From assembly GCA_032622095.1 (NCBI GenBank), contig CP136063.1, positions 70,779,980 through 70,843,979 on the forward strand: a DNA stretch of 64,000 bases, in the 5' to 3' direction. This DNA is from Siphonodentalium dalli (lineage: Eukaryota > Mollusca > Scaphopoda > Gadilida > Siphonodentaliidae). How positions within the stretch are numbered: position 1 is the stretch's first letter; every line of letters begins with the position of its first letter. The translations under genes were made by a program, and so were the position numbers. Under the pieces are notes generated by a model. It saw nothing but the letters and a program-made list of their open reading frames with translations. It was not told where the DNA came from and searched no databases. Positions 1 to 64,000 of the stretch are shown here, one piece after another.

Positions 1-603
1 AGAAGTCTGCCCCGCACGAATACGGCCCCGTTAATATATATAGATGGGAGTTGATTGAAGCCTTAAATCGGAGAATGTTTATGTAGGCTAATTGTGAAGT
101 CCGCAATGCTATTATAATCATAACACAATGAAATTCAATTATGGGCAGACAGTTGGGCAGACAGTGAAGCTGAAATGGTTACTGTCGGCCCGTTCGTTCA
201 TTTGGGTTTCCATCTTTTTTTAAATTTTGAGTTACGTGATACGCTGCTTTTGTAAAAGGTATAAAAACAATGATAGTTGCATACAGACAATGGAAGAAAG
301 CTGCTAAGTACTTTTGATTGCTGCTTAGCGAATGAAGCCATGCGCTCAAATCTTTAACCAATGTAAGGCCTACATAGAGACAGATCTGACAAACCAGCTA
401 CTCCATACAATCGCCAAGATTTCAGCACCCACAACTGACGACAGAGAAGACGCCGCCGTTTGAATGTATTGTTAATTGTATTAATATAATCTGTTATTTT
501 TTCATTATTATTAGTTTCATATATCAAATCATATAAATTGAAGAATAATTTTAAACAATGTTTCTGTTATATATGGGGCCGACTTCGCGCGGGGCCGACT
601 TCT
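1..603. mobile_element. MITE-like element with 29-bp terminal inverted repeats
   Basis: Positions 1-29 and 575-603 are inverted copies of each other with 25 of 29 positions matching. The arms are GC-rich, while the 545-bp interior is AT-rich and has no meaningful reading frame, which fits a non-autonomous terminal-inverted-repeat transposon. Each arm contains an internal direct duplication of a 12-bp block (GGGGCCGACTTC in the right arm). The left end coincides with the window edge, so the true terminus and any target-site duplication cannot be checked. The superfamily is not recognisable. Confidence 0.55.
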
Positions 604-617
604 GTATTCAAAAAACT

Positions 618-1100
618 ATATTTCTTGAGCGTTCTTATAAAAAGATTACTTTGAACCAGATGACAAATGATATGCTAACTTCACAATGTGGTAGAATGAG
701 AGCCAGCAGTTTATGGGTCAACTTGTGGGCAAGATATGGTACCTCTATTTGTGGACTCTTCTGATGTTGGGCATCCCCCCTTTACTCACATAATGTGGGT
801 CACACAAAGCTTATATCCAGTCTGGTGTGAATAGCTTTTAGCTGGTGTCAGGATAATCACTCATGTTGGAGTTGAGTGAGTTGTGACCTATTTACTAGAA
901 ATAGTGTGATGGTCTCGTAGGGTTTTAATTGAGGTTTAGTATTCTATTGTCATCAGAGTTCACAGCATTACACTGGCCACTGTTTAACCCATTCTTCTAG
1001 TACCCACAGGGCCAATGTTTAAGCAAGTATACCGGTACATGTATATCATTTGTCAACAACTGGTTCAAAGTAATTTTTTCAAAGAATGCTCAAGAAATAT
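618..1100. repeat. Fold-back inverted repeat, arms of about 57 bp
   Basis: Positions 618-673 and 1043-1100 are imperfect reverse complements sharing TTCTTGAGC, ACTTTGAACCAG and CAAATGATAT blocks with small indels. The roughly 370-bp spacer has no recognisable gene. The left arm starts 15 bp after the preceding MITE-like element ends, so this could be a second fold-back transposon next to it or part of a nested insertion. Confidence 0.5.
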
Positions 1101-3800
1101 AATATTAATATTTTGTGTAGTACATCATTGATCATTCATCACAGTGTTCAGTACATATTCCCATATTGAATTCTTAGATATGAACTTTCGTTTTTCTTGG
1201 ACCATTGCCTGCAAATTTTATTTTATTCAATCTCAATATAGTTCGCATTTTGTATTTCTAACATTATCCACCATGAAGTATACACTTAAAATGTTGCACC
1301 AATGGTCGGGCATGGTTTCTGTGATCACTAATATACATTTACAGAATCCTTTATATATTTGGACTCTATAAAATTTTGGAAAAATTGGGTCCAAAAAGCC
1401 CTTAATAATAATCAAAAAGGTCAATAATATAGGTTATTGGTACCGATTAAGGTGGTGGTAAAGTTTCGCAAATCACATTTTCCTACAATTTTGTTTCTTC
1501 TGCTCACCATCACGGCTTCTAAATTAATGTCCTAGGTTCATATCATTGTCAGTTTACACAAGGGGTAGAATGATTTAGTAAGAATAACTCTTGCTACAAA
1601 TTAGCTAGTGCGAATTGGCGTGCATAAATATGTCAACGTTTTGGCATTTAGAACAGGAAATGGGAGGCACTTGTGGAATTTAAAAACAAATCAATGTCTG
1701 CCCCAATACTCGCGAAGAGCCGAGGAGCAGCGAATTTTGTAAATTATGGTTTATTTCGAAATAATTTGCGTTTAAAGCCACGTGAGGCCTTAGTTGTCGA
1801 AAATATTCATATTTGTTCAATCACCGTAAACAAAAAAACATTAAAACGCATACAGTTTCGTTCATATATACAATGACCATCGCGTAAACAGCATGTTATC
1901 ATAAAGACCTACTATATTTTACCTAAGCAAGAGCCTGATTGTGTTACAGAAGACAACACACACAATGCTGCTGGCTAATCACACACAAATGGCAAAAACG
2001 CTCTTTATTCGTTCCATATCAGGAATTCATCCACAAATAACGCTCTTTATGTTTACCATCATAATATAAACAAACACCAGAAAAGTAACTTTTTAGGCTT
2101 TGTTTACATAATGGTAAAAAATATGACAATAACATACTGTTTATGCGATATTTCTTATTTGTATACGGACAAAGTCTGTCTACATTTTGTTGTTCTTTCT
2201 GGCGGTTTTTGACGGGTGGAAATATTTTCACAGGATACCCACCGTCAAGGCCAACCGTACCTTTAACTAACGTAAACAAATCCACCATTTTTATAAAAAA
2301 AAATACCGGTCAGTTTGTCGTACAAAAGAAAGATGATGTGCACTGACCTAGAAACATTTGAATAGGCGAGAACACCGTGGACAATAGACCGATCAGATTA
2401 AGCCGGTCTCGAGACGGGGTAATCCCAACTCACGAGAGCCGGAATTACCTCCGTTTGCATTATCAAATGTACTTATCGATCTCTCATAGTTTGGTAGAGG
2501 ATTCCTTTTTTTCTTTCGGATTTTATTGCTATCGAATACGTTTTTTTCTGGAAATTAATTCTCCATGGCAATTAACGGATATTGGCGAGTACAGTTGTGC
2601 TAATTTTATATCGCTTGGATTTACCAATTTCGCTGTACAAATGCCAACAGAAAGGGTACCATTACGCAGCGACGTATGGCCATATATTTCGCATAGAAAT
2701 TCCATTTGAGTTCTAGTACCCACATTTACCATATATATATATAGCAAGCCTCAGATCGTCATTGTTTGATTTGTGTGGGGTGTCATTATTATGTAATCCA
2801 TGCATGCAATATATATAAATAACTAACCTTATATGATATAAGCGAAGATCCAACGATGAATAAATACAATGTAATACGTCAACAGATAGAAATAAGTCGT
2901 GTTGTTGAGGCTGTCGATATTTCAAAGAACAAGTCCACGGTGTATCGCTCCGCTGATCTGTTCCAGAATCGCACTGATCTATGATTGGATGTTTCGGCGG
3001 AGTGGCATATTTGTGTGTGTGGTTCAGCTCTCCGATAGAGAGCATTTGGCCCTATATTTTCTACTATCGTATTTTAATTCATATTTATATACAATTCAGC
3101 TATACTAACAGCTATAATGAATCTTCGTATCTATATGTGTATGTTGTTATTAGCAGGTTTTAGTAGAGAAATCTTCCGACAGAATGTTGCTTCAACTTCA
3201 AGTTCAAAATGTTTGTTGACGTACTCAGGTACGAAATTAGTGCACTGAAGCTTCCCCAGCGTCGCGTTCATTCCGCCTCATGATTCCGGGTTACAATCAA
3301 CTAAATATGTCCCATATGCGACAGTGTTAGGGTTAAGCCATTCCCACGATTCATTACACCCTACTGATCCAAACTTTAAATACTTTTTGCGTGTAGAACT
3401 CCACGTCGGACATACATGTAAGTTGTCAAAAAAGAAATGGTGCTTCACCGTACTTATTCCTGGAAACAAATTGGCATTTCCACAACTATCCCCTTTTGTG
3501 CACACCAAATTTCAATATAGAATAATACCCCCACCCCTACCAAATTTGGGGACCAATGTAGCCACTTGACGAACACTCCCACACAAATAACCGAGGAATA
3601 AACATAGCCTATGAATTTCTTTTTTCTTTCACATTAAACAACCGAAGATATTATACACCATTCAGCTGTCGGTATTTTTTTTATGCTGACTCGAGTTTTC
3701 CTACACAAATGCCAAGGGGCATAATTTCAAGTATTTAGTTGCTTATAACCTCCGATGTTGAAATTATTTAGGCAAGATTGTGCCGGTTACACTATTTGCA
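1101..3800. other. Low-copy non-coding sequence, no gene recognised
   Basis: I see no recognisable gene, RNA or complete mobile element here. Several short frames exist, the longest being 110 codons at 2377-2709 (+) and 2713-3045 (-). They resemble no family I know, have composition like the surrounding DNA, and lie beside frames of similar length on the opposite strand. A spliced gene with short exons cannot be excluded from sequence alone. None of this stretch recurs elsewhere in the window as far as I can tell. Confidence 0.6.
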
Positions 3801-3871
3801 GCAAGTCCCTGTAAATGTGGCAAGTCTCCGGTAAATGCAGCAAGTCCCCGGTAAATTCAGCAAGTCCCTTT
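3801..3871 (+). repeat. 20-bp minisatellite, about 3.5 copies
   Basis: The phrase GCAAGTCCCNGGTAAATNCA recurs at 3801, 3820, 3840 and 3860 with a few substitutions; the last copy is partial. It lies about 150 bp before the breakpoint where the first composite array begins. Confidence 0.85.
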
Positions 3872-4831
3872 CGCCGAGGGTGCATTACACGGCGGATTAG
3901 TCATGTGTGTTTACACAACGATATGTTTAAGTGGGTGTGCTGATTACAAAGGCCTATGTGTATGCTGTTCGATATACATCTATGTTTCATCATGTTGTGC
4001 ATACACGTGGATGATTATTTGACGCTATATATCGTCGCCACGAGTGGATCCTTTGTTCTGAAACTTAAGCAATCGCACCAGTGTTGGGCGTTGATATCCC
4101 CTATCACATCCACTCGTCAGCAAAATTTTATCTCCATATTTTATTTTTTTCAAGAATTTTTGAACTTTCGGTTTTTGTTGGAATTTGCCAATATGTACCC
4201 ACCTGAACACGAGCTTTCCGTTGGTCGGTTTGCTTTGTAAGTAGAGCGGTCAAACGTTCGGATGTTACCAAAAATATATCAACGTACCCGCTCCTGCATT
4301 ACATCGCTCCATCATTAACTCGGTCGGATTTGGCGAGAAAAATAGCTTAGTGATACAGCACTTAAATATACTTGTTAACATTATAAAGCCTCGCCACGAG
4401 TAAACCTTGTACCTTAGCACAAATTAAGCAGACATCGATAAGTTGCGTTTGGGTACTATCTATCATATCCACTATTCAAATTTTGTTTATCTCGATGTTT
4501 GATTTTTAGACAATTTTTCCCCCTTTGATTTTCGTTGGAATTTGCAAAAAGTCTGAACCGACCGGAAGCTCACTCGCTGTTTGACAGTTTGCTATTATAG
4601 CAGAGCTATCAAACTTTGGGAGCCTACCTACGCGATACCGCACTACCTGCTCCTGCATTAACCTTGCTCACCAATTAGCCCGTTTGGATTTGGCGCCAAA
4701 AATAGGTAATTTTCTTGTACATGCCGTAGATCGGTAACGATTGGGAATTAAAAACATGCCAGCGAAAAAATTCAGTCCGCACCACTCTCCCCATTCGGAA
4801 TATGCAACAAAAATATTATACCGCTGGACTT

Positions 4832-4832
<1 letters not shown>

Positions 4833-4865
<33 letters not shown>
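4833..4865 (+). repeat. Poly-T tract, 33 bp
   Basis: This is an uninterrupted run of 33 T inside the head module. The homologous tract at 35404-35435 is broken by G residues, so it is a fast-changing site. It could be slippage, or a trace of an old poly-A tail on the opposite strand. Confidence 0.9.
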
Positions 4866-4868
<3 letters not shown>

Positions 4869-4899
4869 AAATCTGCCGTTTACATCCGCCACCGGTCAG

Positions 4900-4958
4900 C
4901 CTGGTATCACCACCCTCGGCCTGGTCTCACCACCCCGACCTGGTATCATTACCCAGCA
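4900..4958 (+). repeat. Short 20-bp minisatellite, 3 copies
   Basis: CCTGGTATCACCACCC-like blocks start at 4900, 4920 and 4939. The same trio is conserved at about 35470-35528 in the duplicate head, with different substitutions. Confidence 0.75.
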
Positions 4959-5023
4959 CGGTTTCGTCGCCGCCCCGGTTATGCTTCATCCTCTCCCATG
5001 CTCCTTAGTTAGCCAAATTATTT

Positions 5024-8000
5024 AATTTTCGATGGTCTGTAACTTGGACATTTCTCAACCGATTTACAAAATTCTGTCAGGAGGATCATTAGTACACCCT
5101 ATAGATACACGACAGTAAAAATAGTTGAAATCATCGAAAAAAAAAATTGCGAAAATTTTGCCCCCACCCAAAACCCAAAAATATAAGTCCGTCCCTGTTC
5201 AAAACTTGTTTTCGTAGCAAGTTGATAACGGGTAACTACATAAAATCTCTCAAATATGGATACCGTGCATGTTATAGGCGGTTAGATGATATGAAATAAA
5301 TCGAATTTTGCGAATCATGGGCGACAACTCTGTAGAAAAAGCGCGGACATAAATTATAATGTATGGATTCAATAGGGAATCGTGAGTTCTACATATGGTC
5401 CAAATTTTGAGTCTCTGCTGCTCATACTTTTCGAGATACAGCAACCCCATTTTTTTACAAAAAGGGAGATAACTCTGTAAACCAAACGTGGACAACATCC
5501 TATATACTCTTATTAGTTAGAAATAGTATAGGTCTATATGCATACGAAATTTCAGCTCCCTATCTCTTGTACTTCCGGAGATATAAGAGTTGAAAAATTG
5601 CTTAGAATAATAATAATAGAGGAGAAAAATAATAAATTGAATAACAATATACTTCCATATTAAAATATGGAAGTATAATAAGGGATTCGCACGGAATTGA
5701 TTGGTATGTCGATAGTATGGTTTATTGACATTTCTGTGTTCAGTTGGAACGTTCTGGTGTGACCCCCACCCTTGCCTCGGAATTAGGTGATGCGTGTAGA
5801 AACGTCGCCATATCTCGGCCAATCTTCGAGATATCGAGCTAATTTTTGCGTCATTGTGTTCGCATTTGATGCCCCTTTAATATTTAGTAGGGTTCTAGTA
5901 AGATATTGTGGCGATATTCTACTATATAGACCTATATTAATGCTGTTCAGTACATACATTTCGATTATATCTGGCTTCCATCGACATAATAAGGCAAGTC
6001 GGTAATCGTTTAAAAGTATTATAAATTCCCCACCGAATGACACTAAACAATTGACGATTGGTTGAAGGAATTTGAATTCATAGTGCATCTTCTGTAAACT
6101 TGAAAAAAATGAAGGGGCCACAATTTCTACATTTTTTAACCGATTCACAAACTTCACTCATAATGTCACTCGGTACATCTGATAGATACTTCACAACAAT
6201 TTTGGTTCAAATCGGAGACCAAAAAAATATGACAATTTTTGCCCCCTCCCTAATATGGACCAATGTTTTTGGATCTTCGTCAAAATTGCACCATTTCGTC
6301 TTCTTTCTATGGATAACACGCTCACATAAACCAAATCCAGTTCGCGTGCGTCGTCTAGGAGGAGTTTTGTCCACAAGCACTTTCTCCTCAATCGATGTAT
6401 GAATACAATTTTCGATGGTCTGTAACTTGGACATTTCTCAACCGATTTACAAAATTCTGTCAGGAGGATCATTAGTACACCCTATAGATACACGACAGTA
6501 AAAATAGTTGAAATCATCGAAAAAAAAAATTGCGAAAATTTTGCCCCCACCCAAAACCCAAAAATATAAGTCCGTCCCTGTTCAAAACTTGTTTTCGTAG
6601 CAAGTTGATAACGGGTAACTACATAAAATCTCTCAAATATGGATACCGTGCATGTTATAGGCGGTTAGATGATATGAAATAAATCGAATTTTGCGAATCA
6701 TGGGCGACAACTCTGTAGAAAAAGCGCGGACATAAATTATAATGTATGGATTCAATAGGGAATCGTGAGTTCTACATATGGTCCAAATTTTGAGTCTCTG
6801 CTGCTCATACTTTTCGAGATACAGCAACCCCATTTTTTTACAAAAAGGGAGATAACTCTGTAAACCAAACGTGGACAACATCCTATATACTCTTATTAGT
6901 TAGAAATAGTATAGGTCTATATGCATACGAAATTTCAGCTCCCTATCTCTTGTACTTCCGGAGATATAAGAGTTGAAAAATTGCTTAGAATAATAATAAT
7001 AGAGGAGAAAAATAATAAATTGAATAACAATATACTTCCATATTAAAATATGGAAGTATAATAAGGGATTCGCACGGAATTGATTGGTATGTCGATAGTA
7101 TGGTTTATTGACATTTCTGTGTTCAGTTGGAACGTTCTGGTGTGACCCCCACCCTTGCCTCGGAATTAGGTGATGCGTGTAGAAACGTCGCCATATCTCG
7201 GCCAATCTTCGAGATATCGAGCTAATTTTTGCGTCATTGTGTTCGCATTTGATGCCCCTTTAATATTTAGTAGGGTTCTAGTAAGATATTGTGGCGATAT
7301 TCTACTATATAGACCTATATTAATGCTGTTCAGTACATACATTTCGATTATATCTGGCTTCCATCGACATAATAAGGCAAGTCGGTAATCGTTTAAAAGT
7401 ATTATAAATTCCCCACCGAATGACACTAAACAATTGACGATTGGTTGAAGGAATTTGAATTCATAGTGCATCTTCTGTAAACTTGAAAAAAATGAAGGGG
7501 CCACAATTTCTACATTTTTTAACCGATTCACAAACTTCACTCATAATGTCACTCGGTACATCTGATAGATACTTCACAACAATTTTGGTTCAAATCGGAG
7601 ACCAAAAAAATATGACAATTTTTGCCCCCTCCCTAATATGGACCAATGTTTTTGGATCTTCGTCAAAATTGCACCATTTCGTCTTCTTTCTATGGATAAC
7701 ACGCTCACATAAACCAAATCCAGTTCGCGTGCGTCGTCTAGGAGGAGTTTTGTCCACAAGCACTTTCTCCTCAATCGATGTATGAATACAATTTTCGATG
7801 GTCTGTAACTTGGACATTTCTCAACCGATTTACAAAATTCTGTCAGGAGGATCATTAGTACACCCTATAGATACACGACAGTAAAAATAGTTGAAATCAT
7901 CGAAAAAAAAAATTGCGAAAATTTTGCCCCCACCCAAAACCCAAAAATATAAGTCCGTCCCTGTTCAAAACTTGTTTTCGTAGCAAGTTGATAACGGGTA

Positions 8001-8442
8001 ACTACATAAAATCTCTCAAATATGGATACCGTGCATGTTATAGGCGGTTAGATGATATGAAATAAATCGAATTTTGCGAATCATGGGCGACAACTCTGTA
8101 GAAAAAGCGCGGACATAAATTATAATGTATGGATTCAATAGGGAATCGTGAGTTCTACATATGGTCCAAATTTTGAGTCTCTGCTGCTCATACTTTTCGA
8201 GATACAGCAACCCCATTTTTTTACAAAAAGGGAGATAACTCTGTAAACCAAACGTGGACAACATCCTATATACTCTTATTAGTTAGAAATAGTATAGGTC
8301 TATATGCATACGAAATTTCAGCTCCCTATCTCTTGTACTTCCGGAGATATAAGAGTTGAAAAATTGCTTAGAATAATAATAATAGAGGAGAAAAATAATA
8401 AATTGAATAACAATATACTTCCATATTAAAATATGGAAGTAT
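5024..8442 (+). repeat. 1383-bp tandem array, block A (about 2.5 copies)
   Basis: Full units start at 5682 and 7065 (GGGATTCGCACGG), preceded by a partial unit from 5024. Copies look identical within the block. Each unit ends in an (AAT)n tract, a short AATTGAATAAC stretch and a perfect hairpin (5649-5676, 7032-7059, 8415-8442). Internally the unit carries degenerate sub-repeats around CTGTAACTTGG, GACAACTCTGTAG and GAGATAACTCTG. Those segments line up in order with segments of the 1744-bp unit, so the two are distant relatives. Frames of 60-124 codons on both strands recur once per unit and are not credible genes. Confidence 0.97.
5649..5676. other. Perfect hairpin closing the 1383-bp unit
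   Basis: The arms ATACTTCCATATT and AATATGGAAGTAT are perfectly complementary over 13 bp with a 2-nt loop, followed by AATAAGGG. It occurs once in each 1383/1384-bp unit. Its outer 8 bp are shared with the hairpin of the 1744-bp unit and that of head 5, while the inner arms differ. It is placed as a unit terminator or processing signal might be, but function is inferred only. Confidence 0.9.
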
Positions 8443-8636
8443 AATAATAATAATAATAATGAAAAATAATCGAAAAAGGGCCATAACTCTGTCAAAATAT
8501 ATTGGACCAACATCCGGATAGCATTATTTTTAGTAGACCTTAGATGCCTACATTCGCTAGAGATTTCGCGGTCCTCCTCCCATTAGTTTCTGAGTATTTC
8601 CAATTAAACAGAAAACGGCCGCAGTAGAAAAACAAT

Positions 8637-8665
8637 ATACTTCCTTGGTTACACCATGGAAGTAT
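8637..8665. other. Hairpin of the 1744-bp unit
   Basis: ATACTTCC pairs with GGAAGTAT, then after one T/T mismatch TGGT pairs with ACCA around a TAC loop. TAATAATAG follows. It is present once in every 1744-, 1731- and 1729-bp unit in the window. The outer arms match the 1383-bp hairpin, but the inner stem is unrelated yet still pairs. Confidence 0.85.
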
Positions 8666-9129
8666 AATAATAGGGCAAATCATGAGCTCAATAAATCGCA
8701 GTTAAGGGACGGAAAATATGAATTAGGATGATTATATCTTTCCCTTAACATGTGTGGGTTGATCTCAAGTGTTTGGGAGTGACCCCACCCCTGCCTCGAA
8801 ATTGGGTGACGGGATTGGGAAATAGTCAAACCCGGCCCAAAATGCGAATTTTGAGAGCCCGTAACTCCGTTATTTTCCAATGGATTTAAAAATTGTTTTG
8901 AGTATTGTGATCAGCTACTTGCATTGATTATTTGTTATAATTTTTGTCTGATTCAGAGACGAATAACATTTTGTTTATTGGAAAGAATACGGGCCCACAT
9001 TCAAAGTTTGAGGGCCCAAATCTCCGCCATTTTTTAACGGATTTACAATCTGTTTTCAGTTTTATGATCAACGTGTATGGTATATGTTATATATCAAGTT
9101 TCATATAATTCGGAGACGAAATAAATTTT

Positions 9130-9717
9130 GGTACCCCGGACCACCCCTCCCCTGACCCACAACACTGAACCGACACTGGCAAAATTTGGCTCATCGCGTG
9201 CTCTCTTCAGACCGCACGCATTGGCGTATCAGTTGACATCCAAAGTTTGACATCTTCGGAGGAGATGTGATCACAAGCATATGGGGCCAAATTTGCATTG
9301 TTTGAAGGCCCACAACTCTGACATTTTTCAATGGATTTTCGAAATTCTTTCAGTTTCTAGATCGGTTGGCGGTATGGATGTTATATTCCAAGTTTCATCC
9401 GATTCGGAGAAGAATACAAAATTGGTACCCCGGACCACCCCTCCCCTGACCCACAACACTGAACCGACACTGGCAAAATTTGGCCCATCGCGTGCTCTCT
9501 TCAGACCGCACGCACTGGGATATCAGACGACATCCAAAGTTCGACATCTTCGGAGGAGATAGGGTCACAAGCACATGGGACCAAATTGCAAACTTTGAGG
9601 GCCCGTAACTCTTGCATTTCTTCTCGGATTACAAAAATCCTTTCCGGTATGGGTTTGTTTTCGTTCAGGGAATCTACATACTTAAATAGATGAATGTCAA
9701 TAATAAAAAAAAATTGC
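9130..9717 (+). repeat. 294-bp sub-repeat inside the 1744-bp unit (two diverged copies)
   Basis: GGTACCCCGGACCACCCC starts at 9130 and again at 9424, and the following sequence runs in parallel until the copies diverge near 9600. Both copies keep the block GACACTGGCAAAATTTGG and the phrase TCTTCGGAGGAGAT. This pair is present in every 1744-bp copy. One of the two is missing from the variant unit at 26676-27909, so the tandem pair can contract. Confidence 0.9.
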
Positions 9718-10171
9718 GAAAATATTGCCCCCACCCCAGTGTAAAAATATATGTCCAACCCTGTCAAATTTTCTTCCTCGGACTAAGCTGACAACGGTCA
9801 ACACGACTACAAAAACCAAATACAGTTATCTGGAATGATACGAGAGGACAACAGAGTACAATAAAATAGAGGTTTGCCAACTATGGGCGGTAACTCTTCA
9901 GGGAAAGGGCGGACCCAAGTTTTTATGCCCGTGGGCAGTAGTGCATATCGAGATGTGCATACGGTCTAATTTTCGATGCTCTGCTTCTTATAATTTCCGA
10001 GATAATAAAATGACATTTTTTCAAATAAAGGGAGATAACTCCTCGGGGAAAACGCGGACAATATTCGTTATGCGACGATGGCATACAACTCTTTGATCCC
10101 AAGATACGTACCAAGTTTTAGTGTGCTACTCCTGGTACTTTTCGAGTAATAAGGGTTGCAAAAGTGTCCAG

Positions 10172-10206
<35 letters not shown>

Positions 10207-11941
10207 AAAATAATCGAAAAAGGGCCATAACTCTGTCAAAATATATTGGACCAACATCCGGATAGCATTATTTTTAGTAGACCTTAGATGCCTACATTCG
10301 CTAGAGATTTCGCGGTCCTCCTCCCATTAGTTTCTGAGTATTTCCAATTAAACAGAAAACGGCCGCAGTAGAAAAACAATATACTTCCTTGGTTACACCA
10401 TGGAAGTATAATAATAGGGCAAATCATGAGCTCAATAAATCGCAGTTAAGGGACGGAAAATATGAATTAGGATGATTATATCTTTCCCTTAACATGTGTG
10501 GGTTGATCTCAAGTGTTTGGGAGTGACCCCACCCCTGCCTCGAAATTGGGTGACGGGATTGGGAAATAGTCAAACCCGGCCCAAAATGCGAATTTTGAGA
10601 GCCCGTAACTCCGTTATTTTCCAATGGATTTAAAAATTGTTTTGAGTATTGTGATCAGCTACTTGCATTGATTATTTGTTATAATTTTTGTCTGATTCAG
10701 AGACGAATAACATTTTGTTTATTGGAAAGAATACGGGCCCACATTCAAAGTTTGAGGGCCCAAATCTCCGCCATTTTTTAACGGATTTACAATCTGTTTT
10801 CAGTTTTATGATCAACGTGTATGGTATATGTTATATATCAAGTTTCATATAATTCGGAGACGAAATAAATTTTGGTACCCCGGACCACCCCTCCCCTGAC
10901 CCACAACACTGAACCGACACTGGCAAAATTTGGCTCATCGCGTGCTCTCTTCAGACCGCACGCATTGGCGTATCAGTTGACATCCAAAGTTTGACATCTT
11001 CGGAGGAGATGTGATCACAAGCATATGGGGCCAAATTTGCATTGTTTGAAGGCCCACAACTCTGACATTTTTCAATGGATTTTCGAAATTCTTTCAGTTT
11101 CTAGATCGGTTGGCGGTATGGATGTTATATTCCAAGTTTCATCCGATTCGGAGAAGAATACAAAATTGGTACCCCGGACCACCCCTCCCCTGACCCACAA
11201 CACTGAACCGACACTGGCAAAATTTGGCCCATCGCGTGCTCTCTTCAGACCGCACGCACTGGGATATCAGACGACATCCAAAGTTCGACATCTTCGGAGG
11301 AGATAGGGTCACAAGCACATGGGACCAAATTGCAAACTTTGAGGGCCCGTAACTCTTGCATTTCTTCTCGGATTACAAAAATCCTTTCCGGTATGGGTTT
11401 GTTTTCGTTCAGGGAATCTACATACTTAAATAGATGAATGTCAATAATAAAAAAAAATTGCGAAAATATTGCCCCCACCCCAGTGTAAAAATATATGTCC
11501 AACCCTGTCAAATTTTCTTCCTCGGACTAAGCTGACAACGGTCAACACGACTACAAAAACCAAATACAGTTATCTGGAATGATACGAGAGGACAACAGAG
11601 TACAATAAAATAGAGGTTTGCCAACTATGGGCGGTAACTCTTCAGGGAAAGGGCGGACCCAAGTTTTTATGCCCGTGGGCAGTAGTGCATATCGAGATGT
11701 GCATACGGTCTAATTTTCGATGCTCTGCTTCTTATAATTTCCGAGATAATAAAATGACATTTTTTCAAATAAAGGGAGATAACTCCTCGGGGAAAACGCG
11801 GACAATATTCGTTATGCGACGATGGCATACAACTCTTTGATCCCAAGATACGTACCAAGTTTTAGTGTGCTACTCCTGGTACTTTTCGAGTAATAAGGGT
11901 TGCAAAAGTGTCCAGTATAATAATAATAATAATAATAATAA

Positions 11942-11977
11942 CTAGAGGTCAGATTCCATGGAATCAGATATACTTCC
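11942..11977 (-). other. Composite boundary: CTAG, palindrome, ATACTTCC (Helitron-3'-end-like on minus strand)
   Basis: (TAA)8 is followed by CTAG (11942-11945), the 14-bp palindrome GATTCCATGGAATC (11952-11965) and ATACTTCC (11970-11977). On the minus strand this reads hairpin, 6-nt spacer, CTAG, T. Helitron 3' ends are known to be a short hairpin followed by CTRR with T as the next host base. The fit is suggestive, but the palindrome has no loop and the spacer is shorter than usual. Confidence 0.5.
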
Positions 11978-12157
11978 ATGGTATACCATCCCATCCCATG
12001 TGAGTGCTATGCGTATATGTGTGTTCCTCTTCATGCGACAACGTATTGGTGTCTTATGATCTGATGGTGCACTTGCATTAACATTTCTAAATTTTATATA
12101 TATTTTGGGACTTCTGTCTGTTTGGTTGTCTGTTAGCTATGACCGGGAAAACTGCTG

Positions 12158-12490
12158 GACGGATTTTGACAAAATTTGATAAATATGGGTACTTTTGTCC
12201 AGGGAGTGTTTTGGACGGGTCAAATCGTGACCGCGACATGACGTTGACCTTCAAAAATGTCAATCCAAGGTCAAATCTGGTAAAACAGACGGATTTCAAC
12301 CAAATTTGGTGCCTAGGAGTACTTTTGTCCGGGGAGTCTTTTGGGTGGGTCAAATCGTGACCCCGACCTGACATTGGCCTTCGAAATGGTCAGTTCAAGG
12401 TAAAATCGAGTAAAGCGAACGGATTTCGACGAAATTTGATACCTAGGGAAACTTTTGTCCGGGGAGTGTTTTGGACAGGTCAAATCGTGA
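12158..12490 (+). repeat. 130-bp tandem repeat, about 2.5 diverged copies
   Basis: Copies start at 12158, 12288 and 12418, exactly 130 bp apart, each with ACGGATTT, then ACTTTTGTCC, GGGTCAAATCGTGA and AAGGTCAAA-like blocks. The last copy is cut after GTCAAATCGTGA. Short tandem cores in the body are common in non-autonomous Helitron-like elements of bivalves and insects, which fits but does not prove that assignment. Confidence 0.9.
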
Positions 12491-13428
12491 CAATAGGTTA
12501 CTTTTATAGTAGAGCGGGCATACCTATATAGTATATCGGTGAGCATGTTCATGCATTTGCCTTGCTTCTTGACAAGTCCGTTTGAATTTGCGTCATGAAG
12601 AGAGGGTTTGATTTTCAGTAATATATATCACCCGTTAAAACGTTATACACTACCAGCGTTAAACCGTCAAATCTAAATCTTTAAAAAGCGTACTAATCTT
12701 GCGTTTAGATACTACTTATCACATCCACTCGTCGAAAAGTTTTTATCTCAATATCTGATTTTCGGAGTAATTTTTCCCATTTGATCTTCGGTGGAATTTG
12801 CCAAATCTGAACCCAACCGACAAAAACACTCCCTTGAGCAGGTTGCGTTTATAGTAGAGCGGTCAAATTTTGTAGGCGTGCCTACATTATACCGGCTTAC
12901 ATGCTCCTGCGTGAAAGTCGCTCCTACATTAGCCCGTTTGGATTTGGGGCTAAAAATCGGCTAGTGATAGACTACACACGTATACATATTTATGATATAT
13001 AGCGTTGTCACGAGTAAACCGTTCCATCTGAAAATTAGAAAATTGTGCTCTAGATGCGCGTGAACACTAGCCATCAGATGTACTCGTCAAAAAAAATTAT
13101 ATCGATGTTTGAATTTTCCCCCCTTTGCAATTTTCGTGGAATTTTCCTAAAGTCTCAAACCACCCTGACACGCATTCTCCATTGGGCATGTTACATTTAT
13201 AGTATAGCCGTCAAACTTCCGGCACGTACATAAAGTATGTCAACGTACTTGCTACGACATTATCTTGCTCTTTAATCAGCCGGTTTGGATTTGGCGGGAA
13301 AATAGTTGCAATATTTCCGTACACCGTAACGCGGAAAGTCCTGGTTAAAAACATGTTTAAGCGGTATATTCGTGTCCTAATCTCTAGTCCAATTCGGAAT
13401 ATGCAATAAAATTTTTAGAGCTCTGTAC

Positions 13429-13430
<2 letters not shown>
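12491..13430 (+). repeat. Degenerate 345-348-bp monomers, 3 copies
   Basis: The marker phrase TTTATAGTAGAGC (or a close variant) lies at about 12503, 12848 and 13196. Each copy continues with a TATACCGG-like stretch, a TGCTCCTGC-like stretch and GTTTGGATTTGG. The same monomer appears in heads 1, 3 and 4 with about 360-bp spacing, so all four heads derive from one older tandem family. Confidence 0.8.

Positions 13431-13432
<2 letters not shown>

Positions 13433-13461
<29 letters not shown>
13433..13461 (+). repeat. Poly-A run, 29 bp
   Basis: A 29-bp A run lies within a stretch of about 40 bp that is absent from the otherwise matching head at about 20706. It could be a small insertion here or a deletion there. 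Confidence 0.85.
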
Positions 13462-13464
<3 letters not shown>

Positions 13465-13494
13465 CGGTTTATTCATACTGGTGTATAGTGTGCG

Positions 13495-15753
13495 CCTATT
13501 TATGGGCGGTAACTCTTCAGGGAAAGCGCGGACACAAGTTTTTATGCCCGTGGGCAGTAGTGCATATCGAGATGTGCATACGGTCTAATTTTCGATGTTC
13601 TGCTTCTTATAATTTCCGAGATAATAAAATGACATTTTTTCAAATAAAGGGAGATAACTCATCGATGAAAGCGCGGACAAAATCGTTATGGGCCATAGGC
13701 ATAGAACTCATGTACCCCAACCTACTTACCAAGTTTTAGTGTCCTACTTCTTATACTTTTCGAGTAATAGTGATTACAAAAGTGTCAAGTATAATAATAA
13801 TAATAACAATGAAAAATAATCGCAAAAGGGCCATAACTCCGCCAAGAAACATTGAGCGGAAATCCGGATACCATTATATCTAGTAAACCTTCGATGCCTA
13901 CATTCACTAGAGATTTCGCGTTCCTACTGCAATCAGTTTCTGAGTATTTCGAAATAAACGGAAAACGACCTCAGTAGAAAAACAATATACTTCCTTGGTT
14001 ACACCATGGAAGTATAATAATAGGGCAAATCATGAGCTCAATAAATCGCATTTAAGGGACGGAAAATATAAAGTAGGATGATTATATCTTTCCCTTAACA
14101 TGTGTGGGTTGATCTCAAGTGTTTGGAAGTGACCCCACCCCTGCCTCGAAATTGGGTGACGAGATTGGGAAATAGTCAAACCCGACCAAAATGCGATTTT
14201 TGAGAGCCCGTAACTCCGTTATTTTCCAATTGATTTGAAATTGTTTTGAGTATTGTGATCAGCTAGTTACATTGATTATTTGTTATAAATTTTGTCTGAT
14301 TCAGAGACGAATAACATTTTGTTTATTGGAATGAATATGGGCCCACATTCAAAGTTTGAGGGCCCAAATCTCCGCCATTTTTTAACGGATTTACAATCTG
14401 TTTTCAGTTTTATGATCAACGTGTATGGTAGATGTTATATATCAAGTTTCATATGATTCGGAGACGAAATAAATTTTGGTACCCCGGACCACCCCTCCCC
14501 TGACCCACAACACTGAACCGACACTGGCAAAATTTGGCTCATCGCGTGCTCTCTTCAGACTGCACGCATTGGCGTATCAGATGACATCCAAAGTTTGACA
14601 TCTTCGGAGGAGATGTGATCACAAGCATATGGGGCCATATTTGCATTGTTTGAAGGCCCACAACTCTGTCATTTTTCAATGGATTTTCGAAATTCTTTCA
14701 GTTTCTAGATCGGTTGGCGGTATGGATGTTATATTCCAAGTTTCATCCGATTCGGAGAAGAATAAAAAATTGGTACCCCGGACCACCCCTCCCCTGACCC
14801 ACAACACTGAACCGACACTGGCAAAAGTTGGCCCATCGCGTACTCTCTTCAGACCGCACGCATTGGCGTATCAGATGACATCCAAAGTTCTACATCTTCG
14901 GAGGAGATGTGCGCACAAGCACATGGGACCAAATTGCAAACTTTGAGGGCCCGTAACTCTTGCATTTCTTCTCGGATTACAAAAATCCTTTCCGGTATGG
15001 GTTTGTTTTCGTTCAGGGAATCTACATACTTAAATAGATGAATGTCTAATAATAAAAAAAATTGCGAAAATTTTGCCCCCACCCCAGTGTAAAAATATAT
15101 GGCCAACCCTGTCAAATTTTCTTCTTCGGACTAAGCTGACAACGGTCAACACGACTACAAAAACCAAATACAGTTATCTGGAATGATACGGGAGGACAAC
15201 AGAGTACAATAAAATAGAGGTTTGCCAACTATGGGCGGTAACTCTTCAGGGAAAGCGCGGACACAAGTTTTTATGCCCGTGGGCAGTAGTGCATATCGAG
15301 ATGTGCATACGGTCTAATTTTCGATGTTCTGCTTCTTATAATTTCCGAGATAATAAAATGACATTTTTTCAAATAAAGGGAGATAACTCATCGATGAAAG
15401 CGCGGACAAAATCGTTATGGGCCATAGGCATAGAACTCATGTACCCCAACCTACTTACCAAGTTTTAGTGTCCTACTTCTTATACTTTTCGAGTAATAGT
15501 GATTACAAAAGTGTCAAGTATAATAATAATAATAACAATGAAAAATAATCGCAAAAGGGCCATAACTCCGCCAAGAAACATTGAGCGGAAATCCGGATAC
15601 CATTATATCTAGTAAACCTTCGATGCCTACATTCACTAGAGATTTCGCGTTCCTACTGCAATCAGTTTCTGAGTATTTCGAAATAAACGGAAAACGACCT
15701 CAGTAGAAAAACAATATACTTCCTTGGTTACACCATGGAAGTATAATAATAAT
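13495..15753 (+). repeat. 1729-bp variant unit of the 1744-bp family (about 1.3 copies)
   Basis: The block starts partway through the long part at TATGGGCGGTAACTC. It then has a short part starting at 13811, a full long part, and a second short part at 15540, giving a 1729-bp period. It is visibly diverged from the 1744-bp consensus (for example TCATCGATGAAAGC against TCCTCGGGGAAAAC). The TAA tract is interrupted as TAATAACAATG. It changes to the invariant 1744-bp unit immediately after its hairpin at about 15716-15744. Confidence 0.93.
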
Positions 15754-17464
15754 GAAAAATAATCGAAAAAGGGCCATAACTCTGTCAAAATATATTGGAC
15801 CAACATCCGGATAGCATTATTTTTAGTAGACCTTAGATGCCTACATTCGCTAGAGATTTCGCGGTCCTCCTCCCATTAGTTTCTGAGTATTTCCAATTAA
15901 ACAGAAAACGGCCGCAGTAGAAAAACAATATACTTCCTTGGTTACACCATGGAAGTATAATAATAGGGCAAATCATGAGCTCAATAAATCGCAGTTAAGG
16001 GACGGAAAATATGAATTAGGATGATTATATCTTTCCCTTAACATGTGTGGGTTGATCTCAAGTGTTTGGGAGTGACCCCACCCCTGCCTCGAAATTGGGT
16101 GACGGGATTGGGAAATAGTCAAACCCGGCCCAAAATGCGAATTTTGAGAGCCCGTAACTCCGTTATTTTCCAATGGATTTAAAAATTGTTTTGAGTATTG
16201 TGATCAGCTACTTGCATTGATTATTTGTTATAATTTTTGTCTGATTCAGAGACGAATAACATTTTGTTTATTGGAAAGAATACGGGCCCACATTCAAAGT
16301 TTGAGGGCCCAAATCTCCGCCATTTTTTAACGGATTTACAATCTGTTTTCAGTTTTATGATCAACGTGTATGGTATATGTTATATATCAAGTTTCATATA
16401 ATTCGGAGACGAAATAAATTTTGGTACCCCGGACCACCCCTCCCCTGACCCACAACACTGAACCGACACTGGCAAAATTTGGCTCATCGCGTGCTCTCTT
16501 CAGACCGCACGCATTGGCGTATCAGTTGACATCCAAAGTTTGACATCTTCGGAGGAGATGTGATCACAAGCATATGGGGCCAAATTTGCATTGTTTGAAG
16601 GCCCACAACTCTGACATTTTTCAATGGATTTTCGAAATTCTTTCAGTTTCTAGATCGGTTGGCGGTATGGATGTTATATTCCAAGTTTCATCCGATTCGG
16701 AGAAGAATACAAAATTGGTACCCCGGACCACCCCTCCCCTGACCCACAACACTGAACCGACACTGGCAAAATTTGGCCCATCGCGTGCTCTCTTCAGACC
16801 GCACGCACTGGGATATCAGACGACATCCAAAGTTCGACATCTTCGGAGGAGATAGGGTCACAAGCACATGGGACCAAATTGCAAACTTTGAGGGCCCGTA
16901 ACTCTTGCATTTCTTCTCGGATTACAAAAATCCTTTCCGGTATGGGTTTGTTTTCGTTCAGGGAATCTACATACTTAAATAGATGAATGTCAATAATAAA
17001 AAAAAATTGCGAAAATATTGCCCCCACCCCAGTGTAAAAATATATGTCCAACCCTGTCAAATTTTCTTCCTCGGACTAAGCTGACAACGGTCAACACGAC
17101 TACAAAAACCAAATACAGTTATCTGGAATGATACGAGAGGACAACAGAGTACAATAAAATAGAGGTTTGCCAACTATGGGCGGTAACTCTTCAGGGAAAG
17201 GGCGGACCCAAGTTTTTATGCCCGTGGGCAGTAGTGCATATCGAGATGTGCATACGGTCTAATTTTCGATGCTCTGCTTCTTATAATTTCCGAGATAATA
17301 AAATGACATTTTTTCAAATAAAGGGAGATAACTCCTCGGGGAAAACGCGGACAATATTCGTTATGCGACGATGGCATACAACTCTTTGATCCCAAGATAC
17401 GTACCAAGTTTTAGTGTGCTACTCCTGGTACTTTTCGAGTAATAAGGGTTGCAAAAGTGTCCAG

Positions 17465-17499
<35 letters not shown>

Positions 17500-19225
17500 A
17501 AAATAATCGAAAAAGGGCCATAACTCTGTCAAAATATATTGGACCAACATCCGGATAGCATTATTTTTAGTAGACCTTAGATGCCTACATTCGCTAGAGA
17601 TTTCGCGGTCCTCCTCCCATTAGTTTCTGAGTATTTCCAATTAAACAGAAAACGGCCGCAGTAGAAAAACAATATACTTCCTTGGTTACACCATGGAAGT
17701 ATAATAATAGGGCAAATCATGAGCTCAATAAATCGCAGTTAAGGGACGGAAAATATGAATTAGGATGATTATATCTTTCCCTTAACATGTGTGGGTTGAT
17801 CTCAAGTGTTTGGGAGTGACCCCACCCCTGCCTCGAAATTGGGTGACGGGATTGGGAAATAGTCAAACCCGGCCCAAAATGCGAATTTTGAGAGCCCGTA
17901 ACTCCGTTATTTTCCAATGGATTTAAAAATTGTTTTGAGTATTGTGATCAGCTACTTGCATTGATTATTTGTTATAATTTTTGTCTGATTCAGAGACGAA
18001 TAACATTTTGTTTATTGGAAAGAATACGGGCCCACATTCAAAGTTTGAGGGCCCAAATCTCCGCCATTTTTTAACGGATTTACAATCTGTTTTCAGTTTT
18101 ATGATCAACGTGTATGGTATATGTTATATATCAAGTTTCATATAATTCGGAGACGAAATAAATTTTGGTACCCCGGACCACCCCTCCCCTGACCCACAAC
18201 ACTGAACCGACACTGGCAAAATTTGGCTCATCGCGTGCTCTCTTCAGACCGCACGCATTGGCGTATCAGTTGACATCCAAAGTTTGACATCTTCGGAGGA
18301 GATGTGATCACAAGCATATGGGGCCAAATTTGCATTGTTTGAAGGCCCACAACTCTGACATTTTTCAATGGATTTTCGAAATTCTTTCAGTTTCTAGATC
18401 GGTTGGCGGTATGGATGTTATATTCCAAGTTTCATCCGATTCGGAGAAGAATACAAAATTGGTACCCCGGACCACCCCTCCCCTGACCCACAACACTGAA
18501 CCGACACTGGCAAAATTTGGCCCATCGCGTGCTCTCTTCAGACCGCACGCACTGGGATATCAGACGACATCCAAAGTTCGACATCTTCGGAGGAGATAGG
18601 GTCACAAGCACATGGGACCAAATTGCAAACTTTGAGGGCCCGTAACTCTTGCATTTCTTCTCGGATTACAAAAATCCTTTCCGGTATGGGTTTGTTTTCG
18701 TTCAGGGAATCTACATACTTAAATAGATGAATGTCAATAATAAAAAAAAATTGCGAAAATATTGCCCCCACCCCAGTGTAAAAATATATGTCCAACCCTG
18801 TCAAATTTTCTTCCTCGGACTAAGCTGACAACGGTCAACACGACTACAAAAACCAAATACAGTTATCTGGAATGATACGAGAGGACAACAGAGTACAATA
18901 AAATAGAGGTTTGCCAACTATGGGCGGTAACTCTTCAGGGAAAGGGCGGACCCAAGTTTTTATGCCCGTGGGCAGTAGTGCATATCGAGATGTGCATACG
19001 GTCTAATTTTCGATGCTCTGCTTCTTATAATTTCCGAGATAATAAAATGACATTTTTTCAAATAAAGGGAGATAACTCCTCGGGGAAAACGCGGACAATA
19101 TTCGTTATGCGACGATGGCATACAACTCTTTGATCCCAAGATACGTACCAAGTTTTAGTGTGCTACTCCTGGTACTTTTCGAGTAATAAGGGTTGCAAAA
19201 GTGTCCAGTATAATAATAATAATAA
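15754..19225 (+). repeat. 1744-bp tandem array, block 2 (2 copies)
   Basis: Units start at 15754 and 17498. Sequence appears identical to block 1, including the (TAA)10 tract between the units. The final tract is (TAA)5 before CTAG at 19226. Confidence 0.97.
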
Positions 19226-19261
19226 CTAGAGGTCAGATTCCATGGAATCAGATATACTTCC
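19226..19261 (-). other. Composite boundary with the same palindrome as at 11942
   Basis: CTAG (19226-19229), palindrome GATTCCATGGAATC (19236-19249) and ATACTTCC (19254-19261) follow (TAA)5. It is identical in arrangement to the boundary at 11942, so both heads belong to the same subfamily and the junction is reproducible. Confidence 0.5.
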
Positions 19262-20736
19262 ATGGTATACCAGCCCATCCCATGTGAGTGCTATGCGTAT
19301 ATGTGTGTTCCTCTTCATGCGACAACGTATTGGTGTCTTATGATCTGATGGTGCACTTGCATTAACATTTCTAAATTTAATATATATTTTGGGACTTCTG
19401 TCTGTTTGGTTGTCTGTTAGATATGACCGGGAAAACTGCTGGACGGATTTTGACAAAATTTGATAAATATGGGTACTTTTGTCCAGGGAGTGTTTTGGAC
19501 GGGTCAAATCGTGACCGCGACATGACGTTGACCTTCAAAAATGTCAATCCAAGGTCAAATCTGGTAAAACAGACGGATTTCAACCAAATTTGATGCCTAG
19601 GAGTACTTTTGTCTGGGGAGTCTTTTGGGTGGGTCAAATCGTGACCCCGACCTGAAATTGACCTTCGAAATGGTCAGTTCAAGGTAAAATCGAGTAAAGC
19701 GAACGGATTTCGACGAAATTTGATACCTAGCGAAACTTTTGTCCGGGGAGTGTTTTGGACAGGTCAAATCGTGACAATAGGTTACTTTTATAGTAGAGCG
19801 GGCATACCTATATAGTATATCGGTGAGAATGTTCATGCATTTGCCTTGCTTCTTGACAAGTCCGTTTGAATTTGCGTCTTGAAGAGAGGGTTTGATTTTC
19901 AGTAATATATATCACCCGTTACAACGTTATACACTACCAGCGTTAAACCGTCCAATCTAAATCTTTAAAAAGCGTACTAATATTGCGTTTAGATACTACT
20001 TATCACATCCACTCGTCGAAAAGTTTTTATCTCAATATCTGATTTTCGGAGTAATTTTCCCCATTTGATCTTCGGTGGAATTTGCCAAATCTGAACCCAA
20101 CCGACTAAAACACTCCCATGAGCAGGTTGCGTTTATAGTAGAGCGGTCAAATTTTGTAGGCGTGCCTACAGTATACCGGCTTACATGCTCCTGCGTGAAA
20201 CTCGCTTCTACATCAGCCCGTTTGGATTTGGGGCTAAAAATCGGCTAGTGATAGACTACATAAGTATACATATTTATGATATATAGCGTTGTCACGAGTA
20301 AACCGTTCCATCTGAAAATTAGAAAATTGCGCTCTAGATGCGCGTGAACCCTAGCCATCAGATGGACTCGTCAAAAACAATTATCTCGATGTTTGAATTT
20401 TCCCCCCTTTGCAATTTTCGTGGAATTTTCCTAAAGTCTCAACCCACCCTGACACGCATTCTCCGTTGGGCATGTTACATTTACAGTATAGCCGTCAAAC
20501 TTCAGGCACGTACATAAAGTATGTCACCGTTCTTGCTACGACATTATCTTGCTCTTTAATCAGCCGGTTTGGATTTGGCGGGAAAAATAGTTGCAATATT
20601 TCCATACCCCGTAACGCGGAAAGTCCGGGGTAAAAACATTTTTAAGCGGTATCTTCGAGTCCGAATCTTTCGTCCAATTCGGAATATGCAATAAAATTGT
20701 TAGAGCTCTCGGTTTATTCATCCCGGTGTATAGTGT
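19262..20736 (+). repeat. Head module of composite 3 (near-identical to head 2)
   Basis: Order and content match 11978-13494: left single-copy stretch, 130-bp repeats at 19442, 19572 and 19702 (to 19774), then three degenerate 345-bp monomers. The poly-A insertion is missing. Scattered substitutions show the two heads have diverged more than the 1744-bp arrays beside them. It joins a 1732-bp unit tail near 20737. Confidence 0.85.
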
Positions 20737-23700
20737 GTCCCTGTTTATGGGCGGTAACTCTTCAGGGAAAGCGCGGACACAAGTTTTGATGCCGGTTGCC
20801 AGTAGGGCATACCGAGGTGTACATACGGTCCAATTTTCGATGCTCTGCTCCTTATAATTTCCGAGATAATAAAATGACATTTTTTCAAATAAAGGGAGAT
20901 AACTCCACAGGGCAAACGCGGACAATATTCATTATACGTCGATAGGTTAGAACTCTTTGACCCCAACATACGTACACAATTTGAGATTCATACTCCTTAT
21001 ACTTTCAGATATTAGGGAGTTGTAAAAGTGTCGAGTATAATAATAATAATAATGAAAAATAATCGAAAAAGGGCCATAACTCCGTCAAAATCCATTCGGC
21101 CGAGTTTCCGATACCATTGTACTTAGTAGACCGTGGATGCCTACAATCGCTAGAGATTTCGCGTTCCTACTGCCCTTAGTTTCTGAGTATTTCCAAATAA
21201 ACGGAAAACGGCACCAGTACAAAAACAATATACTTCCTTGGTTACACCATGGAAGTATAATAATAGGGCGAATCATGAACTGAACAATTCGCAGTTTAGG
21301 GATGGAAAATATGAAGTAAGATGATTGTGTACTGTCCTTAACATTTGTGTGTTGATCTCAAGTGTTTATAATTGACCCCACTCCTGCCTCGAAATTGGGT
21401 GACGGGATTGGGAAATTGTCACACCAGGCCCAAAATGCAATTTTTGAAGGACCATAACTCCGTGATTTTCCAATGGATTTAAAAATTGTTTTCAGTTTTG
21501 ATATATGCTACTTACTGAGATTGCATATTATAAATTTCATCTGATTCGGAAAAGAAGAACATTTTGGTTATTGGAAAGAATATGGGCCCATATTCAAACT
21601 TTGAGTTCCAAAATCTCCGCCAGTTTTTAACGGATTTACGATCTGTTTTCAGATTTGTTATTAGCGTGTATGGTAGATGTTATATTCCAAGTTTCATATA
21701 ATTCGGAGACGAAATAAATTTTGGTACCTCGGACCACCCCTCCCCTGACCCACAACACTGAAACGACATTGGCAATATTTGGCACACCGCGTGCTCTCTT
21801 CAGCCTTCACACATTGGCGTATCAGATGACATTCAAAGTTCGACATCTTCGGAGGAGATGTGTTATCAAGCACATGGGCCCAAAATTGCAAAATTTGAGG
21901 GCCCCTAACTTTGTCAGTTTTCACTGGAATTTCGAAAAAAATTCAGTTTCTAGATCGGGTGGTGTTGTAGATGTTAAATTCCAAGTTTCATCTTATTCCG
22001 ATAAGAATTAAAAATTGGTACCACGGACCACCCCTCCCCATACCCACAATAATGAACAGACACTGGCAAAATTTGGCCCACCGCGTGCACTATTTCGTCC
22101 GCACACGTTGGTGTATCAGTTGACATCCAAACGTCGACATCTTCGGAGGAGATAGGGTCACAAGCACATGTCCCAAACTGCAAAATTTGAGGGCCTATAA
22201 CTCTTGCAATTCTTATCGGATTTCAAAAATCCTTCTTGGTTTGGGTTTGTTTTCGTTCAGGGAATGCATATACTTAAATAGATGAATATCGATCAAAAAA
22301 ATATTTTTGAGAAAATTTTGCCCCCCCACATCAGTGTAAAAATATATGTCCGACTCTGTTAAAATTTCTTTTTCGGACTAAACTGAGAACGGTCATCACG
22401 GCTATGAAAACCAAATGCAGTTATCTGGAATGATACGGGAGAACAACAGAGTACAATAAAATAGAGGTTTCCCTGTTTATGGGCGGTAACTCTTCAGGGA
22501 AAGCGCGGACACAAGTTTTGATGCCGGTTGCCAGTAGGGCATACCGAGGTGTACATACGGTCCAATTTTCGATGCTCTGCTCCTTATAATTTCCGAGATA
22601 ATAAAATGACATTTTTTCAAATAAAGGGAGATAACTCCACAGGGCAAACGCGGACAATATTCATTATACGTCGATAGGTTAGAACTCTTTGACCCCAACA
22701 TACGTACACAATTTGAGATTCATACTCCTTATACTTTCAGATATTAGGGAGTTGTAAAAGTGTCGAGTATAATAATAATAATAATGAAAAATAATCGAAA
22801 AAGGGCCATAACTCCGTCAAAATCCATTCGGCCGAGTTTCCGATACCATTGTACTTAGTAGACCGTGGATGCCTACAATCGCTAGAGATTTCGCGTTCCT
22901 ACTGCCCTTAGTTTCTGAGTATTTCCAAATAAACGGAAAACGGCACCAGTACAAAAACAATATACTTCCTTGGTTACACCATGGAAGTATAATAATAGGG
23001 CGAATCATGAACTGAACAATTCGCAGTTTAGGGATGGAAAATATGAAGTAAGATGATTGTGTACTGTCCTTAACATTTGTGTGTTGATCTCAAGTGTTTA
23101 TAATTGACCCCACTCCTGCCTCGAAATTGGGTGACGGGATTGGGAAATTGTCACACCAGGCCCAAAATGCAATTTTTGAAGGACCATAACTCCGTGATTT
23201 TCCAATGGATTTAAAAATTGTTTTCAGTTTTGATATATGCTACTTACTGAGATTGCATATTATAAATTTCATCTGATTCGGAAAAGAAGAACATTTTGGT
23301 TATTGGAAAGAATATGGGCCCATATTCAAACTTTGAGTTCCAAAATCTCCGCCAGTTTTTAACGGATTTACGATCTGTTTTCAGATTTGTTATTAGCGTG
23401 TATGGTAGATGTTATATTCCAAGTTTCATATAATTCGGAGACGAAATAAATTTTGGTACCTCGGACCACCCCTCCCCTGACCCACAACACTGAAACGACA
23501 TTGGCAATATTTGGCACACCGCGTGCTCTCTTCAGCCTTCACACATTGGCGTATCAGATGACATTCAAAGTTCGACATCTTCGGAGGAGATGTGTTATCA
23601 AGCACATGGGCCCAAAATTGCAAAATTTGAGGGCCCCTAACTTTGTCAGTTTTCACTGGAATTTCGAAAAAAATTCAGTTTCTAGATCGGGTGGTGTTGT

Positions 23701-26460
23701 AGATGTTAAATTCCAAGTTTCATCTTATTCCGATAAGAATTAAAAATTGGTACCACGGACCACCCCTCCCCATACCCACAATAATGAACAGACACTGGCA
23801 AAATTTGGCCCACCGCGTGCACTATTTCGTCCGCACACGTTGGTGTATCAGTTGACATCCAAACTTCGACATCTTCGGAGGAGATAGGGTCACAAGCACA
23901 TGTCCCAAACTGCAAAATTTGAGGGCCTATAACTCTTGCAATTCTTATCGGATTTCAAAAATCCTTCTTGGTTTGGGTTTATTTTCGTTCAGGGAATGCA
24001 TATACTTAAATAGATGAATATCGATCAAAAAAATATTTTTGAGAAAATTTTGCCCCCCACATCAGTGTAAAAATATATGTCCGACTCTGTTAAAATTTCT
24101 TTTTCGGACTAAACTGAGAACGGTCATCACGGCTATGAAAACCAAATGCAGTTATCTGGAATGATACGGGAGAACAACAGAGTACAATAAAATAGAGGTT
24201 TCCCTGTTTATGGGCGGTAACTCTTCAGGGAAAGCGCGGACACAAGTTTTGATGCCGGTTGCCAGTAGGGCATACCGAGGTGTACATACGGTCCAATTTT
24301 CGATGCTCTGCTCCTTATAATTTCCGAGATAATAAAATGACATTTTTTCAAATAAAGGGAGATAACTCCACAGGGCAAACGCGGACAATATTCATTATAC
24401 GTCGATAGGTTAGAACTCTTTGACCCCAACATACGTACACAATTTGAGATTCATACTCCTTATACTTTCAGATATTAGGGAGTTGTAAAAGTGTCGAGTA
24501 TAATAATAATAATAATGAAAAATAATCGAAAAAGGGCCATAACTCCGTCAAAATCCATTCGGCCGAGTTTCCGATACCATTGTACTTAGTAGACCGTGGA
24601 TGCCTACAATCGCTAGAGATTTCGCGTTCCTACTGCCCTTAGTTTCTGAGTATTTCCAAATAAACGGAAAACGGCACCAGTACAAAAACAATATACTTCC
24701 TTGGTTACACCATGGAAGTATAATAATAGGGCGAATCATGAACTGAACAATTCGCAGTTTAGGGATGGAAAATATGAAGTAAGATGATTGTGTACTGTCC
24801 TTAACATTTGTGTGTTGATCTCAAGTGTTTATAATTGACCCCACTCCTGCCTCGAAATTGGGTGACGGGATTGGGAAATTGTCACACCAGGCCCAAAATG
24901 CAATTTTTGAAGGACCATAACTCCGTGATTTTCCAATGGATTTAAAAATTGTTTTCAGTTTTGATATATGCTACTTACTGAGATTGCATATTATAAATTT
25001 CATCTGATTCGGAAAAGAAGAACATTTTGGTTATTGGAAAGAATATGGGCCCATATTCAAACTTTGAGTTCCAAAATCTCCGCCAGTTTTTAACGGATTT
25101 ACGATCTGTTTTCAGATTTGTTATTAGCGTGTATGGTAGATGTTATATTCCAAGTTTCATATAATTCGGAGACGAAATAAATTTTGGTACCTCGGACCAC
25201 CCCTCCCCTGACCCACAACACTGAAACGACATTGGCAATATTTGGCACACCGCGTGCTCTCTTCAGCCTTCACACATTGGCGTATCAGATGACATTCAAA
25301 GTTCGACATCTTCGGAGGAGATGTGTTATCAAGCACATGGGCCCAAAATTGCAAAATTTGAGGGCCCCTAACTTTGTCAGTTTTCACTGGAATTTCGAAA
25401 AAAATTCAGTTTCTAGATCGGGTGGTGTTGTAGATGTTAAATTCCAAGTTTCATCTTATTCCGATAAGAATTAAAAATTGGTACCACGGACCACCCCTCC
25501 CCATACCCACAATAATGAACAGACACTGGCAAAATTTGGCCCACCGCGTGCACTATTTCGTCCGCACACGTTGGTGTATCAGTTGACATCCAAACTTCGA
25601 CATCTTCGGAGGAGATAGGGTCACAAGCACATGTCCCAAACTGCAAAATTTGAGGGCCTATAACTCTTGCAATTCTTATCGGATTTCAAAAATCCTTCTT
25701 GGTTTGGGTTTATTTTCGTTCAGGGAATGCATATACTTAAATAGATGAATATCGATCAAAAAAATATTTTTGAGAAAATTTTGCCCCCCACATCAGTGTA
25801 AAAATATATGTCCGACTCTGTTAAAATTTCTTTTTCGGACTAAACTGAGAACGGTCATCACGGCTATGAAAACCAAATGCAGTTATCTGGAATGATACGG
25901 GAGAACAACAGAGTACAATAAAATAGAGGTTTCCCTGTTTATGGGCGGTAACTCTTCAGGGAAAGCGCGGACACAAGTTTTGATGCCGGTTGCCAGTAGG
26001 GCATACCGAGGTGTACATACGGTCCAATTTTCGATGCTCTGCTCCTTATAATTTCCGAGATAATAAAATGACATTTTTTCAAATAAAGGGAGATAACTCC
26101 ACAGGGCAAACGCGGACAATATTCATTATACGTCGATAGGTTAGAACTCTTTGACCCCAACATACGTACACAATTTGAGATTCATACTCCTTATACTTTC
26201 AGATATTAGGGAGTTGTAAAAGTGTCGAGTATAATAATAATAATAATGAAAAATAATCGAAAAAGGGCCATAACTCCGTCAAAATCCATTCGGCCGAGTT
26301 TCCGATACCATTGTACTTAGTAGACCGTGGATGCCTACAATCGCTAGAGATTTCGCGTTCCTACTGCCCTTAGTTTCTGAGTATTTCCAAATAAACGGAA
26401 AACGGCACCAGTACAAAAACAATATACTTCCTTGGTTACACCATGGAAGTATAATAATAG
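20737..26460 (+). repeat. 1731/1732-bp variant array (about 3.3 copies)
   Basis: Short parts begin at 21054, 22786, 24517 and 26248, giving periods of 1732, 1731 and 1731; the one-base change is in a C run near 22320. The block starts partway through a long part, as in composite 2. Copies are almost identical to each other but clearly diverged from both the 1744- and 1729-bp types. It ends with the short-part hairpin and TAATAATAG at 26460, where the chimeric unit begins. Confidence 0.95.
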
Positions 26461-28138
26461 TGAAAAATATATATTTTTTTATTTTTAATTTCACACCGTG
26501 GGGAAGCGTTGGGTCGAAATTGCGATATCTTCATTTTCAGTATCCCTTAGATGCCTACATTCCCTAGAGATTTCACGGTCCTACTGCAATTAGTTTCTGA
26601 GTATTTCAAATAAACGGAAAACGACCTCAGTACAAAAACAATATACTTCCTTGGTTACACCATGGAAGTATAATAATAGGGACAATCATGAGCTGAAACA
26701 ATCGCAGTTTAGGGACGGGATATATGAAGTATGGTGATTATATGTTGTCCTTAACATGTGTGTGTTGATCTCAAGTATTTGGAAGTGACCCCACCCCTGC
26801 CTCGAAATTGGGTGACGGGAATGTGAAATTGTCAAACCCGGCCCAAAATGCGAAGTTTGAGGGCCCGTAACTCAGTTATTTTCCAATGGATTTTAAAATT
26901 GTTTTCAGTATTGTGATTAGCTCCTCACATAGATTGTTTGTTATAAATTTTGTCTGATTCGGAGACGGCTAACATTTTGGTTATTGGAAAGAATACGGGT
27001 CCAGATTCAATTTTGATGGCCCAAATCTCGGCCATTTTTTAACGGATTTACGATCTGTTTTCAGTTTTGTGATCAACGTGTATGGTAGATGTTATATTTC
27101 AAGTTTCATATAATTCGGAGACGAAATAAATTTTGGTACCCCGGACCGCCCCTCCCCTGATCCACATCACTGAACCGACACTGGCAAAATTTGGCACACC
27201 GCGTGCTCTCTTCAGCCCGCACGCATTGGCGTATCAGATGACATCCAAAGTTCGACATCTTCGGAGGAGATGTGTTCACAAGCACATCGGCCCAAATTGC
27301 AAACTTTGAGGGCCCGTAACTCTTGCATTTCTTCTCGGATTTCAAAAATCCTTTCCGGTATGGGTTTGTTATCGTTCGGGACATACATAAACTTAAATAG
27401 ATAAATGTCAAACAAAATTTAATTTTGCAAAAAATTTGCCCCCCCCACCCCAGTGTCAAAATATATGTCCGACCCTGTCCAATTTTCTTTCTCGGACTAA
27501 ACTGACAAAGAATAACACGACTGTGAAAACCAAATGCAGTTATCTGGAATGATACGAGACGACAACAGAGTACAATGAAATAGAGGTTTGCCTATTTATG
27601 GGCGGTAACTCTTCAGGGAAAGCGCGGACACAAGTTTTGATGCCCGTGGGCAGTAGGGCATATCGAGGTGTGCATACGGTCCAATTTTCGATGCTCTGCT
27701 CCCTATAATTTCCGAGATAATAAATGACATTTTGTTCATATAAAGGGAGATAACTCCGCGGGGTAAACGCGGACAATATTCGTTGTATGCCGACCGGTTA
27801 GAACTCATTGAACCCAACATACATACAAATTTTCACTTCGATACTCCCCATACTTTCAGATATTAAGGCGTTGCAAAAGTGTTGAGTATAATAATAATAA
27901 TAATAATAGTGAAAAATATTTTTATTTTTATTTTTAATTTCACACCGTGGGGAAGCGTTGGGTCGAAATCGCGATATCTTCATTTTCAGTATCCCTTAGA
28001 TGCCTACATTCCCTAGAGATTTCACGGTCCTACTGCAATTAGTTTCTGAGTATTTCAAATAAACGGAAAACGACCTCAGTACAAAAACAATATACTTCCT
28101 TGGTTACACCATGGAAGTATAATAATAATAATAATAAT
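26461..28138 (+). repeat. Chimeric, shortened unit (1449-bp period)
   Basis: Two short parts (26461 and 27910) have their first 90 or so bases replaced by an unrelated AT-rich stretch containing TTTCACACCGTGGGGAAGCG. Homology with normal short parts resumes at TTAGATGCCTACATTC. The long part between them has one 294-bp sub-repeat instead of two, which accounts for the 1449-bp period (1744 minus 294 is 1450). The block ends in a hairpin and a TAA tract that leads into block 3. Confidence 0.9.
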
Positions 28139-29849
28139 GAAAAATAATCGAAAAAGGGCCATAACTCTGTCAAAATATATTGGACCAACATCCGGATAGC
28201 ATTATTTTTAGTAGACCTTAGATGCCTACATTCGCTAGAGATTTCGCGGTCCTCCTCCCATTAGTTTCTGAGTATTTCCAATTAAACAGAAAACGGCCGC
28301 AGTAGAAAAACAATATACTTCCTTGGTTACACCATGGAAGTATAATAATAGGGCAAATCATGAGCTCAATAAATCGCAGTTAAGGGACGGAAAATATGAA
28401 TTAGGATGATTATATCTTTCCCTTAACATGTGTGGGTTGATCTCAAGTGTTTGGGAGTGACCCCACCCCTGCCTCGAAATTGGGTGACGGGATTGGGAAA
28501 TAGTCAAACCCGGCCCAAAATGCGAATTTTGAGAGCCCGTAACTCCGTTATTTTCCAATGGATTTAAAAATTGTTTTGAGTATTGTGATCAGCTACTTGC
28601 ATTGATTATTTGTTATAATTTTTGTCTGATTCAGAGACGAATAACATTTTGTTTATTGGAAAGAATACGGGCCCACATTCAAAGTTTGAGGGCCCAAATC
28701 TCCGCCATTTTTTAACGGATTTACAATCTGTTTTCAGTTTTATGATCAACGTGTATGGTATATGTTATATATCAAGTTTCATATAATTCGGAGACGAAAT
28801 AAATTTTGGTACCCCGGACCACCCCTCCCCTGACCCACAACACTGAACCGACACTGGCAAAATTTGGCTCATCGCGTGCTCTCTTCAGACCGCACGCATT
28901 GGCGTATCAGTTGACATCCAAAGTTTGACATCTTCGGAGGAGATGTGATCACAAGCATATGGGGCCAAATTTGCATTGTTTGAAGGCCCACAACTCTGAC
29001 ATTTTTCAATGGATTTTCGAAATTCTTTCAGTTTCTAGATCGGTTGGCGGTATGGATGTTATATTCCAAGTTTCATCCGATTCGGAGAAGAATACAAAAT
29101 TGGTACCCCGGACCACCCCTCCCCTGACCCACAACACTGAACCGACACTGGCAAAATTTGGCCCATCGCGTGCTCTCTTCAGACCGCACGCACTGGGATA
29201 TCAGACGACATCCAAAGTTCGACATCTTCGGAGGAGATAGGGTCACAAGCACATGGGACCAAATTGCAAACTTTGAGGGCCCGTAACTCTTGCATTTCTT
29301 CTCGGATTACAAAAATCCTTTCCGGTATGGGTTTGTTTTCGTTCAGGGAATCTACATACTTAAATAGATGAATGTCAATAATAAAAAAAAATTGCGAAAA
29401 TATTGCCCCCACCCCAGTGTAAAAATATATGTCCAACCCTGTCAAATTTTCTTCCTCGGACTAAGCTGACAACGGTCAACACGACTACAAAAACCAAATA
29501 CAGTTATCTGGAATGATACGAGAGGACAACAGAGTACAATAAAATAGAGGTTTGCCAACTATGGGCGGTAACTCTTCAGGGAAAGGGCGGACCCAAGTTT
29601 TTATGCCCGTGGGCAGTAGTGCATATCGAGATGTGCATACGGTCTAATTTTCGATGCTCTGCTTCTTATAATTTCCGAGATAATAAAATGACATTTTTTC
29701 AAATAAAGGGAGATAACTCCTCGGGGAAAACGCGGACAATATTCGTTATGCGACGATGGCATACAACTCTTTGATCCCAAGATACGTACCAAGTTTTAGT
29801 GTGCTACTCCTGGTACTTTTCGAGTAATAAGGGTTGCAAAAGTGTCCAG

Positions 29850-29884
<35 letters not shown>

Positions 29885-31593
29885 AAAATAATCGAAAAAG
29901 GGCCATAACTCTGTCAAAATATATTGGACCAACATCCGGATAGCATTATTTTTAGTAGACCTTAGATGCCTACATTCGCTAGAGATTTCGCGGTCCTCCT
30001 CCCATTAGTTTCTGAGTATTTCCAATTAAACAGAAAACGGCCGCAGTAGAAAAACAATATACTTCCTTGGTTACACCATGGAAGTATAATAATAGGGCAA
30101 ATCATGAGCTCAATAAATCGCAGTTAAGGGACGGAAAATATGAATTAGGATGATTATATCTTTCCCTTAACATGTGTGGGTTGATCTCAAGTGTTTGGGA
30201 GTGACCCCACCCCTGCCTCGAAATTGGGTGACGGGATTGGGAAATAGTCAAACCCGGCCCAAAATGCGAATTTTGAGAGCCCGTAACTCCGTTATTTTCC
30301 AATGGATTTAAAAATTGTTTTGAGTATTGTGATCAGCTACTTGCATTGATTATTTGTTATAATTTTTGTCTGATTCAGAGACGAATAACATTTTGTTTAT
30401 TGGAAAGAATACGGGCCCACATTCAAAGTTTGAGGGCCCAAATCTCCGCCATTTTTTAACGGATTTACAATCTGTTTTCAGTTTTATGATCAACGTGTAT
30501 GGTATATGTTATATATCAAGTTTCATATAATTCGGAGACGAAATAAATTTTGGTACCCCGGACCACCCCTCCCCTGACCCACAACACTGAACCGACACTG
30601 GCAAAATTTGGCTCATCGCGTGCTCTCTTCAGACCGCACGCATTGGCGTATCAGTTGACATCCAAAGTTTGACATCTTCGGAGGAGATGTGATCACAAGC
30701 ATATGGGGCCAAATTTGCATTGTTTGAAGGCCCACAACTCTGACATTTTTCAATGGATTTTCGAAATTCTTTCAGTTTCTAGATCGGTTGGCGGTATGGA
30801 TGTTATATTCCAAGTTTCATCCGATTCGGAGAAGAATACAAAATTGGTACCCCGGACCACCCCTCCCCTGACCCACAACACTGAACCGACACTGGCAAAA
30901 TTTGGCCCATCGCGTGCTCTCTTCAGACCGCACGCACTGGGATATCAGACGACATCCAAAGTTCGACATCTTCGGAGGAGATAGGGTCACAAGCACATGG
31001 GACCAAATTGCAAACTTTGAGGGCCCGTAACTCTTGCATTTCTTCTCGGATTACAAAAATCCTTTCCGGTATGGGTTTGTTTTCGTTCAGGGAATCTACA
31101 TACTTAAATAGATGAATGTCAATAATAAAAAAAAATTGCGAAAATATTGCCCCCACCCCAGTGTAAAAATATATGTCCAACCCTGTCAAATTTTCTTCCT
31201 CGGACTAAGCTGACAACGGTCAACACGACTACAAAAACCAAATACAGTTATCTGGAATGATACGAGAGGACAACAGAGTACAATAAAATAGAGGTTTGCC
31301 AACTATGGGCGGTAACTCTTCAGGGAAAGGGCGGACCCAAGTTTTTATGCCCGTGGGCAGTAGTGCATATCGAGATGTGCATACGGTCTAATTTTCGATG
31401 CTCTGCTTCTTATAATTTCCGAGATAATAAAATGACATTTTTTCAAATAAAGGGAGATAACTCCTCGGGGAAAACGCGGACAATATTCGTTATGCGACGA
31501 TGGCATACAACTCTTTGATCCCAAGATACGTACCAAGTTTTAGTGTGCTACTCCTGGTACTTTTCGAGTAATAAGGGTTGCAAAAGTGTCCAG

Positions 31594-31628
<35 letters not shown>

Positions 31629-33354
31629 AAAATAATCGAAAAAGGGCCATAACTCTGTCAAAATATATTGGACCAACATCCGGATAGCATTATTTTTAGT
31701 AGACCTTAGATGCCTACATTCGCTAGAGATTTCGCGGTCCTCCTCCCATTAGTTTCTGAGTATTTCCAATTAAACAGAAAACGGCCGCAGTAGAAAAACA
31801 ATATACTTCCTTGGTTACACCATGGAAGTATAATAATAGGGCAAATCATGAGCTCAATAAATCGCAGTTAAGGGACGGAAAATATGAATTAGGATGATTA
31901 TATCTTTCCCTTAACATGTGTGGGTTGATCTCAAGTGTTTGGGAGTGACCCCACCCCTGCCTCGAAATTGGGTGACGGGATTGGGAAATAGTCAAACCCG
32001 GCCCAAAATGCGAATTTTGAGAGCCCGTAACTCCGTTATTTTCCAATGGATTTAAAAATTGTTTTGAGTATTGTGATCAGCTACTTGCATTGATTATTTG
32101 TTATAATTTTTGTCTGATTCAGAGACGAATAACATTTTGTTTATTGGAAAGAATACGGGCCCACATTCAAAGTTTGAGGGCCCAAATCTCCGCCATTTTT
32201 TAACGGATTTACAATCTGTTTTCAGTTTTATGATCAACGTGTATGGTATATGTTATATATCAAGTTTCATATAATTCGGAGACGAAATAAATTTTGGTAC
32301 CCCGGACCACCCCTCCCCTGACCCACAACACTGAACCGACACTGGCAAAATTTGGCTCATCGCGTGCTCTCTTCAGACCGCACGCATTGGCGTATCAGTT
32401 GACATCCAAAGTTTGACATCTTCGGAGGAGATGTGATCACAAGCATATGGGGCCAAATTTGCATTGTTTGAAGGCCCACAACTCTGACATTTTTCAATGG
32501 ATTTTCGAAATTCTTTCAGTTTCTAGATCGGTTGGCGGTATGGATGTTATATTCCAAGTTTCATCCGATTCGGAGAAGAATACAAAATTGGTACCCCGGA
32601 CCACCCCTCCCCTGACCCACAACACTGAACCGACACTGGCAAAATTTGGCCCATCGCGTGCTCTCTTCAGACCGCACGCACTGGGATATCAGACGACATC
32701 CAAAGTTCGACATCTTCGGAGGAGATAGGGTCACAAGCACATGGGACCAAATTGCAAACTTTGAGGGCCCGTAACTCTTGCATTTCTTCTCGGATTACAA
32801 AAATCCTTTCCGGTATGGGTTTGTTTTCGTTCAGGGAATCTACATACTTAAATAGATGAATGTCAATAATAAAAAAAAATTGCGAAAATATTGCCCCCAC
32901 CCCAGTGTAAAAATATATGTCCAACCCTGTCAAATTTTCTTCCTCGGACTAAGCTGACAACGGTCAACACGACTACAAAAACCAAATACAGTTATCTGGA
33001 ATGATACGAGAGGACAACAGAGTACAATAAAATAGAGGTTTGCCAACTATGGGCGGTAACTCTTCAGGGAAAGGGCGGACCCAAGTTTTTATGCCCGTGG
33101 GCAGTAGTGCATATCGAGATGTGCATACGGTCTAATTTTCGATGCTCTGCTTCTTATAATTTCCGAGATAATAAAATGACATTTTTTCAAATAAAGGGAG
33201 ATAACTCCTCGGGGAAAACGCGGACAATATTCGTTATGCGACGATGGCATACAACTCTTTGATCCCAAGATACGTACCAAGTTTTAGTGTGCTACTCCTG
33301 GTACTTTTCGAGTAATAAGGGTTGCAAAAGTGTCCAGTATAATAATAATAATAA
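28139..33354 (+). repeat. 1744-bp tandem array, block 3 (3 copies)
   Basis: Units start at 28139, 29883 and 31627, exactly 1744 bp apart, with the same sequence as the other 1744-bp blocks. The last unit ends in (TAA)5 before CTAG at 33355. Confidence 0.97.
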
Positions 33355-33396
33355 CTAGAGGGTTAAAATTCTGGCCTGCAGAATTTTGATACTTCC
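33355..33396 (-). other. Composite boundary with a second, looped hairpin
   Basis: CTAG (33355-33358) is followed by the stem AAAATTCTG (33365-33373), a GCCTG loop, CAGAATTTT (33379-33387) and ATACTTCC (33389-33396). On the minus strand: 9-bp hairpin, 6-nt spacer ending CCT, CTAG, T. The stem sequence is unrelated to that at 11942, but position and spacing are the same. Confidence 0.55.
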
Positions 33397-34591
33397 ATAT
33401 AAATTCCCCATCCCCGACCACCATCCATAATTTAATCATCTACCCACCACTATCCAATCCTTACACATAAACCACTCCATAACCCTAAAATTGGCAGCCA
33501 ATCCATAATCATAACCATTTCCACAGCCCTATCCACAGCACTTAACTCTAACCCAATAAAATATCCTTACCAAATACATTGCCCTCCTGCAAACCATACT
33601 CATAGCCGTACCTTGGACCATTACCAAAACTCTTTCGATGAGCCTAGTCATACATGCAAGCGTACCCACAACCAAATCCTTTGCATAACTGACACCGTCA
33701 CAATTTTAACATTAACAATATCCACAATTCTAACCCAATTTATAAACCATATCCTGACCATAACGTTAACATTAAGCCTAACCCTGATCTACACATATCT
33801 ATAAGCCTATACTTAATGTATTATATAGTTATCAGGGTATAAAATATTAAATATGAGTCAAGAATTCTGTCCGGAAATGAGTCTATTGATTAATATTGAT
33901 TTCATTTCGAATATCTTCTGGTCTAATAATGTGTGGTTGTTTAGCTAACGAACAATAGTGGTTACTGTTACCAGCGACCAGGTATGTTCTAAAAATAAAT
34001 CAATAACTTGTCCCAATTAAACATCTCATTTCATAATAAAATATTCGAAAAAATTCAACATTAGCTGATAGAAGTCTTACTGGACATGGATCTTCAATTC
34101 ATATTTATTATTTTGTACCCACAAACTATTTCAAACTTGTTATTTAAAGAGATAGTCATATTGTTAACCCTTCACATTAATTTTCCTATGTGTATACAGT
34201 CATCCGGGAGTATTTTTCTGCATGATAAGTGAATACATGTAATATCTATCGGTCACTTAATCCTGATTAACTAATTGCGTATTCATTTGAAAAGTTAAAA
34301 AAATCATCGAATTTGCACGTGGATAGTACCGACCACATCCAATTTGCGTTATCTCGATTTCTTCATTTATTTCTTTGCAAGATTTACTTGAAGTTGCCAA
34401 AAGCCTCGATCAACCGATGCGCGTTCTCTGTTAGACGGATTGCTTTTATACCACAGTCAAACTTCCAGGATGTATATATGGTATACTGAGACACATGCTC
34501 ACTCATTTCACTCACTCCTTCATTAGTCTGCTTGAATTTCGACTTTTGCCATATATCGATGTAGGCGTATTCCTATGCATGTAGTACGCAT
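33397..34591 (+). repeat. Left part of head module of composite 4
   Basis: From 33397 to about 33810 the + strand is strikingly poor in G and made of loose CCATAAC/CTAACCC-like words, a decayed simple repeat. From about 33811 to 34290 the sequence is AT-rich and unlike anything else in the window. From about 34290 to 34591 it holds one more degenerate copy of the roughly 360-bp monomer (marker TTTTATACCACAGTCAAAC near 34444). No gene is recognised; the 63-codon frame at 33613-33804 is a translation of the simple repeat. Confidence 0.7.
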
Positions 34592-35593
34592 TACGCTATA
34601 TATCGTCGCCACGAGTGGATCCTTTGTTCTGAAACTTAAGCAATCGCACCAGTCTTGGGCGTTGATATCCCCTATCACATCCAATCGTCAGCAAAATTTT
34701 ATCTCCATATTTTATTTTTTTCAAGAATTTTTGAACTTTCGGTTTTTGTTGGAATTTGCCAATATGTACCCACCTGAACACGAGCTTTCCGTTGGTCGGT
34801 TTGCTTTGTAAGTAGAGCGGTCAAACGTTGGGATGTTACCAAAAATATATCAACGTACCCGCTCCTGCATTACATCGCTCCTTCATTAACTCGGTCGGAT
34901 TTGGCGAGAAAAATAGCTTAGTGATACAGCACTTAAATATACTTGTTAACATTATAAAGCCTCGCCACGAGTAAACCTTGTACCTTAGCGCAAATTAAGC
35001 AGACATCGATAAGTTGCGTTTGGGTACTATCTATCATATCCACTATTCAAATTTTGTTTATCTCGATGTTTGATTTTTAGACAATTTTTCCCCCTTTGAT
35101 TTTCGTTGGAATTTGCAAAAAGTCTGAAACGACCGGAAGCTCACTCGCTGTTTGACAGTTTGCTATTATAGCAGAGCTATCAAACTTTGGGAGCCTACCT
35201 ACGCGATACCGCACTACCTGCTCCTGCATTAACCTTGCTCACCAATTAGCCCGTTTGGATTTGGCGCCAAAAATAGGTAATTTTCTTGTACATGCCGTAG
35301 ATCGGTAACGATTGGGAATTAAAAACATGCCAGCGAAAAAATTCAGTCCGCACCACTCTCCCCATTCGGAATATGCAACAAAAATATTATACCGCTGGAC
35401 TTGTTTTTTTTGTTTTTTTTTTTGTTTTTTTTTTTGCTAAATCTGCCGTTTACATCCGCCACCGGTCAGCCTGGTCTCACCACCCTGGGCCTGGTTTCAC
35501 CACCCCGACCTGGTATCATTACCCAGCATGGTTTCGTCGCCTCCCCGGTTATGCTTCATTCTCTCCCATGCTCCTTCATTAGCCAAATTATTT
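34592..35593 (+). repeat. Right part of head module of composite 4 (duplicate of 4021-5023)
   Basis: It matches 4021-5023 almost base for base, including two 360-bp monomers, the interrupted poly-T (35404-35435) and the CCTGGT minisatellite (35470-35528). It enters the 1383-bp array at the same base (AATTTTCGATGG), so the head-to-array junction was copied with the head. Confidence 0.88.
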
Positions 35594-38500
35594 AATTTTC
35601 GATGGTCTGTAACTTGGACATTTCTCAACCGATTTACAAAATTCTTTCAGGAGGATCATTAGTACAACCTATAGATACACGACAGTAAAAATAGTTGAAA
35701 TCATCGAAAAAAAAAATTGCGAAAATTTTGCCCCCACCCAAAACCCAAAAATATAAGTCCGTCCCTGTTCAAAACTTGTTTTCGTAGCAAGTTGATAACG
35801 GGTAACTACATAAAATCTCTCAAATATGGATACCGTGCATGTTATAGGCGGTTACATGATATGAAATAAATCGAATTTTGCGAATCATGGGCGACAACTC
35901 TGTAGAAAAAGCGCGGACATAAATTATAATGTATGGATTCAATAGGGAATCCTGAGTTCTACATATGGTCCAAATTTTGAGTCTCTGCTGCTCATACTTT
36001 TCGAGATACAGCAACCCCATTTTTTCACAAAAAGGGAGATAACTCTGTAAACCAAACGTGGACAACATCCTATATACTCTTATTAGTTAGAAATAGTATA
36101 GGTCTATATGCATACGAAATTTCAGCTCCCTATCTCTTGTACTTCCGGAGATATAAGAGTTGAAAAATTGCTTAGAATAATAATAATAGAGGAGAAAAAT
36201 AATAAATTGAATAACAATATACTTCCATATTAAAATATGGAAGTATAATAAGGGATTCGCACGGAATTGATTGGTATGTCGATAGTATGGTTTATTGACA
36301 TTTCTGTGTTCAGTTGGAACGTTCTGGCGTGACCCCCACCCTTGCCTCGGAATTAGGTGATGCGTGTAGAAAAGTCGCCATATCTCGGCCAATCTTCGAG
36401 ATATCGAGCTAATTTTTGCGTCATTGTGTTCGCATTTGATGCCCCTTTAATATTTAGTAGGGTTCTAGTAAGATATTGTGGCGATATTCTACTATATAGA
36501 CCTATATTAATGCTGTTCAGTACATACATTTCGATTATATCTGGCTTCCATCGACATAATAAGGCAAGTCGGTAATCGTTTAAAAGTATTATAAATTCCC
36601 CACCGAATGACACTAAACAATTGACGATTGGTTGAAGGAATTTGAATTCATAGTGCATCTTCTGTAAACTTGAAAAAAATGAAGGGGCCACAATTTCTAC
36701 ATTTTTCAACCGATTCACAAAATTCACTCATAATGTCACTCGGTATATCTTATAGATACTTCACAACAATTTTGGTTCAAATCGGAGACCAAAAAAATAT
36801 GACAATTTTTGCCCCCTCCCTAATATGGACCAATGTTTTTGGATCTTCGTCAAAATTGCACCATTTCGTCTTCTTTCTATGGATAACACGCTCACATAAA
36901 CCAAATCCAGTTCGCGTGCGTCGTCTAGGAGGAGTTTTGTCCACAAGCACTTTCTCCTCAATCGATGTATGAATACAATTTTCGATGGTCTGTAACTTGG
37001 ACATTTCTCAACCGATTTACAAAATTCTTTCAGGAGGATGATTAGTACAACCTATAGATACACGACAGTAAAAATAGTTGAAATCATCGAAAAAAAAAAT
37101 TGCGAAAATTTTGCCCCCACCCAAAACCCAAAAATATAAGTCCGTCCCTGTTCAAAACTTGTTTTCGTAGCAAGTTGATAACGGGTAACTACATAAAATC
37201 TCTCAAATATGGATACCGTGCATGTTATAGGCGGTTACATGATATGAAATAAATCGAATTTTGCGAATCATGGGCGACAACTCTGTAGAAAAAGCGCGGA
37301 CATAAATTATAATGTATGGATTCAATAGGGAATCCTGAGTTCTACATATGGTCCAAATTTTGAGTCTCTGCTGCTCATACTTTTCGAGATACAGCAACCC
37401 CATTTTTTCACAAAAAGGGAGATAACTCTGTAAACCAAACGTGGACAACATCCTATATACTCTTATTAGTTAGAAATAGTATAGGTCTATATGCATACGA
37501 AATTTCAGCTCCCTATCTCTTGTACTTCCGGAGATATAAGAGTTGAAAAATTGCTTAGAATAATAATAATAGAGGAGAAAAATAATAAATTGAATAACAA
37601 TATACTTCCATATTAAAATATGGAAGTATAATAAGGGATTCGCACGGAATTGATTGGTATGTCGATAGTATGGTTTATTGACATTTCTGTGTTCAGTTGG
37701 AACGTTCTGGCGTGACCCCCACCCTTGCCTCGGAATTAGGTGATGCGTGTAGAAAAGTCGCCATATCTCGGCCAATCTTCGAGATATCGAGCTAATTTTT
37801 GCGTCATTGTGTTCGCATTTGATGCCCCTTTAATATTTAGTAGGGTTCTAGTAAGATATTGTGGCGATATTCTACTATATAGACCTATATTAATGCTGTT
37901 CAGTACATACATTTCGATTATATCTGGCTTCCATCGACATAATAAGGCAAGTCGGTAATCGTTTAAAAGTATTATAAATTCCCCACCGAATGACACTAAA
38001 CAATTGACGATTGGTTGAAGGAATTTGAATTCATAGTGCATCTTCTGTAAACTTGAAAAAAATGAAGGGGCCACAATTTCTACATTTTTCAACCGATTCA
38101 CAAAATTCACTCATAATGTCACTCGGTATATCTTATAGATACTTCACAACAATTTTGGTTCAAATCGGAGACCAAAAAAATATGACAATTTTTGCCCCCT
38201 CCCTAATATGGACCAATGTTTTTGGATCTTCGTCAAAATTGCACCATTTCGTCTTCTTTCTATGGATAACACGCTCACATAAACCAAATCCAGTTCGCGT
38301 GCGTCGTCTAGGAGGAGTTTTGTCCACAAGCACTTTCTCCTCAATCGATGTATGAATACAATTTTCGATGGTCTGTAACTTGGACATTTCTCAACCGATT
38401 TACAAAATTCTTTCAGGAGGATGATTAGTACAACCTATAGATACACGACAGTAAAAATAGTTGAAATCATCGAAAAAAAAAATTGCGAAAATTTTGCCCC

Positions 38501-41500
38501 CACCCAAAACCCAAAAATATAAGTCCGTCCCTGTTCAAAACTTGTTTTCGTAGCAAGTTGATAACGGGTAACTACATAAAATCTCTCAAATATGGATACC
38601 GTGCATGTTATAGGCGGTTACATGATATGAAATAAATCGAATTTTGCGAATCATGGGCGACAACTCTGTAGAAAAAGCGCGGACATAAATTATAATGTAT
38701 GGATTCAATAGGGAATCCTGAGTTCTACATATGGTCCAAATTTTGAGTCTCTGCTGCTCATACTTTTCGAGATACAGCAACCCCATTTTTTCACAAAAAG
38801 GGAGATAACTCTGTAAACCAAACGTGGACAACATCCTATATACTCTTATTAGTTAGAAATAGTATAGGTCTATATGCATACGAAATTTCAGCTCCCTATC
38901 TCTTGTACTTCCGGAGATATAAGAGTTGAAAAATTGCTTAGAATAATAATAATAGAGGAGAAAAATAATAAATTGAATAACAATATACTTCCATATTAAA
39001 ATATGGAAGTATAATAAGGGATTCGCACGGAATTGATTGGTATGTCGATAGTATGGTTTATTGACATTTCTGTGTTCAGTTGGAACGTTCTGGCGTGACC
39101 CCCACCCTTGCCTCGGAATTAGGTGATGCGTGTAGAAAAGTCGCCATATCTCGGCCAATCTTCGAGATATCGAGCTAATTTTTGCGTCATTGTGTTCGCA
39201 TTTGATGCCCCTTTAATATTTAGTAGGGTTCTAGTAAGATATTGTGGCGATATTCTACTATATAGACCTATATTAATGCTGTTCAGTACATACATTTCGA
39301 TTATATCTGGCTTCCATCGACATAATAAGGCAAGTCGGTAATCGTTTAAAAGTATTATAAATTCCCCACCGAATGACACTAAACAATTGACGATTGGTTG
39401 AAGGAATTTGAATTCATAGTGCATCTTCTGTAAACTTGAAAAAAATGAAGGGGCCACAATTTCTACATTTTTCAACCGATTCACAAAATTCACTCATAAT
39501 GTCACTCGGTATATCTTATAGATACTTCACAACAATTTTGGTTCAAATCGGAGACCAAAAAAATATGACAATTTTTGCCCCCTCCCTAATATGGACCAAT
39601 GTTTTTGGATCTTCGTCAAAATTGCACCATTTCGTCTTCTTTCTATGGATAACACGCTCACATAAACCAAATCCAGTTCGCGTGCGTCGTCTAGGAGGAG
39701 TTTTGTCCACAAGCACTTTCTCCTCAATCGATGTATGAATACAATTTTCGATGGTCTGTAACTTGGACATTTCTCAACCGATTTACAAAATTCTTTCAGG
39801 AGGATGATTAGTACAACCTATAGATACACGACAGTAAAAATAGTTGAAATCATCGAAAAAAAAAATTGCGAAAATTTTGCCCCCACCCAAAACCCAAAAA
39901 TATAAGTCCGTCCCTGTTCAAAACTTGTTTTCGTAGCAAGTTGATAACGGGTAACTACATAAAATCTCTCAAATATGGATACCGTGCATGTTATAGGCGG
40001 TTACATGATATGAAATAAATCGAATTTTGCGAATCATGGGCGACAACTCTGTAGAAAAAGCGCGGACATAAATTATAATGTATGGATTCAATAGGGAATC
40101 CTGAGTTCTACATATGGTCCAAATTTTGAGTCTCTGCTGCTCATACTTTTCGAGATACAGCAACCCCATTTTTTCACAAAAAGGGAGATAACTCTGTAAA
40201 CCAAACGTGGACAACATCCTATATACTCTTATTAGTTAGAAATAGTATAGGTCTATATGCATACGAAATTTCAGCTCCCTATCTCTTGTACTTCCGGAGA
40301 TATAAGAGTTGAAAAATTGCTTAGAATAATAATAATAGAGGAGAAAAATAATAAATTGAATAACAATATACTTCCATATTAAAATATGGAAGTATAATAA
40401 ATTGAATAACAATATACTTCCATATTAAAATATGGAAGTATAATAAGGGATTCGCACGGAATTGATTGGTATGTCGATAGTATGGTTTATTGACATTTCT
40501 GTGTTCAGTTGGAACGTTCTGGTGTGACCCCCACCCTTGCCTCGGAATTAGGTGATGCGTGTAGAAAAGTCGCCATATCTCGGCCAATCTTCGAGATATC
40601 GAGCTAATGTTTGCGTCATTGTGTTCGCATTTGATGCCCCTTTAATATTTAGTAGGGTTCTAGTAAGATATTGTGGCGATATTCTTCTATATAGACCTAT
40701 ATTAATGCTGTTCAGTACATACATTTCGATTATATCTGGCTTCCATCGACATAATAAGGCAAGTCGGTAATCGTTTAAAAGTATTATAAATTCCCCACCG
40801 AATGACACTAAACAATTGACGATTGGTTGAAGGAATCTGAATTCATAGTGCATCTTCTGTAAACTTGAAAAAAATGAAGGGGCCACAATTTCTACATTTT
40901 TCAACCGATTCACAAAATTCACTCATAATTTCACTCGGTACATCTTATAGATACTTCACAACAATTTTGGTTCAAATCGGAGACCAAAAAAATATGACAA
41001 TTTTTGCCCCCTCCCTAATATGGACCAATGTTTTTGGATCTTCGTCAAAATTGCACCATTTCGTCTTCTTTCTATGGATAACACGCTCACATAGACCAAA
41101 TCCAGTTCGCGTGCGTCGTCTAGGAGGAGTTTTGTCCACAAGCACTTTCTCCTCAATCGATGTATGAATACAATTTTCGATGGTCTGTAACTTGGACATT
41201 TCTCAACCGATTTACAAAATTCTTTCAGGAGGATCATTAGTACACCCTATAGATACACGACAGTAAAAATAGTTGAAATCATCGAAAAAAAAAATTGCGA
41301 AAATTTTGCCCCCACCCAAAACCCAAAAATATAAGTCCGTCCCTGTTCAAAACTTGTTTTCGTAGCAAGTTGATAACGGGTAACTACATAAAATCTCTCA
41401 AATATGGATACCGTGCATGTTATAGGCGGTTACATGATATGAAATAAATCGAATTTTGCGAATCATGGGCGACAACTCTGTAGAAAAAGCGCGGACATAA

Positions 41501-44500
41501 ATTATAATGTATGGATTCAATAGGGAATCCTGAGTTCTACATATGGTCCAAATTTTTAGTCTCTGCTGCTCATACTTTTCGAGATACAGCAACCCCATTT
41601 TTTTCACAAAAAGGGAGATAACTCTGTAAACCAATCGTGGACAACATCCTATATACTCTTATTAGTTAGAAATAGTATAGGTCTATATGCATACGAAATT
41701 TCAGCTCCCTATCTCTTGTACTTCCGGAGATATAAGAGTTGAAAAATTGCTTAGAATAATAATAATAGAGGAGAAAAATAATAAATTGAATAACAATATA
41801 CTTCCATATTAAAATATGGAAGTATAATAAGGGATTCGCACGGAATTGATTGGTATGTCGATAGTATGGTTTATTGACATTTCTGTGTTCAGTTGGAACG
41901 TTCTGGTGTGACCCCCACCCTTGCCTCGGAATTAGGTGATGCGTGTAGAAAAGTCGCCATATCTCGGCCAATCTTCGAGATATCGAGCTAATGTTTGCGT
42001 CATTGTGTTCGCATTTGATGCCCCTTTAATATTTAGTAGGGTTCTAGTAAGATATTGTGGCGATATTCTTCTATATAGACCTATATTAATGCTGTTCAGT
42101 ACATACATTTCGATTATATCTGGCTTCCATCGACATAATAAGGCAAGTCGGTAATCGTTTAAAAGTATTATAAATTCCCCACCGAATGACACTAAACAAT
42201 TGACGATTGGTTGAAGGAATCTGAATTCATAGTGCATCTTCTGTAAACTTGAAAAAAATGAAGGGGCCACAATTTCTACATTTTTCAACCGATTCACAAA
42301 ATTCACTCATAATTTCACTCGGTACATCTTATAGATACTTCACAACAATTTTGGTTCAAATCGGAGACCAAAAAAATATGACAATTTTTGCCCCCTCCCT
42401 AATATGGACCAATGTTTTTGGATCTTCGTCAAAATTGCACCATTTCGTCTTCTTTCTATGGATAACACGCTCACATAGACCAAATCCAGTTCGCGTGCGT
42501 CGTCTAGGAGGAGTTTTGTCCACAAGCACTTTCTCCTCAATCGATGTATGAATACAATTTTCGATGGTCTGTAACTTGGACATTTCTCAACCGATTTACA
42601 AAATTCTTTCAGGAGGATCATTAGTACACCCTATAGATACACGACAGTAAAAATAGTTGAAATCATCGAAAAAAAAAATTGCGAAAATTTTGCCCCCACC
42701 CAAAACCCAAAAATATAAGTCCGTCCCTGTTCAAAACTTGTTTTCGTAGCAAGTTGATAACGGGTAACTACATAAAATCTCTCAAATATGGATACCGTGC
42801 ATGTTATAGGCGGTTACATGATATGAAATAAATCGAATTTTGCGAATCATGGGCGACAACTCTGTAGAAAAAGCGCGGACATAAATTATAATGTATGGAT
42901 TCAATAGGGAATCCTGAGTTCTACATATGGTCCAAATTTTTAGTCTCTGCTGCTCATACTTTTCGAGATACAGCAACCCCATTTTTTTCACAAAAAGGGA
43001 GATAACTCTGTAAACCAATCGTGGACAACATCCTATATACTCTTATTAGTTAGAAATAGTATAGGTCTATATGCATACGAAATTTCAGCTCCCTATCTCT
43101 TGTACTTCCGGAGATATAAGAGTTGAAAAATTGCTTAGAATAATAATAATAGAGGAGAAAAATAATAAATTGAATAACAATATACTTCCATATTAAAATA
43201 TGGAAGTATAATAAGGGATTCGCACGGAATTGATTGGTATGTCGATAGTATGGTTTATTGACATTTCTGTGTTCAGTTGGAACGTTCTGGTGTGACCCCC
43301 ACCCTTGCCTCGGAATTAGGTGATGCGTGTAGAAAAGTCGCCATATCTCGGCCAATCTTCGAGATATCGAGCTAATGTTTGCGTCATTGTGTTCGCATTT
43401 GATGCCCCTTTAATATTTAGTAGGGTTCTAGTAAGATATTGTGGCGATATTCTTCTATATAGACCTATATTAATGCTGTTCAGTACATACATTTCGATTA
43501 TATCTGGCTTCCATCGACATAATAAGGCAAGTCGGTAATCGTTTAAAAGTATTATAAATTCCCCACCGAATGACACTAAACAATTGACGATTGGTTGAAG
43601 GAATCTGAATTCATAGTGCATCTTCTGTAAACTTGAAAAAAATGAAGGGGCCACAATTTCTACATTTTTCAACCGATTCACAAAATTCACTCATAATTTC
43701 ACTCGGTACATCTTATAGATACTTCACAACAATTTTGGTTCAAATCGGAGACCAAAAAAATATGACAATTTTTGCCCCCTCCCTAATATGGACCAATGTT
43801 TTTGGATCTTCGTCAAAATTGCACCATTTCGTCTTCTTTCTATGGATAACACGCTCACATAGACCAAATCCAGTTCGCGTGCGTCGTCTAGGAGGAGTTT
43901 TGTCCACAAGCACTTTCTCCTCAATCGATGTATGAATACAATTTTCGATGGTCTGTAACTTGGACATTTCTCAACCGATTTACAAAATTCTTTCAGGAGG
44001 ATCATTAGTACACCCTATAGATACACGACAGTAAAAATAGTTGAAATCATCGAAAAAAAAAATTGCGAAAATTTTGCCCCCACCCAAAACCCAAAAATAT
44101 AAGTCCGTCCCTGTTCAAAACTTGTTTTCGTAGCAAGTTGATAACGGGTAACTACATAAAATCTCTCAAATATGGATACCGTGCATGTTATAGGCGGTTA
44201 CATGATATGAAATAAATCGAATTTTGCGAATCATGGGCGACAACTCTGTAGAAAAAGCGCGGACATAAATTATAATGTATGGATTCAATAGGGAATCCTG
44301 AGTTCTACATATGGTCCAAATTTTTAGTCTCTGCTGCTCATACTTTTCGAGATACAGCAACCCCATTTTTTTCACAAAAAGGGAGATAACTCTGTAAACC
44401 AATCGTGGACAACATCCTATATACTCTTATTAGTTAGAAATAGTATAGGTCTATATGCATACGAAATTTCAGCTCCCTATCTCTTGTACTTCCGGAGATA

Positions 44501-47500
44501 TAAGAGTTGAAAAATTGCTTAGAATAATAATAATAGAGGAGAAAAATAATAAATTGAATAACAATATACTTCCATATTAAAATATGGAAGTATAATAAGG
44601 GATTCGCACGGAATTGATTGGTATGTCGATAGTATGGTTTATTGACATTTCTGTGTTCAGTTGGAACGTTCTGGTGTGACCCCCACCCTTGCCTCGGAAT
44701 TAGGTGATGCGTGTAGAAAAGTCGCCATATCTCGGCCAATCTTCGAGATATCGAGCTAATGTTTGCGTCATTGTGTTCGCATTTGATGCCCCTTTAATAT
44801 TTAGTAGGGTTCTAGTAAGATATTGTGGCGATATTCTTCTATATAGACCTATATTAATGCTGTTCAGTACATACATTTCGATTATATCTGGCTTCCATCG
44901 ACATAATAAGGCAAGTCGGTAATCGTTTAAAAGTATTATAAATTCCCCACCGAATGACACTAAACAATTGACGATTGGTTGAAGGAATCTGAATTCATAG
45001 TGCATCTTCTGTAAACTTGAAAAAAATGAAGGGGCCACAATTTCTACATTTTTCAACCGATTCACAAAATTCACTCATAATTTCACTCGGTACATCTTAT
45101 AGATACTTCACAACAATTTTGGTTCAAATCGGAGACCAAAAAAATATGACAATTTTTGCCCCCTCCCTAATATGGACCAATGTTTTTGGATCTTCGTCAA
45201 AATTGCACCATTTCGTCTTCTTTCTATGGATAACACGCTCACATAGACCAAATCCAGTTCGCGTGCGTCGTCTAGGAGGAGTTTTGTCCACAAGCACTTT
45301 CTCCTCAATCGATGTATGAATACAATTTTCGATGGTCTGTAACTTGGACATTTCTCAACCGATTTACAAAATTCTTTCAGGAGGATCATTAGTACACCCT
45401 ATAGATACACGACAGTAAAAATAGTTGAAATCATCGAAAAAAAAAATTGCGAAAATTTTGCCCCCACCCAAAACCCAAAAATATAAGTCCGTCCCTGTTC
45501 AAAACTTGTTTTCGTAGCAAGTTGATAACGGGTAACTACATAAAATCTCTCAAATATGGATACCGTGCATGTTATAGGCGGTTACATGATATGAAATAAA
45601 TCGAATTTTGCGAATCATGGGCGACAACTCTGTAGAAAAAGCGCGGACATAAATTATAATGTATGGATTCAATAGGGAATCCTGAGTTCTACATATGGTC
45701 CAAATTTTTAGTCTCTGCTGCTCATACTTTTCGAGATACAGCAACCCCATTTTTTTCACAAAAAGGGAGATAACTCTGTAAACCAATCGTGGACAACATC
45801 CTATATACTCTTATTAGTTAGAAATAGTATAGGTCTATATGCATACGAAATTTCAGCTCCCTATCTCTTGTACTTCCGGAGATATAAGAGTTGAAAAATT
45901 GCTTAGAATAATAATAATAGAGGAGAAAAATAATAAATTGAATAACAATATACTTCCATATTAAAATATGGAAGTATAATAAGGGATTCGCACGGAATTG
46001 ATTGGTATGTCGATAGTATGGTTTATTGACATTTCTGTGTTCAGTTGGAACGTTCTGGTGTGACCCCCACCCTTGCCTCGGAATTAGGTGATGCGTGTAG
46101 AAAAGTCGCCATATCTCGGCCAATCTTCGAGATATCGAGCTAATGTTTGCGTCATTGTGTTCGCATTTGATGCCCCTTTAATATTTAGTAGGGTTCTAGT
46201 AAGATATTGTGGCGATATTCTTCTATATAGACCTATATTAATGCTGTTCAGTACATACATTTCGATTATATCTGGCTTCCATCGACATAATAAGGCAAGT
46301 CGGTAATCGTTTAAAAGTATTATAAATTCCCCACCGAATGACACTAAACAATTGACGATTGGTTGAAGGAATCTGAATTCATAGTGCATCTTCTGTAAAC
46401 TTGAAAAAAATGAAGGGGCCACAATTTCTACATTTTTCAACCGATTCACAAAATTCACTCATAATTTCACTCGGTACATCTTATAGATACTTCACAACAA
46501 TTTTGGTTCAAATCGGAGACCAAAAAAATATGACAATTTTTGCCCCCTCCCTAATATGGACCAATGTTTTTGGATCTTCGTCAAAATTGCACCATTTCGT
46601 CTTCTTTCTATGGATAACACGCTCACATAGACCAAATCCAGTTCGCGTGCGTCGTCTAGGAGGAGTTTTGTCCACAAGCACTTTCTCCTCAATCGATGTA
46701 TGAATACAATTTTCGATGGTCTGTAACTTGGACATTTCTCAACCGATTTACAAAATTCTTTCAGGAGGATCATTAGTACACCCTATAGATACACGACAGT
46801 AAAAATAGTTGAAATCATCGAAAAAAAAAATTGCGAAAATTTTGCCCCCACCCAAAACCCAAAAATATAAGTCCGTCCCTGTTCAAAACTTGTTTTCGTA
46901 GCAAGTTGATAACGGGTAACTACATAAAATCTCTCAAATATGGATACCGTGCATGTTATAGGCGGTTACATGATATGAAATAAATCGAATTTTGCGAATC
47001 ATGGGCGACAACTCTGTAGAAAAAGCGCGGACATAAATTATAATGTATGGATTCAATAGGGAATCCTGAGTTCTACATATGGTCCAAATTTTTAGTCTCT
47101 GCTGCTCATACTTTTCGAGATACAGCAACCCCATTTTTTTCACAAAAAGGGAGATAACTCTGTAAACCAATCGTGGACAACATCCTATATACTCTTATTA
47201 GTTAGAAATAGTATAGGTCTATATGCATACGAAATTTCAGCTCCCTATCTCTTGTACTTCCGGAGATATAAGAGTTGAAAAATTGCTTAGAATAATAATA
47301 ATAGAGGAGAAAAATAATAAATTGAATAACAATATACTTCCATATTAAAATATGGAAGTATAATAAGGGATTCGCACGGAATTGATTGGTATGTCGATAG
47401 TATGGTTTATTGACATTTCTGTGTTCAGTTGGAACGTTCTGGTGTGACCCCCACCCTTGCCTCGGAATTAGGTGATGCGTGTAGAAAAGTCGCCATATCT

Positions 47501-48750
47501 CGGCCAATCTTCGAGATATCGAGCTAATGTTTGCGTCATTGTGTTCGCATTTGATGCCCCTTTAATATTTAGTAGGGTTCTAGTAAGATATTGTGGCGAT
47601 ATTCTTCTATATAGACCTATATTAATGCTGTTCAGTACATACATTTCGATTATATCTGGCTTCCATCGACATAATAAGGCAAGTCGGTAATCGTTTAAAA
47701 GTATTATAAATTCCCCACCGAATGACACTAAACAATTGACGATTGGTTGAAGGAATCTGAATTCATAGTGCATCTTCTGTAAACTTGAAAAAAATGAAGG
47801 GGCCACAATTTCTACATTTTTCAACCGATTCACAAAATTCACTCATAATTTCACTCGGTACATCTTATAGATACTTCACAACAATTTTGGTTCAAATCGG
47901 AGACCAAAAAAATATGACAATTTTTGCCCCCTCCCTAATATGGACCAATGTTTTTGGATCTTCGTCAAAATTGCACCATTTCGTCTTCTTTCTATGGATA
48001 ACACGCTCACATAGACCAAATCCAGTTCGCGTGCGTCGTCTAGGAGGAGTTTTGTCCACAAGCACTTTCTCCTCAATCGATGTATGAATACAATTTTCGA
48101 TGGTCTGTAACTTGGACATTTCTCAACCGATTTACAAAATTCTTTCAGGAGGATCATTAGTACACCCTATAGATACACGACAGTAAAAATAGTTGAAATC
48201 ATCGAAAAAAAAAATTGCGAAAATTTTGCCCCCACCCAAAACCCAAAAATATAAGTCCGTCCCTGTTCAAAACTTGTTTTCGTAGCAAGTTGATAACGGG
48301 TAACTACATAAAATCTCTCAAATATGGATACCGTGCATGTTATAGGCGGTTACATGATATGAAATAAATCGAATTTTGCGAATCATGGGCGACAACTCTG
48401 TAGAAAAAGCGCGGACATAAATTATAATGTATGGATTCAATAGGGAATCCTGAGTTCTACATATGGTCCAAATTTTTAGTCTCTGCTGCTCATACTTTTC
48501 GAGATACAGCAACCCCATTTTTTTCACAAAAAGGGAGATAACTCTGTAAACCAATCGTGGACAACATCCTATATACTCTTATTAGTTAGAAATAGTATAG
48601 GTCTATATGCATACGAAATTTCAGCTCCATATCTCTTGTACTTCCGGAGATATAAGAGTTGAAAAATTGCTTAGAATAATAATAATAGAGGAGAAAAATA
48701 ATAAATTGAATAACAATATACTTCCATATTAAAATATGGAAGTATAATAA
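35594..48750 (+). repeat. 1383/1384-bp tandem array, block B (partial plus 9 units)
   Basis: Units start at 36252, 37635, 39018, 40447, 41831, 43215, 44599, 45983 and 47367. Units up to 40397 are one subtype (GGCGTGACC, six T before CACAAAAAGG). Units from 40447 on are another (GGTGTGACC, AATGTTTGCG, seven T) and one base longer. The unit at 39018 is 1429 bp because of a 46-bp duplication. Within each subtype the copies appear identical, apart from a C-to-A change near 48629 in the last unit. The array ends in its hairpin, followed by a TAA tract (48751-48763). Confidence 0.97.
40352..40443 (+). repeat. 46-bp tandem duplication containing the unit hairpin
   Basis: TAAATTGAATAAC plus the full 28-bp hairpin is present twice in a row (40352-40397 and 40398-40443). 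It occurs only once in the window and sits exactly where one 1383-bp subtype gives way to the 1384-bp subtype. Confidence 0.93.
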
Positions 48751-48763
48751 TAATAATAATAAT

Positions 48764-50474
48764 GAAAAATAATCGAAAAAGGGCCATAACTCTGTCAAAA
48801 TATATTGGACCAACATCCGGATAGCATTATTTTTAGTAGACCTTAGATGCCTACATTCGCTAGAGATTTCGCGGTCCTCCTCCCATTAGTTTCTGAGTAT
48901 TTCCAATTAAACAGAAAACGGCCGCAGTAGAAAAACAATATACTTCCTTGGTTACACCATGGAAGTATAATAATAGGGCAAATCATGAGCTCAATAAATC
49001 GCAGTTAAGGGACGGAAAATATGAATTAGGATGATTATATCTTTCCCTTAACATGTGTGGGTTGATCTCAAGTGTTTGGGAGTGACCCCACCCCTGCCTC
49101 GAAATTGGGTGACGGGATTGGGAAATAGTCAAACCCGGCCCAAAATGCGAATTTTGAGAGCCCGTAACTCCGTTATTTTCCAATGGATTTAAAAATTGTT
49201 TTGAGTATTGTGATCAGCTACTTGCATTGATTATTTGTTATAATTTTTGTCTGATTCAGAGACGAATAACATTTTGTTTATTGGAAAGAATACGGGCCCA
49301 CATTCAAAGTTTGAGGGCCCAAATCTCCGCCATTTTTTAACGGATTTACAATCTGTTTTCAGTTTTATGATCAACGTGTATGGTATATGTTATATATCAA
49401 GTTTCATATAATTCGGAGACGAAATAAATTTTGGTACCCCGGACCACCCCTCCCCTGACCCACAACACTGAACCGACACTGGCAAAATTTGGCTCATCGC
49501 GTGCTCTCTTCAGACCGCACGCATTGGCGTATCAGTTGACATCCAAAGTTTGACATCTTCGGAGGAGATGTGATCACAAGCATATGGGGCCAAATTTGCA
49601 TTGTTTGAAGGCCCACAACTCTGACATTTTTCAATGGATTTTCGAAATTCTTTCAGTTTCTAGATCGGTTGGCGGTATGGATGTTATATTCCAAGTTTCA
49701 TCCGATTCGGAGAAGAATACAAAATTGGTACCCCGGACCACCCCTCCCCTGACCCACAACACTGAACCGACACTGGCAAAATTTGGCCCATCGCGTGCTC
49801 TCTTCAGACCGCACGCACTGGGATATCAGACGACATCCAAAGTTCGACATCTTCGGAGGAGATAGGGTCACAAGCACATGGGACCAAATTGCAAACTTTG
49901 AGGGCCCGTAACTCTTGCATTTCTTCTCGGATTACAAAAATCCTTTCCGGTATGGGTTTGTTTTCGTTCAGGGAATCTACATACTTAAATAGATGAATGT
50001 CAATAATAAAAAAAAATTGCGAAAATATTGCCCCCACCCCAGTGTAAAAATATATGTCCAACCCTGTCAAATTTTCTTCCTCGGACTAAGCTGACAACGG
50101 TCAACACGACTACAAAAACCAAATACAGTTATCTGGAATGATACGAGAGGACAACAGAGTACAATAAAATAGAGGTTTGCCAACTATGGGCGGTAACTCT
50201 TCAGGGAAAGGGCGGACCCAAGTTTTTATGCCCGTGGGCAGTAGTGCATATCGAGATGTGCATACGGTCTAATTTTCGATGCTCTGCTTCTTATAATTTC
50301 CGAGATAATAAAATGACATTTTTTCAAATAAAGGGAGATAACTCCTCGGGGAAAACGCGGACAATATTCGTTATGCGACGATGGCATACAACTCTTTGAT
50401 CCCAAGATACGTACCAAGTTTTAGTGTGCTACTCCTGGTACTTTTCGAGTAATAAGGGTTGCAAAAGTGTCCAG

Positions 50475-50509
<35 letters not shown>

Positions 50510-52218
50510 AAAATAATCGAAAAAGGGCCATAACTCTGTCAAAATATATTGGACCAACATCCGGATAGCATTATTTTTAGTAGACCTTAGATGCCTACAT
50601 TCGCTAGAGATTTCGCGGTCCTCCTCCCATTAGTTTCTGAGTATTTCCAATTAAACAGAAAACGGCCGCAGTAGAAAAACAATATACTTCCTTGGTTACA
50701 CCATGGAAGTATAATAATAGGGCAAATCATGAGCTCAATAAATCGCAGTTAAGGGACGGAAAATATGAATTAGGATGATTATATCTTTCCCTTAACATGT
50801 GTGGGTTGATCTCAAGTGTTTGGGAGTGACCCCACCCCTGCCTCGAAATTGGGTGACGGGATTGGGAAATAGTCAAACCCGGCCCAAAATGCGAATTTTG
50901 AGAGCCCGTAACTCCGTTATTTTCCAATGGATTTAAAAATTGTTTTGAGTATTGTGATCAGCTACTTGCATTGATTATTTGTTATAATTTTTGTCTGATT
51001 CAGAGACGAATAACATTTTGTTTATTGGAAAGAATACGGGCCCACATTCAAAGTTTGAGGGCCCAAATCTCCGCCATTTTTTAACGGATTTACAATCTGT
51101 TTTCAGTTTTATGATCAACGTGTATGGTATATGTTATATATCAAGTTTCATATAATTCGGAGACGAAATAAATTTTGGTACCCCGGACCACCCCTCCCCT
51201 GACCCACAACACTGAACCGACACTGGCAAAATTTGGCTCATCGCGTGCTCTCTTCAGACCGCACGCATTGGCGTATCAGTTGACATCCAAAGTTTGACAT
51301 CTTCGGAGGAGATGTGATCACAAGCATATGGGGCCAAATTTGCATTGTTTGAAGGCCCACAACTCTGACATTTTTCAATGGATTTTCGAAATTCTTTCAG
51401 TTTCTAGATCGGTTGGCGGTATGGATGTTATATTCCAAGTTTCATCCGATTCGGAGAAGAATACAAAATTGGTACCCCGGACCACCCCTCCCCTGACCCA
51501 CAACACTGAACCGACACTGGCAAAATTTGGCCCATCGCGTGCTCTCTTCAGACCGCACGCACTGGGATATCAGACGACATCCAAAGTTCGACATCTTCGG
51601 AGGAGATAGGGTCACAAGCACATGGGACCAAATTGCAAACTTTGAGGGCCCGTAACTCTTGCATTTCTTCTCGGATTACAAAAATCCTTTCCGGTATGGG
51701 TTTGTTTTCGTTCAGGGAATCTACATACTTAAATAGATGAATGTCAATAATAAAAAAAAATTGCGAAAATATTGCCCCCACCCCAGTGTAAAAATATATG
51801 TCCAACCCTGTCAAATTTTCTTCCTCGGACTAAGCTGACAACGGTCAACACGACTACAAAAACCAAATACAGTTATCTGGAATGATACGAGAGGACAACA
51901 GAGTACAATAAAATAGAGGTTTGCCAACTATGGGCGGTAACTCTTCAGGGAAAGGGCGGACCCAAGTTTTTATGCCCGTGGGCAGTAGTGCATATCGAGA
52001 TGTGCATACGGTCTAATTTTCGATGCTCTGCTTCTTATAATTTCCGAGATAATAAAATGACATTTTTTCAAATAAAGGGAGATAACTCCTCGGGGAAAAC
52101 GCGGACAATATTCGTTATGCGACGATGGCATACAACTCTTTGATCCCAAGATACGTACCAAGTTTTAGTGTGCTACTCCTGGTACTTTTCGAGTAATAAG
52201 GGTTGCAAAAGTGTCCAG

Positions 52219-52253
<35 letters not shown>

Positions 52254-53962
52254 AAAATAATCGAAAAAGGGCCATAACTCTGTCAAAATATATTGGACCA
52301 ACATCCGGATAGCATTATTTTTAGTAGACCTTAGATGCCTACATTCGCTAGAGATTTCGCGGTCCTCCTCCCATTAGTTTCTGAGTATTTCCAATTAAAC
52401 AGAAAACGGCCGCAGTAGAAAAACAATATACTTCCTTGGTTACACCATGGAAGTATAATAATAGGGCAAATCATGAGCTCAATAAATCGCAGTTAAGGGA
52501 CGGAAAATATGAATTAGGATGATTATATCTTTCCCTTAACATGTGTGGGTTGATCTCAAGTGTTTGGGAGTGACCCCACCCCTGCCTCGAAATTGGGTGA
52601 CGGGATTGGGAAATAGTCAAACCCGGCCCAAAATGCGAATTTTGAGAGCCCGTAACTCCGTTATTTTCCAATGGATTTAAAAATTGTTTTGAGTATTGTG
52701 ATCAGCTACTTGCATTGATTATTTGTTATAATTTTTGTCTGATTCAGAGACGAATAACATTTTGTTTATTGGAAAGAATACGGGCCCACATTCAAAGTTT
52801 GAGGGCCCAAATCTCCGCCATTTTTTAACGGATTTACAATCTGTTTTCAGTTTTATGATCAACGTGTATGGTATATGTTATATATCAAGTTTCATATAAT
52901 TCGGAGACGAAATAAATTTTGGTACCCCGGACCACCCCTCCCCTGACCCACAACACTGAACCGACACTGGCAAAATTTGGCTCATCGCGTGCTCTCTTCA
53001 GACCGCACGCATTGGCGTATCAGTTGACATCCAAAGTTTGACATCTTCGGAGGAGATGTGATCACAAGCATATGGGGCCAAATTTGCATTGTTTGAAGGC
53101 CCACAACTCTGACATTTTTCAATGGATTTTCGAAATTCTTTCAGTTTCTAGATCGGTTGGCGGTATGGATGTTATATTCCAAGTTTCATCCGATTCGGAG
53201 AAGAATACAAAATTGGTACCCCGGACCACCCCTCCCCTGACCCACAACACTGAACCGACACTGGCAAAATTTGGCCCATCGCGTGCTCTCTTCAGACCGC
53301 ACGCACTGGGATATCAGACGACATCCAAAGTTCGACATCTTCGGAGGAGATAGGGTCACAAGCACATGGGACCAAATTGCAAACTTTGAGGGCCCGTAAC
53401 TCTTGCATTTCTTCTCGGATTACAAAAATCCTTTCCGGTATGGGTTTGTTTTCGTTCAGGGAATCTACATACTTAAATAGATGAATGTCAATAATAAAAA
53501 AAAATTGCGAAAATATTGCCCCCACCCCAGTGTAAAAATATATGTCCAACCCTGTCAAATTTTCTTCCTCGGACTAAGCTGACAACGGTCAACACGACTA
53601 CAAAAACCAAATACAGTTATCTGGAATGATACGAGAGGACAACAGAGTACAATAAAATAGAGGTTTGCCAACTATGGGCGGTAACTCTTCAGGGAAAGGG
53701 CGGACCCAAGTTTTTATGCCCGTGGGCAGTAGTGCATATCGAGATGTGCATACGGTCTAATTTTCGATGCTCTGCTTCTTATAATTTCCGAGATAATAAA
53801 ATGACATTTTTTCAAATAAAGGGAGATAACTCCTCGGGGAAAACGCGGACAATATTCGTTATGCGACGATGGCATACAACTCTTTGATCCCAAGATACGT
53901 ACCAAGTTTTAGTGTGCTACTCCTGGTACTTTTCGAGTAATAAGGGTTGCAAAAGTGTCCAG

Positions 53963-53997
<35 letters not shown>

Positions 53998-55732
53998 AAA
54001 ATAATCGAAAAAGGGCCATAACTCTGTCAAAATATATTGGACCAACATCCGGATAGCATTATTTTTAGTAGACCTTAGATGCCTACATTCGCTAGAGATT
54101 TCGCGGTCCTCCTCCCATTAGTTTCTGAGTATTTCCAATTAAACAGAAAACGGCCGCAGTAGAAAAACAATATACTTCCTTGGTTACACCATGGAAGTAT
54201 AATAATAGGGCAAATCATGAGCTCAATAAATCGCAGTTAAGGGACGGAAAATATGAATTAGGATGATTATATCTTTCCCTTAACATGTGTGGGTTGATCT
54301 CAAGTGTTTGGGAGTGACCCCACCCCTGCCTCGAAATTGGGTGACGGGATTGGGAAATAGTCAAACCCGGCCCAAAATGCGAATTTTGAGAGCCCGTAAC
54401 TCCGTTATTTTCCAATGGATTTAAAAATTGTTTTGAGTATTGTGATCAGCTACTTGCATTGATTATTTGTTATAATTTTTGTCTGATTCAGAGACGAATA
54501 ACATTTTGTTTATTGGAAAGAATACGGGCCCACATTCAAAGTTTGAGGGCCCAAATCTCCGCCATTTTTTAACGGATTTACAATCTGTTTTCAGTTTTAT
54601 GATCAACGTGTATGGTATATGTTATATATCAAGTTTCATATAATTCGGAGACGAAATAAATTTTGGTACCCCGGACCACCCCTCCCCTGACCCACAACAC
54701 TGAACCGACACTGGCAAAATTTGGCTCATCGCGTGCTCTCTTCAGACCGCACGCATTGGCGTATCAGTTGACATCCAAAGTTTGACATCTTCGGAGGAGA
54801 TGTGATCACAAGCATATGGGGCCAAATTTGCATTGTTTGAAGGCCCACAACTCTGACATTTTTCAATGGATTTTCGAAATTCTTTCAGTTTCTAGATCGG
54901 TTGGCGGTATGGATGTTATATTCCAAGTTTCATCCGATTCGGAGAAGAATACAAAATTGGTACCCCGGACCACCCCTCCCCTGACCCACAACACTGAACC
55001 GACACTGGCAAAATTTGGCCCATCGCGTGCTCTCTTCAGACCGCACGCACTGGGATATCAGACGACATCCAAAGTTCGACATCTTCGGAGGAGATAGGGT
55101 CACAAGCACATGGGACCAAATTGCAAACTTTGAGGGCCCGTAACTCTTGCATTTCTTCTCGGATTACAAAAATCCTTTCCGGTATGGGTTTGTTTTCGTT
55201 CAGGGAATCTACATACTTAAATAGATGAATGTCAATAATAAAAAAAAATTGCGAAAATATTGCCCCCACCCCAGTGTAAAAATATATGTCCAACCCTGTC
55301 AAATTTTCTTCCTCGGACTAAGCTGACAACGGTCAACACGACTACAAAAACCAAATACAGTTATCTGGAATGATACGAGAGGACAACAGAGTACAATAAA
55401 ATAGAGGTTTGCCAACTATGGGCGGTAACTCTTCAGGGAAAGGGCGGACCCAAGTTTTTATGCCCGTGGGCAGTAGTGCATATCGAGATGTGCATACGGT
55501 CTAATTTTCGATGCTCTGCTTCTTATAATTTCCGAGATAATAAAATGACATTTTTTCAAATAAAGGGAGATAACTCCTCGGGGAAAACGCGGACAATATT
55601 CGTTATGCGACGATGGCATACAACTCTTTGATCCCAAGATACGTACCAAGTTTTAGTGTGCTACTCCTGGTACTTTTCGAGTAATAAGGGTTGCAAAAGT
55701 GTCCAGTATAATAATAATAATAATAATAATAA
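48764..55732 (+). repeat. 1744-bp tandem array, block 4 (4 copies)
   Basis: Units start at 48764, 50508, 52252 and 53996. Spacing is exactly 1744 bp and sequence is as in other blocks. The final TAA tract is (TAA)8 before CTAG at 55733. Confidence 0.97.
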
Positions 55733-55773
55733 CTAGAATGAAACTGTAATTGCACAGCAATTTCGATACTTCC
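55733..55773 (-). other. Composite boundary with a third hairpin
   Basis: CTAG (55733-55736) is followed by GAAACTGT (55740-55747), AATTGC loop, ACAG (55754-55757), a CAA bulge, TTTC (55761-55764) and ATACTTCC (55766-55773). On the minus strand the hairpin ends 3 nt before CTAG and T follows. An alternative fold pairs AATTG with CAATT. It is weaker than the other two but in the same position. Confidence 0.45.
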
Positions 55774-58257
55774 ATGTTGCCAATGACGGGAACTTGTGTC
55801 GTCCATTAACGAGTTAGTTGTCAGCAGACACATGCGAGTATTGTGATACTATATACCATACTACTAGTCACCAACCATAGTATTTTATCCACCAAATTTC
55901 ATCAAATTCTGCACCCACTCGCCAGTTCTCCCAAACCGGAAGTCAAATCAGTACCCTATATATATCAACATACAGCGCAGAGTCTGATGCACAAAAACTG
56001 CGAATGCTCAATAGCTATCCAGGTTCAAAATTTCAAATCAATTGGCTGAGCCGTTTTGACGATATGAGAAATGTAACTCGATTTGCAAGTTATTATGGTG
56101 GCACGAAACCTTCCCAAAAACCAGGTATTTAAGCAGCCATAACTCCAGAAGTTTTAGCCCAATTAAAAAAATTCGAGTGGGATAGTGATCATCGGCAACT
56201 AGAGATTATATCCACTAAATTTCATTATAATCTGCGCCAAAACAGTTTTGAGGTACATACACACACGCCCGTTCTCCAGAACCGGAAGTGAAATCCGTTA
56301 ACTATATATATCTTTATACATCGCACAGTTGGATGCACATAACGCAAAAAGTCCCAACTCAATATCTCAAGCCGTTCTGGATTTCGTATAAAGAGAGTTC
56401 TTTTATTATTCGACCCAGGGTCAACTTTTAAACCGGAAGGGCGACCCCTATTATTTTTCGGTGGTGTGTAACACGTGTGCGTGCGCAAATAATGAAAAAA
56501 GTCCCAACCAGATATCTCAAGCCGTTTAGGAGGAGATACGTTAACAACAATAAAACATATAAAGAGCGTTCTTCCAAAGGTCAAGGTCAGACGAAATTCC
56601 TTATTAATGCATCGACTGCGTATGCTCAATGGCTATGCAGGCACAAAATTTCAAATCAATTGGCCAAGCCCTTTCGACGGTATAAGAAATCAAACATCAA
56701 TTTTGCAATTTTGCAAGTCATTCTAGGGGTCCGAAAACCCCATAAAAATCAGGTCTCTAAGCAGCAATAACTCGAGAAGTTTAAGTCCGATTTTTAAAAT
56801 CGGAGCGGAGTAGTGGTCAGCAACAACTAAAGATTATGTCCACCAAATTTCATCCAAATCTGCGCCAAAATAGTGTTGAGATACATACCCACACGGTCGT
56901 TCTTCCGAACTGGAAGTGAAATCCGTTAACTAAATATATCGTTCGAGAGCGCAGAGTTTGCTGCACATCATGCAAAAAGTCCCAACTCAATATCTCAAGC
57001 CGTTCTGGATTCCCTATAAAGAGCGTTATTTTATCCTTCGACAAGTAGCGAACTTTTAAACCGGAAGTGCGAACCATATCATTTTTCGGCGGTTCATGAC
57101 ACACATACACGTGTAAATAATGAAAAATTCCGAACCCCATATCTCAAGCCGTTTAGGAGGAGATCTCTTCACAACAATAAAACCGATAAAGAGCGTTGTG
57201 CCCAAAGGTCAAGGTCAGACGAAGTTCCCTATTAGTTCATCGACTGCCAATGCGCAATGGCTAAGAAGATTCCGAATTTCAAATCAATCGGCCAAGCCGT
57301 TTCGGCGTTATACGAAATCAAACCTCGATTTTGCAAGTCATTTTAGTGGCGCGAAGACCCCCAAAAATCAACAAAATGTCGATAACTCTGAAGGTCAAGG
57401 TCGGAAATAAATCAGGTTTTTAAACAGCCATAACTAACGAAGTTTATGTCCGATTTTAAAAATTCGAGTTGCATAGCAATCAGGGGCATCTACTGATGAC
57501 GTCTACCAAATGTCATCAAAATATTCGCTAAAATAGTTTTGAGATACATACCCACACGCCCGCTCTCCCGAACCGGAAGTGATATCCGTTAACTATATAT
57601 ATCGTTCGATAGCGCAGAGTTTGCTGCACATAATGCAAAAAGTCCCAACTCAATATCTCAAGCCGTTCTGGATTCCCTATAAAGAGAGTTCTTTTAACCT
57701 TCGACCAGTAGCGAACTTTTAAACCGGAAGTGCGAACCCTATAATTTTTCAGTATTTTAGAACACACATACAGGCGCAAATAATGAAAAAAGTCCAAAAT
57801 CGATATCTCAAGCCGTTTCGGAGGAGATATGTGCACAACAATAAAACAGATAGTGAGCGTTGTTTCCAAAGTTCAAGGTCACATGAAATTCCCTATTTGT
57901 ACATCGACTTCGTATACTCAATGTCTATGCAGGTACCACATATCAAATCAATCGGTCAAGCCATTTCGACGATATAAGAATTCAAACATCGATTTTGCAA
58001 GTTACCTTTGTGTCGCGAAAACCCCCCAAATATCAACAAAATGGCGATAACTCCGAGGGTCAAGGTCGTACGAAATTCTCAATATGCTATTTAGCGAGAT
58101 CTTCCAAGGTTTTATTCTAAAGAAAAAAACCGCAGGTGAATCGGTTCAGCCGTTCTCGAGATATAAGGGTGTTATTGGAATAATAAGAATAAGAAGAAAA
58201 AGAAAAGCCAGAAGAATTACAATATACTTCCATTTAAAATGGAAGTATAATAATAAT
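55774..58257 (+). repeat. Head module of composite 5 with degenerate 620-660-bp repeats
   Basis: The phrase GGCCAAGCCGTTTCGACG, with variation, lies at 56043, 56662, 57290 and 57954 (spacings 619, 628, 664). ACCGGAAGTGAAATCCGTTAA, or close variants, lies at 56281, 56909 and 57572. Each copy also has a TCAAGGTCAGACG-like block and an AGCCATAACTC-like block. Frames of 96-134 codons on the minus strand are the same translated repeat seen three times. The module ends in its own hairpin (58224-58248) and passes into the 1744-bp array. Confidence 0.8.
58224..58248. other. Perfect hairpin closing head 5
   Basis: ATACTTCCATTT pairs perfectly with AAATGGAAGTAT around a single A, followed by AATAATAATGAAAAATAATC. 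The outer 10 bp are those of the 1383-bp hairpin, the inner bases differ and still pair. It stands exactly at the switch from head to 1744-bp array. Confidence 0.9.
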
Positions 58258-59968
58258 GAAAAATAATCGAAAAAGGGCCATAACTCTGTCAAAATATATT
58301 GGACCAACATCCGGATAGCATTATTTTTAGTAGACCTTAGATGCCTACATTCGCTAGAGATTTCGCGGTCCTCCTCCCATTAGTTTCTGAGTATTTCCAA
58401 TTAAACAGAAAACGGCCGCAGTAGAAAAACAATATACTTCCTTGGTTACACCATGGAAGTATAATAATAGGGCAAATCATGAGCTCAATAAATCGCAGTT
58501 AAGGGACGGAAAATATGAATTAGGATGATTATATCTTTCCCTTAACATGTGTGGGTTGATCTCAAGTGTTTGGGAGTGACCCCACCCCTGCCTCGAAATT
58601 GGGTGACGGGATTGGGAAATAGTCAAACCCGGCCCAAAATGCGAATTTTGAGAGCCCGTAACTCCGTTATTTTCCAATGGATTTAAAAATTGTTTTGAGT
58701 ATTGTGATCAGCTACTTGCATTGATTATTTGTTATAATTTTTGTCTGATTCAGAGACGAATAACATTTTGTTTATTGGAAAGAATACGGGCCCACATTCA
58801 AAGTTTGAGGGCCCAAATCTCCGCCATTTTTTAACGGATTTACAATCTGTTTTCAGTTTTATGATCAACGTGTATGGTATATGTTATATATCAAGTTTCA
58901 TATAATTCGGAGACGAAATAAATTTTGGTACCCCGGACCACCCCTCCCCTGACCCACAACACTGAACCGACACTGGCAAAATTTGGCTCATCGCGTGCTC
59001 TCTTCAGACCGCACGCATTGGCGTATCAGTTGACATCCAAAGTTTGACATCTTCGGAGGAGATGTGATCACAAGCATATGGGGCCAAATTTGCATTGTTT
59101 GAAGGCCCACAACTCTGACATTTTTCAATGGATTTTCGAAATTCTTTCAGTTTCTAGATCGGTTGGCGGTATGGATGTTATATTCCAAGTTTCATCCGAT
59201 TCGGAGAAGAATACAAAATTGGTACCCCGGACCACCCCTCCCCTGACCCACAACACTGAACCGACACTGGCAAAATTTGGCCCATCGCGTGCTCTCTTCA
59301 GACCGCACGCACTGGGATATCAGACGACATCCAAAGTTCGACATCTTCGGAGGAGATAGGGTCACAAGCACATGGGACCAAATTGCAAACTTTGAGGGCC
59401 CGTAACTCTTGCATTTCTTCTCGGATTACAAAAATCCTTTCCGGTATGGGTTTGTTTTCGTTCAGGGAATCTACATACTTAAATAGATGAATGTCAATAA
59501 TAAAAAAAAATTGCGAAAATATTGCCCCCACCCCAGTGTAAAAATATATGTCCAACCCTGTCAAATTTTCTTCCTCGGACTAAGCTGACAACGGTCAACA
59601 CGACTACAAAAACCAAATACAGTTATCTGGAATGATACGAGAGGACAACAGAGTACAATAAAATAGAGGTTTGCCAACTATGGGCGGTAACTCTTCAGGG
59701 AAAGGGCGGACCCAAGTTTTTATGCCCGTGGGCAGTAGTGCATATCGAGATGTGCATACGGTCTAATTTTCGATGCTCTGCTTCTTATAATTTCCGAGAT
59801 AATAAAATGACATTTTTTCAAATAAAGGGAGATAACTCCTCGGGGAAAACGCGGACAATATTCGTTATGCGACGATGGCATACAACTCTTTGATCCCAAG
59901 ATACGTACCAAGTTTTAGTGTGCTACTCCTGGTACTTTTCGAGTAATAAGGGTTGCAAAAGTGTCCAG

Positions 59969-60003
<35 letters not shown>

Positions 60004-61712
60004 AAAATAATCGAAAAAGGGCCATAACTCTGTCAAAATATATTGGACCAACATCCGGATAGCATTATTTTTAGTAGACCTTAGATGCCTACATTCGCTA
60101 GAGATTTCGCGGTCCTCCTCCCATTAGTTTCTGAGTATTTCCAATTAAACAGAAAACGGCCGCAGTAGAAAAACAATATACTTCCTTGGTTACACCATGG
60201 AAGTATAATAATAGGGCAAATCATGAGCTCAATAAATCGCAGTTAAGGGACGGAAAATATGAATTAGGATGATTATATCTTTCCCTTAACATGTGTGGGT
60301 TGATCTCAAGTGTTTGGGAGTGACCCCACCCCTGCCTCGAAATTGGGTGACGGGATTGGGAAATAGTCAAACCCGGCCCAAAATGCGAATTTTGAGAGCC
60401 CGTAACTCCGTTATTTTCCAATGGATTTAAAAATTGTTTTGAGTATTGTGATCAGCTACTTGCATTGATTATTTGTTATAATTTTTGTCTGATTCAGAGA
60501 CGAATAACATTTTGTTTATTGGAAAGAATACGGGCCCACATTCAAAGTTTGAGGGCCCAAATCTCCGCCATTTTTTAACGGATTTACAATCTGTTTTCAG
60601 TTTTATGATCAACGTGTATGGTATATGTTATATATCAAGTTTCATATAATTCGGAGACGAAATAAATTTTGGTACCCCGGACCACCCCTCCCCTGACCCA
60701 CAACACTGAACCGACACTGGCAAAATTTGGCTCATCGCGTGCTCTCTTCAGACCGCACGCATTGGCGTATCAGTTGACATCCAAAGTTTGACATCTTCGG
60801 AGGAGATGTGATCACAAGCATATGGGGCCAAATTTGCATTGTTTGAAGGCCCACAACTCTGACATTTTTCAATGGATTTTCGAAATTCTTTCAGTTTCTA
60901 GATCGGTTGGCGGTATGGATGTTATATTCCAAGTTTCATCCGATTCGGAGAAGAATACAAAATTGGTACCCCGGACCACCCCTCCCCTGACCCACAACAC
61001 TGAACCGACACTGGCAAAATTTGGCCCATCGCGTGCTCTCTTCAGACCGCACGCACTGGGATATCAGACGACATCCAAAGTTCGACATCTTCGGAGGAGA
61101 TAGGGTCACAAGCACATGGGACCAAATTGCAAACTTTGAGGGCCCGTAACTCTTGCATTTCTTCTCGGATTACAAAAATCCTTTCCGGTATGGGTTTGTT
61201 TTCGTTCAGGGAATCTACATACTTAAATAGATGAATGTCAATAATAAAAAAAAATTGCGAAAATATTGCCCCCACCCCAGTGTAAAAATATATGTCCAAC
61301 CCTGTCAAATTTTCTTCCTCGGACTAAGCTGACAACGGTCAACACGACTACAAAAACCAAATACAGTTATCTGGAATGATACGAGAGGACAACAGAGTAC
61401 AATAAAATAGAGGTTTGCCAACTATGGGCGGTAACTCTTCAGGGAAAGGGCGGACCCAAGTTTTTATGCCCGTGGGCAGTAGTGCATATCGAGATGTGCA
61501 TACGGTCTAATTTTCGATGCTCTGCTTCTTATAATTTCCGAGATAATAAAATGACATTTTTTCAAATAAAGGGAGATAACTCCTCGGGGAAAACGCGGAC
61601 AATATTCGTTATGCGACGATGGCATACAACTCTTTGATCCCAAGATACGTACCAAGTTTTAGTGTGCTACTCCTGGTACTTTTCGAGTAATAAGGGTTGC
61701 AAAAGTGTCCAG

Positions 61713-61747
<35 letters not shown>

Positions 61748-63456
61748 AAAATAATCGAAAAAGGGCCATAACTCTGTCAAAATATATTGGACCAACATCC
61801 GGATAGCATTATTTTTAGTAGACCTTAGATGCCTACATTCGCTAGAGATTTCGCGGTCCTCCTCCCATTAGTTTCTGAGTATTTCCAATTAAACAGAAAA
61901 CGGCCGCAGTAGAAAAACAATATACTTCCTTGGTTACACCATGGAAGTATAATAATAGGGCAAATCATGAGCTCAATAAATCGCAGTTAAGGGACGGAAA
62001 ATATGAATTAGGATGATTATATCTTTCCCTTAACATGTGTGGGTTGATCTCAAGTGTTTGGGAGTGACCCCACCCCTGCCTCGAAATTGGGTGACGGGAT
62101 TGGGAAATAGTCAAACCCGGCCCAAAATGCGAATTTTGAGAGCCCGTAACTCCGTTATTTTCCAATGGATTTAAAAATTGTTTTGAGTATTGTGATCAGC
62201 TACTTGCATTGATTATTTGTTATAATTTTTGTCTGATTCAGAGACGAATAACATTTTGTTTATTGGAAAGAATACGGGCCCACATTCAAAGTTTGAGGGC
62301 CCAAATCTCCGCCATTTTTTAACGGATTTACAATCTGTTTTCAGTTTTATGATCAACGTGTATGGTATATGTTATATATCAAGTTTCATATAATTCGGAG
62401 ACGAAATAAATTTTGGTACCCCGGACCACCCCTCCCCTGACCCACAACACTGAACCGACACTGGCAAAATTTGGCTCATCGCGTGCTCTCTTCAGACCGC
62501 ACGCATTGGCGTATCAGTTGACATCCAAAGTTTGACATCTTCGGAGGAGATGTGATCACAAGCATATGGGGCCAAATTTGCATTGTTTGAAGGCCCACAA
62601 CTCTGACATTTTTCAATGGATTTTCGAAATTCTTTCAGTTTCTAGATCGGTTGGCGGTATGGATGTTATATTCCAAGTTTCATCCGATTCGGAGAAGAAT
62701 ACAAAATTGGTACCCCGGACCACCCCTCCCCTGACCCACAACACTGAACCGACACTGGCAAAATTTGGCCCATCGCGTGCTCTCTTCAGACCGCACGCAC
62801 TGGGATATCAGACGACATCCAAAGTTCGACATCTTCGGAGGAGATAGGGTCACAAGCACATGGGACCAAATTGCAAACTTTGAGGGCCCGTAACTCTTGC
62901 ATTTCTTCTCGGATTACAAAAATCCTTTCCGGTATGGGTTTGTTTTCGTTCAGGGAATCTACATACTTAAATAGATGAATGTCAATAATAAAAAAAAATT
63001 GCGAAAATATTGCCCCCACCCCAGTGTAAAAATATATGTCCAACCCTGTCAAATTTTCTTCCTCGGACTAAGCTGACAACGGTCAACACGACTACAAAAA
63101 CCAAATACAGTTATCTGGAATGATACGAGAGGACAACAGAGTACAATAAAATAGAGGTTTGCCAACTATGGGCGGTAACTCTTCAGGGAAAGGGCGGACC
63201 CAAGTTTTTATGCCCGTGGGCAGTAGTGCATATCGAGATGTGCATACGGTCTAATTTTCGATGCTCTGCTTCTTATAATTTCCGAGATAATAAAATGACA
63301 TTTTTTCAAATAAAGGGAGATAACTCCTCGGGGAAAACGCGGACAATATTCGTTATGCGACGATGGCATACAACTCTTTGATCCCAAGATACGTACCAAG
63401 TTTTAGTGTGCTACTCCTGGTACTTTTCGAGTAATAAGGGTTGCAAAAGTGTCCAG

Positions 63457-63491
<35 letters not shown>

Positions 63492-64000
63492 AAAATAATC
63501 GAAAAAGGGCCATAACTCTGTCAAAATATATTGGACCAACATCCGGATAGCATTATTTTTAGTAGACCTTAGATGCCTACATTCGCTAGAGATTTCGCGG
63601 TCCTCCTCCCATTAGTTTCTGAGTATTTCCAATTAAACAGAAAACGGCCGCAGTAGAAAAACAATATACTTCCTTGGTTACACCATGGAAGTATAATAAT
63701 AGGGCAAATCATGAGCTCAATAAATCGCAGTTAAGGGACGGAAAATATGAATTAGGATGATTATATCTTTCCCTTAACATGTGTGGGTTGATCTCAAGTG
63801 TTTGGGAGTGACCCCACCCCTGCCTCGAAATTGGGTGACGGGATTGGGAAATAGTCAAACCCGGCCCAAAATGCGAATTTTGAGAGCCCGTAACTCCGTT
63901 ATTTTCCAATGGATTTAAAAATTGTTTTGAGTATTGTGATCAGCTACTTGCATTGATTATTTGTTATAATTTTTGTCTGATTCAGAGACGAATAACATTT
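58258..64000 (+). repeat. 1744-bp tandem array, block 5 (3.3 copies, runs off the window)
   Basis: Units start at 58258, 60002, 61746 and 63490; the last is cut by the window end. Sequence is the same as in blocks 1-4. Array length and terminus cannot be seen. Confidence 0.97.

Follow-up and report, generated by a model that had tools for sequence, protein, structure and literature searches.

Helentrons and HINEs, DINE-1 among them, are described as having subterminal inverted repeats that are palindromic and start 2-4 nt inside the 5' end, and a palindrome at the 3' end; the same account gives them at least two T on each side, an unmodified target, a microsatellite and central repeats, deletion derivatives, and a Rep/helicase partner that sometimes includes OTU (Thomas, Vadnagara and Pritham 2014, PMC4067079). 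In the Pacific oyster, Cg_HINE elements are non-autonomous Helentrons with satellite-like arrays, including two cases with two array types in a row, and combine subTIR, IR, microsatellite and palindrome with TT insertion and no target duplication (PMC7492417). Tandem Helitron arrays of plants possess many 5' ends and one 3' end, which is explained by rolling-circle replication (Xiong et al. 2016 per PMC12628747), while 'shuffled' oyster loci contain Helitron/Helentron elements within others and different tandem arrays in one element (PMC12628747).

The window analysed here, a stretch of 64,000 nt from the scaphopod Siphonodentalium dalli (contig CP136063.1), contains elements that share the subterminal inverted repeats, a putative 3' palindrome, the T flanks, unmodified target, coding partner, deletion derivatives, repeats and microsatellite of the Helentron/HINE/DINE-1 description; unlike the cited parts of that description, the repeat units measure 1.4-1.7 kb and each has a full 5'-terminal hairpin, and the target is the unit microsatellite of a related element, entered in a near-fixed register (PMC4067079). 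With Cg_HINE they have in common the satellite-like arrays, the subTIR, IR, microsatellite and putative palindrome, and TT insertion without duplication, whereas the Cg_HINE arrays were selected for 100-500-bp monomers and their account, as far as cited, mentions neither insertion into the array's own microsatellite nor a fixed register (PMC7492417). Multiple 5' termini with a single 3' terminus per array recall the plant Helitron arrays, and elements within others and mixed arrays in one element recall the 'shuffled' oyster loci; in the portions of the source cited here, the former are described without serial insertion into a fixed unit tract and the latter without base-exact empty and filled sites or a register (PMC12628747). 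On sequence grounds, termini and flanks correspond to the published anatomy of Helentrons and HINEs, and the near-fixed insertion register is the novel part. Helitron2 elements, with asymmetric terminal inverted repeats, palindromes at both ends and no endonuclease, also fit the ends seen here, and the endonuclease match of one coding relative (Exo_endo_phos, E1) lies below its cut-off. In Lepidoptera, Helitron-like elements reportedly disrupt (GAAA)n microsatellites, to go by the title of one report. The likeness to that case (Coates et al. 2010) is microsatellite insertion, again by title, but the repeat differs.

A preliminary description of the window had held that every switch between repeat types, seven in all, lies within a few bases behind a hairpin, read as the site at which modules are joined. 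A pattern count gives 38 ATACTTCC..GGAAGTAT hairpins in the window, 31 of which are directly followed by the next array unit, AATAATAGGG or AATAAGGG. The seven without another copy of the same unit (8415, 15716, 26424, 28092, 40368, 48718 and 58224) are exactly the seven switches, which are real and do all (7/7) sit within a few bases of the hairpin. Since 1.19% of the window falls within 20 nt after a hairpin, 7/7 would be expected by chance at about 3e-14 if the places were independent; this figure and that of 6e-11 presuppose an independence that duplicated elements violate. The word 'every' is too strong: self-comparison of the window yields other type boundaries, namely four from the 1744-bp array to an element head (11941, 19225, 33354 and 55732), all at (ATA)n|CTAG, and others from head to array at about 5024, 13495, 20735-20746 and 35594, which lie 484-625 bp ahead of a hairpin. 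Nor are the 1744-bp arrays separate modules; they form one array, 100% identical across its interruptions, whose segments are integer multiples of the unit, allowing for the (ATA)n tract. Five switches are the right ends of elements inserted in this continuous array, and their paired left boundaries were absent from the earlier list; the remaining two, at 26.4 and 40.4 kb, lie inside elements. Host array and inserted elements are arranged as follows.

1..8444, minus strand: right part of E1, 1383-bp units and hairpin 8415-8442; flanking tracts 16+18 nt
8445..11941, minus strand: host 1744-bp array, segment 1, two units, 100% identical
10173..10204, no strand: unoccupied (ATA)n target site, 32 nt, within a 1744 unit (tract survey)
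11942..15746, minus strand: E2, head CTAGAGGTC, 1729-type units, hairpin 15716-15744; tracts 25+9=34, empty 32
15747..19225, minus strand: host array, segment 2, two units (self-comparison)
19226..28122, minus strand: E3, head CTAGAGGTC, 1731-type units, then a 1451-type unit, hairpin 28092-28120; tracts 16+18=34
28123..33354, minus strand: host array, segment 3, three units (self-comparison)
33355..48747, minus strand: E4, head CTAGAGGGTT, 1383- and 1384-bp units, hairpin 48718-48745; tracts 16+18=34
48748..55732, minus strand: host array, segment 4, four units (self-comparison)
55733..58250, minus strand: E5, head CTAGAATG, own divergent internal repeats, hairpin 58224-58248; tracts 25+9=34
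58251..64000, minus strand: host array, segment 5, running on past the window (self-comparison)

The host array in turn forms the body of an element of Helentron type (CTAG end at -51748), and E1, a Helentron some 43 kb long, extends to a CTAG end at -34566, left of the window. E4 is a non-coding relative of E1: it has both ends in common with E1, the heads being 94-95% and the arrays 99% identical, but is missing some 37 kb from the middle of E1. E5 is 100% identical to 72349-74864 (E6b).

Each of the five inserted elements has both of its ends in one and the same tract of the 1744 unit, its (ATA)n. This tract is 32 nt long in all 10 uninterrupted units of the window; the first 264 kb covered contain 27 sites without an element, of which 25 measure 32 nt and 2 measure 35 nt. 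Left and right tracts of every inserted element (16+18 in E1, E3 and E4, 25+9 in E2 and E5) add up to 34 against the empty 32. The same sum is reached in the single elements of the C3 DNA examined, E8 (16+18), E7 and E9 (28+6 each), although for the latter two the preceding empty tract is 35 rather than 32 nt, so that their own tract may have started from either length, and in one single element on contig C1 (16+18) adjoining an empty tract of 32. The 28-nt left ends at 81858 and 135775 are visible in the tract survey and were missed by the CTAG-TACTTCC pattern. Two back-to-back pairs show a double increment: E6a+E6b with 16+AA+18 = 36 against 32, and E11+E12 with 16+AA+7 = 25, where four neighbouring units have 21. 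Across these nine single elements and the two pairs, each element adds a constant 2 nt with no target duplication, and the increment fits a 5'-terminal TT.

These sums bear directly on the proposal that the hairpin is a recombination hotspot, a cruciform or replication-fork barrier at which array subfamilies are exchanged. The position of all seven switches behind a hairpin, the strong folding of the hairpins and the 46-bp duplication at 40348, as a hairpin-adjacent rearrangement, would speak for it; however, five switches each have a left counterpart, at a distance of 2.5-43 kb and at an identical position in the unit, the two tracts of such a pair always total 2 nt more than the empty tract, and array exchange would not yield CTAG-hairpin-ATACTTCC heads, constant tract sums or intervening coding transposons, which leaves such a hotspot very improbable. 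Subfamily exchange at cruciforms in particular is rejected on account of the paired left boundaries and the constant tract sums. That the junctions are assembly joins is an extremely faint prospect: highly identical arrays are hard to assemble and the junctions are known here from the assembly alone, but the same left-junction sequence occurs on all nine contigs with zero reversed-pattern controls, and the tract arithmetic is exact in the nine single elements and two pairs. The switches are instead, with very high probability, mostly the ends of Helentron-type elements inserted into the tandem array of a relative. Termini, precise empty and filled sites, coding relatives and recurrence on other contigs are direct observations, and an apparent recombination hotspot becomes a readable record of transposition. 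Many empty and filled sites in identical sequence document, to the exact base, Helentron termini, the TT rule and the absence of target duplication, and coding elements with long open frames adjoin these sites.

Read on the minus strand, an element runs from TT-ATACTTCC, which forms the first hairpin, to GGAAGTAT, a second hairpin and CTAG, with TT on both sides; its ends carry palindromic subterminal inverted repeats, the ATACTTCC hairpin at one end and ATACTTCC beside the CTAG end. The latter is exemplified by E2:

11942..11977, minus strand: E2 3' end, CTAG, hairpin GATTCCATGGAATC, then ATACTTCC (3' subterminal inverted repeat, read on the plus strand)

AA precedes 15/15 CTAG ends carrying head sequence, which come from patterns without an AA requirement (a later CTAG pattern did require AA); two CTAG matches inside units without a head, at C1 sample positions 1066 and 11452, are not counted among these. 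Folding of the 5' hairpins gives z of -6.1 to -7.3, whereas the 3' hairpin scores a modest -2.5 and -2.2 in two heads and, at -0.15, no better than shuffles in the CTAGAATG head. Among the listed copies, the 3' hairpin has a paired change in both arms at C1:24868998 and a change in one arm at C1:15802257. In the heads seen, CTAG follows the hairpin, weak in the third head, and matches the 3' CTRR of the canonical Helitron. The 5' terminus reads TTATACTTCC and not the TC of canonical Helitron (Helitron1), and insertion between A and T, the Helitron1 rule, is indistinguishable from TT within (ATT)n. On the minus strand, the ATACTTCC hairpin forms the 5' terminus of rolling-circle transposons of the Helentron type and is not a site of array recombination or termination. 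By homology to Helitrons, the hairpin end would be the nicking and initiation side and the CTAG end the termination side.

DNA is indeed joined at the hairpin, but modules are not swapped there. The argument that unequal crossing-over does not account for the switch pattern is upheld. Switches away from the hairpin, named by the preliminary description as evidence that would speak against it, were sought in part, by classifying hairpin junctions in 334 kb of the same genome including the window. Among 101 hairpins, 77 are unit-internal and the other 24 are joined to sequence starting AA, 18 of them to the (AAT)n tract of a known unit type; AA directly follows the hairpin in 101/101.

It is proposed that coding elements of 42-43 kb and shorter non-coding HINEs of the same superfamily enter the array of 1744-bp units. 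On the minus strand, such an element would start with TT-ATACTTCC and its hairpin, the 5' terminus and nick site, and end with an inverted copy of the ATACTTCC repeat, the second hairpin and CTAG-TT. Rolling-circle transposition into the (ATT)n tract of a unit, without target duplication and usually in one register, would leave a left boundary (ATA)n|CTAG and a right boundary just behind the hairpin. The arrays themselves may grow because their units carry a complete 5'-terminal hairpin.

A search of the window against Rfam found no family at its threshold, and an ORF scan of the window found a single frame of at least 150 aa, located in repeat sequence. Because this only frame is repeat sequence, the window alone cannot show what moves the elements, but the flanks do. 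There, coding relatives of 42-43 kb encode OTU, Rep and PIF1 helicase: E7 and E9 share an identical 2730-aa ORF on the minus strand with OTU, DUF6570, Helitron_like_N and PIF1, and E1 has two ORFs on the minus strand with the same domains. Helitron_like_N (E7 2.7e-23, E1 2.2e-24), the Rep part, is joined to a PIF1-like helicase (PIF1: E7 8.6e-29, E1 2.5e-25), the helicase part matches Helraiser 7lcc at 1.2e-13, and OTU (E7 8.2e-09, E1 1.6e-07) is accompanied by an OTU domain-containing protein 1 match at 5.7e-07. The HWH and Y-x3-Y stretches (HWHCVIWI with YIISYISK, and HWHCVFWI with YVVSYVSK) are taken to be the catalytic motifs of Rep (HUH, two tyrosines). Exo_endo_phos is found in E1 only (E 0.0007, 19.9 bits, below the curated cut-off of 24.5) and is not listed for E7; a GDFNQN stretch occurs in both proteins and presumably bears on the C-terminal AP-like endonuclease, the domain that names Helentrons. 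A putative C-terminal endonuclease in E1 is weakly supported.

The two switches inside elements are the following.

26424..26466, minus strand: E3 internal switch, hairpin 26424-26452 running into AATAATAGTGAAAAATAT, which is (ATA)n sequence from a unit of the 1451 type
40348..40446, minus strand: E4 internal switch, 46-bp duplication, hairpin joined to AATAAATTGAATAACAAT just ahead of a second hairpin

At 26.4 kb the hairpin is joined to the (ATA)n of another unit type, as would be predicted for a nested insertion: this AATAATAGTGAAAAATAT tract is uninterrupted (21 nt) in E8, where 127109-128781 is 99.1% identical to 26451-28120 of E3. The 40.4-kb switch lies at AATAAATTG and not in an (ATA)n tract. 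Both are best read as nested insertions later moved as composites; a nested pair with both sides present is found at 186837-190786, in the (ATA)n tract of a 1451-type unit, and composite mobilisation is what we infer because the left part of the outer element is absent at both internal switches. Replication would start at the 5' end of the outer element and run until it meets a CTAG terminator, the first being the one that belongs to the inner element, which suggests a route to mixed-type satellite arrays through nested insertion followed by a stop at whichever terminator comes first. Such switches could also arise by template switching during rolling-circle replication, or if Rep joined two 5' termini, given that unit-internal hairpins have the same AA-flanked terminus as element ends, that the hairpin at 40.4 kb stands 18 nt ahead of another and that three successive hairpins follow at 223-bp steps on C1; with the 26.4-kb join lying within the (ATA)n of an identifiable 1451-type unit, and the nested pair occupying the same type of tract with both sides present, this origin appears unlikely.

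Genome-wide, AACTAG..TACTTCCAT has 4,536 matches against 97 reversed controls, and ATAAT precedes 838 of them and 0 of the controls; the other 3,698 (82%) are at other AA targets, so that insertion favours (ATA)n without being confined to it. Where ends fall in the (ATA)n unit target, 130/149 lie exactly 16 nt from one edge, a count limited to three head types and tracts of 6-36 nt, with tract lengths mostly taken from match lengths. The same register is found in a second target unit type and three head families. The 16 nt were also considered as the centre of the 32-nt tract, an idea dropped because the 21-nt tract of the 1451-type unit is likewise cut at 16; the position is better described by how far it lies from the left edge. 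Part of the lineage may tentatively be regarded as site-specific for its kin, its machinery recognising a position 16 nt from the GTGTCCAGT edge of (ATT)n, a reading weakened by the 82% of ends outside ATAAT. With similar reserve, the HINE microsatellite could be a landing pad and satellites could grow by self-insertion and by composite mobilisation from internal 5' ends, which suggests a use for the microsatellite of DINE-1/HINE elements. There is a substantial chance, if short of even, that the register instead reflects a few insertions copied often by segmental duplication, unequal crossing-over or composite transposition and not targeting: a second copy of the stretch from 74863 (three units, E7, one unit, E8) lies about 53.9 kb to the right, with no difference in the three pieces compared, 99.7% identity over E8 and 99.99% over 28 kb of E7/E9, and filled sites are clustered along contigs. 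Against copying, E1, E3, E4, E6a and E8 all lie at 16 nt within one array whose units are identical, the register is common to the three head families and the second target unit type, and E1 and E4 differ by 1-6% plus about 37 kb, and E3 and E8 by about 12% over the first 2.8 kb, yet share the same register.

The 38 ATACTTCC..GGAAGTAT hairpins in the window fall into two groups: 31 run into the next array unit and seven do not. These seven are exactly the places at which the preliminary description had reported a change of repeat type right after a hairpin, and as the stretch within 20 nt after hairpins makes up only 1.19% of the window, the association is not due to chance. Its wider claim, that all switches lie at hairpins, stands for the seven named, but self-comparison of the window adds boundaries elsewhere. 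The 1744-type array (unit types are named by length in bp) gives way to a unique head, the non-array part of an element next to its CTAG end, at 11941, 19225, 33354 and 55732, always at (ATA)n|CTAG, and heads pass into arrays at about 5024, 13495, 20740 and 35594, 484-625 bp before a hairpin. All 1744-type segments belong to one array, whose units show 100% identity across interruptions; segment lengths are integer multiples of the unit, within the tolerance of the (ATA)n tract at either end. In the window, four left boundaries read (ATA)n|CTAG followed by a second hairpin and ATACTTCC, and five right boundaries have the form hairpin|(AAT)n. Left and right tracts of the four complete inserts (E2-E5) measure 25+9, 16+18, 16+18 and 25+9 nt, summing to 34 each versus 32 nt in ten uninterrupted 1744-type units of the window; these inserts, and E1, whose left end lies outside, are therefore insertions adding a constant 2 nt. 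The 1744 unit has 190 AA positions, 10 of them within the tract, which gives p ~6e-11 for eight hits in the tract, assuming that they are independent and given that each insertion lands on some AA of the unit.

Flanks of 100 kb on each side, with another 40 kb added to the right, extend this pattern. The host array's own CTAG head lies at -51748 (left of the window), at TTACAA|CTAG and outside any (ATA)n, and the array resumes after the elements E6-E9, right of the window, just as after the window inserts. Over the first 264 kb, inserts occupy nine tracts and 27 stand empty, 25 of these measuring 32 nt and two 35 nt; E6 consists of two elements back to back with AA alone between them (16+AA+18 = 36 = 32 + 2x2). 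A block from 74863 (three units, E7, one unit, E8) has a second copy shifted to the right by about 53.9 kb, so the pairs E7/E9 and E8/E10 do not count as independent insertions. The copies, from 74863 and from 128780, are nearly identical, include a 41.7-kb Helentron and could reflect recent duplication or duplication by assembly. Both 35-nt tracts (80083 and 134000) lie in this block, each in the unit preceding a register-28 insertion, where register denotes the left tract length in nt.

The elements lie on the minus strand and run from TT-ATACTTCC to GGAAGTAT-hairpin-CTAG-TT. This resembles Helentrons, which are Helitron-like rolling-circle transposons, and HINEs, their short non-coding derivatives; in the available part of one description, HINEs have palindromic subTIRs that lie 2-4 nt inside the 5' end, along with a 3' palindrome, and are flanked on either side by two or more T with the target unmodified (PMC4067079). 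The 2-nt rule fits if the 5' TT is part of the element. Coding relatives lie right of the window, where E7 and E9, about 41.7 kb each, share an identical 2730-aa open frame:

94921-103110, minus strand, 2730-aa frame of E7 with OTU, Rep and PIF1 helicase domains
148841-157030, minus strand, 2730-aa frame of E9 with OTU, Rep and PIF1 helicase domains

Pfam domains in E7 are OTU, DUF6570, Helitron_like_N and PIF1, and the same set is distributed over two frames of E1 that overlap, 798 and 1846 aa long (1742 residues of the latter were searched). HUH-like and two-tyrosine motifs were found in these proteins. Since the endonuclease domain gives a weak Pfam signal and, of three 3' hairpins examined for folding, one does not exceed its shuffled controls, Helentron/HINE membership is based on termini, target and the Rep, helicase and OTU domains. 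The two ends of E4 align with E1 (identity 95.2% over 229 bp, 94.3% over 943 bp and 98.96% over 4419 bp), and about 37 kb of E1's middle is missing between them. In E4 the two matching blocks share 10 bp (34593-34602, against -33432 and 4022 in E1). E4 resembles an E1-like element with an internal deletion, the overlap being possible microhomology.

The inserts combine transposon termini, precise insertion, coding relatives and a common target. The hairpin had been proposed as a module-joining site acting through recombination, nicking or termination; it is indeed the junction end of inserted elements, but paired (ATA)n|CTAG boundaries and 34-nt sums identify the five joins to the 1744-type array as insertions. 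By analogy with Helitron biology, the hairpin end would be nicked to start replication and CTAG would end it. Across 334 kb of sequence (C3, the window's contig, with 304 kb including the window, and two places on contig C1 with 30 kb in all and the same junctions), 101 hairpins were classified: 77 unit-internal, 16 running into the 1744-type tract, two into the 1451-type tract, three directly meeting AA|CTAG of another element and three others (40368, 189310, 190976). All 101 share the AA-flanked terminus, so each unit-internal hairpin may act as a start. Arrays arising from such starts would have multiple 5' ends and a single 3' end, as in plant Helitron arrays (Xiong et al. 2016, as reported in the available part of PMC12628747).

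The internal switches can be read as nested insertions. In E3, AATAATAGTGAAAAATAT comes after the hairpin at 26424, and the 1451-type unit, as found in E8, has an uninterrupted 21-nt tract continuing into GTGAAAAATA; as 26451-28120 matches E8 at 99.1%, the join is a 1731-type element end on (ATA)n of a 1451-type unit. A nested insertion with both sides present, formed by two elements back to back, lies at 186837-190786 (16+AA+7 = 25 = 21 + 2x2; four neighbouring units have 21 nt). The outer heads of E3 and E4 would have been lost when replication from the outer 5' end halted at the first CTAG terminator met, that of the inner element. For the 40.4-kb join of E4, where the hairpin lies at AATAAATTG, 18 nt before the next hairpin, this reading is possible but less certain. 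The hairpin at 190976 marks a switch at another target point, being joined at AATAATCG instead of within a simple (ATA)n tract.

Genome-wide, the hairpin pattern gave 10,624 matches versus 8 for controls and AACTAG..TACTTCCAT gave 4,536 versus 97. ATAAT precedes 838 of the latter (0 in controls); therefore the remaining 3,698 ends (82%) occupy other AA sites, including, among the matches listed, head families absent from the window. In the 1744-type target, 63 ends match the CTAGAGGG/CTAGAATG pattern, on all nine contigs, and 86 carry CTAGAGGTC (0 controls each). The left tract measures 16 nt in 130 of these 149 ends, 28 in eight, 25 in seven, 13 in two, and 19 and 22 in one each. Counted from the GTGTCCAGT edge (C1-C9), registers other than 16 (13, 19, 22, 25, 28) follow steps of 3. 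This fixed register stems from targeting or else from a few old insertions that have spread. E1, E3, E4, E6a and E8 share it within one array, and E1/E4 and E3/E8 diverge from each other far more than array units do, which favours targeting.

Elements of this kind are already known: satellite-bearing HINEs (PMC7492417) and nested Helitron parts with mixed arrays (PMC12628747) are described in oyster in the available parts of these sources. The new aspect is Helentrons inserting at a near-fixed position within units of their kin, which was not found in the open-access literature searched, most subscription papers lying outside that scope. We regard as possible, if rather doubtful, that part of this Helentron lineage is site-specific for its own kin and that satellites grow by self-insertion and composite mobilisation from internal 5' ends. 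Hairpins in 223-bp steps on C1 (332317, 332540 and 332763) are as expected from serial same-register insertions followed by such mobilisation. On the same contig, hairpin arrays begin at 1638, within 2 kb of the contig start, and may be subtelomeric there. The heads of E2 and E3 contain 130-bp tandem repeats of 2.6 copies (12159-12491 and 19442-19775).
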